In this document: in pieces, positions 1 to 47,123 of the stretch
Position numbering within the stretch: position 1 is the first letter of the stretch
Layout: the number at the start of each line of letters is the position of its first letter
Assembly (NCBI GenBank): GCA_028751095.1
Contig: JAQZCZ010000005.1
Location: 1-47,123, forward strand
Length of the DNA stretch: 47,123 nt
From: Euryarchaeota archaeon Ods01
Lineage (GTDB): Archaea; Halobacteriota; Halobacteria; Halobacteriales; Halorutilaceae
Direction: 5' to 3'
Notes under the pieces: model-generated
What the model saw: only the letters and a program-made list of their open reading frames with translations
Database searches by the model: none
Told to the model about the DNA's origin: nothing
Position numbers and translations under genes: made by a program

Positions 1-1521
1 CTCGGAAGGCACGGCGTGTTTGGCAACGCGGTCGGCGAGGAAACCGACGATATCCTCTTCGTCGACAGAAACGCCATCCTCCGTTTCGACGAATACCTTG
101 ACGCGTTCGCTTCCCGGGCGGTCGGGGTCAGGGACGCCGACCGTTGCACCGCGCGCCACGTCGGGATGGGCGTGCAGTTCCTCGTCAACCTCCTCGGTGT
201 AGACCTTGAGACCCGAGACGTTTATCATGTTCTTGACGCGGTCCACGACGTAGAAACGTCCGTCCTCGTCGAGACGGACGAGGTCGCCCGTACGCACAAA
301 GCCGTCGTCGAACTGTTCGTCGCCATCGACGTAACCCTTCATCCGCTGTGGTCCGTCAAGGAGCATCTCGGCGGCAACGTCGCCGCCTGCCGCTTGGTCG
401 AGCGGCACGTCGTCGCCTGTCTCTGGGTCACGTAGACGGACGCGGGTATCGGGTACGGGAACGCCGACGGTAGGATGGTCGTAGCCGAGTTCGCGTTTCG
501 ACGTTCCGGCTATCGACTCGACGAGTCCTTCGATATCGAAATGCGTGACGGGCGACATCTCGGACAGTCCGTATCCCTGCGTCATCCCCCGCGCGCGTTC
601 CTCGAAGTCGTCGCGTGTCTCGGAGGCGAGCGGCGCGGAACCCGAGATACCGACCACATCCATCTCGGCATCCATCTCCATGAACTGTGTTGGCACGCCG
701 ATGACGGCGGTCGGGTCACGTTCGTGTACCGTCTCGACCGCGCCCTCGGTATCGCGCGGGTCGGAGACGAGTAACTGTGACACGCCCATGCTGACGAAGG
801 CGTGCGCCATCGAATGACCGTATGCGTGGTAGAGCGGAAGGGCGTTCAGTATCTCGGCGTTACCCCGCATGACAGACGCGGCGCGCGACATCGAAGCCTC
901 GACCTGCATCGCGTTCGCGGCTACGTTCCTGTGCGTCAACATACAGCCCTTGGGCGTTCCGGTCGTGCCGCCCGTGAACAGGACCGTATGAACGTCCTCG
1001 GTCGGGTCAACGTCGCGTGGTTCGAGGGGTTCGGCTTCGTCAACGGCGTCCCAGAAGGATTCGCCGGTATCACCGCCGACACAGACGACCGCTCCGGTGT
1101 CGAGCGCATCCTCAAGCTCGGCGGCGAGGTCGGCGTACTTCTCGGCGGCGACGATAGCTTCTGGCTCAAGCTTGCTCAGGTTCTTGACGAGCGTCTCAGT
1201 GTTTTCGAGGGGCGAGACGGGGACGTTCGTAGCGCCCGCAACCGAGGCGGCATAGCTCGTTACGACGAACTCGACCGAGGTCGGTAGAACCGAGACTACC
1301 GCGTCGTCGCGTCCGACTCCGCGTTCGTATAGAGCGCCCGCTAGACGCCGCGCGGCGTCCCACGTCTCTCCGTATGTCGTCTCTTCGCCGTCCTGTACCA
1401 ACCCCATCTCGGGATACTCGTCGGCAGCTTCGCGTAGAAGGTGATGGACGGCTTCATCGGGGTAGTCGAGGCTGTGGCTTATTCCGTAGTCTTCGTACAC
1501 AGAGTTCCAAGGAACGTTCAT
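1..1521 (-). CDS. AMP-forming acyl-CoA synthetase / ligase, C-terminus truncated by window edge
   Basis: Reverse-strand reading from ATG at 1521 (MNVPWNSVYEDYGISHSLDYPDEAVHHLL...) contains the AMP-binding motif LFTGGTTGTPKGCMLTH, YGLSE and the hinge region TGDLVRLDEDGRFYVVDRVKNMINVSG. It has no stop before base 1, so it is missing from the ORF track. Confidence 0.9.
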   Translation of the reverse strand, partial: MNVPWNSVYEDYGISHSLDYPDEAVHHLLREAADEYPEMGLVQDGEETTYGETWDAARRLAGALYERGVGRDDAVVSVLPTSVEFVVTSYAASVAGATNVPVSPLENTETLVKNLSKLEPEAIVAAEKYADLAAELEDALDTGAVVCVGGDTGESFWDAVDEAEPLEPRDVDPTEDVHTVLFTGGTTGTPKGCMLTHRNVAANAMQVEASMSRAASVMRGNAEILNALPLYHAYGHSMAHAFVSMGVSQLLVSDPRDTEGAVETVHERDPTAVIGVPTQFMEMDAEMDVVGISGSAPLASETRDDFEERARGMTQGYGLSEMSPVTHFDIEGLVESIAGTSKRELGYDHPTVGVPVPDTRVRLRDPETGDDVPLDQAAGGDVAAEMLLDGPQRMKGYVDGDEQFDDGFVRTGDLVRLDEDGRFYVVDRVKNMINVSGLKVYTEEVDEELHAHPDVARGATVGVPDPDRPGSERVKVFVETEDGVSVDEEDIVGFLADRVAKHAVPSE

Positions 1522-1602
1522 CGATACGTAAGAGACGGTTGTATCGATAGTGAGTTCTGCCGTGTATAGAAGGCTTTTATTGCTGGAGTTCATCTGGCGC
1601 AT

Positions 1603-2268
1603 ATGCGGTACTACCAGTACGTCCTCAGACCCCCTGGAGGTTACTTCCATCCGTCGGAGGAGGATATCCTTGATGGGATAGACGCCGAGAGAGAGGCTAT
1701 CCTGCACGTCTCGTTACTGTCAGACCGTGACGGTGTCGTCGTGTACAGATGTAGAGGTGCCCACGACGAGCTTCAAGAACGGCTAGACGAGCAGTCTGAG
1801 ATAGTCGAAAGCGAGATATTCAATACCCAAAACGGCGACGACTTCAACCTTTACGTCCGTTTCAAGCCAGGAAGTCCGGTAACCGACCTTCTCGAACTCG
1901 CCGACGAGAACGGACTGATAATCGACACCCCGTTCGAGTTCAAGGACGGAGGTATCGAGATGACCGTGGTCGGAAAGAACGAACGCGTACAGGAGTCGCT
2001 CCCTGACTTCATGCGGCTGACCGAGGAAGCCGAGACGGTCCTGAACCAAGTCGGGAGGTACGCTCCTGAGGAAAGCGACCTCGAACGCGCACTAACCGAG
2101 AGACAGCGGGAGGTCGTGGAGGCGGCTGTCGCGGTTGGCTACTACGACAACCCACGGCAGGCGACCCACGAAGACGTTGCGGAACGCCTCGACTGCACGG
2201 CGAGTACAGCAGGAGAGCATCTCCGTAAGGCGGAGGCGAAGGTCATGCCGCGGACGGTCGACAGATAA
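1603..2268 (+). CDS. HTH_10 (bacterio-opsin activator-like) transcriptional regulator
   Basis: C-terminal LTERQREVVEAAVAVGYYDNPRQATHEDVAERLDCTASTAGEHLRKAEAKV is a typical HTH_10 domain. Confidence 0.88.
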   Translation: MRYYQYVLRPPGGYFHPSEEDILDGIDAEREAILHVSLLSDRDGVVVYRCRGAHDELQERLDEQSEIVESEIFNTQNGDDFNLYVRFKPGSPVTDLLELADENGLIIDTPFEFKDGGIEMTVVGKNERVQESLPDFMRLTEEAETVLNQVGRYAPEESDLERALTERQREVVEAAVAVGYYDNPRQATHEDVAERLDCTASTAGEHLRKAEAKVMPRTVDR

Positions 2269-2323
2269 ACAGCCTGTTATAGAGGGAGCAAGCCACTTCC
2301 CGATAATCCGTCTATAGACGTGT

Positions 2324-2887
2324 ATGTCACTGCAAGACATAGACCGTTACTTCGAGATGGAAGCCGAAGAGCTACGCGACGAACTCGACAACCTCCTAGA
2401 AGACATAGAAGGACAGGTAGAGACGCTCGTCGAGGAGCGACCCGACGACCTTCCGCGTCTGATGGAGAAGCTCGACGAGACAGACGCCGCAGAGTTCGCC
2501 GAGGAGGAGCCGGAGCTTGCCGACAGGTTCCAAGACTTCCTCTGGGACCTGACCGAGAGCTTCATAGCCGCGAACGAAGACCTGCGCGAGAATATCACGC
2601 AGGGAGCGACGGTCAACTTCACCGCAAGCGACTCGCCGATGGAGGGGCATCTCTACGTTGACGACGAAGAACAGACCCTCGACGGCGGACCCGGACAGGT
2701 CGACGGAGCCGACCTTCATATCTCGGGCGACTCGAACACGCTCGTCGGTATGCTGACCGGCTCGACCGACCTTGTGCAGGGATTCATGGCGGGCGAGTTC
2801 GAGATGGACGGCGACGTTGATACAGGCATGGAGCTAGCGTCGGTCCTCGAACCCGTCTACGACGAACTCGGAGGAGACGCCGCATAG
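2324..2887 (+). CDS. SCP2 sterol/lipid-binding domain protein
   Basis: C-terminal half HLYVDDEEQTLDGGPGQVDGADLHISGDSNTLVGMLTGSTDLVQGFMAGEFEMDGDVDTGMELASVL resembles SCP2. It is followed immediately by the acyl-CoA dehydrogenase gene. Confidence 0.7.
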   Translation: MSLQDIDRYFEMEAEELRDELDNLLEDIEGQVETLVEERPDDLPRLMEKLDETDAAEFAEEEPELADRFQDFLWDLTESFIAANEDLRENITQGATVNFTASDSPMEGHLYVDDEEQTLDGGPGQVDGADLHISGDSNTLVGMLTGSTDLVQGFMAGEFEMDGDVDTGMELASVLEPVYDELGGDAA

Positions 2888-2888
2888 G

Positions 2889-4097
2889 ATGAAGCTAAAC
2901 GACGAGCGCCGTTTCTTCCGTGACAGCCTCCGCGAGTTCCTTGAGGAGGAGATAGCGCCCGACGTTGAGGAAAAGGACCAAGAGGCGCTGTCGAAGGAGG
3001 AGGTCATCGACTACCAGACGACGATGAAGGAGCAACTCGGCATCGGATTCTCGCCCGACGTAGCCGAGGATTACTGGGGTGACCTCGCATTCTACGGTAT
3101 CGGCTCCGAGGAGATTTCGCGCGTCTGGCCCTCGCTCAACGTCACGCTAAACATGTCGTTCCCCGCGATGTTCGTCGAGTACGCCTCCGACGAGACGAAG
3201 GACGCGATGATGGGGAAGCTCGAATCCGCTGAGATAATCGGCGGACTCGCCGTGAGCGAACCTAAGAGCGGGACGGATACGGTCCATCTCGGAACGACGG
3301 CGGAACCCGACGGCGACGAGTACGTCCTGAACGGGCAGAAGACGTGGGTCTCGAACGCGCCTATTGCGGACGTAATGCTCGTTGCGGCGCACAACTCGGA
3401 GACGGACGCGCGCGAGATGTTCCTCGTTGACCAGGAAAACTCGCCCTTCGAGACGAGCAAGCTCGAAAAGATAGGCTGGAAGGCATCTCCAACGGGCGAG
3501 GTCTACCTTGACGACGTGCGCGTTCCGCGCGACAACAACCTGTCGGTGATGATTTCGAACGCCGTCAAGGAGGGCAACAACCTCGGCGAGATGCTTCCGT
3601 ACCCCGACAGCGTCGTTGACCTGTTCTTCGAACTCAAGCCGCTGAACGCCATCTTCGCATTCATGCGTACGGGCATGGCGCTGATGGCGACGGGTATCTC
3701 GCAGGCGGCTCTCGAAGACTCGGTCGAGTACGCGCAGGAGCGCGAGTCGTTCGGCAAGAAGATAGGCGAGCATCAGCTGATACAGGAGAAGCTATACAAC
3801 ATGAAGGCGCAGACTGAGGCGTCGCGGCGTCTCGCCTACCACGCCATCGACCTCCTGAGCGAAGCGGACCCCGACGCGCGCCTGATGTCGTCGCTCGCCA
3901 AGGGATACGCGTGTGAGAAATGCAACGAGGTAACGTACGAGGGGATACAGATTCACGGAGCGATGGGTCTGTCGGAGGAGTATCCGCTCGAACGTTACCA
4001 CCGTGACGCACGTGTCATGACCATCCCGGACGGGACGACGGAGGTACAGAAGCTCATCGTCGGTAACGAGATGCTCGGAATGTCCGCCTACTCCTAA
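2889..4097 (+). CDS. acyl-CoA dehydrogenase
   Basis: Motifs GLAVSEPKSGTD, GQKTWVSNAPIADVMLV, YAQERESFGKKIGEHQLIQEKLYNM, QIHGAMGLSEEYPLERYHRDARVMTIPDGTTEVQKLIVGNEM. Confidence 0.95.
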   Translation: MKLNDERRFFRDSLREFLEEEIAPDVEEKDQEALSKEEVIDYQTTMKEQLGIGFSPDVAEDYWGDLAFYGIGSEEISRVWPSLNVTLNMSFPAMFVEYASDETKDAMMGKLESAEIIGGLAVSEPKSGTDTVHLGTTAEPDGDEYVLNGQKTWVSNAPIADVMLVAAHNSETDAREMFLVDQENSPFETSKLEKIGWKASPTGEVYLDDVRVPRDNNLSVMISNAVKEGNNLGEMLPYPDSVVDLFFELKPLNAIFAFMRTGMALMATGISQAALEDSVEYAQERESFGKKIGEHQLIQEKLYNMKAQTEASRRLAYHAIDLLSEADPDARLMSSLAKGYACEKCNEVTYEGIQIHGAMGLSEEYPLERYHRDARVMTIPDGTTEVQKLIVGNEMLGMSAYS

Positions 4098-4098
4098 C

Positions 4099-4560
4099 GT
4101 GTCGGCAACCTTTCCCGACGACGCGGCGGAGATACTCCAGAAGTACCTCGATGAGTCCGACGGCTTTCTTTCGGAGATGGGCGCGGAGATAACCGAACTC
4201 ACGCGCGAGAAGACGACGTTACGTCTGGATTACAGAAGGGGTGTCGCCAACTCGACCGAGCGAAGGTCGCTTCACGGGGGCGCGTTAGCTACGCTCGTCG
4301 ACTCGGCAGGAGGGCTTGCGCTCCGCCCCCATCTCGACGACCCGTTTCGTGACGGCGTTGCGACGGTCAGCCTCAACGTTGACTACCTGTCGTCAGCTAC
4401 CGACGACGTTGTTGCGGAAGCCGAGGTGATGCGCGTCGGCGGAACAGTCGGCGTTTCGAGGGTCAGAATCGAAGAACAAAATAGCAAGGAGAACGTAGAG
4501 GTGGCGGTAGGACGCGGTACTTACCGACTGTTCGGGAGCGACAAGAATGACCAAGACTGA
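4099..4560 (+). CDS. PaaI-like hotdog thioesterase (GTG start)
   Basis: RRSLHGGALATLVDSAGGLALRPHL hotdog active-site region. The gene abuts the ACAD stop. Confidence 0.8.
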   Translation: MSATFPDDAAEILQKYLDESDGFLSEMGAEITELTREKTTLRLDYRRGVANSTERRSLHGGALATLVDSAGGLALRPHLDDPFRDGVATVSLNVDYLSSATDDVVAEAEVMRVGGTVGVSRVRIEEQNSKENVEVAVGRGTYRLFGSDKNDQD

Positions 4561-4939
4561 CAAAGACCACGGGGACGAAGACCTCAACGCGGCGTTCGAC
4601 CCCGTCGGGAACATGCTCGACAGCTTGGACGAGGAACAGAAGGCGGAGATAGTCGATGAGGTTGGCGAGCGTACCGTCGAGAGACTACAGGAGAAGAACC
4701 AAGAGAAGCTTCTTAGCGACCTCGAAGGAGCGATTATAGGGAACCTTCCGGTCCTCGGAAGGTCAACGGTCGTACAGAGAAGCATACGCGTCAGCGTGCG
4801 CGAGGTGTTCGGGGACCAGACCGAGGAGATGATAGGCGACGCCGGCGACGTGGTCGTCGAACGTCTCGTCGAGGCGCATTCGGAGGAGATAGTCGAAGAC
4901 GTGATGCGGACGACCGTCCGTAAGATGAAAGAAAAGTAG
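4547..4939 (+). CDS. uncharacterised acidic protein
   Basis: ORF overlaps the end of the thioesterase gene and is co-directional; haloarchaeal-like acidic composition. Confidence 0.65.
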   Translation: MTKTDKDHGDEDLNAAFDPVGNMLDSLDEEQKAEIVDEVGERTVERLQEKNQEKLLSDLEGAIIGNLPVLGRSTVVQRSIRVSVREVFGDQTEEMIGDAGDVVVERLVEAHSEEIVEDVMRTTVRKMKEK

Positions 4940-4943
4940 CCGG

Positions 4944-5327
4944 CTACTCCGAGCGCACGAAAGGCTCGTCGACGTATCTCTTTAGCTCGTAGCCTTCGAC
5001 GGCTTCTTCCGCGTGTATACTCTGTCCGACGACCTCCGGAATACCGTCATAGCGGACGTACTCGGAGGCGGCGAGAATACCTAGAAGCACCGCGGCGACG
5101 AGAGCGCCGACGGCTACGCCGCTCAGATAGACGCCTCCGGCGGCGAGAGCGCCCGTGAAGACGGCTCCCGCGAGCAGTCTACGCCTCCTGAGACGTGCCG
5201 CCTCGCGTGCATGAGCGCCGACAACCTTAGTGCCGTCGTCCCCGGGGACAGCCACGTACGTCGGTTCATCGTCGCCGTACCGGAGTACGTCGACGGTCGT
5301 CGGCATCTCGTCGGGGTCGGGCGTCAT
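4944..5327 (-). CDS. uncharacterised two-TM protein
   Basis: 127 aa ORF with hydrophobic stretches LLAGAVFTGALAAGGVYL / VAVGALVAAVLLGILAAS. Confidence 0.65.
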   Translation of the reverse strand: MTPDPDEMPTTVDVLRYGDDEPTYVAVPGDDGTKVVGAHAREAARLRRRRLLAGAVFTGALAAGGVYLSGVAVGALVAAVLLGILAASEYVRYDGIPEVVGQSIHAEEAVEGYELKRYVDEPFVRSE

Positions 5328-5554
5328 CCGTCGTCGGCGTCGGTCCCTATCCCGTCAGCTTCGACGCCGAGTTCGCGCCGCAGGTCTTCTGTGTCCTCGA
5401 TTCCCTCGCCGTCGTCGTCGTAAGCCGCGAGTTCGGCGTCAAGGCTGGTTAACGCCTCCTGACGCGTCCCGCCGTGCGCCGAGACTCCCGTGTCTACGTC
5501 TACGGCAACCCAGACGCCCGCCTCGTGTACGAGCCGTATCTCCTGTTCGCGCAT
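5324..5554 (-). CDS. HicB-like antitoxin-family protein
   Basis: MREQEIRLVHEAGVWVAVDVDTGVSAHGGTRQEALTSLDAELAAYDDDG has the short HicB-like fold pattern. ATG at 5554; overlaps the next gene by 4 nt. Confidence 0.65.
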   Translation of the reverse strand: MREQEIRLVHEAGVWVAVDVDTGVSAHGGTRQEALTSLDAELAAYDDDGEGIEDTEDLRRELGVEADGIGTDADDG

Positions 5555-5583
5555 ACACCGTGTAGGTTGGGTGGGTTGAAGTA

Positions 5584-5952
5584 TCATTCGCGTCCGAGCG
5601 TCTTCCGTATACAGGTCGAGCCGTACGGTCCTACGTCGCCGTCGTCGAAACGGACGAAGTAGCCCGTCGAGAGCGAACGTCCGCACCGCGCGCAGTCGAA
5701 GTCGCCCTCCTTGGTCACGACCTCGTCCTCGAAGCTGACGCCGGTACCGTCAACGGAGAACCGCGCCTCGCCCTCGCCGTCGTCGCGGCTCAGAACGCCT
5801 TCGCTTTCGGCGCGGTCGATAACCTCGCGGGTTACGGCGGGCGCGTCACCGACCGCCTCCTCGATTCTGTCCATGAGTTCGGGAAGGGCGACGCCGTCGT
5901 CATCAATGCTACGGACGAGCGCCAGACCGAGACGTACCTTCTCATCAGTCAT
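5584..5952 (-). CDS. haloarchaeal DUF5830-like protein with CxxC
   Basis: VVTKEGDFDCARCGRSLSTGYFVRFDDGDVGPYGSTCIRKTLGRE. Confidence 0.7.
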   Translation of the reverse strand: MTDEKVRLGLALVRSIDDDGVALPELMDRIEEAVGDAPAVTREVIDRAESEGVLSRDDGEGEARFSVDGTGVSFEDEVVTKEGDFDCARCGRSLSTGYFVRFDDGDVGPYGSTCIRKTLGRE

Positions 5953-6127
5953 AGTCGATTTCGCACGCGTCGCCGTCGGCGAGGCATTCCTCGTCTATAT
6001 GGGCGGACAGACAGGCGTAGTTGCAGAACGCGCCCGTCTCCACCCGCCTAAACTCGCGTTCTTCGAGGGTGAAAACCGGGTCGTGTCGGTAGACATCGCC
6101 CCCGCAGCAACTGCATTCGGTCGTCAT
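5945..6127 (-). CDS. small zinc-finger protein (treble-clef/DUF7576-like)
   Basis: From internal ATG: MTTECSCCGGDVYRHDPVFTLEEREFRRVETGAFCNYACLSAHIDEECLADGDACEIDYD; CxxC...CxxxC pattern. Confidence 0.7.
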   Translation of the reverse strand: MTTECSCCGGDVYRHDPVFTLEEREFRRVETGAFCNYACLSAHIDEECLADGDACEIDYD

Positions 6128-6235
6128 ACGGAGGCATATGAAGGCGCACAAGTTGAGTCTAAGGGTGAGAAGGTGACACACGGTGGGTCGTTAACACAAG
6201 GGCTTTACGTCTCCCCGCGAAAGGTAGACTGCCAC

Positions 6236-6436
6236 ATGACAGAAGGCACGGTTGGCTTCTTCCATGATAGGAAGGGCTACGGTTTCATAGAGCGAAACGA
6301 CGATGACGACTCCGAGGACGTTTTCTTCCACATGGAAGACATAGAAGGTCCTGACCTAGAAGAGGGTCAGGAAGTCCGTTTCGAGGTCGAGGAAGCAGAC
6401 AAGGGTCCCCGCGCGACGAACCTAGAGCGCATATAG
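6236..6436 (+). CDS. CspA-family cold-shock protein (copy 1)
   Basis: MTEGTVGFFHDRKGYGFIERNDDDDSEDVFFHMEDIEGPDLEEGQEVRFEVEEADKGPRATNLERI: RNP1/RNP2-like motifs KGYGFI and DVFFH. Confidence 0.95.
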   Translation: MTEGTVGFFHDRKGYGFIERNDDDDSEDVFFHMEDIEGPDLEEGQEVRFEVEEADKGPRATNLERI

Positions 6437-6491
6437 ACGCTCTTCGTTAGCGGAGACATTTTTCAGAGCTAACCGCGTAGCGACGCGTGGG

Positions 6492-6770
6492 TCAGAACGA
6501 GACGGGTTCTTCTACGGGATTAGGTCCGCGGTCGTCGTAGTTCTTCCTGCCGACGTACGCCTCGCTGAGGTTGCACAGTATCGACTCGTATACCTCGGCG
6601 GTCGAGTAGTAGGTTTCGGTGCTGTCGCGTCCGAGTACCTGAGCGACAGTCTCGGGGTCGCCGCCGGGCGCTTCTAGCTTCTCGTTACCGATTCGGTCGA
6701 GGACTGTGCTTCGGTCGGCAGGACAGTCAACGCAGTCGTCTATCTCGTCTCTGACTTCTCTTAGCCTCAT
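6492..6770 (-). CDS. haloarchaeal DUF5789-like protein
   Basis: MRLREVRDEIDDCVDCPADRSTVLDRIGNEKLEAPGGDPETVAQVL...YVGRKNYDDRGPNP, small acidic protein with family-like pattern. Confidence 0.65.
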   Translation of the reverse strand: MRLREVRDEIDDCVDCPADRSTVLDRIGNEKLEAPGGDPETVAQVLGRDSTETYYSTAEVYESILCNLSEAYVGRKNYDDRGPNPVEEPVSF

Positions 6771-6957
6771 CTTTACACCTCGTCTTGGTTCCCATAATCC
6801 ACCCACCTACATAAAGCTTCTGAAAGCTCTAAATCAATTGACCAATATAACTTGACAAAGTGGCAATAATCCAAGGTAACCGTCCACCCACTCCGGACAG
6901 CTGACCGCCACGGCGTCGCTGTCGGCGAGACACGGGCTACGAGAGCTAGACGAGAGG

Positions 6958-7875
6958 TCAACGGTGGCGAGGAAGACCGCCGGCGAAGAGGTTGGTCCGG
7001 AAGCTGTCGGTGTAGCTACGTCCGCCGACACGGCGTCCGAAACGGAGAACACGTACGGTGCCGTCGAAGGTTATCTCGGTCTGTGTACGTTCACCGCGTC
7101 GGAGATGGGTTGTCCACCAGTCGGCTATCTTCTCGTTACGAAGGACAGCGCGCGTCTCAACGGTTGCGGTGTCGCGCGCGGGAAGCACGAAGTCGCCTAC
7201 GTCGCCGCCGCCGACACGTACACCGTTCATCTCAACCGCGTATCCGAGGTCCTCGAACCCGACGGAGAAGAAGTTAGGGTTCTCGACCGTAACTGACAGG
7301 TCAACGGGCGTCTCGGTGTCGTCGGCTTTCCCCCACGAGGCGTCAACCTCACGGACCTCGAAAAGCTTCTTTCCCAAGGCTCTGACCGACATCGGGTTCC
7401 GTGTCCGTATTGAGTCGAGTATATTCGTCGAGAACCGGCTCGTGTAGTTCGGCGTCTCAACCGAGATGGAGTCTACGGACGGATTGCGCCGCGGCAGGAC
7501 GCCCGCGAAGTCGATAGCCGACAGGTCGAGAGACGGCAGGTCGACGGTGAGATGTGGACGGATGACAAGACGCGTCTTCTCGCCGTTGTTGACGTGCGTC
7601 TTCCACCAGTCGAGGAGACGCGACCGGTGGATACGCGCAGAGAGATGTATAGTCGTGTTCCGCCGGTTGAGGGAGACGCCCTTCTTGTCAGACCTTGCGA
7701 CGCGCACCCCGTTCATCGAGGCGTCGTAACGGAGACCGACGCTGTCGATATGTACGTCTAAGAGATGTCCGCCGTCCAGCACGACGCGGGTCCGTATCTC
7801 GGACGACTCGTCGGTTATCTCGCCCCATTCGTTGGTGACGCGCCTGACGAGCGTCCCCTCCAGCGGAAGTTCCAC
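6958..7875 (-). CDS. LEA type 2 (water-stress) family protein, two tandem LEA_2-like domains
   Basis: Two copies of an Ig-like repeat (VSLNRRNTTIHLSARIHRSRLLDWWKTHVNNGEKTRL... and FVLPARDTATVETRAVLRNEKIADWWTTHLRRGERTQTEI). GTG at 7875 is the likely start because the upstream reading frame overlaps the hsp20 gene. Confidence 0.75.
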   Translation of the reverse strand: MELPLEGTLVRRVTNEWGEITDESSEIRTRVVLDGGHLLDVHIDSVGLRYDASMNGVRVARSDKKGVSLNRRNTTIHLSARIHRSRLLDWWKTHVNNGEKTRLVIRPHLTVDLPSLDLSAIDFAGVLPRRNPSVDSISVETPNYTSRFSTNILDSIRTRNPMSVRALGKKLFEVREVDASWGKADDTETPVDLSVTVENPNFFSVGFEDLGYAVEMNGVRVGGGDVGDFVLPARDTATVETRAVLRNEKIADWWTTHLRRGERTQTEITFDGTVRVLRFGRRVGGRSYTDSFRTNLFAGGLPRHR

Positions 7876-7912
7876 GTTCGGAGTTACCGCCGGATGTATT
7901 TCAAGATTGTTC

Positions 7913-8518
7913 TCAGAGGTCGAGTTCGTCGGAGATTTCGTCGATGAGCTTCTCCGTCTTCTGGTTCGCCTTGATATCGAGGTCCATGGCGACCTTCTGA
8001 AGGTCCCTGTAGGACATCTCCTCAAGTTCGTCAAGGCTCGTGGGATGCTCGACGCCCTCGTCGTCTCCTCCGTCCTCCTCTTCTTCGTCTGCCTCAGTCT
8101 CCTCCTCGTCGGATTCTTCGGTCTCCTCTTCCTCCGTCTCGGTCTCTTCCTCAGCCTGTTCTTCTTCCGTCTCTTCGACCTTCGGAAGCCGGATGCTCAG
8201 GACTCCGTTCTCGTATCCCGTCTCGGCGTCATCAACGTCTATCCGGTCTTCGGAAGGGACCGGCACGGATTCGTTGACGCTCGTTGGACGGCTCTCGCTG
8301 ATGGCTTCGTATCCCTCACGCCCGGATTCGCGTTCGGCGTGTATCTTGATTTCGCCGTCAACGAAACGGACATCTATACCGTCCTCGTCGAATCCCGGGA
8401 GGTTGACAAGAAGGAGAAACTCGTCAGGACTCTCGTAGATATCGACGGACGAAGGTAGCTTTTTGCCTATACGTCTCAGAATAGAGCCGGTGTTTTGACG
8501 AAGGTTTATATCGACCAT
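7913..8518 (-). CDS. Hsp20/alpha-crystallin protein with acidic linker and C-terminal SAP/Rho-N-like helical domain
   Basis: MVDINLR...SSVDIYESPDEFLLLVNLPGFDEDGIDVRFVDGEIKIHAERE...YENGVLSIRLPKVEE, then a Glu-rich stretch, then SLDELEEMSYRDLQKVAMDLDIKANQKTEKLIDEISDELDL. Confidence 0.85.
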   Translation of the reverse strand: MVDINLRQNTGSILRRIGKKLPSSVDIYESPDEFLLLVNLPGFDEDGIDVRFVDGEIKIHAERESGREGYEAISESRPTSVNESVPVPSEDRIDVDDAETGYENGVLSIRLPKVEETEEEQAEEETETEEEETEESDEEETEADEEEEDGGDDEGVEHPTSLDELEEMSYRDLQKVAMDLDIKANQKTEKLIDEISDELDL

Positions 8519-8567
8519 ACTACTAAAGAACGGAGGAGAGGCATAAGCTTTTCTTCGACTTATCGGC

Positions 8568-9686
8568 TCAGGCGTCGGTTTCGTAGACGTAGACAACGCC
8601 GTCAACGTAGACGACGAAGCTACCGTCGTCAAGTTCGGTGACACGCCGGTTGCTGTCGATAGCTACGTCTACGAGGTCTTCGAGGCTGTCGAGACGGACC
8701 TCGCCTTCGGCGTAGACGGTCGAGGCGGAGCCACGCGAAATCCATTCGTCGAACTCGTCGCGTGCGCGCTCAAACTCGATACGTTCGACGGTTTCGGACG
8801 GCAGGTCGAACAGTCCACGGCGACGCGCCCAGACGGTAGCGCCCGCGCCGAACGCGGCGACGAGGACGGCTAAGACGGAGGCGTAAGCTTCGAGGAACGA
8901 CGGCTCGATTTCGGTGACAACGGTCTCGGTAGCGTCCTGCTCGCGGTCGCCCTCTGCCTCCGACCGGACGGTATACGTGCCAACGTCAGGCTCGATTACG
9001 AGACGGTCGTTACGTGTGTCGGTGAACTCCTCGCCGTCAACCTCGGTCTCGATAGCCGCGTCGGCGAGAACGACGACCTCAGTCTGTCCGGGAGAGGCTT
9101 CGAGGTCGTCCTCTATCTCCTCGATACGTTCGAGAACACGCGAGATGTTGGTGGAGAAATCGACGGTGAGCGGTTCGTCGGGCGGGAGGGCGTCAACCTC
9201 GGCGGACTCGTTGCCCTCGACGGTTCGCCAGTACTCGACCGTCTCGTCGTCGACCTCGTCGGCGGCGCGGAGTATGACGGTTATCTCGGCGCGCGCGGTC
9301 GCAGGCTCGGCGTCTCCCGAGTGGTTGAGACGGTAGGTACCGTTCAGGACGGGCGAAACGCGCGTGAAGTAGAGGGTCCGGTCTTCGAGGACAACGCCCT
9401 CGTCGAAGACGACCGCATCGCGCTCAACCGCCGCGCCGTGTTCGAACGACGACGAGGTGGTCCATGTCGCTGTCACGCGCTGGTCAGCCACCGTCTCGGT
9501 CGTCGTGTGCGCCGTGTAGCCGACGTAGAAGCCGCCGAGAGCGACGAGAGCAAGGACGACGACGATGACGGGGTAGCGGCGGTCAAGGAGGTACTTACTG
9601 CGGTCGGAGACGCGTTCGTCGAAAAGAGCGGCGAGGGTGTCGAGAGCTGTGTCGTCGTCCGAGCGCCGGTCATCTTCGTCCTCCAT
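8568..9686 (-). CDS. DUF5305-like membrane protein
   Basis: N-terminal TM (YPVIVVVLALVALGGFYVGY), long extracytoplasmic beta-rich region, second TM (EAYASVLAVLVAAFGAGATVWARRR); located in a DUF1102/SipW context. Confidence 0.7.
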   Translation of the reverse strand: MEDEDDRRSDDDTALDTLAALFDERVSDRSKYLLDRRYPVIVVVLALVALGGFYVGYTAHTTTETVADQRVTATWTTSSSFEHGAAVERDAVVFDEGVVLEDRTLYFTRVSPVLNGTYRLNHSGDAEPATARAEITVILRAADEVDDETVEYWRTVEGNESAEVDALPPDEPLTVDFSTNISRVLERIEEIEDDLEASPGQTEVVVLADAAIETEVDGEEFTDTRNDRLVIEPDVGTYTVRSEAEGDREQDATETVVTEIEPSFLEAYASVLAVLVAAFGAGATVWARRRGLFDLPSETVERIEFERARDEFDEWISRGSASTVYAEGEVRLDSLEDLVDVAIDSNRRVTELDDGSFVVYVDGVVYVYETDA

Positions 9687-9730
9687 TCTGTCTAAGTATC
9701 AGACGTCTGTGTATAAAATTTGAGGGGTTG

Positions 9731-10540
9731 TTACGCCCTTAGCTCCACCGTAGTCTGCCCCTCGTCGCCTTCTAATACCACATCTGCGTCCTGCACGGGA
9801 GCTTGGCTGCCTCCGCCGCCGCCTTCTTCTCGGAACCTATCGAACTCAAAGACGTACTCCTCACCTGGCTCAAGCGTAACTGTCTGAGTTAAGTCCTGAA
9901 CATCCCCACCGACAACTATGGTACTATCGACCACTGAGTTATCTTCGAACAGGAGTATCCCGTCGGGATTGTGACCACCGACCTGATACGCGTCCGGGTT
10001 GTTAGTCCAGTCGACACCTACTCCGACTAGCTCAACGGGGACATCCGAGGGGTTCGTGAGTGTAAACTCGTACGCGCCGCTACCCCGAGAGTTAACCGTT
10101 CCTTCAACGTCTTCGATAGCCGCCACCTGCGGAACGGCAAACTCCCTTTCAAGTTCGATGTTACCGAGTATACTGCCGCCGTCCTGTAGAACTGCGTCTA
10201 CCTGAACGGAGACCGGACTGTCCGTCCCGTCTATCTCAACCTCCTGAGACTCGCCCGCGCCGAGGGTGAACTCTTCCGGCGTAGCGCCGCCGTAGTCAAG
10301 GTCGTCGCTGTCGAGAGTTACCTCCATCTCAACGTTGGTTAGGTTGGTAAAGACAGAAGTTTCGTCAGCTATATCGGCGTTTTCGATTGCGAGGTACGCG
10401 TTCGGGTCGTCGGCGACGTTGACCGAGGCGGTCCGGCTACCGGAGATATCGCTGAATGCGACGGTTCCGGTTGCCGTCATGATAGCTCCCCCTGTAATCA
10501 TGCCGAGAGCGGTTCGGCGCGTGACTTTCTTCCTGTCCAT
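9731..10540 (-). CDS. secreted TasA/camelysin-like protein with Tat-type signal
   Basis: MDRKKVTRRTALGMITGGAIMTATGTVAFSDISGSRTASVNVADDPNAYLAIEN. Twin-Arg motif and post-signal strand V-VADD--A-LA- shared with neighbouring genes. Confidence 0.7.
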   Translation of the reverse strand: MDRKKVTRRTALGMITGGAIMTATGTVAFSDISGSRTASVNVADDPNAYLAIENADIADETSVFTNLTNVEMEVTLDSDDLDYGGATPEEFTLGAGESQEVEIDGTDSPVSVQVDAVLQDGGSILGNIELEREFAVPQVAAIEDVEGTVNSRGSGAYEFTLTNPSDVPVELVGVGVDWTNNPDAYQVGGHNPDGILLFEDNSVVDSTIVVGGDVQDLTQTVTLEPGEEYVFEFDRFREEGGGGGSQAPVQDADVVLEGDEGQTTVELRA

Positions 10541-11079
10541 TATACCTCAGGCGGCTCCTCGGTGGCTCCGAGACGGTTCTTACAGCTCCTGTGCGCATGA
10601 TAAGCCGACGAAACGCCGAAGACGACGACGATGAGCGCCGCCCAGACGAGTCCCGAGAGGTCGGGGTAGATACCGGACCACGCCGCAACGACGACGAGAG
10701 CCGAGATAAGCGAGAGACCGACGTAGTACTTGCTCCAAGGGATGGAGTCGCCGGAGACAACCTCCATGTAGACCTCGATATCCTCGCCGCGTTCCGTGAG
10801 GGAAACGGTTCTGCCGTCGTAGTCTACAACGCCCGCGTCCTCCATCGCAGGCAGATGGCTCTGTTTCATCGCGGTGTAGACGCGTTTCCGCTCGTCGGAG
10901 CTTAACGCGTCAGGGTCTTTGCCGTACTCCCAAGCGGCGACCTTTTCGGCAAGTTCGGAGACATCGAGCGCGTCCTGCCCAGCTTCGCAGGCGTGTAGGG
11001 CGTACCGACGACGGCGGTTGCTGAGTAGCGAGAAAACTTCGTCTCGGTCTGTCGCCACCCCCATGTTCTGTGTCCCCAT
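10540..11079 (-). CDS. membrane-anchored winged-HTH regulator (DUF7344-like) with two C-terminal TM helices
   Basis: DEVFSLLSNRRRRYALHACEAG...LDVSELAEKVAAWEYGKDPDALSSDERKRVYTAMKQSHLPAMEDAGVVDYDGRTVSLTERG followed by two hydrophobic helices. Confidence 0.8.
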   Translation of the reverse strand: MGTQNMGVATDRDEVFSLLSNRRRRYALHACEAGQDALDVSELAEKVAAWEYGKDPDALSSDERKRVYTAMKQSHLPAMEDAGVVDYDGRTVSLTERGEDIEVYMEVVSGDSIPWSKYYVGLSLISALVVVAAWSGIYPDLSGLVWAALIVVVFGVSSAYHAHRSCKNRLGATEEPPEV

Positions 11080-11419
11080 CTTGGTACATATAGGTGAATA
11101 GTTACTCATAAGAGCTTCGTCTTAATTATGAGATAGATGATTATCCTTCATGGTCATAAGCCTCAAATGAAAGAGTTATGGAGTCTGACAGACCTTGTAA
11201 GGCAAGCTTAACCAGACGGCAACGGAGGAGTGAACTGCAGGATAGACTCGCAAGGAAGTGTTTTTCGATATGTGCCGAATAGACCATAGACAGACATGAA
11301 TTGGCGTATATTCCTGACACACCGAAACCTATCAACGGTTGGGGCATACAACTACGCAAGAGATGGGTCGGCGTGGGACACAACCGGTATACGTAGCCAC
11401 CAACGACCCCCCACGTGGA

Positions 11420-11949
11420 ATGGAACTCCTCAGACCGTTAGGCATCGGACTGGTGTTCGTAGGTGCATTCTTAGCGGTGACCGGAAGCAGTGCCTTCGAC
11501 GCGAACGAAGCCAGCAGAGGGATGGCTATCGAGACCGCGGAGGACGAGGAAGCCTTTTCGGTGTCGAATACCCTGGAGAGGAGCCTGTCGAGCTGGAGTC
11601 AAGCGACGCGACCGGAGGAGGGGGGTGTGTTTTCTTCGCTTGCGCTGATTTTGAGTACGACGGTGTAACTGTGGTAGTTCTCACCGACAACTCAGGGGGA
11701 CTGACGGTTGATAGCATTGAGACGGAAGTCAACAACGATGATATCACCGGAGGGGACGGGGTCAGGGACGAGCCTTCCACCGAACTACGCGAGGTTGTGG
11801 GTGACTTCCGCTGTCCGTCGAGTGGAAGTTTCCTCGGGCAAGGGGGTCAAGATAGCAGGGAGGAGGTAGTTACAGTAGATGTGCAGACGAGCGGCGGAGT
11901 TGAAGTTGAGATTGAGCGCGAGGTGGATGTCGAATGTATCCCAGACTGA
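11420..11949 (+). pseudogene. TasA/camelysin-like secreted protein gene interrupted by a single-base frameshift
   Basis: Frame 1 from ATG 11420: MELLRPLGIGLVFVGAFLAVTGSSAFDANEASRGMAIETAEDEEAF. The homologous continuation FGVEYPGEEPVELESSDATGGGGCVFFACADFEYDGVTVVVLTDN...VECIPD lies in another frame. The shift maps to AGCCTTTTCG (11551-11560). Confidence 0.7.
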
Positions 11950-12082
11950 GGTTCGTCGCCTTCTGCCGTTTTAATCCGCGCTTAGTCCGAGTATGTCTAC
12001 CTTTTACGAAAAGTAGGACGAGCCTAACCGTTTTCAGGCGGCACATAACAAAGGGAGTGTGGCTATAACGTGAGGGTGAAGC

Positions 12083-12613
12083 ATGGACATGAACCGCAGA
12101 AAAGTACTGGTCGGTCTTGGAGCAGCGGCGGCGGGAACAGGCGTAGTCTTCGGTACGGGAGCGTTCACGCAGGTTGAGGCAGAAAGGGACGTAGAGATTG
12201 ACGTCGCGGACGACTCAGTGGCATTCCTCGCGCTTATTCCAGGAGCCACAGAGTTCGTTGAAGAAGACGAAGACGGTGTAGTGGGAGTTGACCTCAGAAG
12301 TAGCGAAGAGGGAGGAGATGGTGTGAACCTCGACGCATATACTGAAATAGCGGATGCGCTCACGGTAGAGAACCAAGGTGGTCAAGAAGTTGACCTGAGT
12401 GTTGAGGTTGAGGTAGAAAACAACAGCGACGAAGGTGTCACGCTCGTCTTCGAAGAAGAAACGCTGGGCAGCGGAGGCTCGACAAATGCCGACCTCCAAG
12501 TTGCGACCGGAGACGCCGACACAGCTGGCACTGAGCTTGAGGGAACCCTACCCAACGACTTAGGAGATAACGACGTAACCCTCACGATAACCGCCGACGC
12601 GGGCGAAGAATAG
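12083..12613 (+). CDS. DUF1102/TasA-like secreted protein
   Basis: MDMNRRKVLVGLGAAAAGTGVVFGTGAFTQVEAERDVEIDVADDSVAFLALIPG: Tat-like signal followed by the same ADD--A-LAL strand motif. Confidence 0.75.
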   Translation: MDMNRRKVLVGLGAAAAGTGVVFGTGAFTQVEAERDVEIDVADDSVAFLALIPGATEFVEEDEDGVVGVDLRSSEEGGDGVNLDAYTEIADALTVENQGGQEVDLSVEVEVENNSDEGVTLVFEEETLGSGGSTNADLQVATGDADTAGTELEGTLPNDLGDNDVTLTITADAGEE

Positions 12614-12663
12614 AAACGCAAGCCTAACCAAAGGCTTCGAATCCTCCGAAATAAGCAAGGAAC

Positions 12664-13689
12664 TTGAACCACAGACTCGCCGCCGTCGGTATCCTCACCC
12701 TAGCCTTAGCTCTAGCTGTAGGCACGGGAGCGTTCACGTCGGGAGACGAGCTTACCGGAGTCGACACGTCCGGCTCGGTCTACTTCTCGCCGCAGGAAGG
12801 ACCTAACGGCGACGCCTACGCGACCGTCGAAGACGGCGAGATAAGCCTCGTCGTCGACCGACTCAACGCGCAGGCGGAGACCGTCGTCGACGACCTGTTC
12901 GTCGTGGGCTACGACGGAGACGGGACCGCTGAGGTCTGGGTCGAACACGGCTCCGACGCGGTGACTTTCTACGGAGCGGCGTCGCCAATCGAAGACGGCG
13001 GACCTGACGAACGGCTCTTCCTATCGGGCGACGAGACGGCGTCGGTAGGAATGTCGGTCGAGACAGGCTCGGCGGACGTTCTTCTCGACGAGGTGACGCT
13101 CGTCGCCCTTCTGCCGGACGAGGAGGGCTTCGAGTTCGAGACACCCGAAACAGGAGGTGCGGGCGAAGGTCTGGTCGAGACGGAGACCGAAACGGCGACC
13201 GACGACGACAGGACGCGCGTCTCCGTCGATGTGGGTGAGATAAGCGTCGGCTTCAGACAGCCCGAGTTTGCCTTCGAAACCTCGGTTTCGGAGAGCGAGA
13301 TAGGCGTGAGACAGACGGGAGTTGCCGGACAGGTAGCCACGGTTATCGACGACGACGCCCCCGAAACTGAGGAGACGGTGGTGGTCGAGTCCGAGATACG
13401 TAACACCGGCACGGCGTCGGGAACGACCGCGGCGGCACTACGCGTTAACGGACGCGCCATCGACACGCGCGATGTCGAACTCGGTCCCGACGAGGCGACC
13501 AACATCTCGTTCGTCGTGGGCTTCGACCAGCCCGGGCAGTACGAGGTCGCTGTCGGCGAGTCAGAGCCGGTTACGGTGTCGGTGACCGACGCCAGCCCTG
13601 ACCTGCTACCGTTCGCCGCCGTCGCGCTACTCGCGCCTCTGGTCGCCGTCTTCCTGATGTTGAGACGGAGACGTGAGGAGAACGAGTAA
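12664..13689 (+). CDS. secreted DUF1102-like protein with C-terminal TM anchor (TTG start)
   Basis: N-terminal signal MNHRLAAVGILTLALALAVGTGAFTSGDELTG; C-terminal TM DLLPFAAVALLAPLVAVFLMLRRRREENE. Confidence 0.7.
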   Translation: MNHRLAAVGILTLALALAVGTGAFTSGDELTGVDTSGSVYFSPQEGPNGDAYATVEDGEISLVVDRLNAQAETVVDDLFVVGYDGDGTAEVWVEHGSDAVTFYGAASPIEDGGPDERLFLSGDETASVGMSVETGSADVLLDEVTLVALLPDEEGFEFETPETGGAGEGLVETETETATDDDRTRVSVDVGEISVGFRQPEFAFETSVSESEIGVRQTGVAGQVATVIDDDAPETEETVVVESEIRNTGTASGTTAAALRVNGRAIDTRDVELGPDEATNISFVVGFDQPGQYEVAVGESEPVTVSVTDASPDLLPFAAVALLAPLVAVFLMLRRRREENE

Positions 13690-13726
13690 ACCGTGCCGAT
13701 ATAACGTCCGAGTGCGTAGGTAAGAT

Positions 13727-14842
13727 ATGCGAACGGCGGAGACCGTCCTGACCGTCCTTCTCCTAGCGGGAGTCGCGGCTCTCGTAGCCGGTCAGGCGCT
13801 CGGATATCCCGTCCTCCTCGGATTCGTTGAGACGGGGAGCATGTCGCCCGAAATGGAGGCGGGCGACGGCTTTATCGCCGTTCCTTCGTTCCTAACAGGC
13901 TCGCCCTCGGTCGGCGATGTCGTCGTGTTCGAAGCCGAGGAGGTGCAGGACGGCGGGCTGGTTACCCACCGTATCGTGGGGGAAACCGACGAGGGCTACG
14001 TAACCAAGGGCGACGCGAATCCGTTCACCGACCAAGACGGCGGAGAGCCTTACGTAACCGAGGACGCGGTCCTGTCGGAGGCGTTGGCAGTCGGCGGTAA
14101 CGTGGTGACGGTCCCGCGTCTCGGAATGGCGGTCGAAACGGTTCGTGGGGCTGTCGCAGGTCTGTTAGCGTTCGTCGGAATAGGTACGGCGGCAGGTACG
14201 CAGATAAGCGGCGTCGTTCTGTTCGTCTTCGGTGTCGTCCTGCTCGTCGCCGCGTCCCTCGACAGTAGGAGAGGGGCTAAGGAAAGAAGCAGGAACAGGT
14301 CACGCAAACGCGAGTCTGTCATGGACGCACGTCTCGTTCTCATCGCCCTCGTCGCACTCGTCCTTCTCCCCGCAAACATCGTCATGGTCGGCGGAACCGG
14401 CGTTCAGGAGCTGACGACGACCGGAGCCGTCGAAGGAGAAGAGACGGGCGAAACCGTGGACCGTGAGGTTACGGTGAGAAACGACGGATTTGTCGCTATG
14501 CTCGTCGTTCTCGAACCGAGAGACGGAGCCGAGGTAAGCCAGAGGGTCGTCGAGCTACCCGCAGGTGAGACGGCGACGGTAACCGCGACAACGCCCGCAC
14601 CCGAGCAGAATGTCGAGAGAACCGATAGGATACACGAGTACCGTTACTTCCTCCTGCTTCCCGCGTCTTTCGTCGAGAGTCTCCACTCAACCGCTCCGGT
14701 ACTCGCGCTCGCCGCGGTTAACGGCGTTCTCCTGACAGGCGTCGCCGGACTCGTCGTCGGTCTCCTCGGATACGGAAAGGTACGTATACGGGAGACCGAA
14801 CGCCGGACACCGTACACAAGACGGCTCAGAAACCTTCTCTAA
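13727..14842 (+). CDS. archaeal SipW-like S26 signal peptidase I with C-terminal beta domain and TM helices
   Basis: VETGSMSPEMEAGDGFIAV (catalytic Ser motif), GDVVVF, VTHRIVGETDEGYVTKGDAN, then a second TM-flanked beta-rich domain. Confidence 0.88.
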   Translation: MRTAETVLTVLLLAGVAALVAGQALGYPVLLGFVETGSMSPEMEAGDGFIAVPSFLTGSPSVGDVVVFEAEEVQDGGLVTHRIVGETDEGYVTKGDANPFTDQDGGEPYVTEDAVLSEALAVGGNVVTVPRLGMAVETVRGAVAGLLAFVGIGTAAGTQISGVVLFVFGVVLLVAASLDSRRGAKERSRNRSRKRESVMDARLVLIALVALVLLPANIVMVGGTGVQELTTTGAVEGEETGETVDREVTVRNDGFVAMLVVLEPRDGAEVSQRVVELPAGETATVTATTPAPEQNVERTDRIHEYRYFLLLPASFVESLHSTAPVLALAAVNGVLLTGVAGLVVGLLGYGKVRIRETERRTPYTRRLRNLL

Positions 14843-14967
14843 CGGCACGGACACGAAGCGTCGGGGTTGCGCGAGAAGTAGACCGCGAGGTCGTCACGGA
14901 GTTCGTGTTCGCAGTCGGTCATCCGGTACTCGCAGTTCGAACAGCAGTCAGGGAATGCTTGGCTCAT
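14839..14967 (-). CDS. 42-aa Cys-rich microprotein (putative zinc-binding)
   Basis: Read directly, not in ORF track: MSQAFPDCCSNCEYRMTDCEHELRDDLAVYFSRNPDASCPCR*, six Cys. Its stop overlaps the signal peptidase stop. Confidence 0.6.
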   Translation of the reverse strand: MSQAFPDCCSNCEYRMTDCEHELRDDLAVYFSRNPDASCPCR

Positions 14968-15070
14968 GTTACCACTACACATACGACGAGCCGTTGGGAT
15001 AAATCCGTATCGCCGTCCAGATGCGGCTGTTTTTACGGGGTTCTATAACGCAAGGGCGCGTACACCGACC

Positions 15071-15508
15071 ATGCCGACCGTCGTAGACACCTACATCGAG
15101 AACCGGGAGATAATACAGCCGAACCAGACTAACAACCACGATACAGCGCACGGTGGCGTTGTAATGCGTCTCATGGACGAGGTCGGGGCGATGTGCGCGA
15201 TGAGGCTCGCAGGAGAAACGTGCGTAACCGCCCACGTCGAGGACATAGACTTCGTCAAGCCCGTTCCGCGCGGCTCTATCGCGGTCGTTGAGTCATGGGT
15301 CTACGACACCGGAAGGACGAGTGTACACGTCCGTCTGGAGGTCGACAAGGAAGACCCGTTGACAGGCGAACGCGAGCGGACGGCGGACTCGTGTTTCGTC
15401 TTCGTCGCCGTCGACGAGGACGGTAAGCCCGTCCCTGTTCCGTCGCTGACCGTCGAAACCGAGCGCGGAGAGGAGCTACGCGACCGCGGAATAAACGCCG
15501 ACTGCTGA
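15071..15508 (+). CDS. acyl-CoA thioesterase (YciA/ACOT-type hotdog)
   Basis: NNHDTAHGGVVMRLMDEVGAMCAMRLAGETCVTAHVEDIDFVKPVPRGSIAVVESWVYDTGRTSVHVRLEV. Confidence 0.88.
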   Translation: MPTVVDTYIENREIIQPNQTNNHDTAHGGVVMRLMDEVGAMCAMRLAGETCVTAHVEDIDFVKPVPRGSIAVVESWVYDTGRTSVHVRLEVDKEDPLTGERERTADSCFVFVAVDEDGKPVPVPSLTVETERGEELRDRGINADC

Positions 15509-15550
15509 CGGCGGTAGTTAGATAAGCGGCGCGCTCCTCGGCTCGGTTGC

Positions 15551-17728
15551 ATGTCGATACTGTTCGACGAGGCGGCTGATAAGTTCGACGCCGAGGAAGC
15601 CGTCTTCATCGACTCATCCGACGTCGACCTGTCCGAGAGCGACGGCTCCGTCCCCGTCGGTCCCGTCGCCGAGTTCGCGGCGAGACGGGGAACGGCACAT
15701 CCCGACCGCGACGACTGGACCGCCGTACCGTTGCACGAACCCGACGGACCGGAGCTTTCGGGCGAGTACGTCTGTTACCTTGACCACGACGTGCGCGGAC
15801 GTATCTTCCTCGTACGTGAAGCGGGAGGCGGACCGACCGACGTAGAGACGTACGGCGTCGAGTCGTTCGGCAAGACGGCTCTCGCGCGCCGCGTCCGTTT
15901 CTGGCACTCCGACTACGCCCCTGACACTTTCCCCGACTACTACGACGCTCCCGTTGCTCCGCGCGAGAAGCCGCGGAAGACCGTCGACGCCGACGGCTTC
16001 TTCGACGGCTTGGAGGAGTACGTCGAGGCGGAGAGGGAGGCGGCACGCGAGGAGAACCGGAGGCGTGCGCGACGAGACGACGCCATGACGGTCACGGCGA
16101 CGGGACGCGAGGGAGGCGATGTCTTTGGCTTCGCGGTCGAGAACCCCGACGAAGCCGGATACAGACACGTGCAGAACGAACACGGTATACACGAGGGAAA
16201 CGAGGTGACGGTCCGTTCCGGCGAAACAGCCGTCGAGGCTGTGGTTGAGGAAATAGACGGAACAAGGCTCTCGCTCAAGGTCGACTTCGACGGAGTCGGC
16301 GACGTTACGCACGCCGGACGTATACTAGGCGGCGACGGAAGGAGCTTCGAGATATCGCTCCTCCTCAACGACCTGCCGCACCAGAGGGAGGCAAACGCGG
16401 TAAAGTCGGTTCGGGAGGACGACGACAAGCGCGAGGTCCTCGTCGGCGAACGCGAGCTAACCTTCGGTGACGCCGACGCGCTCGATGTTGAGGGATACGA
16501 CGACGAACTCAACCAAGAACAACGGACAGCGGCAGAACTCGCTCTTCTGGCGGACGACTTCTTCTGTCTCCACGGACCGCCGGGAACGGGGAAGACGCGG
16601 ACCCTCGTCGAGGTGGTGCGGCGCGCCGCGAACTCGGGCGAGCGCGTCCTCGTCTGTGCCGACTCGAACCAAGCCGCCGACAACCTCCTCGTGGGTTCGA
16701 GTACCGAGGGAGAGCCGGACGAGGGGTCGCTACACGCCTACGGACAGCACGGTGCCGACGAGTTCGTCGTGCGCCGTCTCAACGCGACGAACTCACGCGA
16801 CGAACTCGTCCGCGACAGTTACGCCGACGGAGCGGGAGGCGCGGATGTCGTCGTATCGACCAACAACAGCGCCGCGGACCTTCCGAGCAACTTCGACCTC
16901 GCCCTTGTGGACGAAGCTACGCAGGCTACGGTACCGTCGACCTGTATACCCGTTTCGAAGGCGGACGGCTTCGTCCTCGCGGGCGACCACCGCCAGCTAC
17001 CGCCTTACAGCGCCTCCGAAGGACCGAACGGGTCGCGTTTCGGTGGTTCGCTCTTCGAACACCTGTACGCCGAAGGCGGCGTGTACGAGGACGTGGGGGT
17101 CCAGCTGAAGACCCAGTACCGTATGCACCGCGACGTGATGCGTTTCCCGAACAGGCGTTTCTACGGACGGTCGCTCCGGTGCGGAAGAACGGTCGAACCA
17201 ATCGACGGCTTCGAGGCGGTCGTCGGCTACGATGTCGGCGGCGACGTAGGCGTCTCGGGAAGTTCGTACTACAACCGGAACGAGGCGGACGTAGTCGCGG
17301 TCGTTCTCAGGCGTCTTTTCGACGCGGGGGTCGCGCCCGAAGAAGCCGCCGTTGTGACGCCCTACAGTGCGCAGGCGAACGTCGTCCGCGAAAGGCTCGC
17401 CGAGGCTCTCGGCAGGGATATCGGCGGCGTGACCGTTGACACCGTCGACTCCTTCCAAGGGAGCGAACGTGAAGCCGTCGTCATCTCTATGGTGAGAAGC
17501 AACGACGAGGGAGACGTGGGCTTCCTCGGACGCCCCGAGGACGGACCCCGTCGTCTCAACGTCGCCATGACGCGCGCGCGGCGTTTCTGCGGAATCGTGG
17601 GCGACTGGTACAGTTTACGCGGCTCTAACTGCGGCGAGCTTTACGAAGACCTTTACTCGTACTTAGACGACACCGGAAGGATGCAGAACGTCGACGCGCG
17701 GTTGCTCGAAGCCAGACTCGACGGTTAG
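15551..17728 (+). CDS. SF1 helicase, UPF1/Dna2-like
   Basis: Walker A LHGPPGTGKTRTLVEVV; VDEATQAT; LAGDHRQLPP; QYRMHRDVM; VDTVDSFQGSEREAVVISMVRSN; LNVAMTRARR. Confidence 0.93.
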   Translation: MSILFDEAADKFDAEEAVFIDSSDVDLSESDGSVPVGPVAEFAARRGTAHPDRDDWTAVPLHEPDGPELSGEYVCYLDHDVRGRIFLVREAGGGPTDVETYGVESFGKTALARRVRFWHSDYAPDTFPDYYDAPVAPREKPRKTVDADGFFDGLEEYVEAEREAAREENRRRARRDDAMTVTATGREGGDVFGFAVENPDEAGYRHVQNEHGIHEGNEVTVRSGETAVEAVVEEIDGTRLSLKVDFDGVGDVTHAGRILGGDGRSFEISLLLNDLPHQREANAVKSVREDDDKREVLVGERELTFGDADALDVEGYDDELNQEQRTAAELALLADDFFCLHGPPGTGKTRTLVEVVRRAANSGERVLVCADSNQAADNLLVGSSTEGEPDEGSLHAYGQHGADEFVVRRLNATNSRDELVRDSYADGAGGADVVVSTNNSAADLPSNFDLALVDEATQATVPSTCIPVSKADGFVLAGDHRQLPPYSASEGPNGSRFGGSLFEHLYAEGGVYEDVGVQLKTQYRMHRDVMRFPNRRFYGRSLRCGRTVEPIDGFEAVVGYDVGGDVGVSGSSYYNRNEADVVAVVLRRLFDAGVAPEEAAVVTPYSAQANVVRERLAEALGRDIGGVTVDTVDSFQGSEREAVVISMVRSNDEGDVGFLGRPEDGPRRLNVAMTRARRFCGIVGDWYSLRGSNCGELYEDLYSYLDDTGRMQNVDARLLEARLDG

Positions 17729-18186
17729 AGTGGTTCGAACTTCTGTTTGACACGGTTCGGTACCGCGAAGACATCACGTCGCGTGTATCCGGCGTCTTCG
17801 AGGGCGGTCAAGACGGCTTCATCGTCTACCTCCTCCTCGTCACACTCCATCACAAAATGCCCGTCGCCTTCGGCGCTCTGTTCGAGCGTATCGGGGTCGG
17901 CGTGCGGCAACGATTCGACGACATCGACGAGCCTGTTGTCCGGCGTGCTGTCCAACGGAAACCGTGCGGCGACCGCGCCCTCGTCCGAGCCACCGTCACC
18001 GAAGGCGGCTTCGTGGAACGAGACGCGGTAGACTGACGGTTCGAAGCCGTTCTGCGAGGCGAGACGGTCGCGTTCCTCCGCCGCCTCGTCTGCGTCGGGA
18101 GCTATCTCAACCACCTCGTCGCCGTCTACAACCGCGTATCTGTCGTCCATCTTGTACACCTCGTCGTTAGATAGAACCGCGGACAT
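17725..18186 (-). CDS. uncharacterised acidic protein
   Basis: 153 aa ORF, convergent with the helicase gene. Confidence 0.6.
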   Translation of the reverse strand: MSAVLSNDEVYKMDDRYAVVDGDEVVEIAPDADEAAEERDRLASQNGFEPSVYRVSFHEAAFGDGGSDEGAVAARFPLDSTPDNRLVDVVESLPHADPDTLEQSAEGDGHFVMECDEEEVDDEAVLTALEDAGYTRRDVFAVPNRVKQKFEPL

Positions 18187-18212
18187 ATGCCGGTTGCCCC
18201 TCTATATTTCGG

Positions 18213-19004
18213 CTAGAACAGAAGGCGTCTTCCGAAGTCCTGTACCTTAGACGGCAGATAGCCCGAAGCCACGAGCGGCTTAGACACCGGACCGACTGTG
18301 TAACGGGGCTTAGGGTCGTCCGTCTCCGCCGCGGCGACGACCTTCTCGGCTACGTCGTCGGGAGAGGAGGCGAGAAGACCGGTCATCAGGTTCTCGACAC
18401 GTCTTTCGAGGCTCCGGTACAGTTCGCCGTACGGTCCGTCGAAGTCGAGACTCTCGGCGACGCCTTCCTCGAAACCCGTCTCTACCCCGCCAGGTTCAAC
18501 GAGGACAACATCGACCCCGTGGGGCGCTACCTCGACACGGAGGGCGTCGGTCAGGGCTTCGAGTGAGTGTTTCGACGCGCAGTAGGTGCCGACGCCAGGA
18601 AGCGAGACACGCCCGAGGACGCTCGACATGTTGATTACGGTGCCATCACCCTGTTCGCGCATATACGGTAACGCCGCACGAGCGAGTCTATGCGGTCCGT
18701 GTAGGTTGACGTCGAACTGTACGCGCGCGTCCTCAACGCTCGTCTCCTCAACTGCGCCAGCAAGAGGATTACCGGCGTTGTTGACCACGCAGTCGATACG
18801 TCCGGTCTCATCGACGACGGTCCCGACGACCTCGTCGACCTCGTCGCTGTCGGTCACGTCGAGATGAAGGCGTTCGTCGCCGACGGAGAGGTTTCCGTCG
18901 TCAATATCGGTAGCGTAGACGTGCCAGCCGTTCGATTCGAAACGGCGCGCGGTAGCCTCGCCAATACCCGACGCCGCGCCGGTCACGATTACTGTGCGTT
19001 CCAT
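18213..19004 (-). CDS. short-chain dehydrogenase/reductase
   Basis: VTGAASGIGEATARRF, NNAG, YCASKHSLEALTDALR. Confidence 0.95.
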   Translation of the reverse strand: MERTVIVTGAASGIGEATARRFESNGWHVYATDIDDGNLSVGDERLHLDVTDSDEVDEVVGTVVDETGRIDCVVNNAGNPLAGAVEETSVEDARVQFDVNLHGPHRLARAALPYMREQGDGTVINMSSVLGRVSLPGVGTYCASKHSLEALTDALRVEVAPHGVDVVLVEPGGVETGFEEGVAESLDFDGPYGELYRSLERRVENLMTGLLASSPDDVAEKVVAAAETDDPKPRYTVGPVSKPLVASGYLPSKVQDFGRRLLF

Positions 19005-19040
19005 ACGTGTCGTCGTCGGGCGCGGGTTAAGAAGGGTGCG

Positions 19041-20291
19041 TTACGTCTCGTTCTCCCAGTGGTTGTGGACGTGCGGATTGATAACGCCGTCTTTGTCGCC
19101 CATCGGGGTGCCCCCGTTGGTGACGGCGCGCCCCCGCGGTCGGACACGTCCACCGTCAAAGCCACCGTCCGTCGGGGCTACGCCACGTCCGGCACGGCGC
19201 GTCCTGTCCTCGGGGGTCTGATAGACGCCCGAAGCGTCTTCGGATATAGTTTCCATCGAGAGGCAGACGCGGCAGAACTCGACGCCGAACGGTGTGAGAT
19301 GGACGCTCCGGCGGATGACCTTTGCGCGGGTACAGCTCTCTATCGCTTCCTTAACGTCGGGCTGGGCTTCGACGAGCTGGTACCGTTTTACGTCTTCGAC
19401 AGCTTCGTCACAGAACCAGACGAGTCCGAGGCGGTTGAGGTTCCCGAGGTACGCCTGCGTTCGGTCCTCGTAACGGACGCCCGCCTCGGTGCCGACCATC
19501 GAGAGACCCGCGGCGACGAGTTCGGAGGTTATCGGTAGCCATCCGGCGTCGCGGACGTTGACCGCAGGCTGAGGACCGTCGGTTGCGAGGAAACGGAGTA
19601 TACGCGCCTCGTCAGGAGCTATCTGGTCGAGTACGTGCGGGAAGGCAGGATGTAGGTCCTCGTCGTTGTCGATATCGGCGGACCTTTCGAGGAGGGCGGT
19701 GCCGCGCTCCCTGAGTTCAGCAAGCGCCTTCTCGCGCTCCTCCTCGGTCTTACGTCGTCTCCTCTCGGCTCCGTTCCCGTTCACGTCGAGTCCGAGACGG
19801 TCCATCTCGTCGAAGGCTATCCGTTCATACTCCTCTAGGAAGTCCTCGAAAGACCGAGCCGTCCCTACGGCTCTGAGCATACGCAGACCGGTCCGGAATC
19901 CTGACCAGAGCGAGTATCCGGCGGCGCGTCGGGTCGCAGTCGTCGCTATACGGAGGACCCAGAAGGCGTCCTTGAACGCCGAGTTCGGCTCGGGGAAGAC
20001 GGGTTCTACGCCGCGCCGGTTCGCCGCGAGAGCAAGTTCGAGAGCCGACAACGGGTCGTGGGGACCGTCGCCGTCAGGGAGGTAGAGACAGACAGCCGCG
20101 GTCCCGAGGGCGGAGAGACGCTGTCGTGACTCTGCGTCGAGGTCCTCGGGGTCGTCGAACTCCTCAACGAGTTCCGAGACGACGGATTCGGGGTCGTCGG
20201 TCGATGACGGCATCTCGTCGGGTCTGCGCCCGGGTCCGGCTATAGGAGCATCCCTCTCAGGGAACTCGAAGACGTGTTCTTTCTCAGTCAT
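19041..20291 (-). CDS. DUF4393 (Abi-alpha-like) protein
   Basis: C-terminal HPAFPHVLDQIAPDEARILRFLATDGPQPAVNVRDAG...YLGNLNRLGLVWF...VHLTPFGVEFCRVCL resembles Abi-alpha/DUF4393. ATGA overlap with upstream DUF445 gene. Confidence 0.65.
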   Translation of the reverse strand: MTEKEHVFEFPERDAPIAGPGRRPDEMPSSTDDPESVVSELVEEFDDPEDLDAESRQRLSALGTAAVCLYLPDGDGPHDPLSALELALAANRRGVEPVFPEPNSAFKDAFWVLRIATTATRRAAGYSLWSGFRTGLRMLRAVGTARSFEDFLEEYERIAFDEMDRLGLDVNGNGAERRRRKTEEEREKALAELRERGTALLERSADIDNDEDLHPAFPHVLDQIAPDEARILRFLATDGPQPAVNVRDAGWLPITSELVAAGLSMVGTEAGVRYEDRTQAYLGNLNRLGLVWFCDEAVEDVKRYQLVEAQPDVKEAIESCTRAKVIRRSVHLTPFGVEFCRVCLSMETISEDASGVYQTPEDRTRRAGRGVAPTDGGFDGGRVRPRGRAVTNGGTPMGDKDGVINPHVHNHWENET

Positions 20292-21685
20292 ATCGTAGTC
20301 ACCACGAGTAGCTGTATCCAGCCCGCGACGAAGCCGAGAACGGCTCCGACGGCGATGAGGAGCCATTCGTCCTGTTCGAACGCAGGTCGGAGGGTCTTTA
20401 CGTACTCTTCAGGCGGGAGCTTCTTCATCTCTTTGGCGACGAGTTCCTGCATACGTTCGCTTCTTTCACGGTTAAGCTGTGGGTCCTTTAGTATTTCGTA
20501 GGCGTAGTCGAGCGGCTCGGTGGCGAGCGACTCACGTATCGACTCGTACTGCTGGTCGCCGGTCGCGGCGCGTACGAGGGGCTGGGCGATTCCAACCGAC
20601 CGGTCGACCTCGGTACGCAGTGCGTCCCTGACCATCTTACGCGTCCGGTCGGACTTTGGACCGTAGAGGAGATGGCGGGCGATGTTCTCGACGGTAAGAA
20701 TCTTGTCGGCGACTATCTCGGCGTAGGTGTCGACGCTGTCGTTCTGTCTTTTGACGAAAAGCCCCTGTATCCTGAACGGTCCGACCTTGTACTCGTTGAC
20801 GGGGTTGAAGATAGCCTTGATGGCGATGAAGTTGGTCATATATCCGACAGCCGCGCCCGAAAGGGGGAGAACCCACCATTCGTCGATGTAGAGGAACAAG
20901 GGGACGGAGAAACATCCGAGAAGGGTTCCGAAGATGAAGCCCGAGTTTACGAGGAACTTGAGTTCTCGGTCGCCCACTTCAAGGAACATCCGGTTGAGGA
21001 GACGCGGGTTGGCTTCGAGATGGTTGATTATCATCATCTTGACGTTCATCAGCTCGTCGATGTTCTCACCCGTCTTGTGGAACAGGTTTTCGGAGACCTC
21101 GGGCAGACGTTCCTCGACGCGCCGGTGAATCATCTGCTTGACAGGCTCGGGTGCTTCGTCCCAGAGTTCGGGGTACTCGCGCCGGAGTATGTCGTCAACG
21201 AGCGCGTGTATGTCGTCGCGCGACGACTCGACGACCCGCGCCGCGACTGCGTCGGGGTCAAGCTGTTGGTAGAACTCGTGCTGTGTAGCAACCTTGTCGA
21301 CGCTGTTGTCGTACGCAATACTACCCATCTTAGCGCCTCTCGACGGAACGATGCCCTGCCAGCCGAACTTTCCTTCCAACACCCCGGGAATCTGCTGTAT
21401 CTTTCTCGGGAGGAAGCCCGAAATCTGTTTCATCCCGGGTACGGTAACGCCGCGGAAGTCGACCGGGTAGAACATCAGACGGATAGCCACCCAGTTGGTC
21501 ATGTACCCGATAATACCGGTGATAGGCGGAATAAGGGCGAGACGCCAGTCGAGACCCGCGAGACCGGACGGCACGACCTCAGCGACCGTTTCGGCGTCGG
21601 TGGGGAGAGACACAAGTAGGTCTAGAAGCGGTAAGCTCCCGACGACAGCAGACAGGAGTCCGGTAGACAGGCTTTCTGTCAGCAT
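20288..21685 (-). CDS. DUF445 family membrane protein
   Basis: Repeated GYMTNWVAIRLMFYPVDFRG and GYMTNFIAIKAIFNPVNEYKVGPFRIQGLFVKRQ motifs. Confidence 0.88.
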   Translation of the reverse strand: MLTESLSTGLLSAVVGSLPLLDLLVSLPTDAETVAEVVPSGLAGLDWRLALIPPITGIIGYMTNWVAIRLMFYPVDFRGVTVPGMKQISGFLPRKIQQIPGVLEGKFGWQGIVPSRGAKMGSIAYDNSVDKVATQHEFYQQLDPDAVAARVVESSRDDIHALVDDILRREYPELWDEAPEPVKQMIHRRVEERLPEVSENLFHKTGENIDELMNVKMMIINHLEANPRLLNRMFLEVGDRELKFLVNSGFIFGTLLGCFSVPLFLYIDEWWVLPLSGAAVGYMTNFIAIKAIFNPVNEYKVGPFRIQGLFVKRQNDSVDTYAEIVADKILTVENIARHLLYGPKSDRTRKMVRDALRTEVDRSVGIAQPLVRAATGDQQYESIRESLATEPLDYAYEILKDPQLNRERSERMQELVAKEMKKLPPEEYVKTLRPAFEQDEWLLIAVGAVLGFVAGWIQLLVVTTI

Positions 21686-21782
21686 CTAGTGTCCCCTGTG
21701 ACACGCGGCTTCGTGCGTTAGGTTAGCGTCGTACGGGGTGTACTAAGAACCCTCGGTACGTCGCCGCGCACGGTACACGGTA

Positions 21783-21800
21783 TACGGTCATGAGACCGTA
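21783..21800. promoter_or_regulatory. perfect inverted repeat TACGGTC-ATGA-GACCGTA, possible operator
   Basis: 7-bp perfect arms with 4-nt spacer, ~33 nt upstream of the flavoprotein start codon (21833). Confidence 0.5.
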
Positions 21801-21832
21801 ACTACAAGTTAGCTTCGGAGTAATACGGATAT

Positions 21833-23242
21833 ATGAATCCTTTCGTTGTCATCGGCGGCGATGCCGCCGGACTCAGCGCCGCGAGCAAGCTCAAGCGCGA
21901 AGACCCCGACCGCGAGGTCGTCGTCTTCGAGAAGGGTCGGTGGGTTTCGTACGCCCACTGCGGGACGCCGTACTTCGTCAAGGGCGAGGTCGAGAGCCTC
22001 GTCGACCTTACGTCGCTGTCGTCCGACGAAATCGAGGAACGCGGTATCGACCTGAGGCGCGAACACGAAGCTGTCGACGTTTCGACCGACGAAAAGACGG
22101 TGACGGTCCGCGGACCCGACGGCGAGTTCGAACAGCGGTACGGCGACCTGCTTCTGGCGACAGGCGCACGCGCCGCGGAGCCTATCGAGGGCGGCGACCT
22201 CGACAACGTCTTCACCCTCCACGGTCTCGACTCCGCGGCACGGATACGCGCGCTCCTCGAAGAGCCGTCGGAGTTCACAGTCGAGTCGCTCGGGGGCGGC
22301 GGATACGTCGACGAAGATGTGGTGCGGTACGGCGACCGCACGCCGCCCGAGACGGTCGCTGTCGTAGGCGGCGGATACGTCGGCGTCGAGATGTGCGAGG
22401 CGTTCGACGCGTGGGACCTCGACGTACATCTGTTCCAGCGCCCCGACAGCCTCCTGCCTGAGTTCGGCGGGTCGGTGGGCGAAAGGGTCGAGGAGACGCT
22501 CGCCGAAGAAGGCGTCGAGGTACACATCGGAACCGAGGTCGAGAAGCTTTCTGGAGACGGCGCGGTCGAGGAGGTCGTGACCTCCGGCGGCTCGGTGTCG
22601 GTCGACGCCGCGCTCGTCGGGGTCGGGGTGCGCCCCAACGTCGGACCGGTCGAGAACGAGGTCGAACTCGGCAGGTCGGGCGCTGTGGCTGTCGACAGGT
22701 ACGGACGCACATCCGCGGAGAACGTCTACGCCGCGGGTGACTGCGCCGAGGCGCGCCACGTCGTGACGGGAGAGAGCGCGTGGGTCCCGCTGGGTCTGAC
22801 GGCGAACCGCGCAGGACGCGCTATAGGCGCGACAGTCGCGGGAGAGCATACGCCTGTCGGCGGAGTCGCGGGTACGGCGGTCGTCAAGGCTTTCGACCTC
22901 GAATGCGGAAGGACAGGTCTGGTCAACGAGGAGGAGGCGCGCGAGGCGGGCTTCGAACCTGTGACCGTAACGGTCGATACGCGCTCGCGGTCGGGCTACT
23001 ATCCGGGGGCGGCGGAGACGACGGTCCGTCTCGTTGCCGACCGCGGAACGGGGCGTCTGTTAGGCGGGAGCATCGTGGGCGAAGACCGCGCCGCCGTCCG
23101 TATCAACACCGTAGCGACCGCTCTCGAATCAGGTATGACGGTCGACGAAGTCGAGAGGCTCGACCTCGGCTACGCGCCGCCGTTCAGCCCTGTCTGGGAC
23201 CCCGTTCTCGTCGCCGCGAAGGTACTCAACGGGAAGCTTTAG
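21833..23242 (+). CDS. FAD-dependent pyridine nucleotide-disulfide oxidoreductase, CoA-disulfide reductase-like
   Basis: GGDAAGLSAASKLKRE; WVSYAHCGTPYF (single active-site Cys of CoADR/NOX type); VAVVGGGYVGVEMCEAF; NVYAAGDCAE. Confidence 0.88.
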   Translation: MNPFVVIGGDAAGLSAASKLKREDPDREVVVFEKGRWVSYAHCGTPYFVKGEVESLVDLTSLSSDEIEERGIDLRREHEAVDVSTDEKTVTVRGPDGEFEQRYGDLLLATGARAAEPIEGGDLDNVFTLHGLDSAARIRALLEEPSEFTVESLGGGGYVDEDVVRYGDRTPPETVAVVGGGYVGVEMCEAFDAWDLDVHLFQRPDSLLPEFGGSVGERVEETLAEEGVEVHIGTEVEKLSGDGAVEEVVTSGGSVSVDAALVGVGVRPNVGPVENEVELGRSGAVAVDRYGRTSAENVYAAGDCAEARHVVTGESAWVPLGLTANRAGRAIGATVAGEHTPVGGVAGTAVVKAFDLECGRTGLVNEEEAREAGFEPVTVTVDTRSRSGYYPGAAETTVRLVADRGTGRLLGGSIVGEDRAAVRINTVATALESGMTVDEVERLDLGYAPPFSPVWDPVLVAAKVLNGKL

Positions 23243-24660
23243 GTTTCGGTACGGAGACCGCGTATGAACTCGGCGAAAGGACCTATACGTTCCTTCATCC
23301 AACGGAGGTTCTCGACGCCGACACGTTCCATGACAGGTTCGGGTACCATCTCAACGGCGTCGGCGACCGCGCCGTATCCGTACTCCTCTCTGATAACGAA
23401 CAGATAGGCTTCACGGGTGAAGTCGAACTCCTCGTCGAGGCTCTGACAGACGCCTTCCAAGACGGTGATAGCGCGGAACAGGAGGGCGAGTTCACGGGTG
23501 ACGTGTACGGGGAAGCCGTACATAGAGTCCTGTATGTCGGTCACGAAGTTCCGCGCCGAACTGTCGACTGTCTCGTCCTTTAGGTCGTCCACCATACGCC
23601 GGAACATGACCTCGACCTCGTCGGGGTCGTAGTCGGGCGGGAGGACGCCGATACGGTCGAAGACGTCGGTCATCGCCTCTATGTCCTCGTCCTTGACCGC
23701 CTCGTAGAACTCGAACAGAGAGTCGCGTGTCTCCTCCGAGAGGCTTCCGACGAGACCGAAGTCGTAGAATACAAGGCGTCCGGCGGAGTCAACGCCGAGG
23801 TTTCCGGGATGCGGGTCGGCGTGGAAAAGACCGTCTTCGAGGACCATCTCAGCGTAGGTTCGCTGAAGCTTTTCGACGACATCGCCGCGGTCGACACCCA
23901 TCGATTCGAGAGCCTCGGCGTCGTCTATCTTGACGGATTCGACGTACTCCATCGTAATGACGCGGTCGCCCGAGAGTTCGTCGACGACCTCAGGGATGAC
24001 AACGTCAGGGTCGTCGGCGAAGTTACGCCGGAAGGTCCGCATCGTCTCCGCCTCGCGTCCGTAGTCGGTCTCACGCCGAACCGACGAGGCGAACTGGTCG
24101 ACGATATTTCCGACAGACCGCGCCGTATTCTCGTCGGCGAAACGCGTGACATAGGGCAGAAGGTTCCTGAGAAGGTTCAGGTCGGTCTCTACCGTCTCGC
24201 GTACGCCCGGGCGCAGTATCTTGACGGCGAGACGTCTTCCGTCAAGAGCCGCGACATGTACCTGTCCGAGAGACGCCGCACTTACGGGTTCGTCGTCGAA
24301 CCTGTCGAAACGTTCGAGGCTTCCGATGTCGTCCTCCAAGACGCGCCGCGCCCCCTCCCAGTCGGCGGGGGGCACGTCGTCCTGTAACTTTGACAACGTC
24401 TCGGTGTACTCGCGCGGGAGTGCGTCGGCGCGTGTCGAAAGAACCTGTCCGAGCTTGATGAAAGTCGGTCCAAGGGCGACGAAGATTTCGAGTAGACGTT
24501 CGGCGCGTCGCTCGCGTTCCTCGGGTGTAACGACGCGACCCTTCCCGAAGAACAGGTAACGTCGTCTGTCGCGTGCGTAGGCGAGAAGCAGGGGTGCGAG
24601 GTAGTAAAGCACGGCTACGAGTCGGTGTACGGCTCTTGCCCTGCTTCCCAACTTTGTCAC
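23239..24660 (-). CDS. ABC1/AarF/UbiB-like atypical kinase
   Basis: LGPTFIKLGQVLSTRADALPREYTETLSKLQDDVPP; LFHADPHPGNLGVDSAGRLVFYDFGLVG. Confidence 0.93.
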   Translation of the reverse strand: MTKLGSRARAVHRLVAVLYYLAPLLLAYARDRRRYLFFGKGRVVTPEERERRAERLLEIFVALGPTFIKLGQVLSTRADALPREYTETLSKLQDDVPPADWEGARRVLEDDIGSLERFDRFDDEPVSAASLGQVHVAALDGRRLAVKILRPGVRETVETDLNLLRNLLPYVTRFADENTARSVGNIVDQFASSVRRETDYGREAETMRTFRRNFADDPDVVIPEVVDELSGDRVITMEYVESVKIDDAEALESMGVDRGDVVEKLQRTYAEMVLEDGLFHADPHPGNLGVDSAGRLVFYDFGLVGSLSEETRDSLFEFYEAVKDEDIEAMTDVFDRIGVLPPDYDPDEVEVMFRRMVDDLKDETVDSSARNFVTDIQDSMYGFPVHVTRELALLFRAITVLEGVCQSLDEEFDFTREAYLFVIREEYGYGAVADAVEMVPEPVMERVGVENLRWMKERIGPFAEFIRGLRTET

Positions 24661-24759
24661 CGTGACGGACGTTCGTGACGGTCTTACTTATACGGTGTGG
24701 CGTCTAAACACGGTCGTATATGTCGGTAGCTACTTGCACGCCGACGGCGAACCTCCTGT

Positions 24760-25032
24760 ATGAACGACGAGGTCCGTCTCTGGCTCGTCGAGAGAACTTA
24801 CTCGGACGACGAGCAGAACCTGATTATACTGACCTACGCTACGACCGACGGCGATAGATACCTGCGTAAGGAGCGCGCCCTAACGTCCTTTGACGACGAG
24901 CGCGAGACGACGGCGGCGGTCGATGTCGACAATGACTCGGTCGCCGAAGTCCGCGACGGCGAGACGCGCAAGAGGTACGCGTCGGAGGCACAGCGGATGG
25001 CTGAGGAACACGGTCCCGACGACGTGATATGA
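24760..25032 (+). CDS. small uncharacterised protein
   Basis: 90 aa ORF overlapping the MBL hydrolase start by 4 nt. Confidence 0.6.
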   Translation: MNDEVRLWLVERTYSDDEQNLIILTYATTDGDRYLRKERALTSFDDERETTAAVDVDNDSVAEVRDGETRKRYASEAQRMAEEHGPDDVI

Positions 25033-26009
25033 CGACGGTCGACCGTCTCAGCCTCGGAAACGAGGAGTTCGAAGGTAACAACTCGTCGTACGTCCTCCGC
25101 GGGGAGGGCGAAACCGTCCTAATCGACACGGGTGTTTCGACGCCAGAGACGCGCGACGGCTTCGTCTCGGGACTCGAAGGCGTCGGAGTCTCCGTCAGCG
25201 AGGTCGACGCCGTCTTCCTGACGCACTGGCACGCCGACCACTCGGGACTCGCGGGCTTCGTTCAGGAGGAGAGCGGCGCGCCGGTGTACGTCCACGAGGA
25301 CGACGCCGCGCTGGTCGCCGGAGACGACGCGGCATGGAAGGCGATGGACGACCGCCAGCGCCGTCTCCTTGACGACTGGGGTGTTCCTGATGGACCGCGC
25401 GACGAACTCCTCGGCTTCATCGAATCGACCTCGGACGTGTACGGCAAGCCGCCGGAGGTCAAGGAGTTCGGAGACGGCGCTGTCTTCGAGGGGGCGGGGA
25501 CGGAGCTTGAGGCGGTCGCCGCGCCCGGACATACGGCGGGTCTGACGTGTTACGGCGTCGCCAACGAGGTATTCACGGGCGACGCGCTCCTTCCCGTCTA
25601 TACGCCCAACGTCGGCGGCGCGGACGTACGTGTCGAGAAGCCGTTGGCGAGCTACCTCGACAGCCTCGTCCGTCTCGCCGGAAGAGGCTTCGGACGCGCG
25701 TATCCCGGGCACAGGAATCCGATAGAGGAGCCGAGTCGGCGCGCGGTCGAGATACTCGAACACCACCGCGACCGCGCACGACGGGTCGTCGATGTTCTCC
25801 GCAAGGACGGACCGCTCGACGCGTGGGAGGTAGGCGCTCGTCTTTTCGGAGACCTGTCGGGAATCCATATACTCCACGGTCCCGGGGAGTCGTACGCCCA
25901 TCTCGAACACATGGAGCGCGCGGGCACCGTCTCGTCCTTCCGCGACGGTACGGTGAGGTACGAAGTTGACGACCCCGAAGCTCTTGACGACGCGTTTCCC
26001 AGCCTCTGA
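25029..26009 (+). CDS. MBL-fold metallo-hydrolase
   Basis: AVFLTHWHADHSGLAGF, APGHTAGLTCY, FTGDALLP. Confidence 0.93.
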   Translation: MTTVDRLSLGNEEFEGNNSSYVLRGEGETVLIDTGVSTPETRDGFVSGLEGVGVSVSEVDAVFLTHWHADHSGLAGFVQEESGAPVYVHEDDAALVAGDDAAWKAMDDRQRRLLDDWGVPDGPRDELLGFIESTSDVYGKPPEVKEFGDGAVFEGAGTELEAVAAPGHTAGLTCYGVANEVFTGDALLPVYTPNVGGADVRVEKPLASYLDSLVRLAGRGFGRAYPGHRNPIEEPSRRAVEILEHHRDRARRVVDVLRKDGPLDAWEVGARLFGDLSGIHILHGPGESYAHLEHMERAGTVSSFRDGTVRYEVDDPEALDDAFPSL

Positions 26010-26052
26010 GAGCGTCCGATACGGTTATGCGTCGCGCGGAAGTAGCAGGTTC

Positions 26053-26448
26053 ATGAGCAAACACGTCCTCGTACCCCTCGACGTTTCGGACCCGTCCGAA
26101 CGCGCCTTCGAGGTCGCTCTCCACGACTTCGTGGGAGAAGAAGACCGGCTGACCTTGCTCCACGTCGCCGAAAGCCTCGAAGAGTTCGAAGGCATGCCAG
26201 GCGGCGAAAGCGCCGAGGAGTTCCTCGATGAACACGTCGAGAAGGCACGCAAACGCGGCTACGACGTGACCCGCGTCTACGAGGGCGGCGAGCCGTCGCG
26301 TGAGATAGTCGGGTATGCAGAGGAGAACGACGTTGACCATGTCGTGATGGGTAGCCACGGAAGGACCGGCGCTACACGCGTCCTGTTCGGAAGCGTCGCC
26401 GAAAACGTTACTCGGCGCTCTCCTACACCCGTCACCGTCGTCCGTTAG
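26053..26448 (+). CDS. universal stress protein (UspA family)
   Basis: MSKHVLVPLDVSDPSERAFEVAL...DVDHVVMGSHGRTGATRVLFGSVAENVTRRSPTPVTVVR. Confidence 0.93.
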   Translation: MSKHVLVPLDVSDPSERAFEVALHDFVGEEDRLTLLHVAESLEEFEGMPGGESAEEFLDEHVEKARKRGYDVTRVYEGGEPSREIVGYAEENDVDHVVMGSHGRTGATRVLFGSVAENVTRRSPTPVTVVR

Positions 26449-27374
26449 CCTTCGAGTTCTTCCCTCGCCTTCTCGCGGACCGCGCGAGAGACCTCGTACT
26501 CGGTTCCGCTGTCGAGTTCGGTTTCCTCGGTCAGGGGCTGGCGTTCTATCACGAAGGTATCGTCGAACTTGTCGTAGAAGACGGTGTTGAGAGCGCGGAG
26601 GACGCGCGAGTCTAGCCAGAATCCCTCGGCGACGAAGCTATCAGCGACTGCTTCGAGAAACTCGCGCTCGGCGGCGCTCTCCGACGGCTCTTGGTCTTCG
26701 AGCAGGTTACTGTACTTCTCTATGTTCTTCTTCGCGGCGTCGTAAAGCGGGTCATCCTCGTCGAGCCCTTCGAGACGTTCCTCCCAGCGTTCGAGTGTCT
26801 CGCGGTAGACCGCCGTTTCGCCGACGCCGTCGTTGTTCGGGGATTCAATGACCTGTTCGGCGAGAGATACGACGTGGTTCCGGAACTCATCTAAGGATTC
26901 GAGTATCCGGGCATACTCGTCGCTCTCGGCGAGTTCGGGGTCGGTCTTCTCCTCTTCAAGAGCCTCCTTCTTCGACAGAAGGGAGAAGTACTCCTGCGTC
27001 TCGGGACCGGCTTCCTCTATCGTCAGCATCCGCTCAACGGTGTCGTGGAGGTCGCCCTTCGAGACGGGCTTGACGACGTAGTCGTTGAACCCCATTTCGA
27101 GTATGTCGAAGTCGGGTTCGACAGCCGAGACCATGGCAACGGGACATCCGTAGCCGTCGGCACGTATCTCGTCGAGAAACTCGTCGCCCGACATCCCGGG
27201 AAGGCGTCTGTCGAGAAGGACGGCGTCAACCGTGTCGTCCATCTTTTCGAGTGCTTCCTCACCGTCGTAGGCGGTCCGAACCTCGTACTCTTCGCTTAGC
27301 CAAGCGGCGTAGAGGTCGGCGAGGTCCTCCTCGTCCTCGACGACGAGAACGACGGCGTCAGTCACCGGCGTCAC
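26445..27374 (-). CDS. response regulator with HalX domain and extra C-terminal region
   Basis: VLVVEDEEDLADLYAAWL...VDAVLLDRRLPGMSGDEFL...VVKPVSKGDLHDTVERML, HalX-like EYFSLLSKKEALEEEK, then ~130 aa extension. Confidence 0.88.
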   Translation of the reverse strand: MTPVTDAVVLVVEDEEDLADLYAAWLSEEYEVRTAYDGEEALEKMDDTVDAVLLDRRLPGMSGDEFLDEIRADGYGCPVAMVSAVEPDFDILEMGFNDYVVKPVSKGDLHDTVERMLTIEEAGPETQEYFSLLSKKEALEEEKTDPELAESDEYARILESLDEFRNHVVSLAEQVIESPNNDGVGETAVYRETLERWEERLEGLDEDDPLYDAAKKNIEKYSNLLEDQEPSESAAEREFLEAVADSFVAEGFWLDSRVLRALNTVFYDKFDDTFVIERQPLTEETELDSGTEYEVSRAVREKAREELEG

Positions 27375-28392
27375 CTCCCGCGAGGGGTAGCTCTATTACG
27401 AAGGCGGCTCCTCCGGCTTCGCTTTCCTCTATCCATACGTCGCCGCCGTAGCCACGTACCACGGTGTCGACGAGATGTAGACCGAATCCCGCGGCGGGAT
27501 GTTCGAGTCCCTCGGCGCTCCTCCCGAAGACGGCGTCGCGTTTCTCGGGAGGAATCCCGGGTCCGTTGTCGGCTATACGGAGACGGACGGCTTCGTCGTC
27601 AGCTTCGGCAGTAACCTCTATACGCACATCTTCGCCGCAGTGTTCGACGGCGTTGTCGAAGATGTTGCTGAGAACCGACGAGAGAAGGGTGTTCGCGCGC
27701 ACCTTGACCGACGGCATGTCGCCGACAGTGACATCGTCTATACCGTGGACGTTACGGCAACGTTCGACCTCCTCAGCGACGACCTCGTCTAGAGGGACGG
27801 TTTCGAGGTCGTCGGTTCCCTCATCGGTCACAGCTTCGACGAAGTCGCGGGCTGTCGATGTCAGGTTGACAGTGTGTTTCGTTGTCTTGAGTATACGTTC
27901 GAGTATCTCGTCGCCCTCGTCGTCAACGTGGTTGCGTAGCTCCTCCGCCCATCCGAGAACGACGTTCATATCGTTACGTATGTCGTGTCTCATGATACGG
28001 TTGACCAGAACGAGCTGTTCCTTCGTCCGTTCGAGCTGTCTCTGTGCCTCGACGGTGCCGGTTATGTCACGGACGTAGACGGAGGTACCGTCTTCGGACG
28101 GATGGACGCAGACACAGAACCATCTGTCAAGGGGTTCGTGGTAGTAATGGAACTCGTCGGATTCGTCGGACGACTTGGCGTCACGGAACCTCCGTTCGAA
28201 CTTAGTTCCGGCTAACTCAGGGAATGCGTCCCATATGGTCTCCTCAAGGAGTTCGTCCCTCGGTGTACCTAGTATCTCCTCGCCTCTGCTGTTGACGTAC
28301 GTGAAACGCCAGTCGTCGTCAAGCGCGTAGAAGCCGTCCGAAACGCGTTCGAGAACGTCGTCGGCTGTTAGGTCTTCCTTCTGTATTACCAT
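27358..28392 (-). CDS. PAS-domain sensor histidine kinase
   Basis: PAS FYALDDDWRFTYVNSRGEEILG; phosphoacceptor NRIMRHDIRNDMNVVLGWAEEL; HATPase DNAVEHCGE, IADNGPGIPPEKRDAVF, GFGLHLVDTVVRGYGG. Confidence 0.92.
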   Translation of the reverse strand: MVIQKEDLTADDVLERVSDGFYALDDDWRFTYVNSRGEEILGTPRDELLEETIWDAFPELAGTKFERRFRDAKSSDESDEFHYYHEPLDRWFCVCVHPSEDGTSVYVRDITGTVEAQRQLERTKEQLVLVNRIMRHDIRNDMNVVLGWAEELRNHVDDEGDEILERILKTTKHTVNLTSTARDFVEAVTDEGTDDLETVPLDEVVAEEVERCRNVHGIDDVTVGDMPSVKVRANTLLSSVLSNIFDNAVEHCGEDVRIEVTAEADDEAVRLRIADNGPGIPPEKRDAVFGRSAEGLEHPAAGFGLHLVDTVVRGYGGDVWIEESEAGGAAFVIELPLAGGDAGD

Positions 28393-31300
28393 GTCTTACC
28401 TCCGTTGTGCGAGTTGCCCAGCGAGACAGTTACGACGTTGCCGCGCGGCTCGTTTTCCTCAAACGACAGCGTGCCGCCTGAACGCCGGACAACCCAGTGT
28501 ACGAACCACAGTCCGAGTCCGCTTCCGTGGTAGAGAGGACCTTCTGCCTCAGCTGTCAGTACGTCGACCTCCATCTGTGGAATACGCGGTCCGTTGTCCG
28601 CGACACGGACCTCAGTCCTGTCGTCGACAACCTCAGCCGAGACAACGACCTCAGGAGTCTCGGCGTCGTTGTGGACAACGGCGTTCTCGACGAGTCCAGC
28701 GAGCGCCCTCTCAAAACGGCTGGAGACGCGTAACGTCTGCGTCTCGCCGACCTCAGCTCGTATATCGGTGTCGGGATGGTCATGGAGTGCCGAGTCAACG
28801 ACACGACGGGCGACGGCGGAAACGTCAACCTCCTCGTAGGTCGGCGACTGCGTGAGTATCTCGATTATACGGCGCTCCTTGTCTGCTTTTTCGAGCAGGT
28901 CGTCACATCTCTCGACGATTCCGTCGGTGTACCTCTCAACGGCTTCGCCGTTGGTCTCCGCAAGCGTCTGTGCGTACCCACGTACTACGTTGAGGTCGTT
29001 CCGGAGGTTATGGCGTAGGACACGGTCGATTACGCGCATATGCTGTTCGCGCTCCTTCCTTTCGGTCACGTCCTGCTGGTATCCGACGTAGTTGATGACC
29101 TCGCCCGAGTCGTCGAAGACAGGGGAGATAGCGACACGGTTCCAGAACTCGGAGCCGTCCTTGCGGTAGTTGAGGAGTTCGACCTCGACGGTATCCTCGG
29201 CATCTATCGCCTCACGCATCCTTCGGACGGGTTCAGGGTCGGTCTTCTCGCCCTGAAGGAAGCGGCAGTCACGTCCGAGAACCTCGTCCTCGGCGTATCC
29301 TGTTACTTTCTCGAAATACTTGTTCACGTAGACGAGCGGGTTGTCGCCGCTTCCGGGTTCAGATATGCTGATGCCGACGGGAGCCTCCTCGATAGCTCGG
29401 ACGCGCCGGTGAAGTTCACGCTCGCGCTCCTTGCGGTCGGTTATATCGCGCCCTATGCTCAGAACCGCCGTCTCGTCGCGGTAGGTTATCAGGCTGGAGC
29501 TAATCTCGACGGGGATACGTTCGCCGTCGGCGGTTTCGTGAGCGGTCTCGAAGTTCTGTATCCCGTCTTCGGGCATGTTTTCGATGAGGGAGCTTACTTT
29601 GTCGTCTTCGAGACCCGTATCGATATCGTACGGCGTCATAGAGAGGAGTTGGTCCCGCGGATAGCCGAGCGTCTCGACGACGGCGTCGTTGACCGACAGG
29701 AACCTGTTTTCGTCGAGACCAATCACGAATACCATATCGTTCATGCCGTCGATTAGCTCCTCGTACTCGTCGCGGGACCGACGAAGCTCCTGTTCGCGCT
29801 CCTTGCGGTCGGTGATGTCGCGCGATGTCAGAAGGACGCCGTCTAGTTCGTCGGTCGGCTCGTGTCTCCCGACCACCTCGACCCAGACAGGTGAGCCGTC
29901 GGCGCGTCTCATCCTTAGCTCTATGCCGTCGAGTTCATCGTCCCCTCCCTCGACAAGGCTGTTGAACCTCTCCAAAGCGGTGTCCATATCGTCGGGATGG
30001 ACATAGTCGAAGACGTTGTCGCCTATCCAAGCCTCTTGGTCAACCCCGAGAACGTCCTCGATCGAGGGACTGTGGTAGAGTATCGTACCATCCTCGCCGA
30101 GATGCGTAATTATGTCGGTCGTGCTGTTGACGTAAGCCTCATACCGCCTGAGTTCGCGCTCCCGTTCCCGCCTTTCGGTCACGTCATGGGCTAGGACGAA
30201 GAGCGATTCGACCTCGCCAGTACCGTCCTCAACGGGATAGATGACGCCGCTACTGACGTACTTCTCAGTTTCTCCGCCGGTGCGTTCCAGTTCCATCTCG
30301 AAATCAACGTAATCGCCCTCGGCGGCGCGGAGTATCTTCCCCTTCACCTCGTCCTCGACTCCGGTCGACCAAGGGGTTTCCCAGAAAGGTTCGCCGATAA
30401 ACTCGTCGGAGTCGACGTGGATATACTCCATCGCCTTCTGGTTAACGTCTATCAGCCGTCCGTCGGGGTCGAGAAGACCTGTGAGCGTGTTAGGGTCCTC
30501 GAAGACGGCGTCGTACCTCCGTTTCGTATTTTCGAGTTCGTCACGTTCCCTGAGTGCGCGCTCGGCAAAAGCGATGTCGTCGGCGAGTTCCTCGACGAGT
30601 TCTTTCTCATCGGCATCGAAGGCGTGTGACCTGTCGGCGTACAGGTTGAGGACGCCGTACAGTTCGCCGTCGTGTATGAGAGGTACGGCGGCGCTCGACC
30701 GGTATCCGCGTTCGAGTGCGGCGTCGCGCCAAGGCTCGTACTTCGGGTCCTCGGGTATGTTCTGCATAACCTGTGTCTCCCGCGTCCTGAACGCGCGTCC
30801 GGTAGGTCCCTGTCCGGTCGACTCCTCGTCGACGGTTATCTCGACCTCGTCGAGATAGTCGTCCTCGTAGCCCCCGGAGGCGCGCGAAACGACGTTTCCG
30901 TCTTCGTCCGCTCCGCCTATCCAAGCGAGAAGGTACGGTTCGGAGTCGGCAAGCGTCTCGCAGACGTTCCGTTCGAGTTCCTCGACCGTCGAGGCGTTGA
31001 TTACCGCGCGGTTGACACGCCGGAAGACATCGTTGACGCGCGCGAGTTCGTGGAGACGCTCCTCGACGGAGATACGTCTGGAGATACGGCGGAGAACGAC
31101 GACGGTCGAAGGCTCGCCGTTCCAGACGACGCGGACGGCGTTGAGTTCGACGGGAAACGAAGAGCCTCCGACGGTCACCCTTTCCTCGGCTCTCTCGGCG
31201 TAACCGTCGCCCGCCTCGACAGACGAGACGAGTTCGTCGACACCGTCCGTCTCCTCGAAACACGCGGCGAACTGCGCACCCGTCGCGGAGTCGGCGCTCT

Positions 31301-31808
31301 CGAAGCCAAGGCTGTCTACGGCGGCAGGGTTGGCGTAGACGACGTTTCCTTCACGCAGTACGACGACGGGGTCGAGCATGGCGTCGAGTACGGCTTCGGC
31401 GCTCGTCCCGACGGTGCTAGTCCGACCGAGAGAAACGGCACTTTCTACGAGTCTTCCGAGGCGTTTCCAGCGGTCGGCAGAGTCCACCGAGAGACAGTCA
31501 GTAACGCGTGCCGAGACTGCACGCGAGACGGATTCGTCGTCTTCCTCGTCGGTGAGAAGCAAGAACGGCATGTCGGGACGGCGGACACGGAGGGCTTCAA
31601 GGAGAACGACGCCCGAAACGTCGGGCAGGTCGGCGTCGCTAACCACGCAGTCGAAGCCGTCGTCGAGGAGTTCGACAGCGTCGGCGACGGTGCGCGCCGT
31701 CACAACTTCGGCGGCGGCGTGTTCGGGGAGGTGACGGACGGCTTCTTGGGCACGCTCCTCGTCCGCCGTGACATAGAGCAGGCTGACCTCCCCTATTTCG
31801 TGTGTCAT
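28386..31808 (-). CDS. multidomain histidine kinase: REC-like, PAS, GAF, several PAS, LOV-like PAS, HisKA/HATPase
   Basis: N-terminal receiver-like FDCVVSDADLPDVSG; GAF LLAWIGGADEDGN; last PAS GRDCRFLQGEKTDPEPVRRMREAI...NYRKDGSEFWNRVAISPV...YVGYQQDVTERK; RVLRHNLRNDLNVVRGYA; VADNGPRIPQMEV. Confidence 0.93.
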   Translation of the reverse strand: MTHEIGEVSLLYVTADEERAQEAVRHLPEHAAAEVVTARTVADAVELLDDGFDCVVSDADLPDVSGVVLLEALRVRRPDMPFLLLTDEEDDESVSRAVSARVTDCLSVDSADRWKRLGRLVESAVSLGRTSTVGTSAEAVLDAMLDPVVVLREGNVVYANPAAVDSLGFESADSATGAQFAACFEETDGVDELVSSVEAGDGYAERAEERVTVGGSSFPVELNAVRVVWNGEPSTVVVLRRISRRISVEERLHELARVNDVFRRVNRAVINASTVEELERNVCETLADSEPYLLAWIGGADEDGNVVSRASGGYEDDYLDEVEITVDEESTGQGPTGRAFRTRETQVMQNIPEDPKYEPWRDAALERGYRSSAAVPLIHDGELYGVLNLYADRSHAFDADEKELVEELADDIAFAERALRERDELENTKRRYDAVFEDPNTLTGLLDPDGRLIDVNQKAMEYIHVDSDEFIGEPFWETPWSTGVEDEVKGKILRAAEGDYVDFEMELERTGGETEKYVSSGVIYPVEDGTGEVESLFVLAHDVTERRERERELRRYEAYVNSTTDIITHLGEDGTILYHSPSIEDVLGVDQEAWIGDNVFDYVHPDDMDTALERFNSLVEGGDDELDGIELRMRRADGSPVWVEVVGRHEPTDELDGVLLTSRDITDRKEREQELRRSRDEYEELIDGMNDMVFVIGLDENRFLSVNDAVVETLGYPRDQLLSMTPYDIDTGLEDDKVSSLIENMPEDGIQNFETAHETADGERIPVEISSSLITYRDETAVLSIGRDITDRKERERELHRRVRAIEEAPVGISISEPGSGDNPLVYVNKYFEKVTGYAEDEVLGRDCRFLQGEKTDPEPVRRMREAIDAEDTVEVELLNYRKDGSEFWNRVAISPVFDDSGEVINYVGYQQDVTERKEREQHMRVIDRVLRHNLRNDLNVVRGYAQTLAETNGEAVERYTDGIVERCDDLLEKADKERRIIEILTQSPTYEEVDVSAVARRVVDSALHDHPDTDIRAEVGETQTLRVSSRFERALAGLVENAVVHNDAETPEVVVSAEVVDDRTEVRVADNGPRIPQMEVDVLTAEAEGPLYHGSGLGLWFVHWVVRRSGGTLSFEENEPRGNVVTVSLGNSHNGGKTW

Positions 31809-31895
31809 TCGATGGGTGAAGTAAACGACTGAGGCGACATATACCTACCGGCGACCTCAAAGGTATTTGAGCGTGCGGGCTAAAGATAGTTCAGA

Positions 31896-33644
31896 ATGGA
31901 GGAGAACGGCGGTCGGGACGCGGCGCACGAAGCCGAGGAGGAGGGTCGTACTACCGACGGCGTTCCCCAGCCGAGGACGGACGGCGTGGCTGGTGTGGAG
32001 GAGAAAGAGCCGTCAGAAGGGGTGCAGGATACGAAGGACGAAGTAGTCGACGAGACGATGGAGTCCCTCGGGAAGTCGTCACCGTTCGACGAAACCCCCG
32101 ACCGCGGCTTCGTCGCTGAGCGTTTCTTCGACTTCGGATACCTCGAAGACGAGACGGTCGAACGTTACTGGCTGAACCCGCCCTACGCGTACACGACGGT
32201 TCTGTACGACGACGAGTCTAAGACGAGGTACTACAACGTCACCGAGCCTAAGCTCAACGAAACCGAGGAGTACGTCAGGCGCGACATGAAGCCCGTTGTC
32301 AAGGAGGAGCTTGCGGGAAGGAGCTTCGAAGAAGGGGAATGGGACGAGTTCGACGAGGCTGTCGTCGAGGTTCTCGCCGACTACACGAACGTCTTCGACG
32401 CCGGTACGGTCCACAAGCTCGCCTACTACCTGATGCGCGACTTCCGCGGGTACGGCGAGATAGACGCGCTCCTCCGCGACGGACGTATCGAGGATATCTC
32501 CGCCGACGGCTCCGACGTGCCTGTATTCGTCTACCACACCGACTACCGTGACCTGCCGACGAACGTCGTCCTCGACGAAGGTGAGATAAGCGGGCAGGTC
32601 CGGCGGCTCGCACAGCGCGCCGGAGAGATGATATCTTTCTCGGACCCCGTCGTGAGTTCGACACTCCCCGACAACCACCGCGTACATCTGACGCTCGGTA
32701 GCGACATAGCGCCGCGGGGAGCTAACTTCACCATCCGTCTGTTCAACTCAGTCCCGTTCACGCCCGTAGACCTGATACGGTCGAACACGTTCTCGCTCGA
32801 ACAGATGGCTTTCCTCTGGCTAGCCGTCGAACACAGGAAGTCGATACTGTTCGTCGGACCGACCGCGAGCGGGAAGACGACGAGCATGAACGCCGTCTCC
32901 CTGTTTATCGAGCCGTACTCGAAGGTCGTCACGATAGAGCAGACGCGCGAGCTGTCGATGCCCCATGACAACTGGGTCGCGGGCGTGACGCGCGACGGAG
33001 GCGGGCGCGACGACGAGACGAGCGTCACGATGAACGACCTACTCGGTGCGGCGCTCCACCAGCGTCCCGAATACATACTCGTCGGCGAGATACGGACACA
33101 GCCCGACGTTCTCTGGACCTTCCTCCAGTCGGTCTTCACCGGACACGCGGGTTCGACTACCTTCCACGCAACCGATGTAGAGGAGACGGTGAACCGTTTC
33201 CGCGCGGAGCCGTTCAGTCTTCCCGAGGCGATGATAGCGTCGCTTGACCTCGTCTCGATACAGAGGCAGGTACGTCTCGGCGACAGGCGCGTCCGTCGGT
33301 GTGCGCGTATATCCGAACTCGGACAGGACGACGGGGGCACCGTAAAGATAAACGACCTGTTCAACCGTGACGCAGAGACGGACCAGCACGTTCCGCAGGA
33401 CTACATGAGTTCGGAGACGGTTACGGATATCGGAGACGAGTTCGGATGGAACGAAGCGGAACTTGTCGAGGAGGTTTCGCGCCGTAAGAGCTTCCTCCGG
33501 TATCTCGTCCGTAACGGCATCTCCGACTACCAAGACATCTGGGCGGCTCTTTTCGCCTACAGACGTGACCGCGAAGGTGTCGTCAGCGCGATAGACGAAG
33601 GGACGTTCAAGCCGTCCGAGATAAAGATTAACTACTATGACTGA
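31896..33644 (+). CDS. type II/IV secretion system (type IV pilus) ATPase, PilB/VirB11-like
   Basis: ILFVGPTASGKTTSMNAVSLFI Walker A; KVVTIEQTRELSMPHDNWVAGVTRDGG; YILVGEIRT; FTGHAGSTTFHAT. Confidence 0.93.
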   Translation: MEENGGRDAAHEAEEEGRTTDGVPQPRTDGVAGVEEKEPSEGVQDTKDEVVDETMESLGKSSPFDETPDRGFVAERFFDFGYLEDETVERYWLNPPYAYTTVLYDDESKTRYYNVTEPKLNETEEYVRRDMKPVVKEELAGRSFEEGEWDEFDEAVVEVLADYTNVFDAGTVHKLAYYLMRDFRGYGEIDALLRDGRIEDISADGSDVPVFVYHTDYRDLPTNVVLDEGEISGQVRRLAQRAGEMISFSDPVVSSTLPDNHRVHLTLGSDIAPRGANFTIRLFNSVPFTPVDLIRSNTFSLEQMAFLWLAVEHRKSILFVGPTASGKTTSMNAVSLFIEPYSKVVTIEQTRELSMPHDNWVAGVTRDGGGRDDETSVTMNDLLGAALHQRPEYILVGEIRTQPDVLWTFLQSVFTGHAGSTTFHATDVEETVNRFRAEPFSLPEAMIASLDLVSIQRQVRLGDRRVRRCARISELGQDDGGTVKINDLFNRDAETDQHVPQDYMSSETVTDIGDEFGWNEAELVEEVSRRKSFLRYLVRNGISDYQDIWAALFAYRRDREGVVSAIDEGTFKPSEIKINYYD

Positions 33645-33665
33645 GCCAAGCTCAAGGAGGACGGC

Positions 33666-35456
33666 TTGCTGAGGCGGTTCCTACGCGACAGACGCGGACG
33701 TTTCGAGGACCTCCGTCTGTCGCTGGCTCAGGCAGGCATGACGACGACGTTCGACAGGTATCTCGCCCGCGCCGTCCGTCTCTCGTTCCTACCGGTCGTC
33801 GCCGGCGCGTTAGCAGGAGTCGCCCTTGCCTACCTCGGATGGACGGTGTACGCCGCGGCGGCGGGCGTCGGCGGACTCCTCGTCGGCGGCTCTGTACTCG
33901 GCGTCTTCCTCGTCTATCCGTCGGTTCGGGCGAAGAAACGAGGGCGCGAGATAGAGGCGTCGCTCCCCTACGCGATGACAGCCATCTACGTACTGTCGAA
34001 GGCAGGTATGTCGTTCCCCGATATAGCCAAGGTCTTCGCCGAGTCAGAGGAGTTCTACGGCGAGATTTCGGTCGAGTTCGGACGTATACGGCGCGACGTA
34101 ACCTACTACGGCGAGGACCTGCTCACCGCGCTCGAAAACGCCGAGAGAACTACGCCGAGCGACGAGTTCGCCGGCTTCCTTGACGACCTATCGACCGTCA
34201 TGGCGTCTAAGACAGGCTTCTCCGAGTTCGCCGAGAGCGGGTACCGGAAACAGCAGGAGAAGGCGGAGGAGACTCAGGAAGCCTTCGTGAGTCGTCTCGC
34301 CTCCTTCGCTCAGATTTACGTCATACTCGTCTTCGTCGGTCCCGTCTTCGCCCTCGTCCTTCTGATACTCCTGTCGTTCAGCGGGGCTGATACGATGCCC
34401 GTCGTCTACGTGACCGCGTACGTCTATCCCGTGGTCGGCGTCGTCTTAGCCGTCGCGGCTCTCGACGCGATGGAGGCGGGCGTGAGCGTTCCGTCAGCCG
34501 GAAAGGACGACGCCGAGAGAGAAGCAAAGCCGCCCGACGACGAGACGTACAGAAGGTACCGGCGGGCGAAGCTGAAGCGTCGTCTCGTAAGACTCCGTCC
34601 TTTCGCCGCCGTCCGTCGCCGTCCGTCGCTCGCGCTCGTCGTGACCGTGCCGGTCGTCTCCGTCGTCGCGGCGTTAGCCGTCTACGAAACGGGCGTCGGT
34701 CCCGCTGAATTCTACGCCGAAAGTCCCGTGGAAGCCACGGCGGCAGGGGTGTTCGCCGCGGCGGTCGTCGTCACCCCGACAGCGTTTCTGTACAGGCTCC
34801 GTCACGCACGTCGTGAGGCTTTCGTCGACCGTATCCCCGACCTCTGTGAACGTCTCGCCGAAGCTTCGTCGGTCGGTATGACGCCGGTCGAGGCGGCACG
34901 CGTCGTCTCGGAGAACGTCAAGGGCGGCGTTGCCGACGAGATGAGACGTGTTCACGACGAGGCTATACTGACGAACGATGTCTTCTCGGCTCTGCTGGCT
35001 TCGGCGCGCCGCGTCGGGATAGCCGAGTACGGTCTGACGGTCAAGACGGCGGCGGAGGCGACGCGCGCGACCAACGACCTCGAAAAGACGCTCCGGTCGC
35101 TCTCCGAAGCCGCCGGCTCGCGGGCGAAGCTTCGTGCGGAACGCCGTAGGTCGATGGAGCTTTACGCCGTCGTCGTGGTTCTCGGTCTCGGAACGTTTGT
35201 CGCAACCGCCGTCTTCCTCGAACTCTTCTTCCTGCCTCGTCTCTCGGAGGTAGCGGGCGCGACGGAGGCAGGCTTCCTGACCGCGCCGCCGATACCCCCC
35301 GAGGGATACACGACCGTCCTTTTCCACGCGACGCTGGTTCAGGCGGCTGTCAACGGTCTGTTCATCGGCAAGCTACGTGACGGTCGTATGCGCGCAGGAC
35401 TCGTCTACAGCGTCGTCTTCGTCGTCGGCGTCACCGCCGCGTTCGTGGCTCTCTGA
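33666..35456 (+). CDS. type II secretion system F / TadC-like pilus membrane protein
   Basis: Two T2SSF-like repeats (YVLSKAGMSFPDIAKVF..., LAEASSVGMTPVEAARVV...) with multiple TM segments; directly downstream of the ATPase; TTG start. Confidence 0.88.
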   Translation: MLRRFLRDRRGRFEDLRLSLAQAGMTTTFDRYLARAVRLSFLPVVAGALAGVALAYLGWTVYAAAAGVGGLLVGGSVLGVFLVYPSVRAKKRGREIEASLPYAMTAIYVLSKAGMSFPDIAKVFAESEEFYGEISVEFGRIRRDVTYYGEDLLTALENAERTTPSDEFAGFLDDLSTVMASKTGFSEFAESGYRKQQEKAEETQEAFVSRLASFAQIYVILVFVGPVFALVLLILLSFSGADTMPVVYVTAYVYPVVGVVLAVAALDAMEAGVSVPSAGKDDAEREAKPPDDETYRRYRRAKLKRRLVRLRPFAAVRRRPSLALVVTVPVVSVVAALAVYETGVGPAEFYAESPVEATAAGVFAAAVVVTPTAFLYRLRHARREAFVDRIPDLCERLAEASSVGMTPVEAARVVSENVKGGVADEMRRVHDEAILTNDVFSALLASARRVGIAEYGLTVKTAAEATRATNDLEKTLRSLSEAAGSRAKLRAERRRSMELYAVVVVLGLGTFVATAVFLELFFLPRLSEVAGATEAGFLTAPPIPPEGYTTVLFHATLVQAAVNGLFIGKLRDGRMRAGLVYSVVFVVGVTAAFVAL

Positions 35457-35493
35457 CCCCAAACGCTTACTTGCGTCCTCGCTTAGGGCATCC

Positions 35494-36729
35494 GTGTACC
35501 AAGAGGGCGAAGACAGCGGCGTCTCTACGGTGGTCGGCGCGGTCCTGATACTCGTCATTCTCCTCGTTCTCCTGTCGCTGTATCAGGTCTACGGAGTCCC
35601 GAGCGAGAACCGCGAAACCGAGTTCAAACACAGTCAGGACGTGCGCGGCGACTTCCTCGACGCCCGTAACGCCGTCCTCGACGCGAAACGGACGGGACGC
35701 GGAACGTCGGCGTCGGTCCGTCTTGCCCCTCAGTATCCGACGCGCCTGTTCGGCATCAATCCGCCGCCTCCGACCGGGACCGTCGAGACGACCGACAACG
35801 GCACCATCGAGGTCCGTGACCAAGCCAACAGCCTCGTAGACGCCTGTCCAGTCACCGACCAGACGCGTATGTTAGAGTACGAGGCGGCGTACAACGAGTA
35901 CCGAGACGGTCCGACGATGAGGTATGAGAACACGGTAGCGTACGCCGACTACGACGAGGCGACGCGCCTCTTGTCGGAGCAGAAGCTCGTCGAAGGCAGG
36001 ACAGTCAACCTCGTCGTGCTTCAGCCCGAGTTCTCGGAGACGGGTACCGGAGTCGCCTCCTTCGAGCCTCGTCCGGGCGGTATCGTGGAAAGACGCGTCA
36101 ACAGTCCGACGGTGACTGTTCCGACAGAACTCGGCGAGGACGACTGGGAGGGACTCCTCGACGGAGAGGTTGACGCCGGTGACGTGGACGTGACCGACGG
36201 AGAACTGACGGTCGAACTCGACGGCGTCCATACGGTCTCTTGCGGCGTCGTAGGGACACGCGGCGCACCGCCTGGTGGAGGGCGCGGGGATGCCGGCGAC
36301 GGCGACGTTAACCCCGCCGGACCTGGAAGCGTCTCTTTCGTCGGCGGCGAGATACTCGGACCTGGAGGAGGACCGCCTGGACAGCAGGCTTCGCACGACG
36401 TACGTCTAACGTTCGAGAACAACGCCGACGAGGACGCGACGGTTACGGAAGCACGTATAGCCTTCTACTACCAGTCGCCTCAGCCTGCACGCGCCGATAT
36501 TACGGAGGCAGACCTGTACGACTCGCCGACACCGCCGACGAACTTCAGGGCGAACCTCGTGATACTCAACCCCGCGGTCGAGGTGACGCCGCCCGTCGTC
36601 TTCGAAGGAGATTCGCAGACAGATATCTCGTTGCGGTTCGACGTGCGTCCGCACCAGAACGACTTCTTCGTAATGCGTCTCACATTCGAAGACGGTCGGA
36701 CGGGTCTGTACTTTGTCAGCATGTCTTGA
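35494..36729 (+). CDS. pilin-like secreted/surface protein with Gly/Pro-rich segment
   Basis: From GTG: YQEGEDSGVSTVVGAVLILVILLVLLSLYQVYGVP (pilin-like N-terminal helix); internal GTRGAPPGGGRGDAGDGDVNPAGPGS...GPGGGPPGQQ. Confidence 0.7.
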   Translation: MYQEGEDSGVSTVVGAVLILVILLVLLSLYQVYGVPSENRETEFKHSQDVRGDFLDARNAVLDAKRTGRGTSASVRLAPQYPTRLFGINPPPPTGTVETTDNGTIEVRDQANSLVDACPVTDQTRMLEYEAAYNEYRDGPTMRYENTVAYADYDEATRLLSEQKLVEGRTVNLVVLQPEFSETGTGVASFEPRPGGIVERRVNSPTVTVPTELGEDDWEGLLDGEVDAGDVDVTDGELTVELDGVHTVSCGVVGTRGAPPGGGRGDAGDGDVNPAGPGSVSFVGGEILGPGGGPPGQQASHDVRLTFENNADEDATVTEARIAFYYQSPQPARADITEADLYDSPTPPTNFRANLVILNPAVEVTPPVVFEGDSQTDISLRFDVRPHQNDFFVMRLTFEDGRTGLYFVSMS

Positions 36730-36769
36730 CCGTAGGAATCCTTTTACCCGTGCGGCGCTTCTGACACCT

Positions 36770-37240
36770 ATGAGAAAACGGAGACAACGTCAAGACAAGG
36801 CTCAGAGCGAGATAATCGGTGCTATCTTGCTCGTTGTCATTACGCTGATACTTGCGTCGGTCCTCGCCGTCTATGTCTTCGACGTAGGTGGACAGCAGTT
36901 AGGTGACAGACCGCCGCAGGTCAACTTCGCGTTCCAGAACACGACCGACGGACTGCAGGCGACACACGACGGCGGTCAGCCTCTCGCGGTTGAGAGGGTA
37001 GAGATAGTCGTGACAGACGACGGCGAAGCACCTACCGCGGTCGCCCTAGGTGAGACGCCCGTCGCGGGGGGAACGACGCGTATAAGCGCGACCGAGACTG
37101 ACTTTGACAACGACGACATCCGCGTAGGCGACAGCGCCATCGTCGCCGAAGGAGTGGGTTCAGGTGACGAGGTCCGTATAGTCCATATCAACCCCGACAC
37201 GGGTGAAGGAACCGTCGTAGCGCGGTACATAGGGAGATAA
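36770..37240 (+). CDS. archaeal type IV pilin
   Basis: MRKRRQRQDKAQSEIIGAILLVVITLILASVLAVYVFDVG: class III (PibD-type) signal peptide followed by the hydrophobic H-domain. Confidence 0.9.
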   Translation: MRKRRQRQDKAQSEIIGAILLVVITLILASVLAVYVFDVGGQQLGDRPPQVNFAFQNTTDGLQATHDGGQPLAVERVEIVVTDDGEAPTAVALGETPVAGGTTRISATETDFDNDDIRVGDSAIVAEGVGSGDEVRIVHINPDTGEGTVVARYIGR

Positions 37241-37251
37241 CGAGGTGAAAG

Positions 37252-37515
37252 ATGTCTGAAAACACAGAAGTCGGCGTCGGCAGACGTATGTTGCTCGGTG
37301 TGGTAGCGCTAGTAGGTACCGGAGTTCTCTTTGTCGTCGGCATGGACGTGATAGTAAACAGGCTCGCGCCCACGGTGGCATCGCCGTTCCCCGTCTACAC
37401 AGCAGGCTTCCTGTTCGGAACGTGGTCGATACTGACGATGACGTTCGTCTCGAACTACATCGGAAAGAAGCTGTACGGCGTTCCTTGCGTGACCTACAAG
37501 TTCCCGAAGGAGTGA
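37252..37515 (+). CDS. small two-TM membrane protein
   Basis: 87 aa ORF, co-directional with the pilin gene, hydrophobic helices. Confidence 0.65.
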   Translation: MSENTEVGVGRRMLLGVVALVGTGVLFVVGMDVIVNRLAPTVASPFPVYTAGFLFGTWSILTMTFVSNYIGKKLYGVPCVTYKFPKE

Positions 37516-37542
37516 AGACCGACGAGCGGATTCAGACGACCG

Positions 37543-38370
37543 ATGAAAGACGGAAGAGATGACGTAGACGAGGCTCTCGTCGAGGAACTCCAGCGCCTGC
37601 ACGACGAACTCGGCGTTCCGCCTCGGACGGTTGACGCAGGGAGGTACGGCAGGTTCAGCCCTGCGCTCTACGCCGAGAAGTTCGGCTCTTGGGAGGAAGC
37701 CCTCAAAGCCGCAGGCATAGACGGTAGTCCGGAGAGACCGAGCGACGGCGTCACAGTCTCCGAGAAAGACATCGGAGACGACAAGGTCAACGAGAAAGAG
37801 GACGAAGACGACGGCGACGACCTTGACGGGTTCGAAGCCGCCGTCGTCAGGACGGCGTCACAGGTCAAGGGCGCGCCCTCACCGGACGACCTCAGGGAGC
37901 GCGGCTACTCGGTCAACGAAGCTGTCGAGGAACACGGCTCTTGGAAGGCTTTCCTGCGGTCGCTCGGCGTCAAAACGGAGTACGTCGAGGGGTCAAGAAA
38001 CGAGCGACGCACACCCGACGAAGCCGAACGGCTCCTCGACGATATCGAGCGTTACGTCAGCCTGCGCGGCGAACCGCCGACGGAGGAGGACGTTTCCGAG
38101 ACCGGATGGATGAGCGCGCCCGAAGACTACCGGCGTATCTTCGGAGGCGTCGAGGAGGCGGTCGGCGAACTCGACGACGGGGACGCGCGCGAAGATGAGG
38201 GTGTCGACGACGAACTCGTGAGCGAGGTCAAGAGGTACTACCTCCGGAGGGGCGAACCGCCGACCGAAGAAGACGTTAGGCGGGAGGACTGGATGTCATC
38301 GCCACGCCGGTACGCCGAGGTCTTCGGAGGCGTCGACGAAGCTGTCGAGGCGGCAGGCGTCGACGGATAG
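37543..38370 (+). CDS. homing-endonuclease-associated repeat (HEAR/HNH_repeat) protein
   Basis: Four repeats: ELQRLHDELGVPPRTVDAGRYGRFSPALYAEKFGSWEEALKAAGID; VRTASQVKGAPSPDDLRERGYSVNEAVEEHGSWKAFLRSLGV; IERYVSLRGEPPTEEDVSETGWMSAPEDYRRIFGGVEEAV; VKRYYLRRGEPPTEEDVRREDWMSSPRRYAEVFGGVDEAVEAAGVDG. Confidence 0.82.
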   Translation: MKDGRDDVDEALVEELQRLHDELGVPPRTVDAGRYGRFSPALYAEKFGSWEEALKAAGIDGSPERPSDGVTVSEKDIGDDKVNEKEDEDDGDDLDGFEAAVVRTASQVKGAPSPDDLRERGYSVNEAVEEHGSWKAFLRSLGVKTEYVEGSRNERRTPDEAERLLDDIERYVSLRGEPPTEEDVSETGWMSAPEDYRRIFGGVEEAVGELDDGDAREDEGVDDELVSEVKRYYLRRGEPPTEEDVRREDWMSSPRRYAEVFGGVDEAVEAAGVDG

Positions 38371-39060
38371 CTAACAGCCCTCACAGGCGCAGTAGACGTT
38401 GCAGACGGGGTTGCCGCAGTCGGGGTTCCTTGCAGTACAGTACTCGCGCCCGTGACGTATGAGGAGAACATGGAGCGGATAGGCGAGGTCGTCGGGAACG
38501 ACAGCATCGAGAACGTCGTGGGCACGGCTGTTTGTCGCCGACTCGGGGACGAGCCCGAACCTCTTCGATACGCGTTCGACGTGTGTATCGACCGCCATCG
38601 TCGGCTTGCCGAAATGGAAGCTCAGGACGACGCTTGCCGTCTTGGGTCCTACGCCCTTGATGTCGGTGAGCCAGTCCTTTGCGTCGTCGGTTGGGAGGGC
38701 GTCGAGAAACGCGAGCGAGTACGCGCCCGACTCCTCGTGTACGGCGGCGAGGGCGCGCTGTATACGTGCCGCCTTCTGGTCGGGGAGTCCTGCGACACGT
38801 ATCACGTCGGCGAGTTCGTCGTGGTCCGCCTCCGCTATCTCGGCGAATCCGTCGTACTCGTCGAACAGGCTTTCGGCGGCGCGGCGCGTGTTCTCGTCGG
38901 CAACGTTCTGCGAGAGTATCGTCGTAACGAGCTGTCGGACGCCTTCGCCCGGGTCAACGTCTTCCGAACCGTGTCCCTCGCGGCTGTCGACCTCGCCGTG
39001 TAACGAAACGAGGTCGTTGTGTAGCTCCCGAACGTCGGCTTCATCCCAGTCGCGCGTCAT
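38371..39060 (-). CDS. nth: endonuclease III-like DNA glycosylase
   Basis: HhH LTDIKGVGPKTASVVLSFHFGKPTMAVDTHVERVSKRFGLV with catalytic Asp region; C-terminal Cys cluster HGREYCTARNPDCGNPVCNVYCACEGC. Confidence 0.88.
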   Translation of the reverse strand: MTRDWDEADVRELHNDLVSLHGEVDSREGHGSEDVDPGEGVRQLVTTILSQNVADENTRRAAESLFDEYDGFAEIAEADHDELADVIRVAGLPDQKAARIQRALAAVHEESGAYSLAFLDALPTDDAKDWLTDIKGVGPKTASVVLSFHFGKPTMAVDTHVERVSKRFGLVPESATNSRAHDVLDAVVPDDLAYPLHVLLIRHGREYCTARNPDCGNPVCNVYCACEGC

Positions 39061-39098
39061 CGTGGGAAACGACGGGGCGCGACAACATCAACGCGTCG

Positions 39099-40115
39099 TT
39101 AATCCGACGAGTAGGCGACCGATTCGCCCGTCTCCAGACCGTTCCTGACGGCGGCGTGGACACGCGCCTCGCCGACGACCCAGTCGCCCGTGACGTAGAC
39201 TCCTTCGTCGGCGGCGGAGTCGACCACGCCGCGCCCCACGCGTCCGTCTGCGAGCGCGTACCTCCAGCCTTGGTGGTCGGTCCAGTCGGGTTGGGCGAGA
39301 CGGTCGTCGTCCATGATATCGGCGGTGAGTTGGGCGAGTTCGGCGACGTTTTCGTCGGGCGGCGCGTCGTACATCTCGGTCGACCAGTCGGGCGCGGCTT
39401 GAACGACCAAGACGGACTCGCCGTCGGGAACATGCTCGGGCTTGCAGTCCTCGCGGGATATCCAGCCAACGTCGTGCCGGTCGTCGGTGTTTATCAGCGC
39501 GTAGTAAGGGACATCGACCTCGAAGCCGTATCCGAGGACGGCGGTCCATACAGTCCTGTACGGAACCTCAGCCGCGGCTTCGCCTAGACGGTCAACTGCG
39601 GCGACGCCCGTCTCCGACAGGAGTTCGGCGGTCTGTGGCGCGGGAGGGTTGACGACGAGGGCGTCGAAGGGACCGCGTTCGTCCCCGCCGGCGGTGAGTC
39701 GCCAGCCGTCTTCGTGGCGCACGTCTTCGACTCGCGTCCGGCGTTCGACGGTCGCGTCGGTCGCCCCGAACAGGTGTTTCGCCAGCCGCGTTATACCGTC
39801 TTCGTAGCTCCATTTGGTCTCGTCTTCGTCGCGTCCCTCAGAGACGTTTCCGTCGCCGTCGAAGGTCCATACGGCTCCGTCAACCTCAACGAGTCCGTCG
39901 TCAAACCTCCCGATTAGTTCGTTGACACGTTCGTCCGTGTCCTTGATGTAGTTGGCACCGTAGTCGTAGACGGTTCCGTCACGTCGGCGCGCGGCGGCAC
40001 GTCCACAGACACCTCCGGACTTCTCGAAGACCGTCATGTCGGCGTCGGTGGCGTTATCGACGACGTAAGCCGCGGCGGCGGCACCTGCGCCGGCACCGAT
40101 TACTCCCAGTTTCAT
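39099..40115 (-). CDS. FAD-dependent oxidoreductase, amine oxidase/renalase-like
   Basis: MKLGVIGAGAGAAAAAYVVDNATDADMTVFEKSGGVCGRAAARRRDGTVYDYGANYIK; C-terminal VYVTGDWVVGEARVHAAVRNGLETG. Confidence 0.85.
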   Translation of the reverse strand: MKLGVIGAGAGAAAAAYVVDNATDADMTVFEKSGGVCGRAAARRRDGTVYDYGANYIKDTDERVNELIGRFDDGLVEVDGAVWTFDGDGNVSEGRDEDETKWSYEDGITRLAKHLFGATDATVERRTRVEDVRHEDGWRLTAGGDERGPFDALVVNPPAPQTAELLSETGVAAVDRLGEAAAEVPYRTVWTAVLGYGFEVDVPYYALINTDDRHDVGWISREDCKPEHVPDGESVLVVQAAPDWSTEMYDAPPDENVAELAQLTADIMDDDRLAQPDWTDHQGWRYALADGRVGRGVVDSAADEGVYVTGDWVVGEARVHAAVRNGLETGESVAYSSD

Positions 40116-40166
40116 GGTCGGTCTTCGGATCCGCGCCGGAATAGGCTCACGGTACCGTCCGCCGAC

Positions 40167-40580
40167 TCAGTCGCCCGTACGGTTCACAGGCTCGCCGACG
40201 CCTTCGACCGAACAACCGTCGGCATGGTCACATCTCGTGTAGAGTTCGTCGTAGTCGTCGGTTACAGCGTCGTCGCCCTGGGTCAACAGCCGCCGGAGGT
40301 CCTCGTTCCTCGATTCGAGTCCTTCGACCCTCTGCTCTATCCCCCGCAACTCGTCGAGTTCGAGCCTCGCATCGCGTAGCTCCTGCTCCGTCTCGTCCAG
40401 CTCCTCTTCAAGTTCCGCGATACGTTCGTTCCTTTCGTCAACGGCGTTGCCCACGCCGTCCATCTGTGTCTGGTAGTAGACGGTAACCCCCGCGGCACCG
40501 ACCACGGAGACAACCGAGACAGCTATCAGGAACGCGTTTATGCGTCCGCCTATCTCGCCCATCCACCGGTAGTAACTCAC
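40167..40580 (-). CDS. single-TM coiled-coil protein
   Basis: INAFLIAVSVVSVVGAAGVTVYY TM then heptad-rich RNERIAELEEELDETEQELRDARLELDELR. Confidence 0.7.
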   Translation of the reverse strand: MSYYRWMGEIGGRINAFLIAVSVVSVVGAAGVTVYYQTQMDGVGNAVDERNERIAELEEELDETEQELRDARLELDELRGIEQRVEGLESRNEDLRRLLTQGDDAVTDDYDELYTRCDHADGCSVEGVGEPVNRTGD

Positions 40581-40710
40581 CGGACAGGTTATGGCTTGCG
40601 ACTGTCAGAGAAGGTAGTTGACGCGTTCAATCTATTCCACACGTAGGTTTTCGTCTTCGAGAGCGATAACCCAACGACTATACGTATGGGCGCGGTAGGT
40701 AGACTGCAGC

Positions 40711-40911
40711 ATGACAGAAGGTACGGTTGGCTTCTTCCATGATAGGAAGGGCTACGGTTTCATAGAGCGCAACGATACGGATGACGACGACGACGTTTTC
40801 TTCCACATGGAAGACGTTAGCGGACCCGACCTCGAAGAAGGGGAAGAGGTCCGTTTCGATATAGGACAGTCGGAAAAGGGTCCTAGGGCGGAGAACCTCG
40901 AAAGGGTATAA
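40711..40911 (+). CDS. CspA-family cold-shock protein (copy 2)
   Basis: MTEGTVGFFHDRKGYGFIERNDTDDDDDVFFHMEDVSGPDLEEGEEVRFDIGQSEKGPRAENLERV; near-identical N-terminus to 6236-6436. Confidence 0.95.
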   Translation: MTEGTVGFFHDRKGYGFIERNDTDDDDDVFFHMEDVSGPDLEEGEEVRFDIGQSEKGPRAENLERV

Positions 40912-41035
40912 CTCGGTCAAGCAGTTTTCGTTTCTTTTGTGACGACGGCGGACAGCCCCGCCTGTATCAGAAGACCGTGAACGTCAGCTTTGACAGCGCT
41001 TCGATAAACAGAAGTCCAGATTTCCCGCCTGCACG

Positions 41036-41048
41036 TTTATATATTTAA
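41036..41048 (+). promoter_or_regulatory. candidate archaeal TATA box (TTTATATATTTAA)
   Basis: AT-rich TATA-like block in an otherwise GC-rich sequence, upstream of the 41111 small ORF. Confidence 0.5.
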
Positions 41049-41110
41049 CATGTAAAATGATGAGAAACCTTTAAGTGGGATGGAGTTATTGGCATATGTG
41101 TAGATAGAAC

Positions 41111-41278
41111 ATGATGGAAGACCACCAAGCACCGATGGTTCCTCCCGCAAGACGCCGGAACGAGACCGTCGAGTGCCGCGAACCCACGAAGAACGCCCTC
41201 AAGGAAGAGACGGACGCACTCCGTACCGAAGCGGCTTTCGTCCCGATGATAAAGCGGTCTTCCAAGGTAGTAAACTAA
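41111..41278 (+). CDS. 55-aa basic small protein (unlisted ORF)
   Basis: Read directly: MMEDHQAPMVPPARRRNETVECREPTKNALKEETDALRTEAAFVPMIKRSSKVVN*. Preceded by TATA-like element; convergent overlap with tpiA stop. Confidence 0.5.
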   Translation: MMEDHQAPMVPPARRRNETVECREPTKNALKEETDALRTEAAFVPMIKRSSKVVN

Positions 41279-41967
41279 CTAATCTTCTCTCCGTTTAACG
41301 CGTCAGCTATCTCCGAGAGCCACGCACGCCGGTCGTCGGATTCGACGAACGCCGACGCCGCGCCCGCCGCGTCTGCGCCGAGTTCGAGTGCGCCCTCTAC
41401 GTCGGTTGCGTCGCTGATTCCGCCCCCGACAAGGACGCGCGTCCGTGGGTTGGCGTCCTCGACAGCCGCAACGAACCTCTCGACGAGTTCGGGGCGGGCG
41501 TCGACGACGGAGCGTCCCGTACCTATGTCGTCGGGATTCTCGAAAAGGAGGCAGTCAGGGTCGAACGCCAGAGCGGCGCACGCCTTTTCGACGGTGTCGA
41601 CGCAGACGACCGACTCCAGACCGTAGTTGCCACAAGCCGAGACCTTCTCGGCTACGTCGTCGAATCCGTCGCGGCTCTCGGGATGGTTGATTAGAACGCC
41701 TCCCACGCCCGCATCTGCGAGGGTCGGAAGGGCGACAGCGCCGTTTCCACGTCCCTCGCACGAGGCGTCGACCGACTGGGCGAAGACGGGGAGCGCCGTT
41801 CCCTCCGCGACACGGGCGAGGTCGGGAGTCTGGGGAGCGACGGCGAACGACGCCCCGGTCTCCTCGGCTACTTCTTCGATGGTCTTGACGAGCGCGAGTC
41901 CGTCGTCCCCCGCGGTCCCGTCGTAAATCTTGAAGTTGATGAGGAAGTACGGATACTCCGGTCTCAT
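41275..41967 (-). CDS. tpiA: triosephosphate isomerase (archaeal type, divergent)
   Basis: LINFKIYDGTAG (Lys), VAPQTPDLARVAEGTALPVFAQSVDA, LINHPESRDG (His), LLFENPDDIGTG (Glu), VLVGGGISDATDVEGALELGADAAG. Confidence 0.82.
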   Translation of the reverse strand: MRPEYPYFLINFKIYDGTAGDDGLALVKTIEEVAEETGASFAVAPQTPDLARVAEGTALPVFAQSVDASCEGRGNGAVALPTLADAGVGGVLINHPESRDGFDDVAEKVSACGNYGLESVVCVDTVEKACAALAFDPDCLLFENPDDIGTGRSVVDARPELVERFVAAVEDANPRTRVLVGGGISDATDVEGALELGADAAGAASAFVESDDRRAWLSEIADALNGEKIS

Positions 41968-42013
41968 GGGTCAAGAAGAAGCGCGGCACGTTTCAGGGTT
42001 CGGGTAGAGCGGG

Positions 42014-42460
42014 TCAGTCGTCGCCTACGCGGTAGTTCTTTTCGAGTCTCGGATTCTCCATGAACGGATTGGCTATACGTATGAGGTCGACGACGAAGTC
42101 CCTGCCGAGGTAACGGTAGGTCGTCAGTAGCGTCGACAGAACGACCAAGCCCGCGAGACCGAACGCCGCCTGTCCGAGAAGGACGTTACCCTGCGTCGTG
42201 AGGTAGACGCCGGCGGCGACGCTCACGAAGAAGACCAGCCCGTACAGCTTGAGTTCAATTACGAGCATCTTGAGCGTCAGGTCCTCGAACTTACGGTTGA
42301 CCGTGGCAATCAGTCCGCGCTCTAGGTTTTCGACGCGGTCCATACGGTCGTCGACATCTTCGAGCGTCTCCTCTACGTTTCTGAGCGTCTCGTCGGCGTT
42401 TATCGCGGCTTCTGTCAGGCTCTCTGCTTTCTGACGTGCGTTCCGTAGGTCGTCGAACAT
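42014..42460 (-). CDS. membrane protein with N-terminal coiled coil
   Basis: Coiled-coil N-terminus followed by two TM segments (MLVIELKLYGLVFFVSVAAGVYL; LLGQAAFGLAGLVVLSTLL). Confidence 0.65.
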   Translation of the reverse strand: MFDDLRNARQKAESLTEAAINADETLRNVEETLEDVDDRMDRVENLERGLIATVNRKFEDLTLKMLVIELKLYGLVFFVSVAAGVYLTTQGNVLLGQAAFGLAGLVVLSTLLTTYRYLGRDFVVDLIRIANPFMENPRLEKNYRVGDD

Positions 42461-42608
42461 CTACCCGAGGAACGCGTCGGACGTATTAAACCGCGGCGTT
42501 ACGGTGCCGTGGGTTCGGGGAGGAGCGCGCCACGGAACGCCTTGAACCGTCCGAATCCGCTCCACGGCTCGAAAGGTTGATATATCAGAAACCTAAACCA
42601 CCCATCGG

Positions 42609-43166
42609 GTGAGATATATCTCGGTGCAAACAGTCGAATCAGGGGACGGAGACGGAGGCAAGAGCGGAGAAGACAACAGTGACGATGAGACGCCGCCGGC
42701 TGTGCTGGCGACAGCGGCTGTCTGCGCCGTCGTCGTAGGGGCGATTGCGGCTTACGCCGCGAGCAACGTCAACACCGTGGCTATGGCAGGGGCTTTCGTG
42801 GTCGCCGCGGGGGGTTCGGGATACTACCTGTCGCAGAAGGAGCCGCCCGCCGCGGTCGCCGGAGCGGCGTCTTACATCTCCGCCGTCATCCTCCTGTTCA
42901 CGCCTTTCGCGCTCTACCTCCCCGACATCGTGATACGCGGCGAGGATGTCCGTCTGTTCGCCGAGGACGTGGAGGCAAGCGACGTGACGATAGGCGGGGA
43001 CGCCCTGTTCGAGGCGGGCGGCTTCAGCATCGGAAACGTCGCACAGGGAAACGTCGACGGAGTGATACAGCTGGTCTTCTGGTTCGTAATCTTCAGCGTC
43101 GCCGCCGTCCTCCTTCTCGTGGTCGGCAAGGTCCTCAAGACAACGGCGAAGAAACAGGAGTCTTAG
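42609..43166 (+). CDS. multi-TM uncharacterised protein (GTG start)
   Basis: Four hydrophobic segments (AVLATAAVCAVVVGAIAAYAA..., VVAAGGSGYYL, AAVAGAASYISAVILLFTPFALYL, LVFWFVIFSVAAVLLLVVGKVL). Confidence 0.65.
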   Translation: MRYISVQTVESGDGDGGKSGEDNSDDETPPAVLATAAVCAVVVGAIAAYAASNVNTVAMAGAFVVAAGGSGYYLSQKEPPAAVAGAASYISAVILLFTPFALYLPDIVIRGEDVRLFAEDVEASDVTIGGDALFEAGGFSIGNVAQGNVDGVIQLVFWFVIFSVAAVLLLVVGKVLKTTAKKQES

Positions 43167-44350
43167 TCGAGAACCTCGCGGACCGCCTCGGCGGTAGCGT
43201 CCGCCTTCGTCGTGTCGCCGGCGGCTTCGAGAGCCGCATCGGGGTCCTTGAGAAGATGTCCGGTCGTGACACAGACTACCTTCTCGGAGTCGTCGATAAC
43301 GCCTTCGCGGTAGAGCTTCTTGACGCCTGCGACGCTTGTGGCGCTCGCCGGCTCCGCACCGATTCCCTCCATCCGCGCTAGCTTGACCTGAGCGTCCATC
43401 AGCTCCTCGTCGGTGACGCTCGTCGCCGTGCCGTCGGTTTCGTCGATAGCCTCGCGCGCCTTGGGTGCGTTGACGGGGTCACCGATACGTATCGCGGTCG
43501 CCTTCGTCTCGGGCGACTCGAACGGTTCGAGAGGTCCGCTCTTCTGGAGAGCGCCGACGAGAGGCGACGCTCCCTCCGCCTGCACGCCCGTCATCATCGG
43601 CATCTCATCTATGATTCCGGCGTGGTAGAACTCGCGGAATCCCTTGTAGATAGCGCTGATGTTTCCGGCGTTTCCGATGGGAAGAACGACGCGGTCAGGT
43701 ATCTCCCAGTTTAGCTGTTCGAGAACCTCGAACGCTATCGTCTTCTGCCCCTCAAGCCTGTACGGGTTGATGGAGTTTAGGACGTAGAAGAAGCCCTCGT
43801 CGGCAAGGTCACGGACAATACGGAGGCATTCGTCGAAGTTGCCGTCGAGTTCGATGAGGTGCGCGCCGTGCATCAACGCCTGCGCGACCTTACCCATCGC
43901 CACCTTGTCCTGCGGCAGGAGGACGACGGCGGGTATGTCGGCGGCGGCACCGTAGGCGGCGAGCGCCGCGCTCGTGTTGCCCGTCGAGGCGCACGCGACG
44001 CGTTCGATACCGAGTTCGATTGCTTTCGAAACGCCGACCGTCATACCGCGGTCCTTGAACGAGCCGGTCGGGTTCATTCCCTCGTGCTTGACATGCATCT
44101 CGACACCTATCTCGTCCGAAAGCTTCGATGCGTCGTAGAGCGGCGTTCCGCCCTCGTGTAACGTGACGCTGTCGGCGGTTTCGAGCGGAAGGACCGACGA
44201 GTAACGCCAGACGCCGAGCGGTCCTGTGAAGTCGGACCGCGAGGGTATCTCCTCGTAACGTACCTCAAGCAGACCTCCGCAGTCGCACGTGTAGCGCGGT
44301 TCGTTGCTGCTGTACCTCTCCCCGCATTCGATGCACTGTAGCCATGTCAT
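43163..44350 (-). CDS. thrC: threonine synthase
   Basis: [29 protein letters not shown] zinc ribbon; [20 protein letters not shown] (PLP Lys); [36 protein letters not shown]. Confidence 0.95.
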
Positions 44351-47082
44351 AGCTCTTCCTCAATGATTCCCGTGGACTTCTCCAGAGTCTCGTCTATACG
44401 TTCGGCGTCCGGACCGCCGCCCTGACCGAACTCCGGAGAGCCGCCGCCGTCGCCTCCGAGTAGCGACGCGAGTTCGCCTGCGACACTCCCCGCGTGTAGC
44501 TCGACGCCTTCGGGGACGCCGACGACGACGCCTGCGCTTCCATTCTTACCCGCGAAGACGGCGACCTTTCCTTCCTCTACGACAGAGTTAGCCGCGGCTC
44601 GGAGTTCGTCGATGTCGGCGTCCATACGTTGTACGACAACGGGGACGCCGTCGACAACCTCCTCCTCGGCGGCTTCGGTACGTAGCTCGGCGAGTTCCTC
44701 GCGCAACTCCTCTATCTCCTTGCCGCGTTCCTTCCATTCCTCGAAGAAACGTTCCGCCGTCTCGACAAGGTCGTCGCGCGGAACGCCGAAGACTTCGGCG
44801 GTTTCGGAGACGACGCGGTCCGCCTCCTGCGCCGCCTCTACCGCCGCGGTTCCGGCGGAGAAGACGAGACGTTCGACGCCGTCCTGTATCCGCTCGGTGT
44901 TACGTATCTTGATGAAGCCGACCTCGCCCGTCCGTCCGACGTGCGTACCGCCGCACGCCTGCACGTCCTCGTCAACCTCGACGACGCGTATCTCCTCGCC
45001 CGCCGGTATGCCACCCTGATACAGGTCGAAGCCGTACTCCTCCTCCGCCTCGTGTCTGTCGAACCATTCGTCCTTGACACGGACGTTCTCACGGACGGTC
45101 CTGTTCGCCTCACGCTCTATCTCGCGTACCTCGTCCTCTGAGAGACGGCGGTGGTGCGTGATATCGATACGGGACGACTCGACGCCCTTCTGCGCACCCG
45201 CCTGACGGACGTGGTCGCCGAGGACACGCCGCGCGGCGTCTATGACGATATGCGTCGCCGTATGGTTACGCATCAGGGCGCGGCGGCGGTCTACGTCGAC
45301 CTGTCCGCGGACTACGTCGCCCTTGCTCAGCGGCTTGTCGGTCCGGTGGAAGACGACGCCGTCACGTTTCTGTACGTCCTCGACGTGCGCCACGTCGCCG
45401 TTTTCGAGAACGCCCGTGTCGGCGGGCTGTCCACCGCCCTCGGGGTAGAAACGCGTCTGGTCAAGGACGAGTTCGTAGGAATCGTCATCCTCGTCGTAGT
45501 AGGTATTGAGGACGACAGCCTCGAACTCGGTCCGGTCGGCGTCGTCGTAGAACAGGAGGTCGGTTTCGGGTAGGTCGTCATCGACCTCCTTCTCGTCACC
45601 GGCTTCCTCGACGCTCGCGCGTTCCTCGTGCCTGTCGGCGACCTGTGCGTAGAAGTCGTCGGGAACGTCGACCTCGACGCCTTCTTCCTCGGCTATCTCG
45701 GCGACCGTGTCAGGCTGGAGACCGTGCGAATCGTACATCTCAACGAGTTCGTCGTCGGGTATCGCCCCTTCGTCGGCGTACTCCTCCGCCTTCCGACGAA
45801 CGAGTCGCTTACCACGTTCGAGCGTCTCATCGTACTTTTCGACCTCCTTACGGACGACATCCTCGATTACGTCACGGTTTCTGTATCCGAGACGTTTTGC
45901 CTGTTCGTCGACGAGGTCTTCGAGCGGAACGTCGAGACCGATTTCGTCGGCGAGGCGTACGGTGCGGCGTAGCACGAGACGCGCAAGGTAGCCCGTGCCG
46001 ACGTTCGAGGGAACGATGCCGTCGCCGAGCATGTAGGCGAGTACGCGTGTGTGGTCGGCGACCGCGAAGGCGTTCTCGACGGGCGAAAGGATTTCGTCGA
46101 GTTCTTCGAGCGTCAAGCCGACATCCTCGGCGACCTGTTCGCGGACGGCGCGCAGGTCGTCAACCTCGTCAGCGTCCATCTTACCCGCGAGACGCGCTAT
46201 GTCAGCGAGTATCTCGTCGTCGGCACGCTCGATTCCCGCGGCGTCGAGAATCTCGTCAACCATCTCAGGGTAGACAGCCTCGTAGACCGTGGGCGTTCCT
46301 TGGCTCAGCCACGTAAACCGCTCCAAGCCGTAGCCCGTGTCGACGATGTAGTTGTCCATCTTGGAGTACGTCTTCCCGTCCTTCATCTCGTACTCGCCGT
46401 CGGGGTCCTGTTCGAGGTCCATGAAGACGAGCGTCGCAACCTCAGCACCACGCAGTATGACCTCGAAGGCGGGACCGGCGTTTCCTCCGCCGACCCAAGG
46501 CGACTCGACGTAGGTAACCTCGTCAAGGGGCGCGCCCAACGAACCGAGGAACTCGTCGCAGTGACGGACAGTATCTTCCTTCCAGTAAACCTCGCCCGCG
46601 TACGCGCCTCCGTCGCCGCGTGAGTTGAAGGCATGGTGCGCCATCATCTCGAAGGCAAGCGTATGGCGTCCCGTCTTTCCGACGTTGTCGATATCCTGCA
46701 TACGGATACACGGCTGCGAAATCGTGAGCGGATTGGCGGGCGGCGGGGTTTCGCCGCTCGTCACCAGAGGCTGGAAGTCGTAGATGGAGGCTTGGGTCAG
46801 AAGAACGTCGTCACGCCACCGTGAGGCGTCGACGGGGTACGGGTCGACGCGTGTGTGGTCGCGGTTCTCGAAGAAAGACAGAAACTCCTCGCGCATCTCC
46901 TCAAGCGTGTATTCGTCGTCGAAAGGCGGGTTTCCGATAAACGAATACTCGTCACAAGGGGGTTCACCGCACGTCTCCTTCGAGGCGTCGCGCGTCCAGA
47001 AGTAACGTCCGCAGTCGGGGCAGTTCTTCCGGACGAATCCGTTCTCCTCGAAGAAGTCAAGGCGGTACTCGTCCTCGTCCAT
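44347..47082 (-). CDS. alaS: alanyl-tRNA synthetase (archaeal type)
   Basis: [17 protein letters not shown]...[68 protein letters not shown]. 4-nt overlap with thrC. Confidence 0.96.
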
Positions 47083-47123
47083 ACCCGACGTTTCCGCGGC
47101 ACGTCTAAAACGTTTTCTGAAAG

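Follow-up and report, generated by a model that had tools for sequence, protein, structure and literature searches.

Is the near-absence of GATC from a 47 kb contig of Ods01, an uncultured member of the salt-loving archaeal genus Halorutilus, a product of base and codon composition, or has the word been selected against, and if so, by what?

Depletion of GATC and other palindromes

The window (the whole stretch of 47,123 nt analysed here) contains exactly 2 GATC sites (Table 1), while 142.7 are expected under a maximal-order Markov model (O/E 0.014). The preliminary description had placed two sites at 30060 and 40128; that count was exact, and the Markov ratio confirms the scarcity. Within the called genes of the window GATC occurs once, compared to a mean of 89.3 (sd 8.1, minimum 63) in 500 synonymous codon shuffles. 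GGCC is also found once in the window, with 243.7 expected under the same Markov model. The scarcity of GGCC, equal to that of GATC, had been overlooked earlier, as had that of at least six to seven further palindromes.

Table 1. Positions of the window, its remaining GATC and GGCC sites, and the region compared with Halorutilus salinus
Feature	Position	Strand	Description
Whole window (contig C69)	1..47123		GATC and GGCC both nearly absent
Residual GATC	30060..30063		TCCTCGATCGAGGGA; within CTCGATCGAG; in PAS/GAF histidine-kinase gene 28386-31808 (-)
Residual GATC	40128..40131		CTTCGGATCCGCGCC; within CGGATCCG; in gap between ORFs 39099-40115 (-) and 40167-40580 (-)
Sole GGCC of the window	3127..3130		244 expected
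alaS region alignable to H. salinus	43179..47123		83% DNA identity; 14 GATC in H. salinus, 0 retained

The depletion holds when the count is extended to the genome. In the 1.62 Mb covered (of a 1.87 Mb genome; the assembly is 88.7% complete), GATC was observed 71 times against 5151 expected by the Markov model (O/E 0.014), and GGCC 209 times against 7942 (O/E 0.026). Other words are also strongly avoided: TCGCGA (15 observed, 899 expected), CTCGAG (29, 1365), GAGCTC (13, 253), GGCGCC (82, 1107), GACGTC, GCWGC and CCWGG. All of these further words are palindromic restriction-type sites; the palindromes GTAC, TCGA and GCGC show no depletion. In genes genome-wide, there were 35 GATC versus 3650 in codon-shuffled sequence (ratio 0.010) and 140 GGCC versus 7219 (0.019), and the corresponding ratios were 0.017 for CTCGAG, 0.017 for TCGCGA, 0.008 for GAGCTC, 0.079 for GCWGC and 0.130 for CCWGG. 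At least nine palindromes are depleted beyond the Markov expectation and, for the words tested, beyond the codon expectation. Since GATC is just one of these, an account based on a single system is too narrow.

Codon choice around GATC

Codons had been proposed to bend around GATC, and the counts in the window bear this out. After a codon ending in G, isoleucine is encoded by ATC once, by ATA 104 times and by ATT 18 times; in other contexts the numbers are 173, 79 and 20. GAG-ATA occurs 44 times and GAG-ATC never, and aspartate codons preceding a C are GAC in 201 cases and GAT in none. The codon shuffles and these context counts agree that the depletion reflects selection, not base or codon bias.

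Location of the remaining sites

Nearly half of the GATC sites in the genome (35 of 71) are in five small, mobile-looking islands of 11.9 kb together, three of which contain integrase or replication genes. Five more are in a probable rRNA region, and the 1.60 Mb core has the other 31. The integrated islands are depleted in GATC only about 2-fold – the old core is depleted, and recent acquisitions less so. The depletion is thus a property of the genome and not of islands, as first described, with the islands being places where GATC survives. The island integrase, the island replication protein and the methyltransferase of contig C83 had no relatives among viral contigs, and a search for CRISPR arrays as a pointer to viruses found none that was convincing. 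The idea that residual sites are functional long palindromes was rejected: 3 of the 31 lie in 8-bp palindromes, which was judged near chance.

Relatives and other haloarchaea

The same depletion was found in a sister genome (G037) and in the MAG Ods04, and depletion of GGCC, CTCGAG and GGCGCC is common to the genus. The Halorutilus genome has the lowest GATC-context density among 147 haloarchaeal genomes, about a quarter of which also show GATC depletion; in the present data GATC is scarce at Haloferax and some Haladaptatus loci. Depletion among the 147 tracks neither Dam-like nor Mrr_cat genes. The close relative that is not depleted in GATC is the one carrying a Dam-like enzyme.

In the alaS region, 7 of the 14 GATC sites of H. 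salinus read GACC in Ods01. Because GATC is replaced mostly by GACC, the loss is not a product of C-to-T deamination, and the words that deamination would yield, GATT and AATC, show no enrichment; deamination of methylated GATC was ruled out on both grounds.

Candidate restriction-modification genes

Four methyltransferases were found: two of Type II amino-type, on contigs C83 and C10 and each part of a restriction-modification pair, one CTAG-type orphan, and one Type IIG. The 88.7%-complete assembly has no D12 methyltransferase (PF02086; Dam/DpnII/MboI-type) scoring above the cut-off; the sole PF02086 match was below the cut-off, in an ORF for a Trm5-like tRNA methyltransferase, and was rejected as a Dam. 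A motif scan followed by a Pfam search found no C5 methyltransferase (PF00145; Sau3AI-type) in the assembly. Selection by a restriction-modification, epigenetic or defence system recognising GATC had been suggested earlier. The kind of selection fits, the other depleted words being of restriction type, but a long-standing resident GATC system is not supported, with neither a D12 nor a C5 methyltransferase found in the assembly.

The nuclease of the C83 pair has a PD-(D/E)xK motif, FPDMILREGAMIEVK, and matches RE_NgoPII at 17 bits (E 0.0034); its homologue in genome G011 matches at 22.1 bits (E 9.4e-5), both below the Pfam cut-off of 25. The structure model of the C83 nuclease is of very low confidence (pLDDT 34.5). 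This nuclease is found in only 2 of the 147 genomes, both GGCC-depleted. The C83 amino-methyltransferase and NgoPII-like nuclease are a plausible candidate for a resident GGCC system of predicted specificity.

The C10 pair was rejected as a GATC system: G069 and G117, which carry it, are rich in GATC, and the relative G009, whose nuclease is 73% identical, is not depleted. The loci of the carriers gave no clear recognition word for C10, and the predicted fold of its nuclease (pLDDT 84) had no PDB match.

Possible causes of the depletion

The probable explanation is restriction-site avoidance, with selection either still at work or stopped very recently. Halorutilus cells would have been exposed repeatedly to Type II restriction enzymes, and a chromosomal site would be dangerous whenever protection is incomplete, as may happen when a system is gained or lost, when the methyltransferase dose is low, or during DNA exchange. 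Given this hazard, site-free synonymous and intergenic variants would be favoured until the core was nearly free of sites. For GGCC, the cause may be the resident C83 methyltransferase and NgoPII-like nuclease. For GATC, the selector may be a Type II system absent from the incomplete assembly, recently lost, or present in other members of the population; since the assembly yielded neither a Dam-family nor a C5 methyltransferase, it should be one of these or methyl-directed. Codon-shuffle residuals of about 1% would imply a synonymous divergence of roughly 1% or less since selection relaxed, compared to 83% DNA identity between the species.

Some observations sit poorly with this explanation. 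The four methyltransferase entries (C83, C10, the CTAG orphan and the Type IIG) face about nine depleted words, with no GATC methyltransferase found in the assembly. G009 is GGCC-depleted though it lacks the C83 nuclease, and the roughly 2-fold depletion of the islands is odd if a GATC nuclease now acts on incoming DNA.

A less likely but credible driver of GATC avoidance is methyl-directed restriction, in which Gm6ATC is cut by Mrr, DpnI-like or wH-HNH enzymes. If a Dam methyltransferase came in with a virus or from a mating partner, the chromosome would become marked for suicide, and GATC would be lost even though the cell's own enzymes never methylated it. Haloarchaea have Gm6ATC-dependent Type IV enzymes, and the Mrr of Haloferax restricts dam-methylated DNA (PMC11037411; PMC7230728); among 42 genomes carrying DpnI-like methyl-directed systems, GATC falls short of expectation in 38 (PMC4687349). 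The Ods01 genome itself encodes an Mrr_cat protein, and the GATC-poor Haloferax and Haladaptatus loci and the Dam-like enzyme of the non-depleted relative are in keeping with this idea. However, Mrr_cat is present in 115 of the 147 genomes, unlinked to depletion (Fisher p 0.51), and in the non-depleted relative too, and Mrr was rejected as a discriminating cause since it is nearly everywhere. Scanning the assembly with a crude HNH motif gave no convincing wH-HNH candidate, and the methyl-directed account leaves GGCC, CTCGAG and the rest unexplained.

Somewhat more speculative is that the nine or so palindromes were purged mainly via enzymes the cell does not itself carry, through DNA exchange in cell-fusion mating, or through contact with other cells of the population bearing rotating restriction-modification systems. 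If true, the chromosome would be kept universally restriction-proof, and the imprint would be at the level of the population rather than the cell.

It is unlikely that the depletion is only a slowly fading memory of ancestral systems now gone. Avoidance without an encoding system is common and has been read as the trace of a lost system (PMC4687349), restriction-modification genes are patchy in Halobacteria (PMC6471742), and systems matching the genus-wide depletion of GGCC, CTCGAG and GGCGCC were not found. But codon-shuffle residuals of 1–2% for GATC, GGCC, CTCGAG, TCGCGA and GAGCTC leave almost no time for decay, and between species only 83% identical in DNA the sites should have refilled after an old loss.

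That a mutational or compositional bias, or an artefact of the assembly or library, produced the depletion with no selection against the word is very improbable: all haloarchaea are low in CTAG, and in Ods01 several 4-mers are mildly deviant, but this is set against the 35 genic GATC where codon-preserving shuffles expect 3650, the normal GTAC, TCGA and GCGC, the loss of isoleucine ATC only after G and of aspartate GAT only before C, the unenriched GATT and AATC, and the like pattern in G037 and Ods04.

Comparison with known systems and significance

Avoidance of orthodox Type II sites in prokaryotic genomes is well described (Rusinov et al. 2015, PMC4687349), and as in those cases, palindromic recognition words in Ods01 are far below expectation, some of them without a resident system. 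Ods01 differs in having five separate words at 1–2% residual simultaneously, and in the added demonstration from codon shuffling and from leftovers in mobile islands and the probable rRNA region. GATC is scarce in Haloferax, Natronomonas pharaonis and some Halobacterium (Ouellette et al. 2018, PMC5867850), which are also of the class Halobacteria and have low GATC without a Dam match. The lowest chromosome in that table has 0.50 GATC/kb (PMC5867850), while Ods01 is about tenfold lower (0.044/kb, 71 in 1617 kb) and lacks GGCC as well. SuaI/M.SuaI of Sulfolobus acidocaldarius is an archaeal GGCC restriction system (m4C; PMC5809426) in which, as predicted for the C83 pair, a nuclease accompanies an amino-type methyltransferase; the C83 nuclease weakly resembles the NgoPII family. 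Haloviruses of the HF1 group are without GATC and CTAG (PMC7230728) – like Ods01, they combine complete loss of GATC with that of other palindromes in the haloarchaeal world, but they are viruses restricted by a host, while in Ods01 it is the cell's own core genome that is purged.

The phenomenon, restriction-site avoidance, is known; the Ods01 case is unusually strong and involves many words. Most discussions of site avoidance concern one or two words, depleted to a modest degree, whereas Ods01 has five words at 1–2% and several at 8–13% of the codon-shuffled expectation, with few matching methyltransferases. In practice, the depleted words predict which restriction enzymes will hardly cut Ods01 DNA. 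The lineage, which includes an isolated relative (H. salinus), offers a candidate GGCC system, and the streamlined archaeal core is a good test of how restriction-modification acts on its hosts – whether by an enzyme that is resident, by ones since lost, or by way of the population.

GATC avoidance and codon choice

The window has only two GATC sites, at 30060-30063 and 40128-40131, exactly as the preliminary description had counted them, while a maximal-order Markov model predicts 142.7. Synonymous codons were also permuted among the called genes of the window, with proteins and codon usage kept; the genes contain one GATC, against a mean of 89.3 (sd 8.1, minimum 63) in 500 shuffles. Codons do bend around the site, as had been suggested, and strikingly so: genome-wide, isoleucine is ATC 19 times, ATA 3756 times and ATT 801 times after a codon ending in G, versus 7997, 2771 and 717 in all other contexts. 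Aspartate is GAT in 14 of 6318 cases before C versus 4944 of 32399 in all other contexts.

Genome-wide counts cover 1.62 Mb of the assembly, which totals 1.87 Mb in 133 contigs and is 88.7% complete; 71 GATC were observed where 5151 were expected. The genome has 0.044 GATC/kb, against a lowest value of 0.50 among the published closed haloarchaeal chromosomes compared (PMC5867850).

Other depleted words

GGCC, overlooked in the preliminary description, is as absent from the window as GATC (1 observed, 243.7 expected; 209/7942 in the 1.62 Mb). Observed/expected counts in the 1.62 Mb were 15/899 for TCGCGA, 29/1365 for CTCGAG, 13/253 for GAGCTC, 82/1107 for GGCGCC and 211/1464 for GACGTC, and ratios were 0.15 for GCAGC, 0.125 for GCTGC, 0.24 for CCAGG and 0.27 for CCTGG. 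A systematic palindrome scan returned the same words as the most extreme ungapped palindromes, with GRGCYC/GWGCWC-like variants surrounding GAGCTC among the depleted words; GACGCC, AGCGCC, CCCGAG and TCGCGG had normal or high counts. Codon shuffling gave the same depletion for the words to which it was applied. GTAC, TCGA and GCGC were not depleted, and CCCGGG was over-represented 3.5-fold genome-wide (340 vs 96, maximal-order Markov).

Residual GATC sites

Five stretches totalling 11.9 kb hold 35 of the 71 GATC, and three of them carry an integrase or replication gene. Another 5 lie within the initial 3.3 kb of L008, a stretch without a long ORF that we take to be a putative rRNA region. The rest of the core has 31 GATC in 1.60 Mb; the depletion is therefore a core-genome property with the islands as the exception, which upholds the earlier view that it belongs to the genome and not to an island. 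Within the islands, depletion is about 2-fold for GATC (35/67) and 3-fold for GGCC (11/35), so recent arrivals are not GATC-free.

Islands with GATC and candidate restriction-modification pairs
Feature	Location	Remarks
Small island with GATC	L103:1-2750	integrase or replication gene
Small island with GATC	L129:200-1800	integrase or replication gene
Small island with GATC	L002:1-3300	integrase or replication gene
Small island with GATC	L083:4850-7160	
Small island with GATC	L050:2300-4240	
C83 pair: amino-methyltransferase, NgoPII-like nuclease	L083:2-1584	convergent genes
C10 pair: methyltransferase, nuclease	L149:647-2502	nuclease: PADLOC Type II, E 1.4e-9

Methyltransferases and nucleases

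No D12 methyltransferase above the cut-off and no C5 methyltransferase was found in the 88.7% complete assembly. The genome encodes three N6_N4 methyltransferases (C89, C83 and C10, named by contig) and one Type IIG-like enzyme (L025). Family and setting suggest that C89 is a CTAG-type orphan, the specificity being taken from the literature (PMC10609329).

The C83 methyltransferase adjoins a PD-(D/E)xK nuclease whose matches to RE_NgoPII are sub-threshold. NgoPII recognizes GGCC. Among 147 haloarchaeal genomes this nuclease has one relative (L232 in G011, 74% identity), also adjoining a methyltransferase of C83 type. Both carriers are among the four GGCC-depleted genomes (Fisher probability 6/10731, hand-computed, kinship ignored), and the pair is a candidate GGCC system common to two distant GGCC-depleted genomes.

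The C10 system occurs in ten haloarchaeal genomes (this one and nine others), and its distribution tracks neither GATC nor GGCC depletion. In three carriers a second, diverged copy of the nuclease lies next to it. The C10 methyltransferase is ~50% identical to methyltransferases of small enterobacterial plasmids. L079:5681-7666 encodes a 661-aa protein with an Mrr_cat domain and further regions, adjoining a seryl-tRNA synthetase-like ORF.

Distribution among haloarchaea

Density was measured as SSGATCSS contexts per Mb, in raw figures with G+C differences left in. On these raw densities the genome is the lowest of 147 (2.7/Mb), its sister G037 is second (11/Mb), and 41 fall below 220/Mb, so GATC poverty recurs within the class. 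GGCC poverty, taken as a GGCC-to-CCGG context ratio of about 0.05 or less, is rarer and was found only in the Halorutilus genus and G011.

Across the 147 genomes, GATC poverty showed no association with Dam-like genes (4/41 poor vs 21/106 others, p 0.22) and none with Mrr_cat (p 0.51); its association with other D12 genes was weak (9/41 vs 7/106, p 0.015, kinship ignored). A strong D12 gene is absent from 28 of the 41 poor genomes. In G031, G044, G075, G077 and G130 a Dam-like gene lies ~1-4 kb from an Mrr_cat gene, possibly as a linked cassette; two of these five are GATC-depleted.

The alanyl-tRNA synthetase shares 85% identity with that of Halorutilus salinus F3-133 (order Halorutilales), a haloarchaeon reported to be streamlined (PMC10134839). 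In H. salinus, a 22.7-kb locus is depleted in GGCC (2/86), CTCGAG (0/16), GGCGCC (0/13) and GCAGC (1/15), and not in GATC (67/106). Of the 14 GATC that H. salinus has in an aligned 3.9 kb, none is conserved in the present genome, and 7 read GACC. MAG Ods04 has GATC 1/20. The word profile of G009, of the same genus, appears to agree with H. salinus; G009 carries a Dam-like enzyme that has no obvious nuclease next to it, together with three pairs: one of the TdeIII family, one of C10 type and a third. The C5 enzyme of G037 is ~52% identical to one adjoining a HaeII-family nuclease. In G025, from the family's other genus, neither CTCGAG nor GAGCTC is depleted.

Cause of the depletion

The preliminary description proposed long-term selection by a restriction-modification or similar epigenetic or defence system recognizing GATC, which is right in kind but too narrow in scope, and its specific enzyme is unsupported. 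Type II selection is favoured as the overall cause because the other depleted words need it anyway; for GATC it would come from a system that the assembly lacks, that was lost very recently, or that other cells carry. Methyl-directed restriction is the other candidate cause of the GATC depletion; haloarchaea possess it (PMC11037411, PMC7230728), and it has been associated statistically with avoidance of GATC (PMC4687349). An old, since-lost system is unlikely, because the ~1% residuals in genes mean, by estimate, that synonymous sites have diverged by ~1% or less from the time when selection was relaxed. The phenomenon is a known one, here unusually deep and multi-word.
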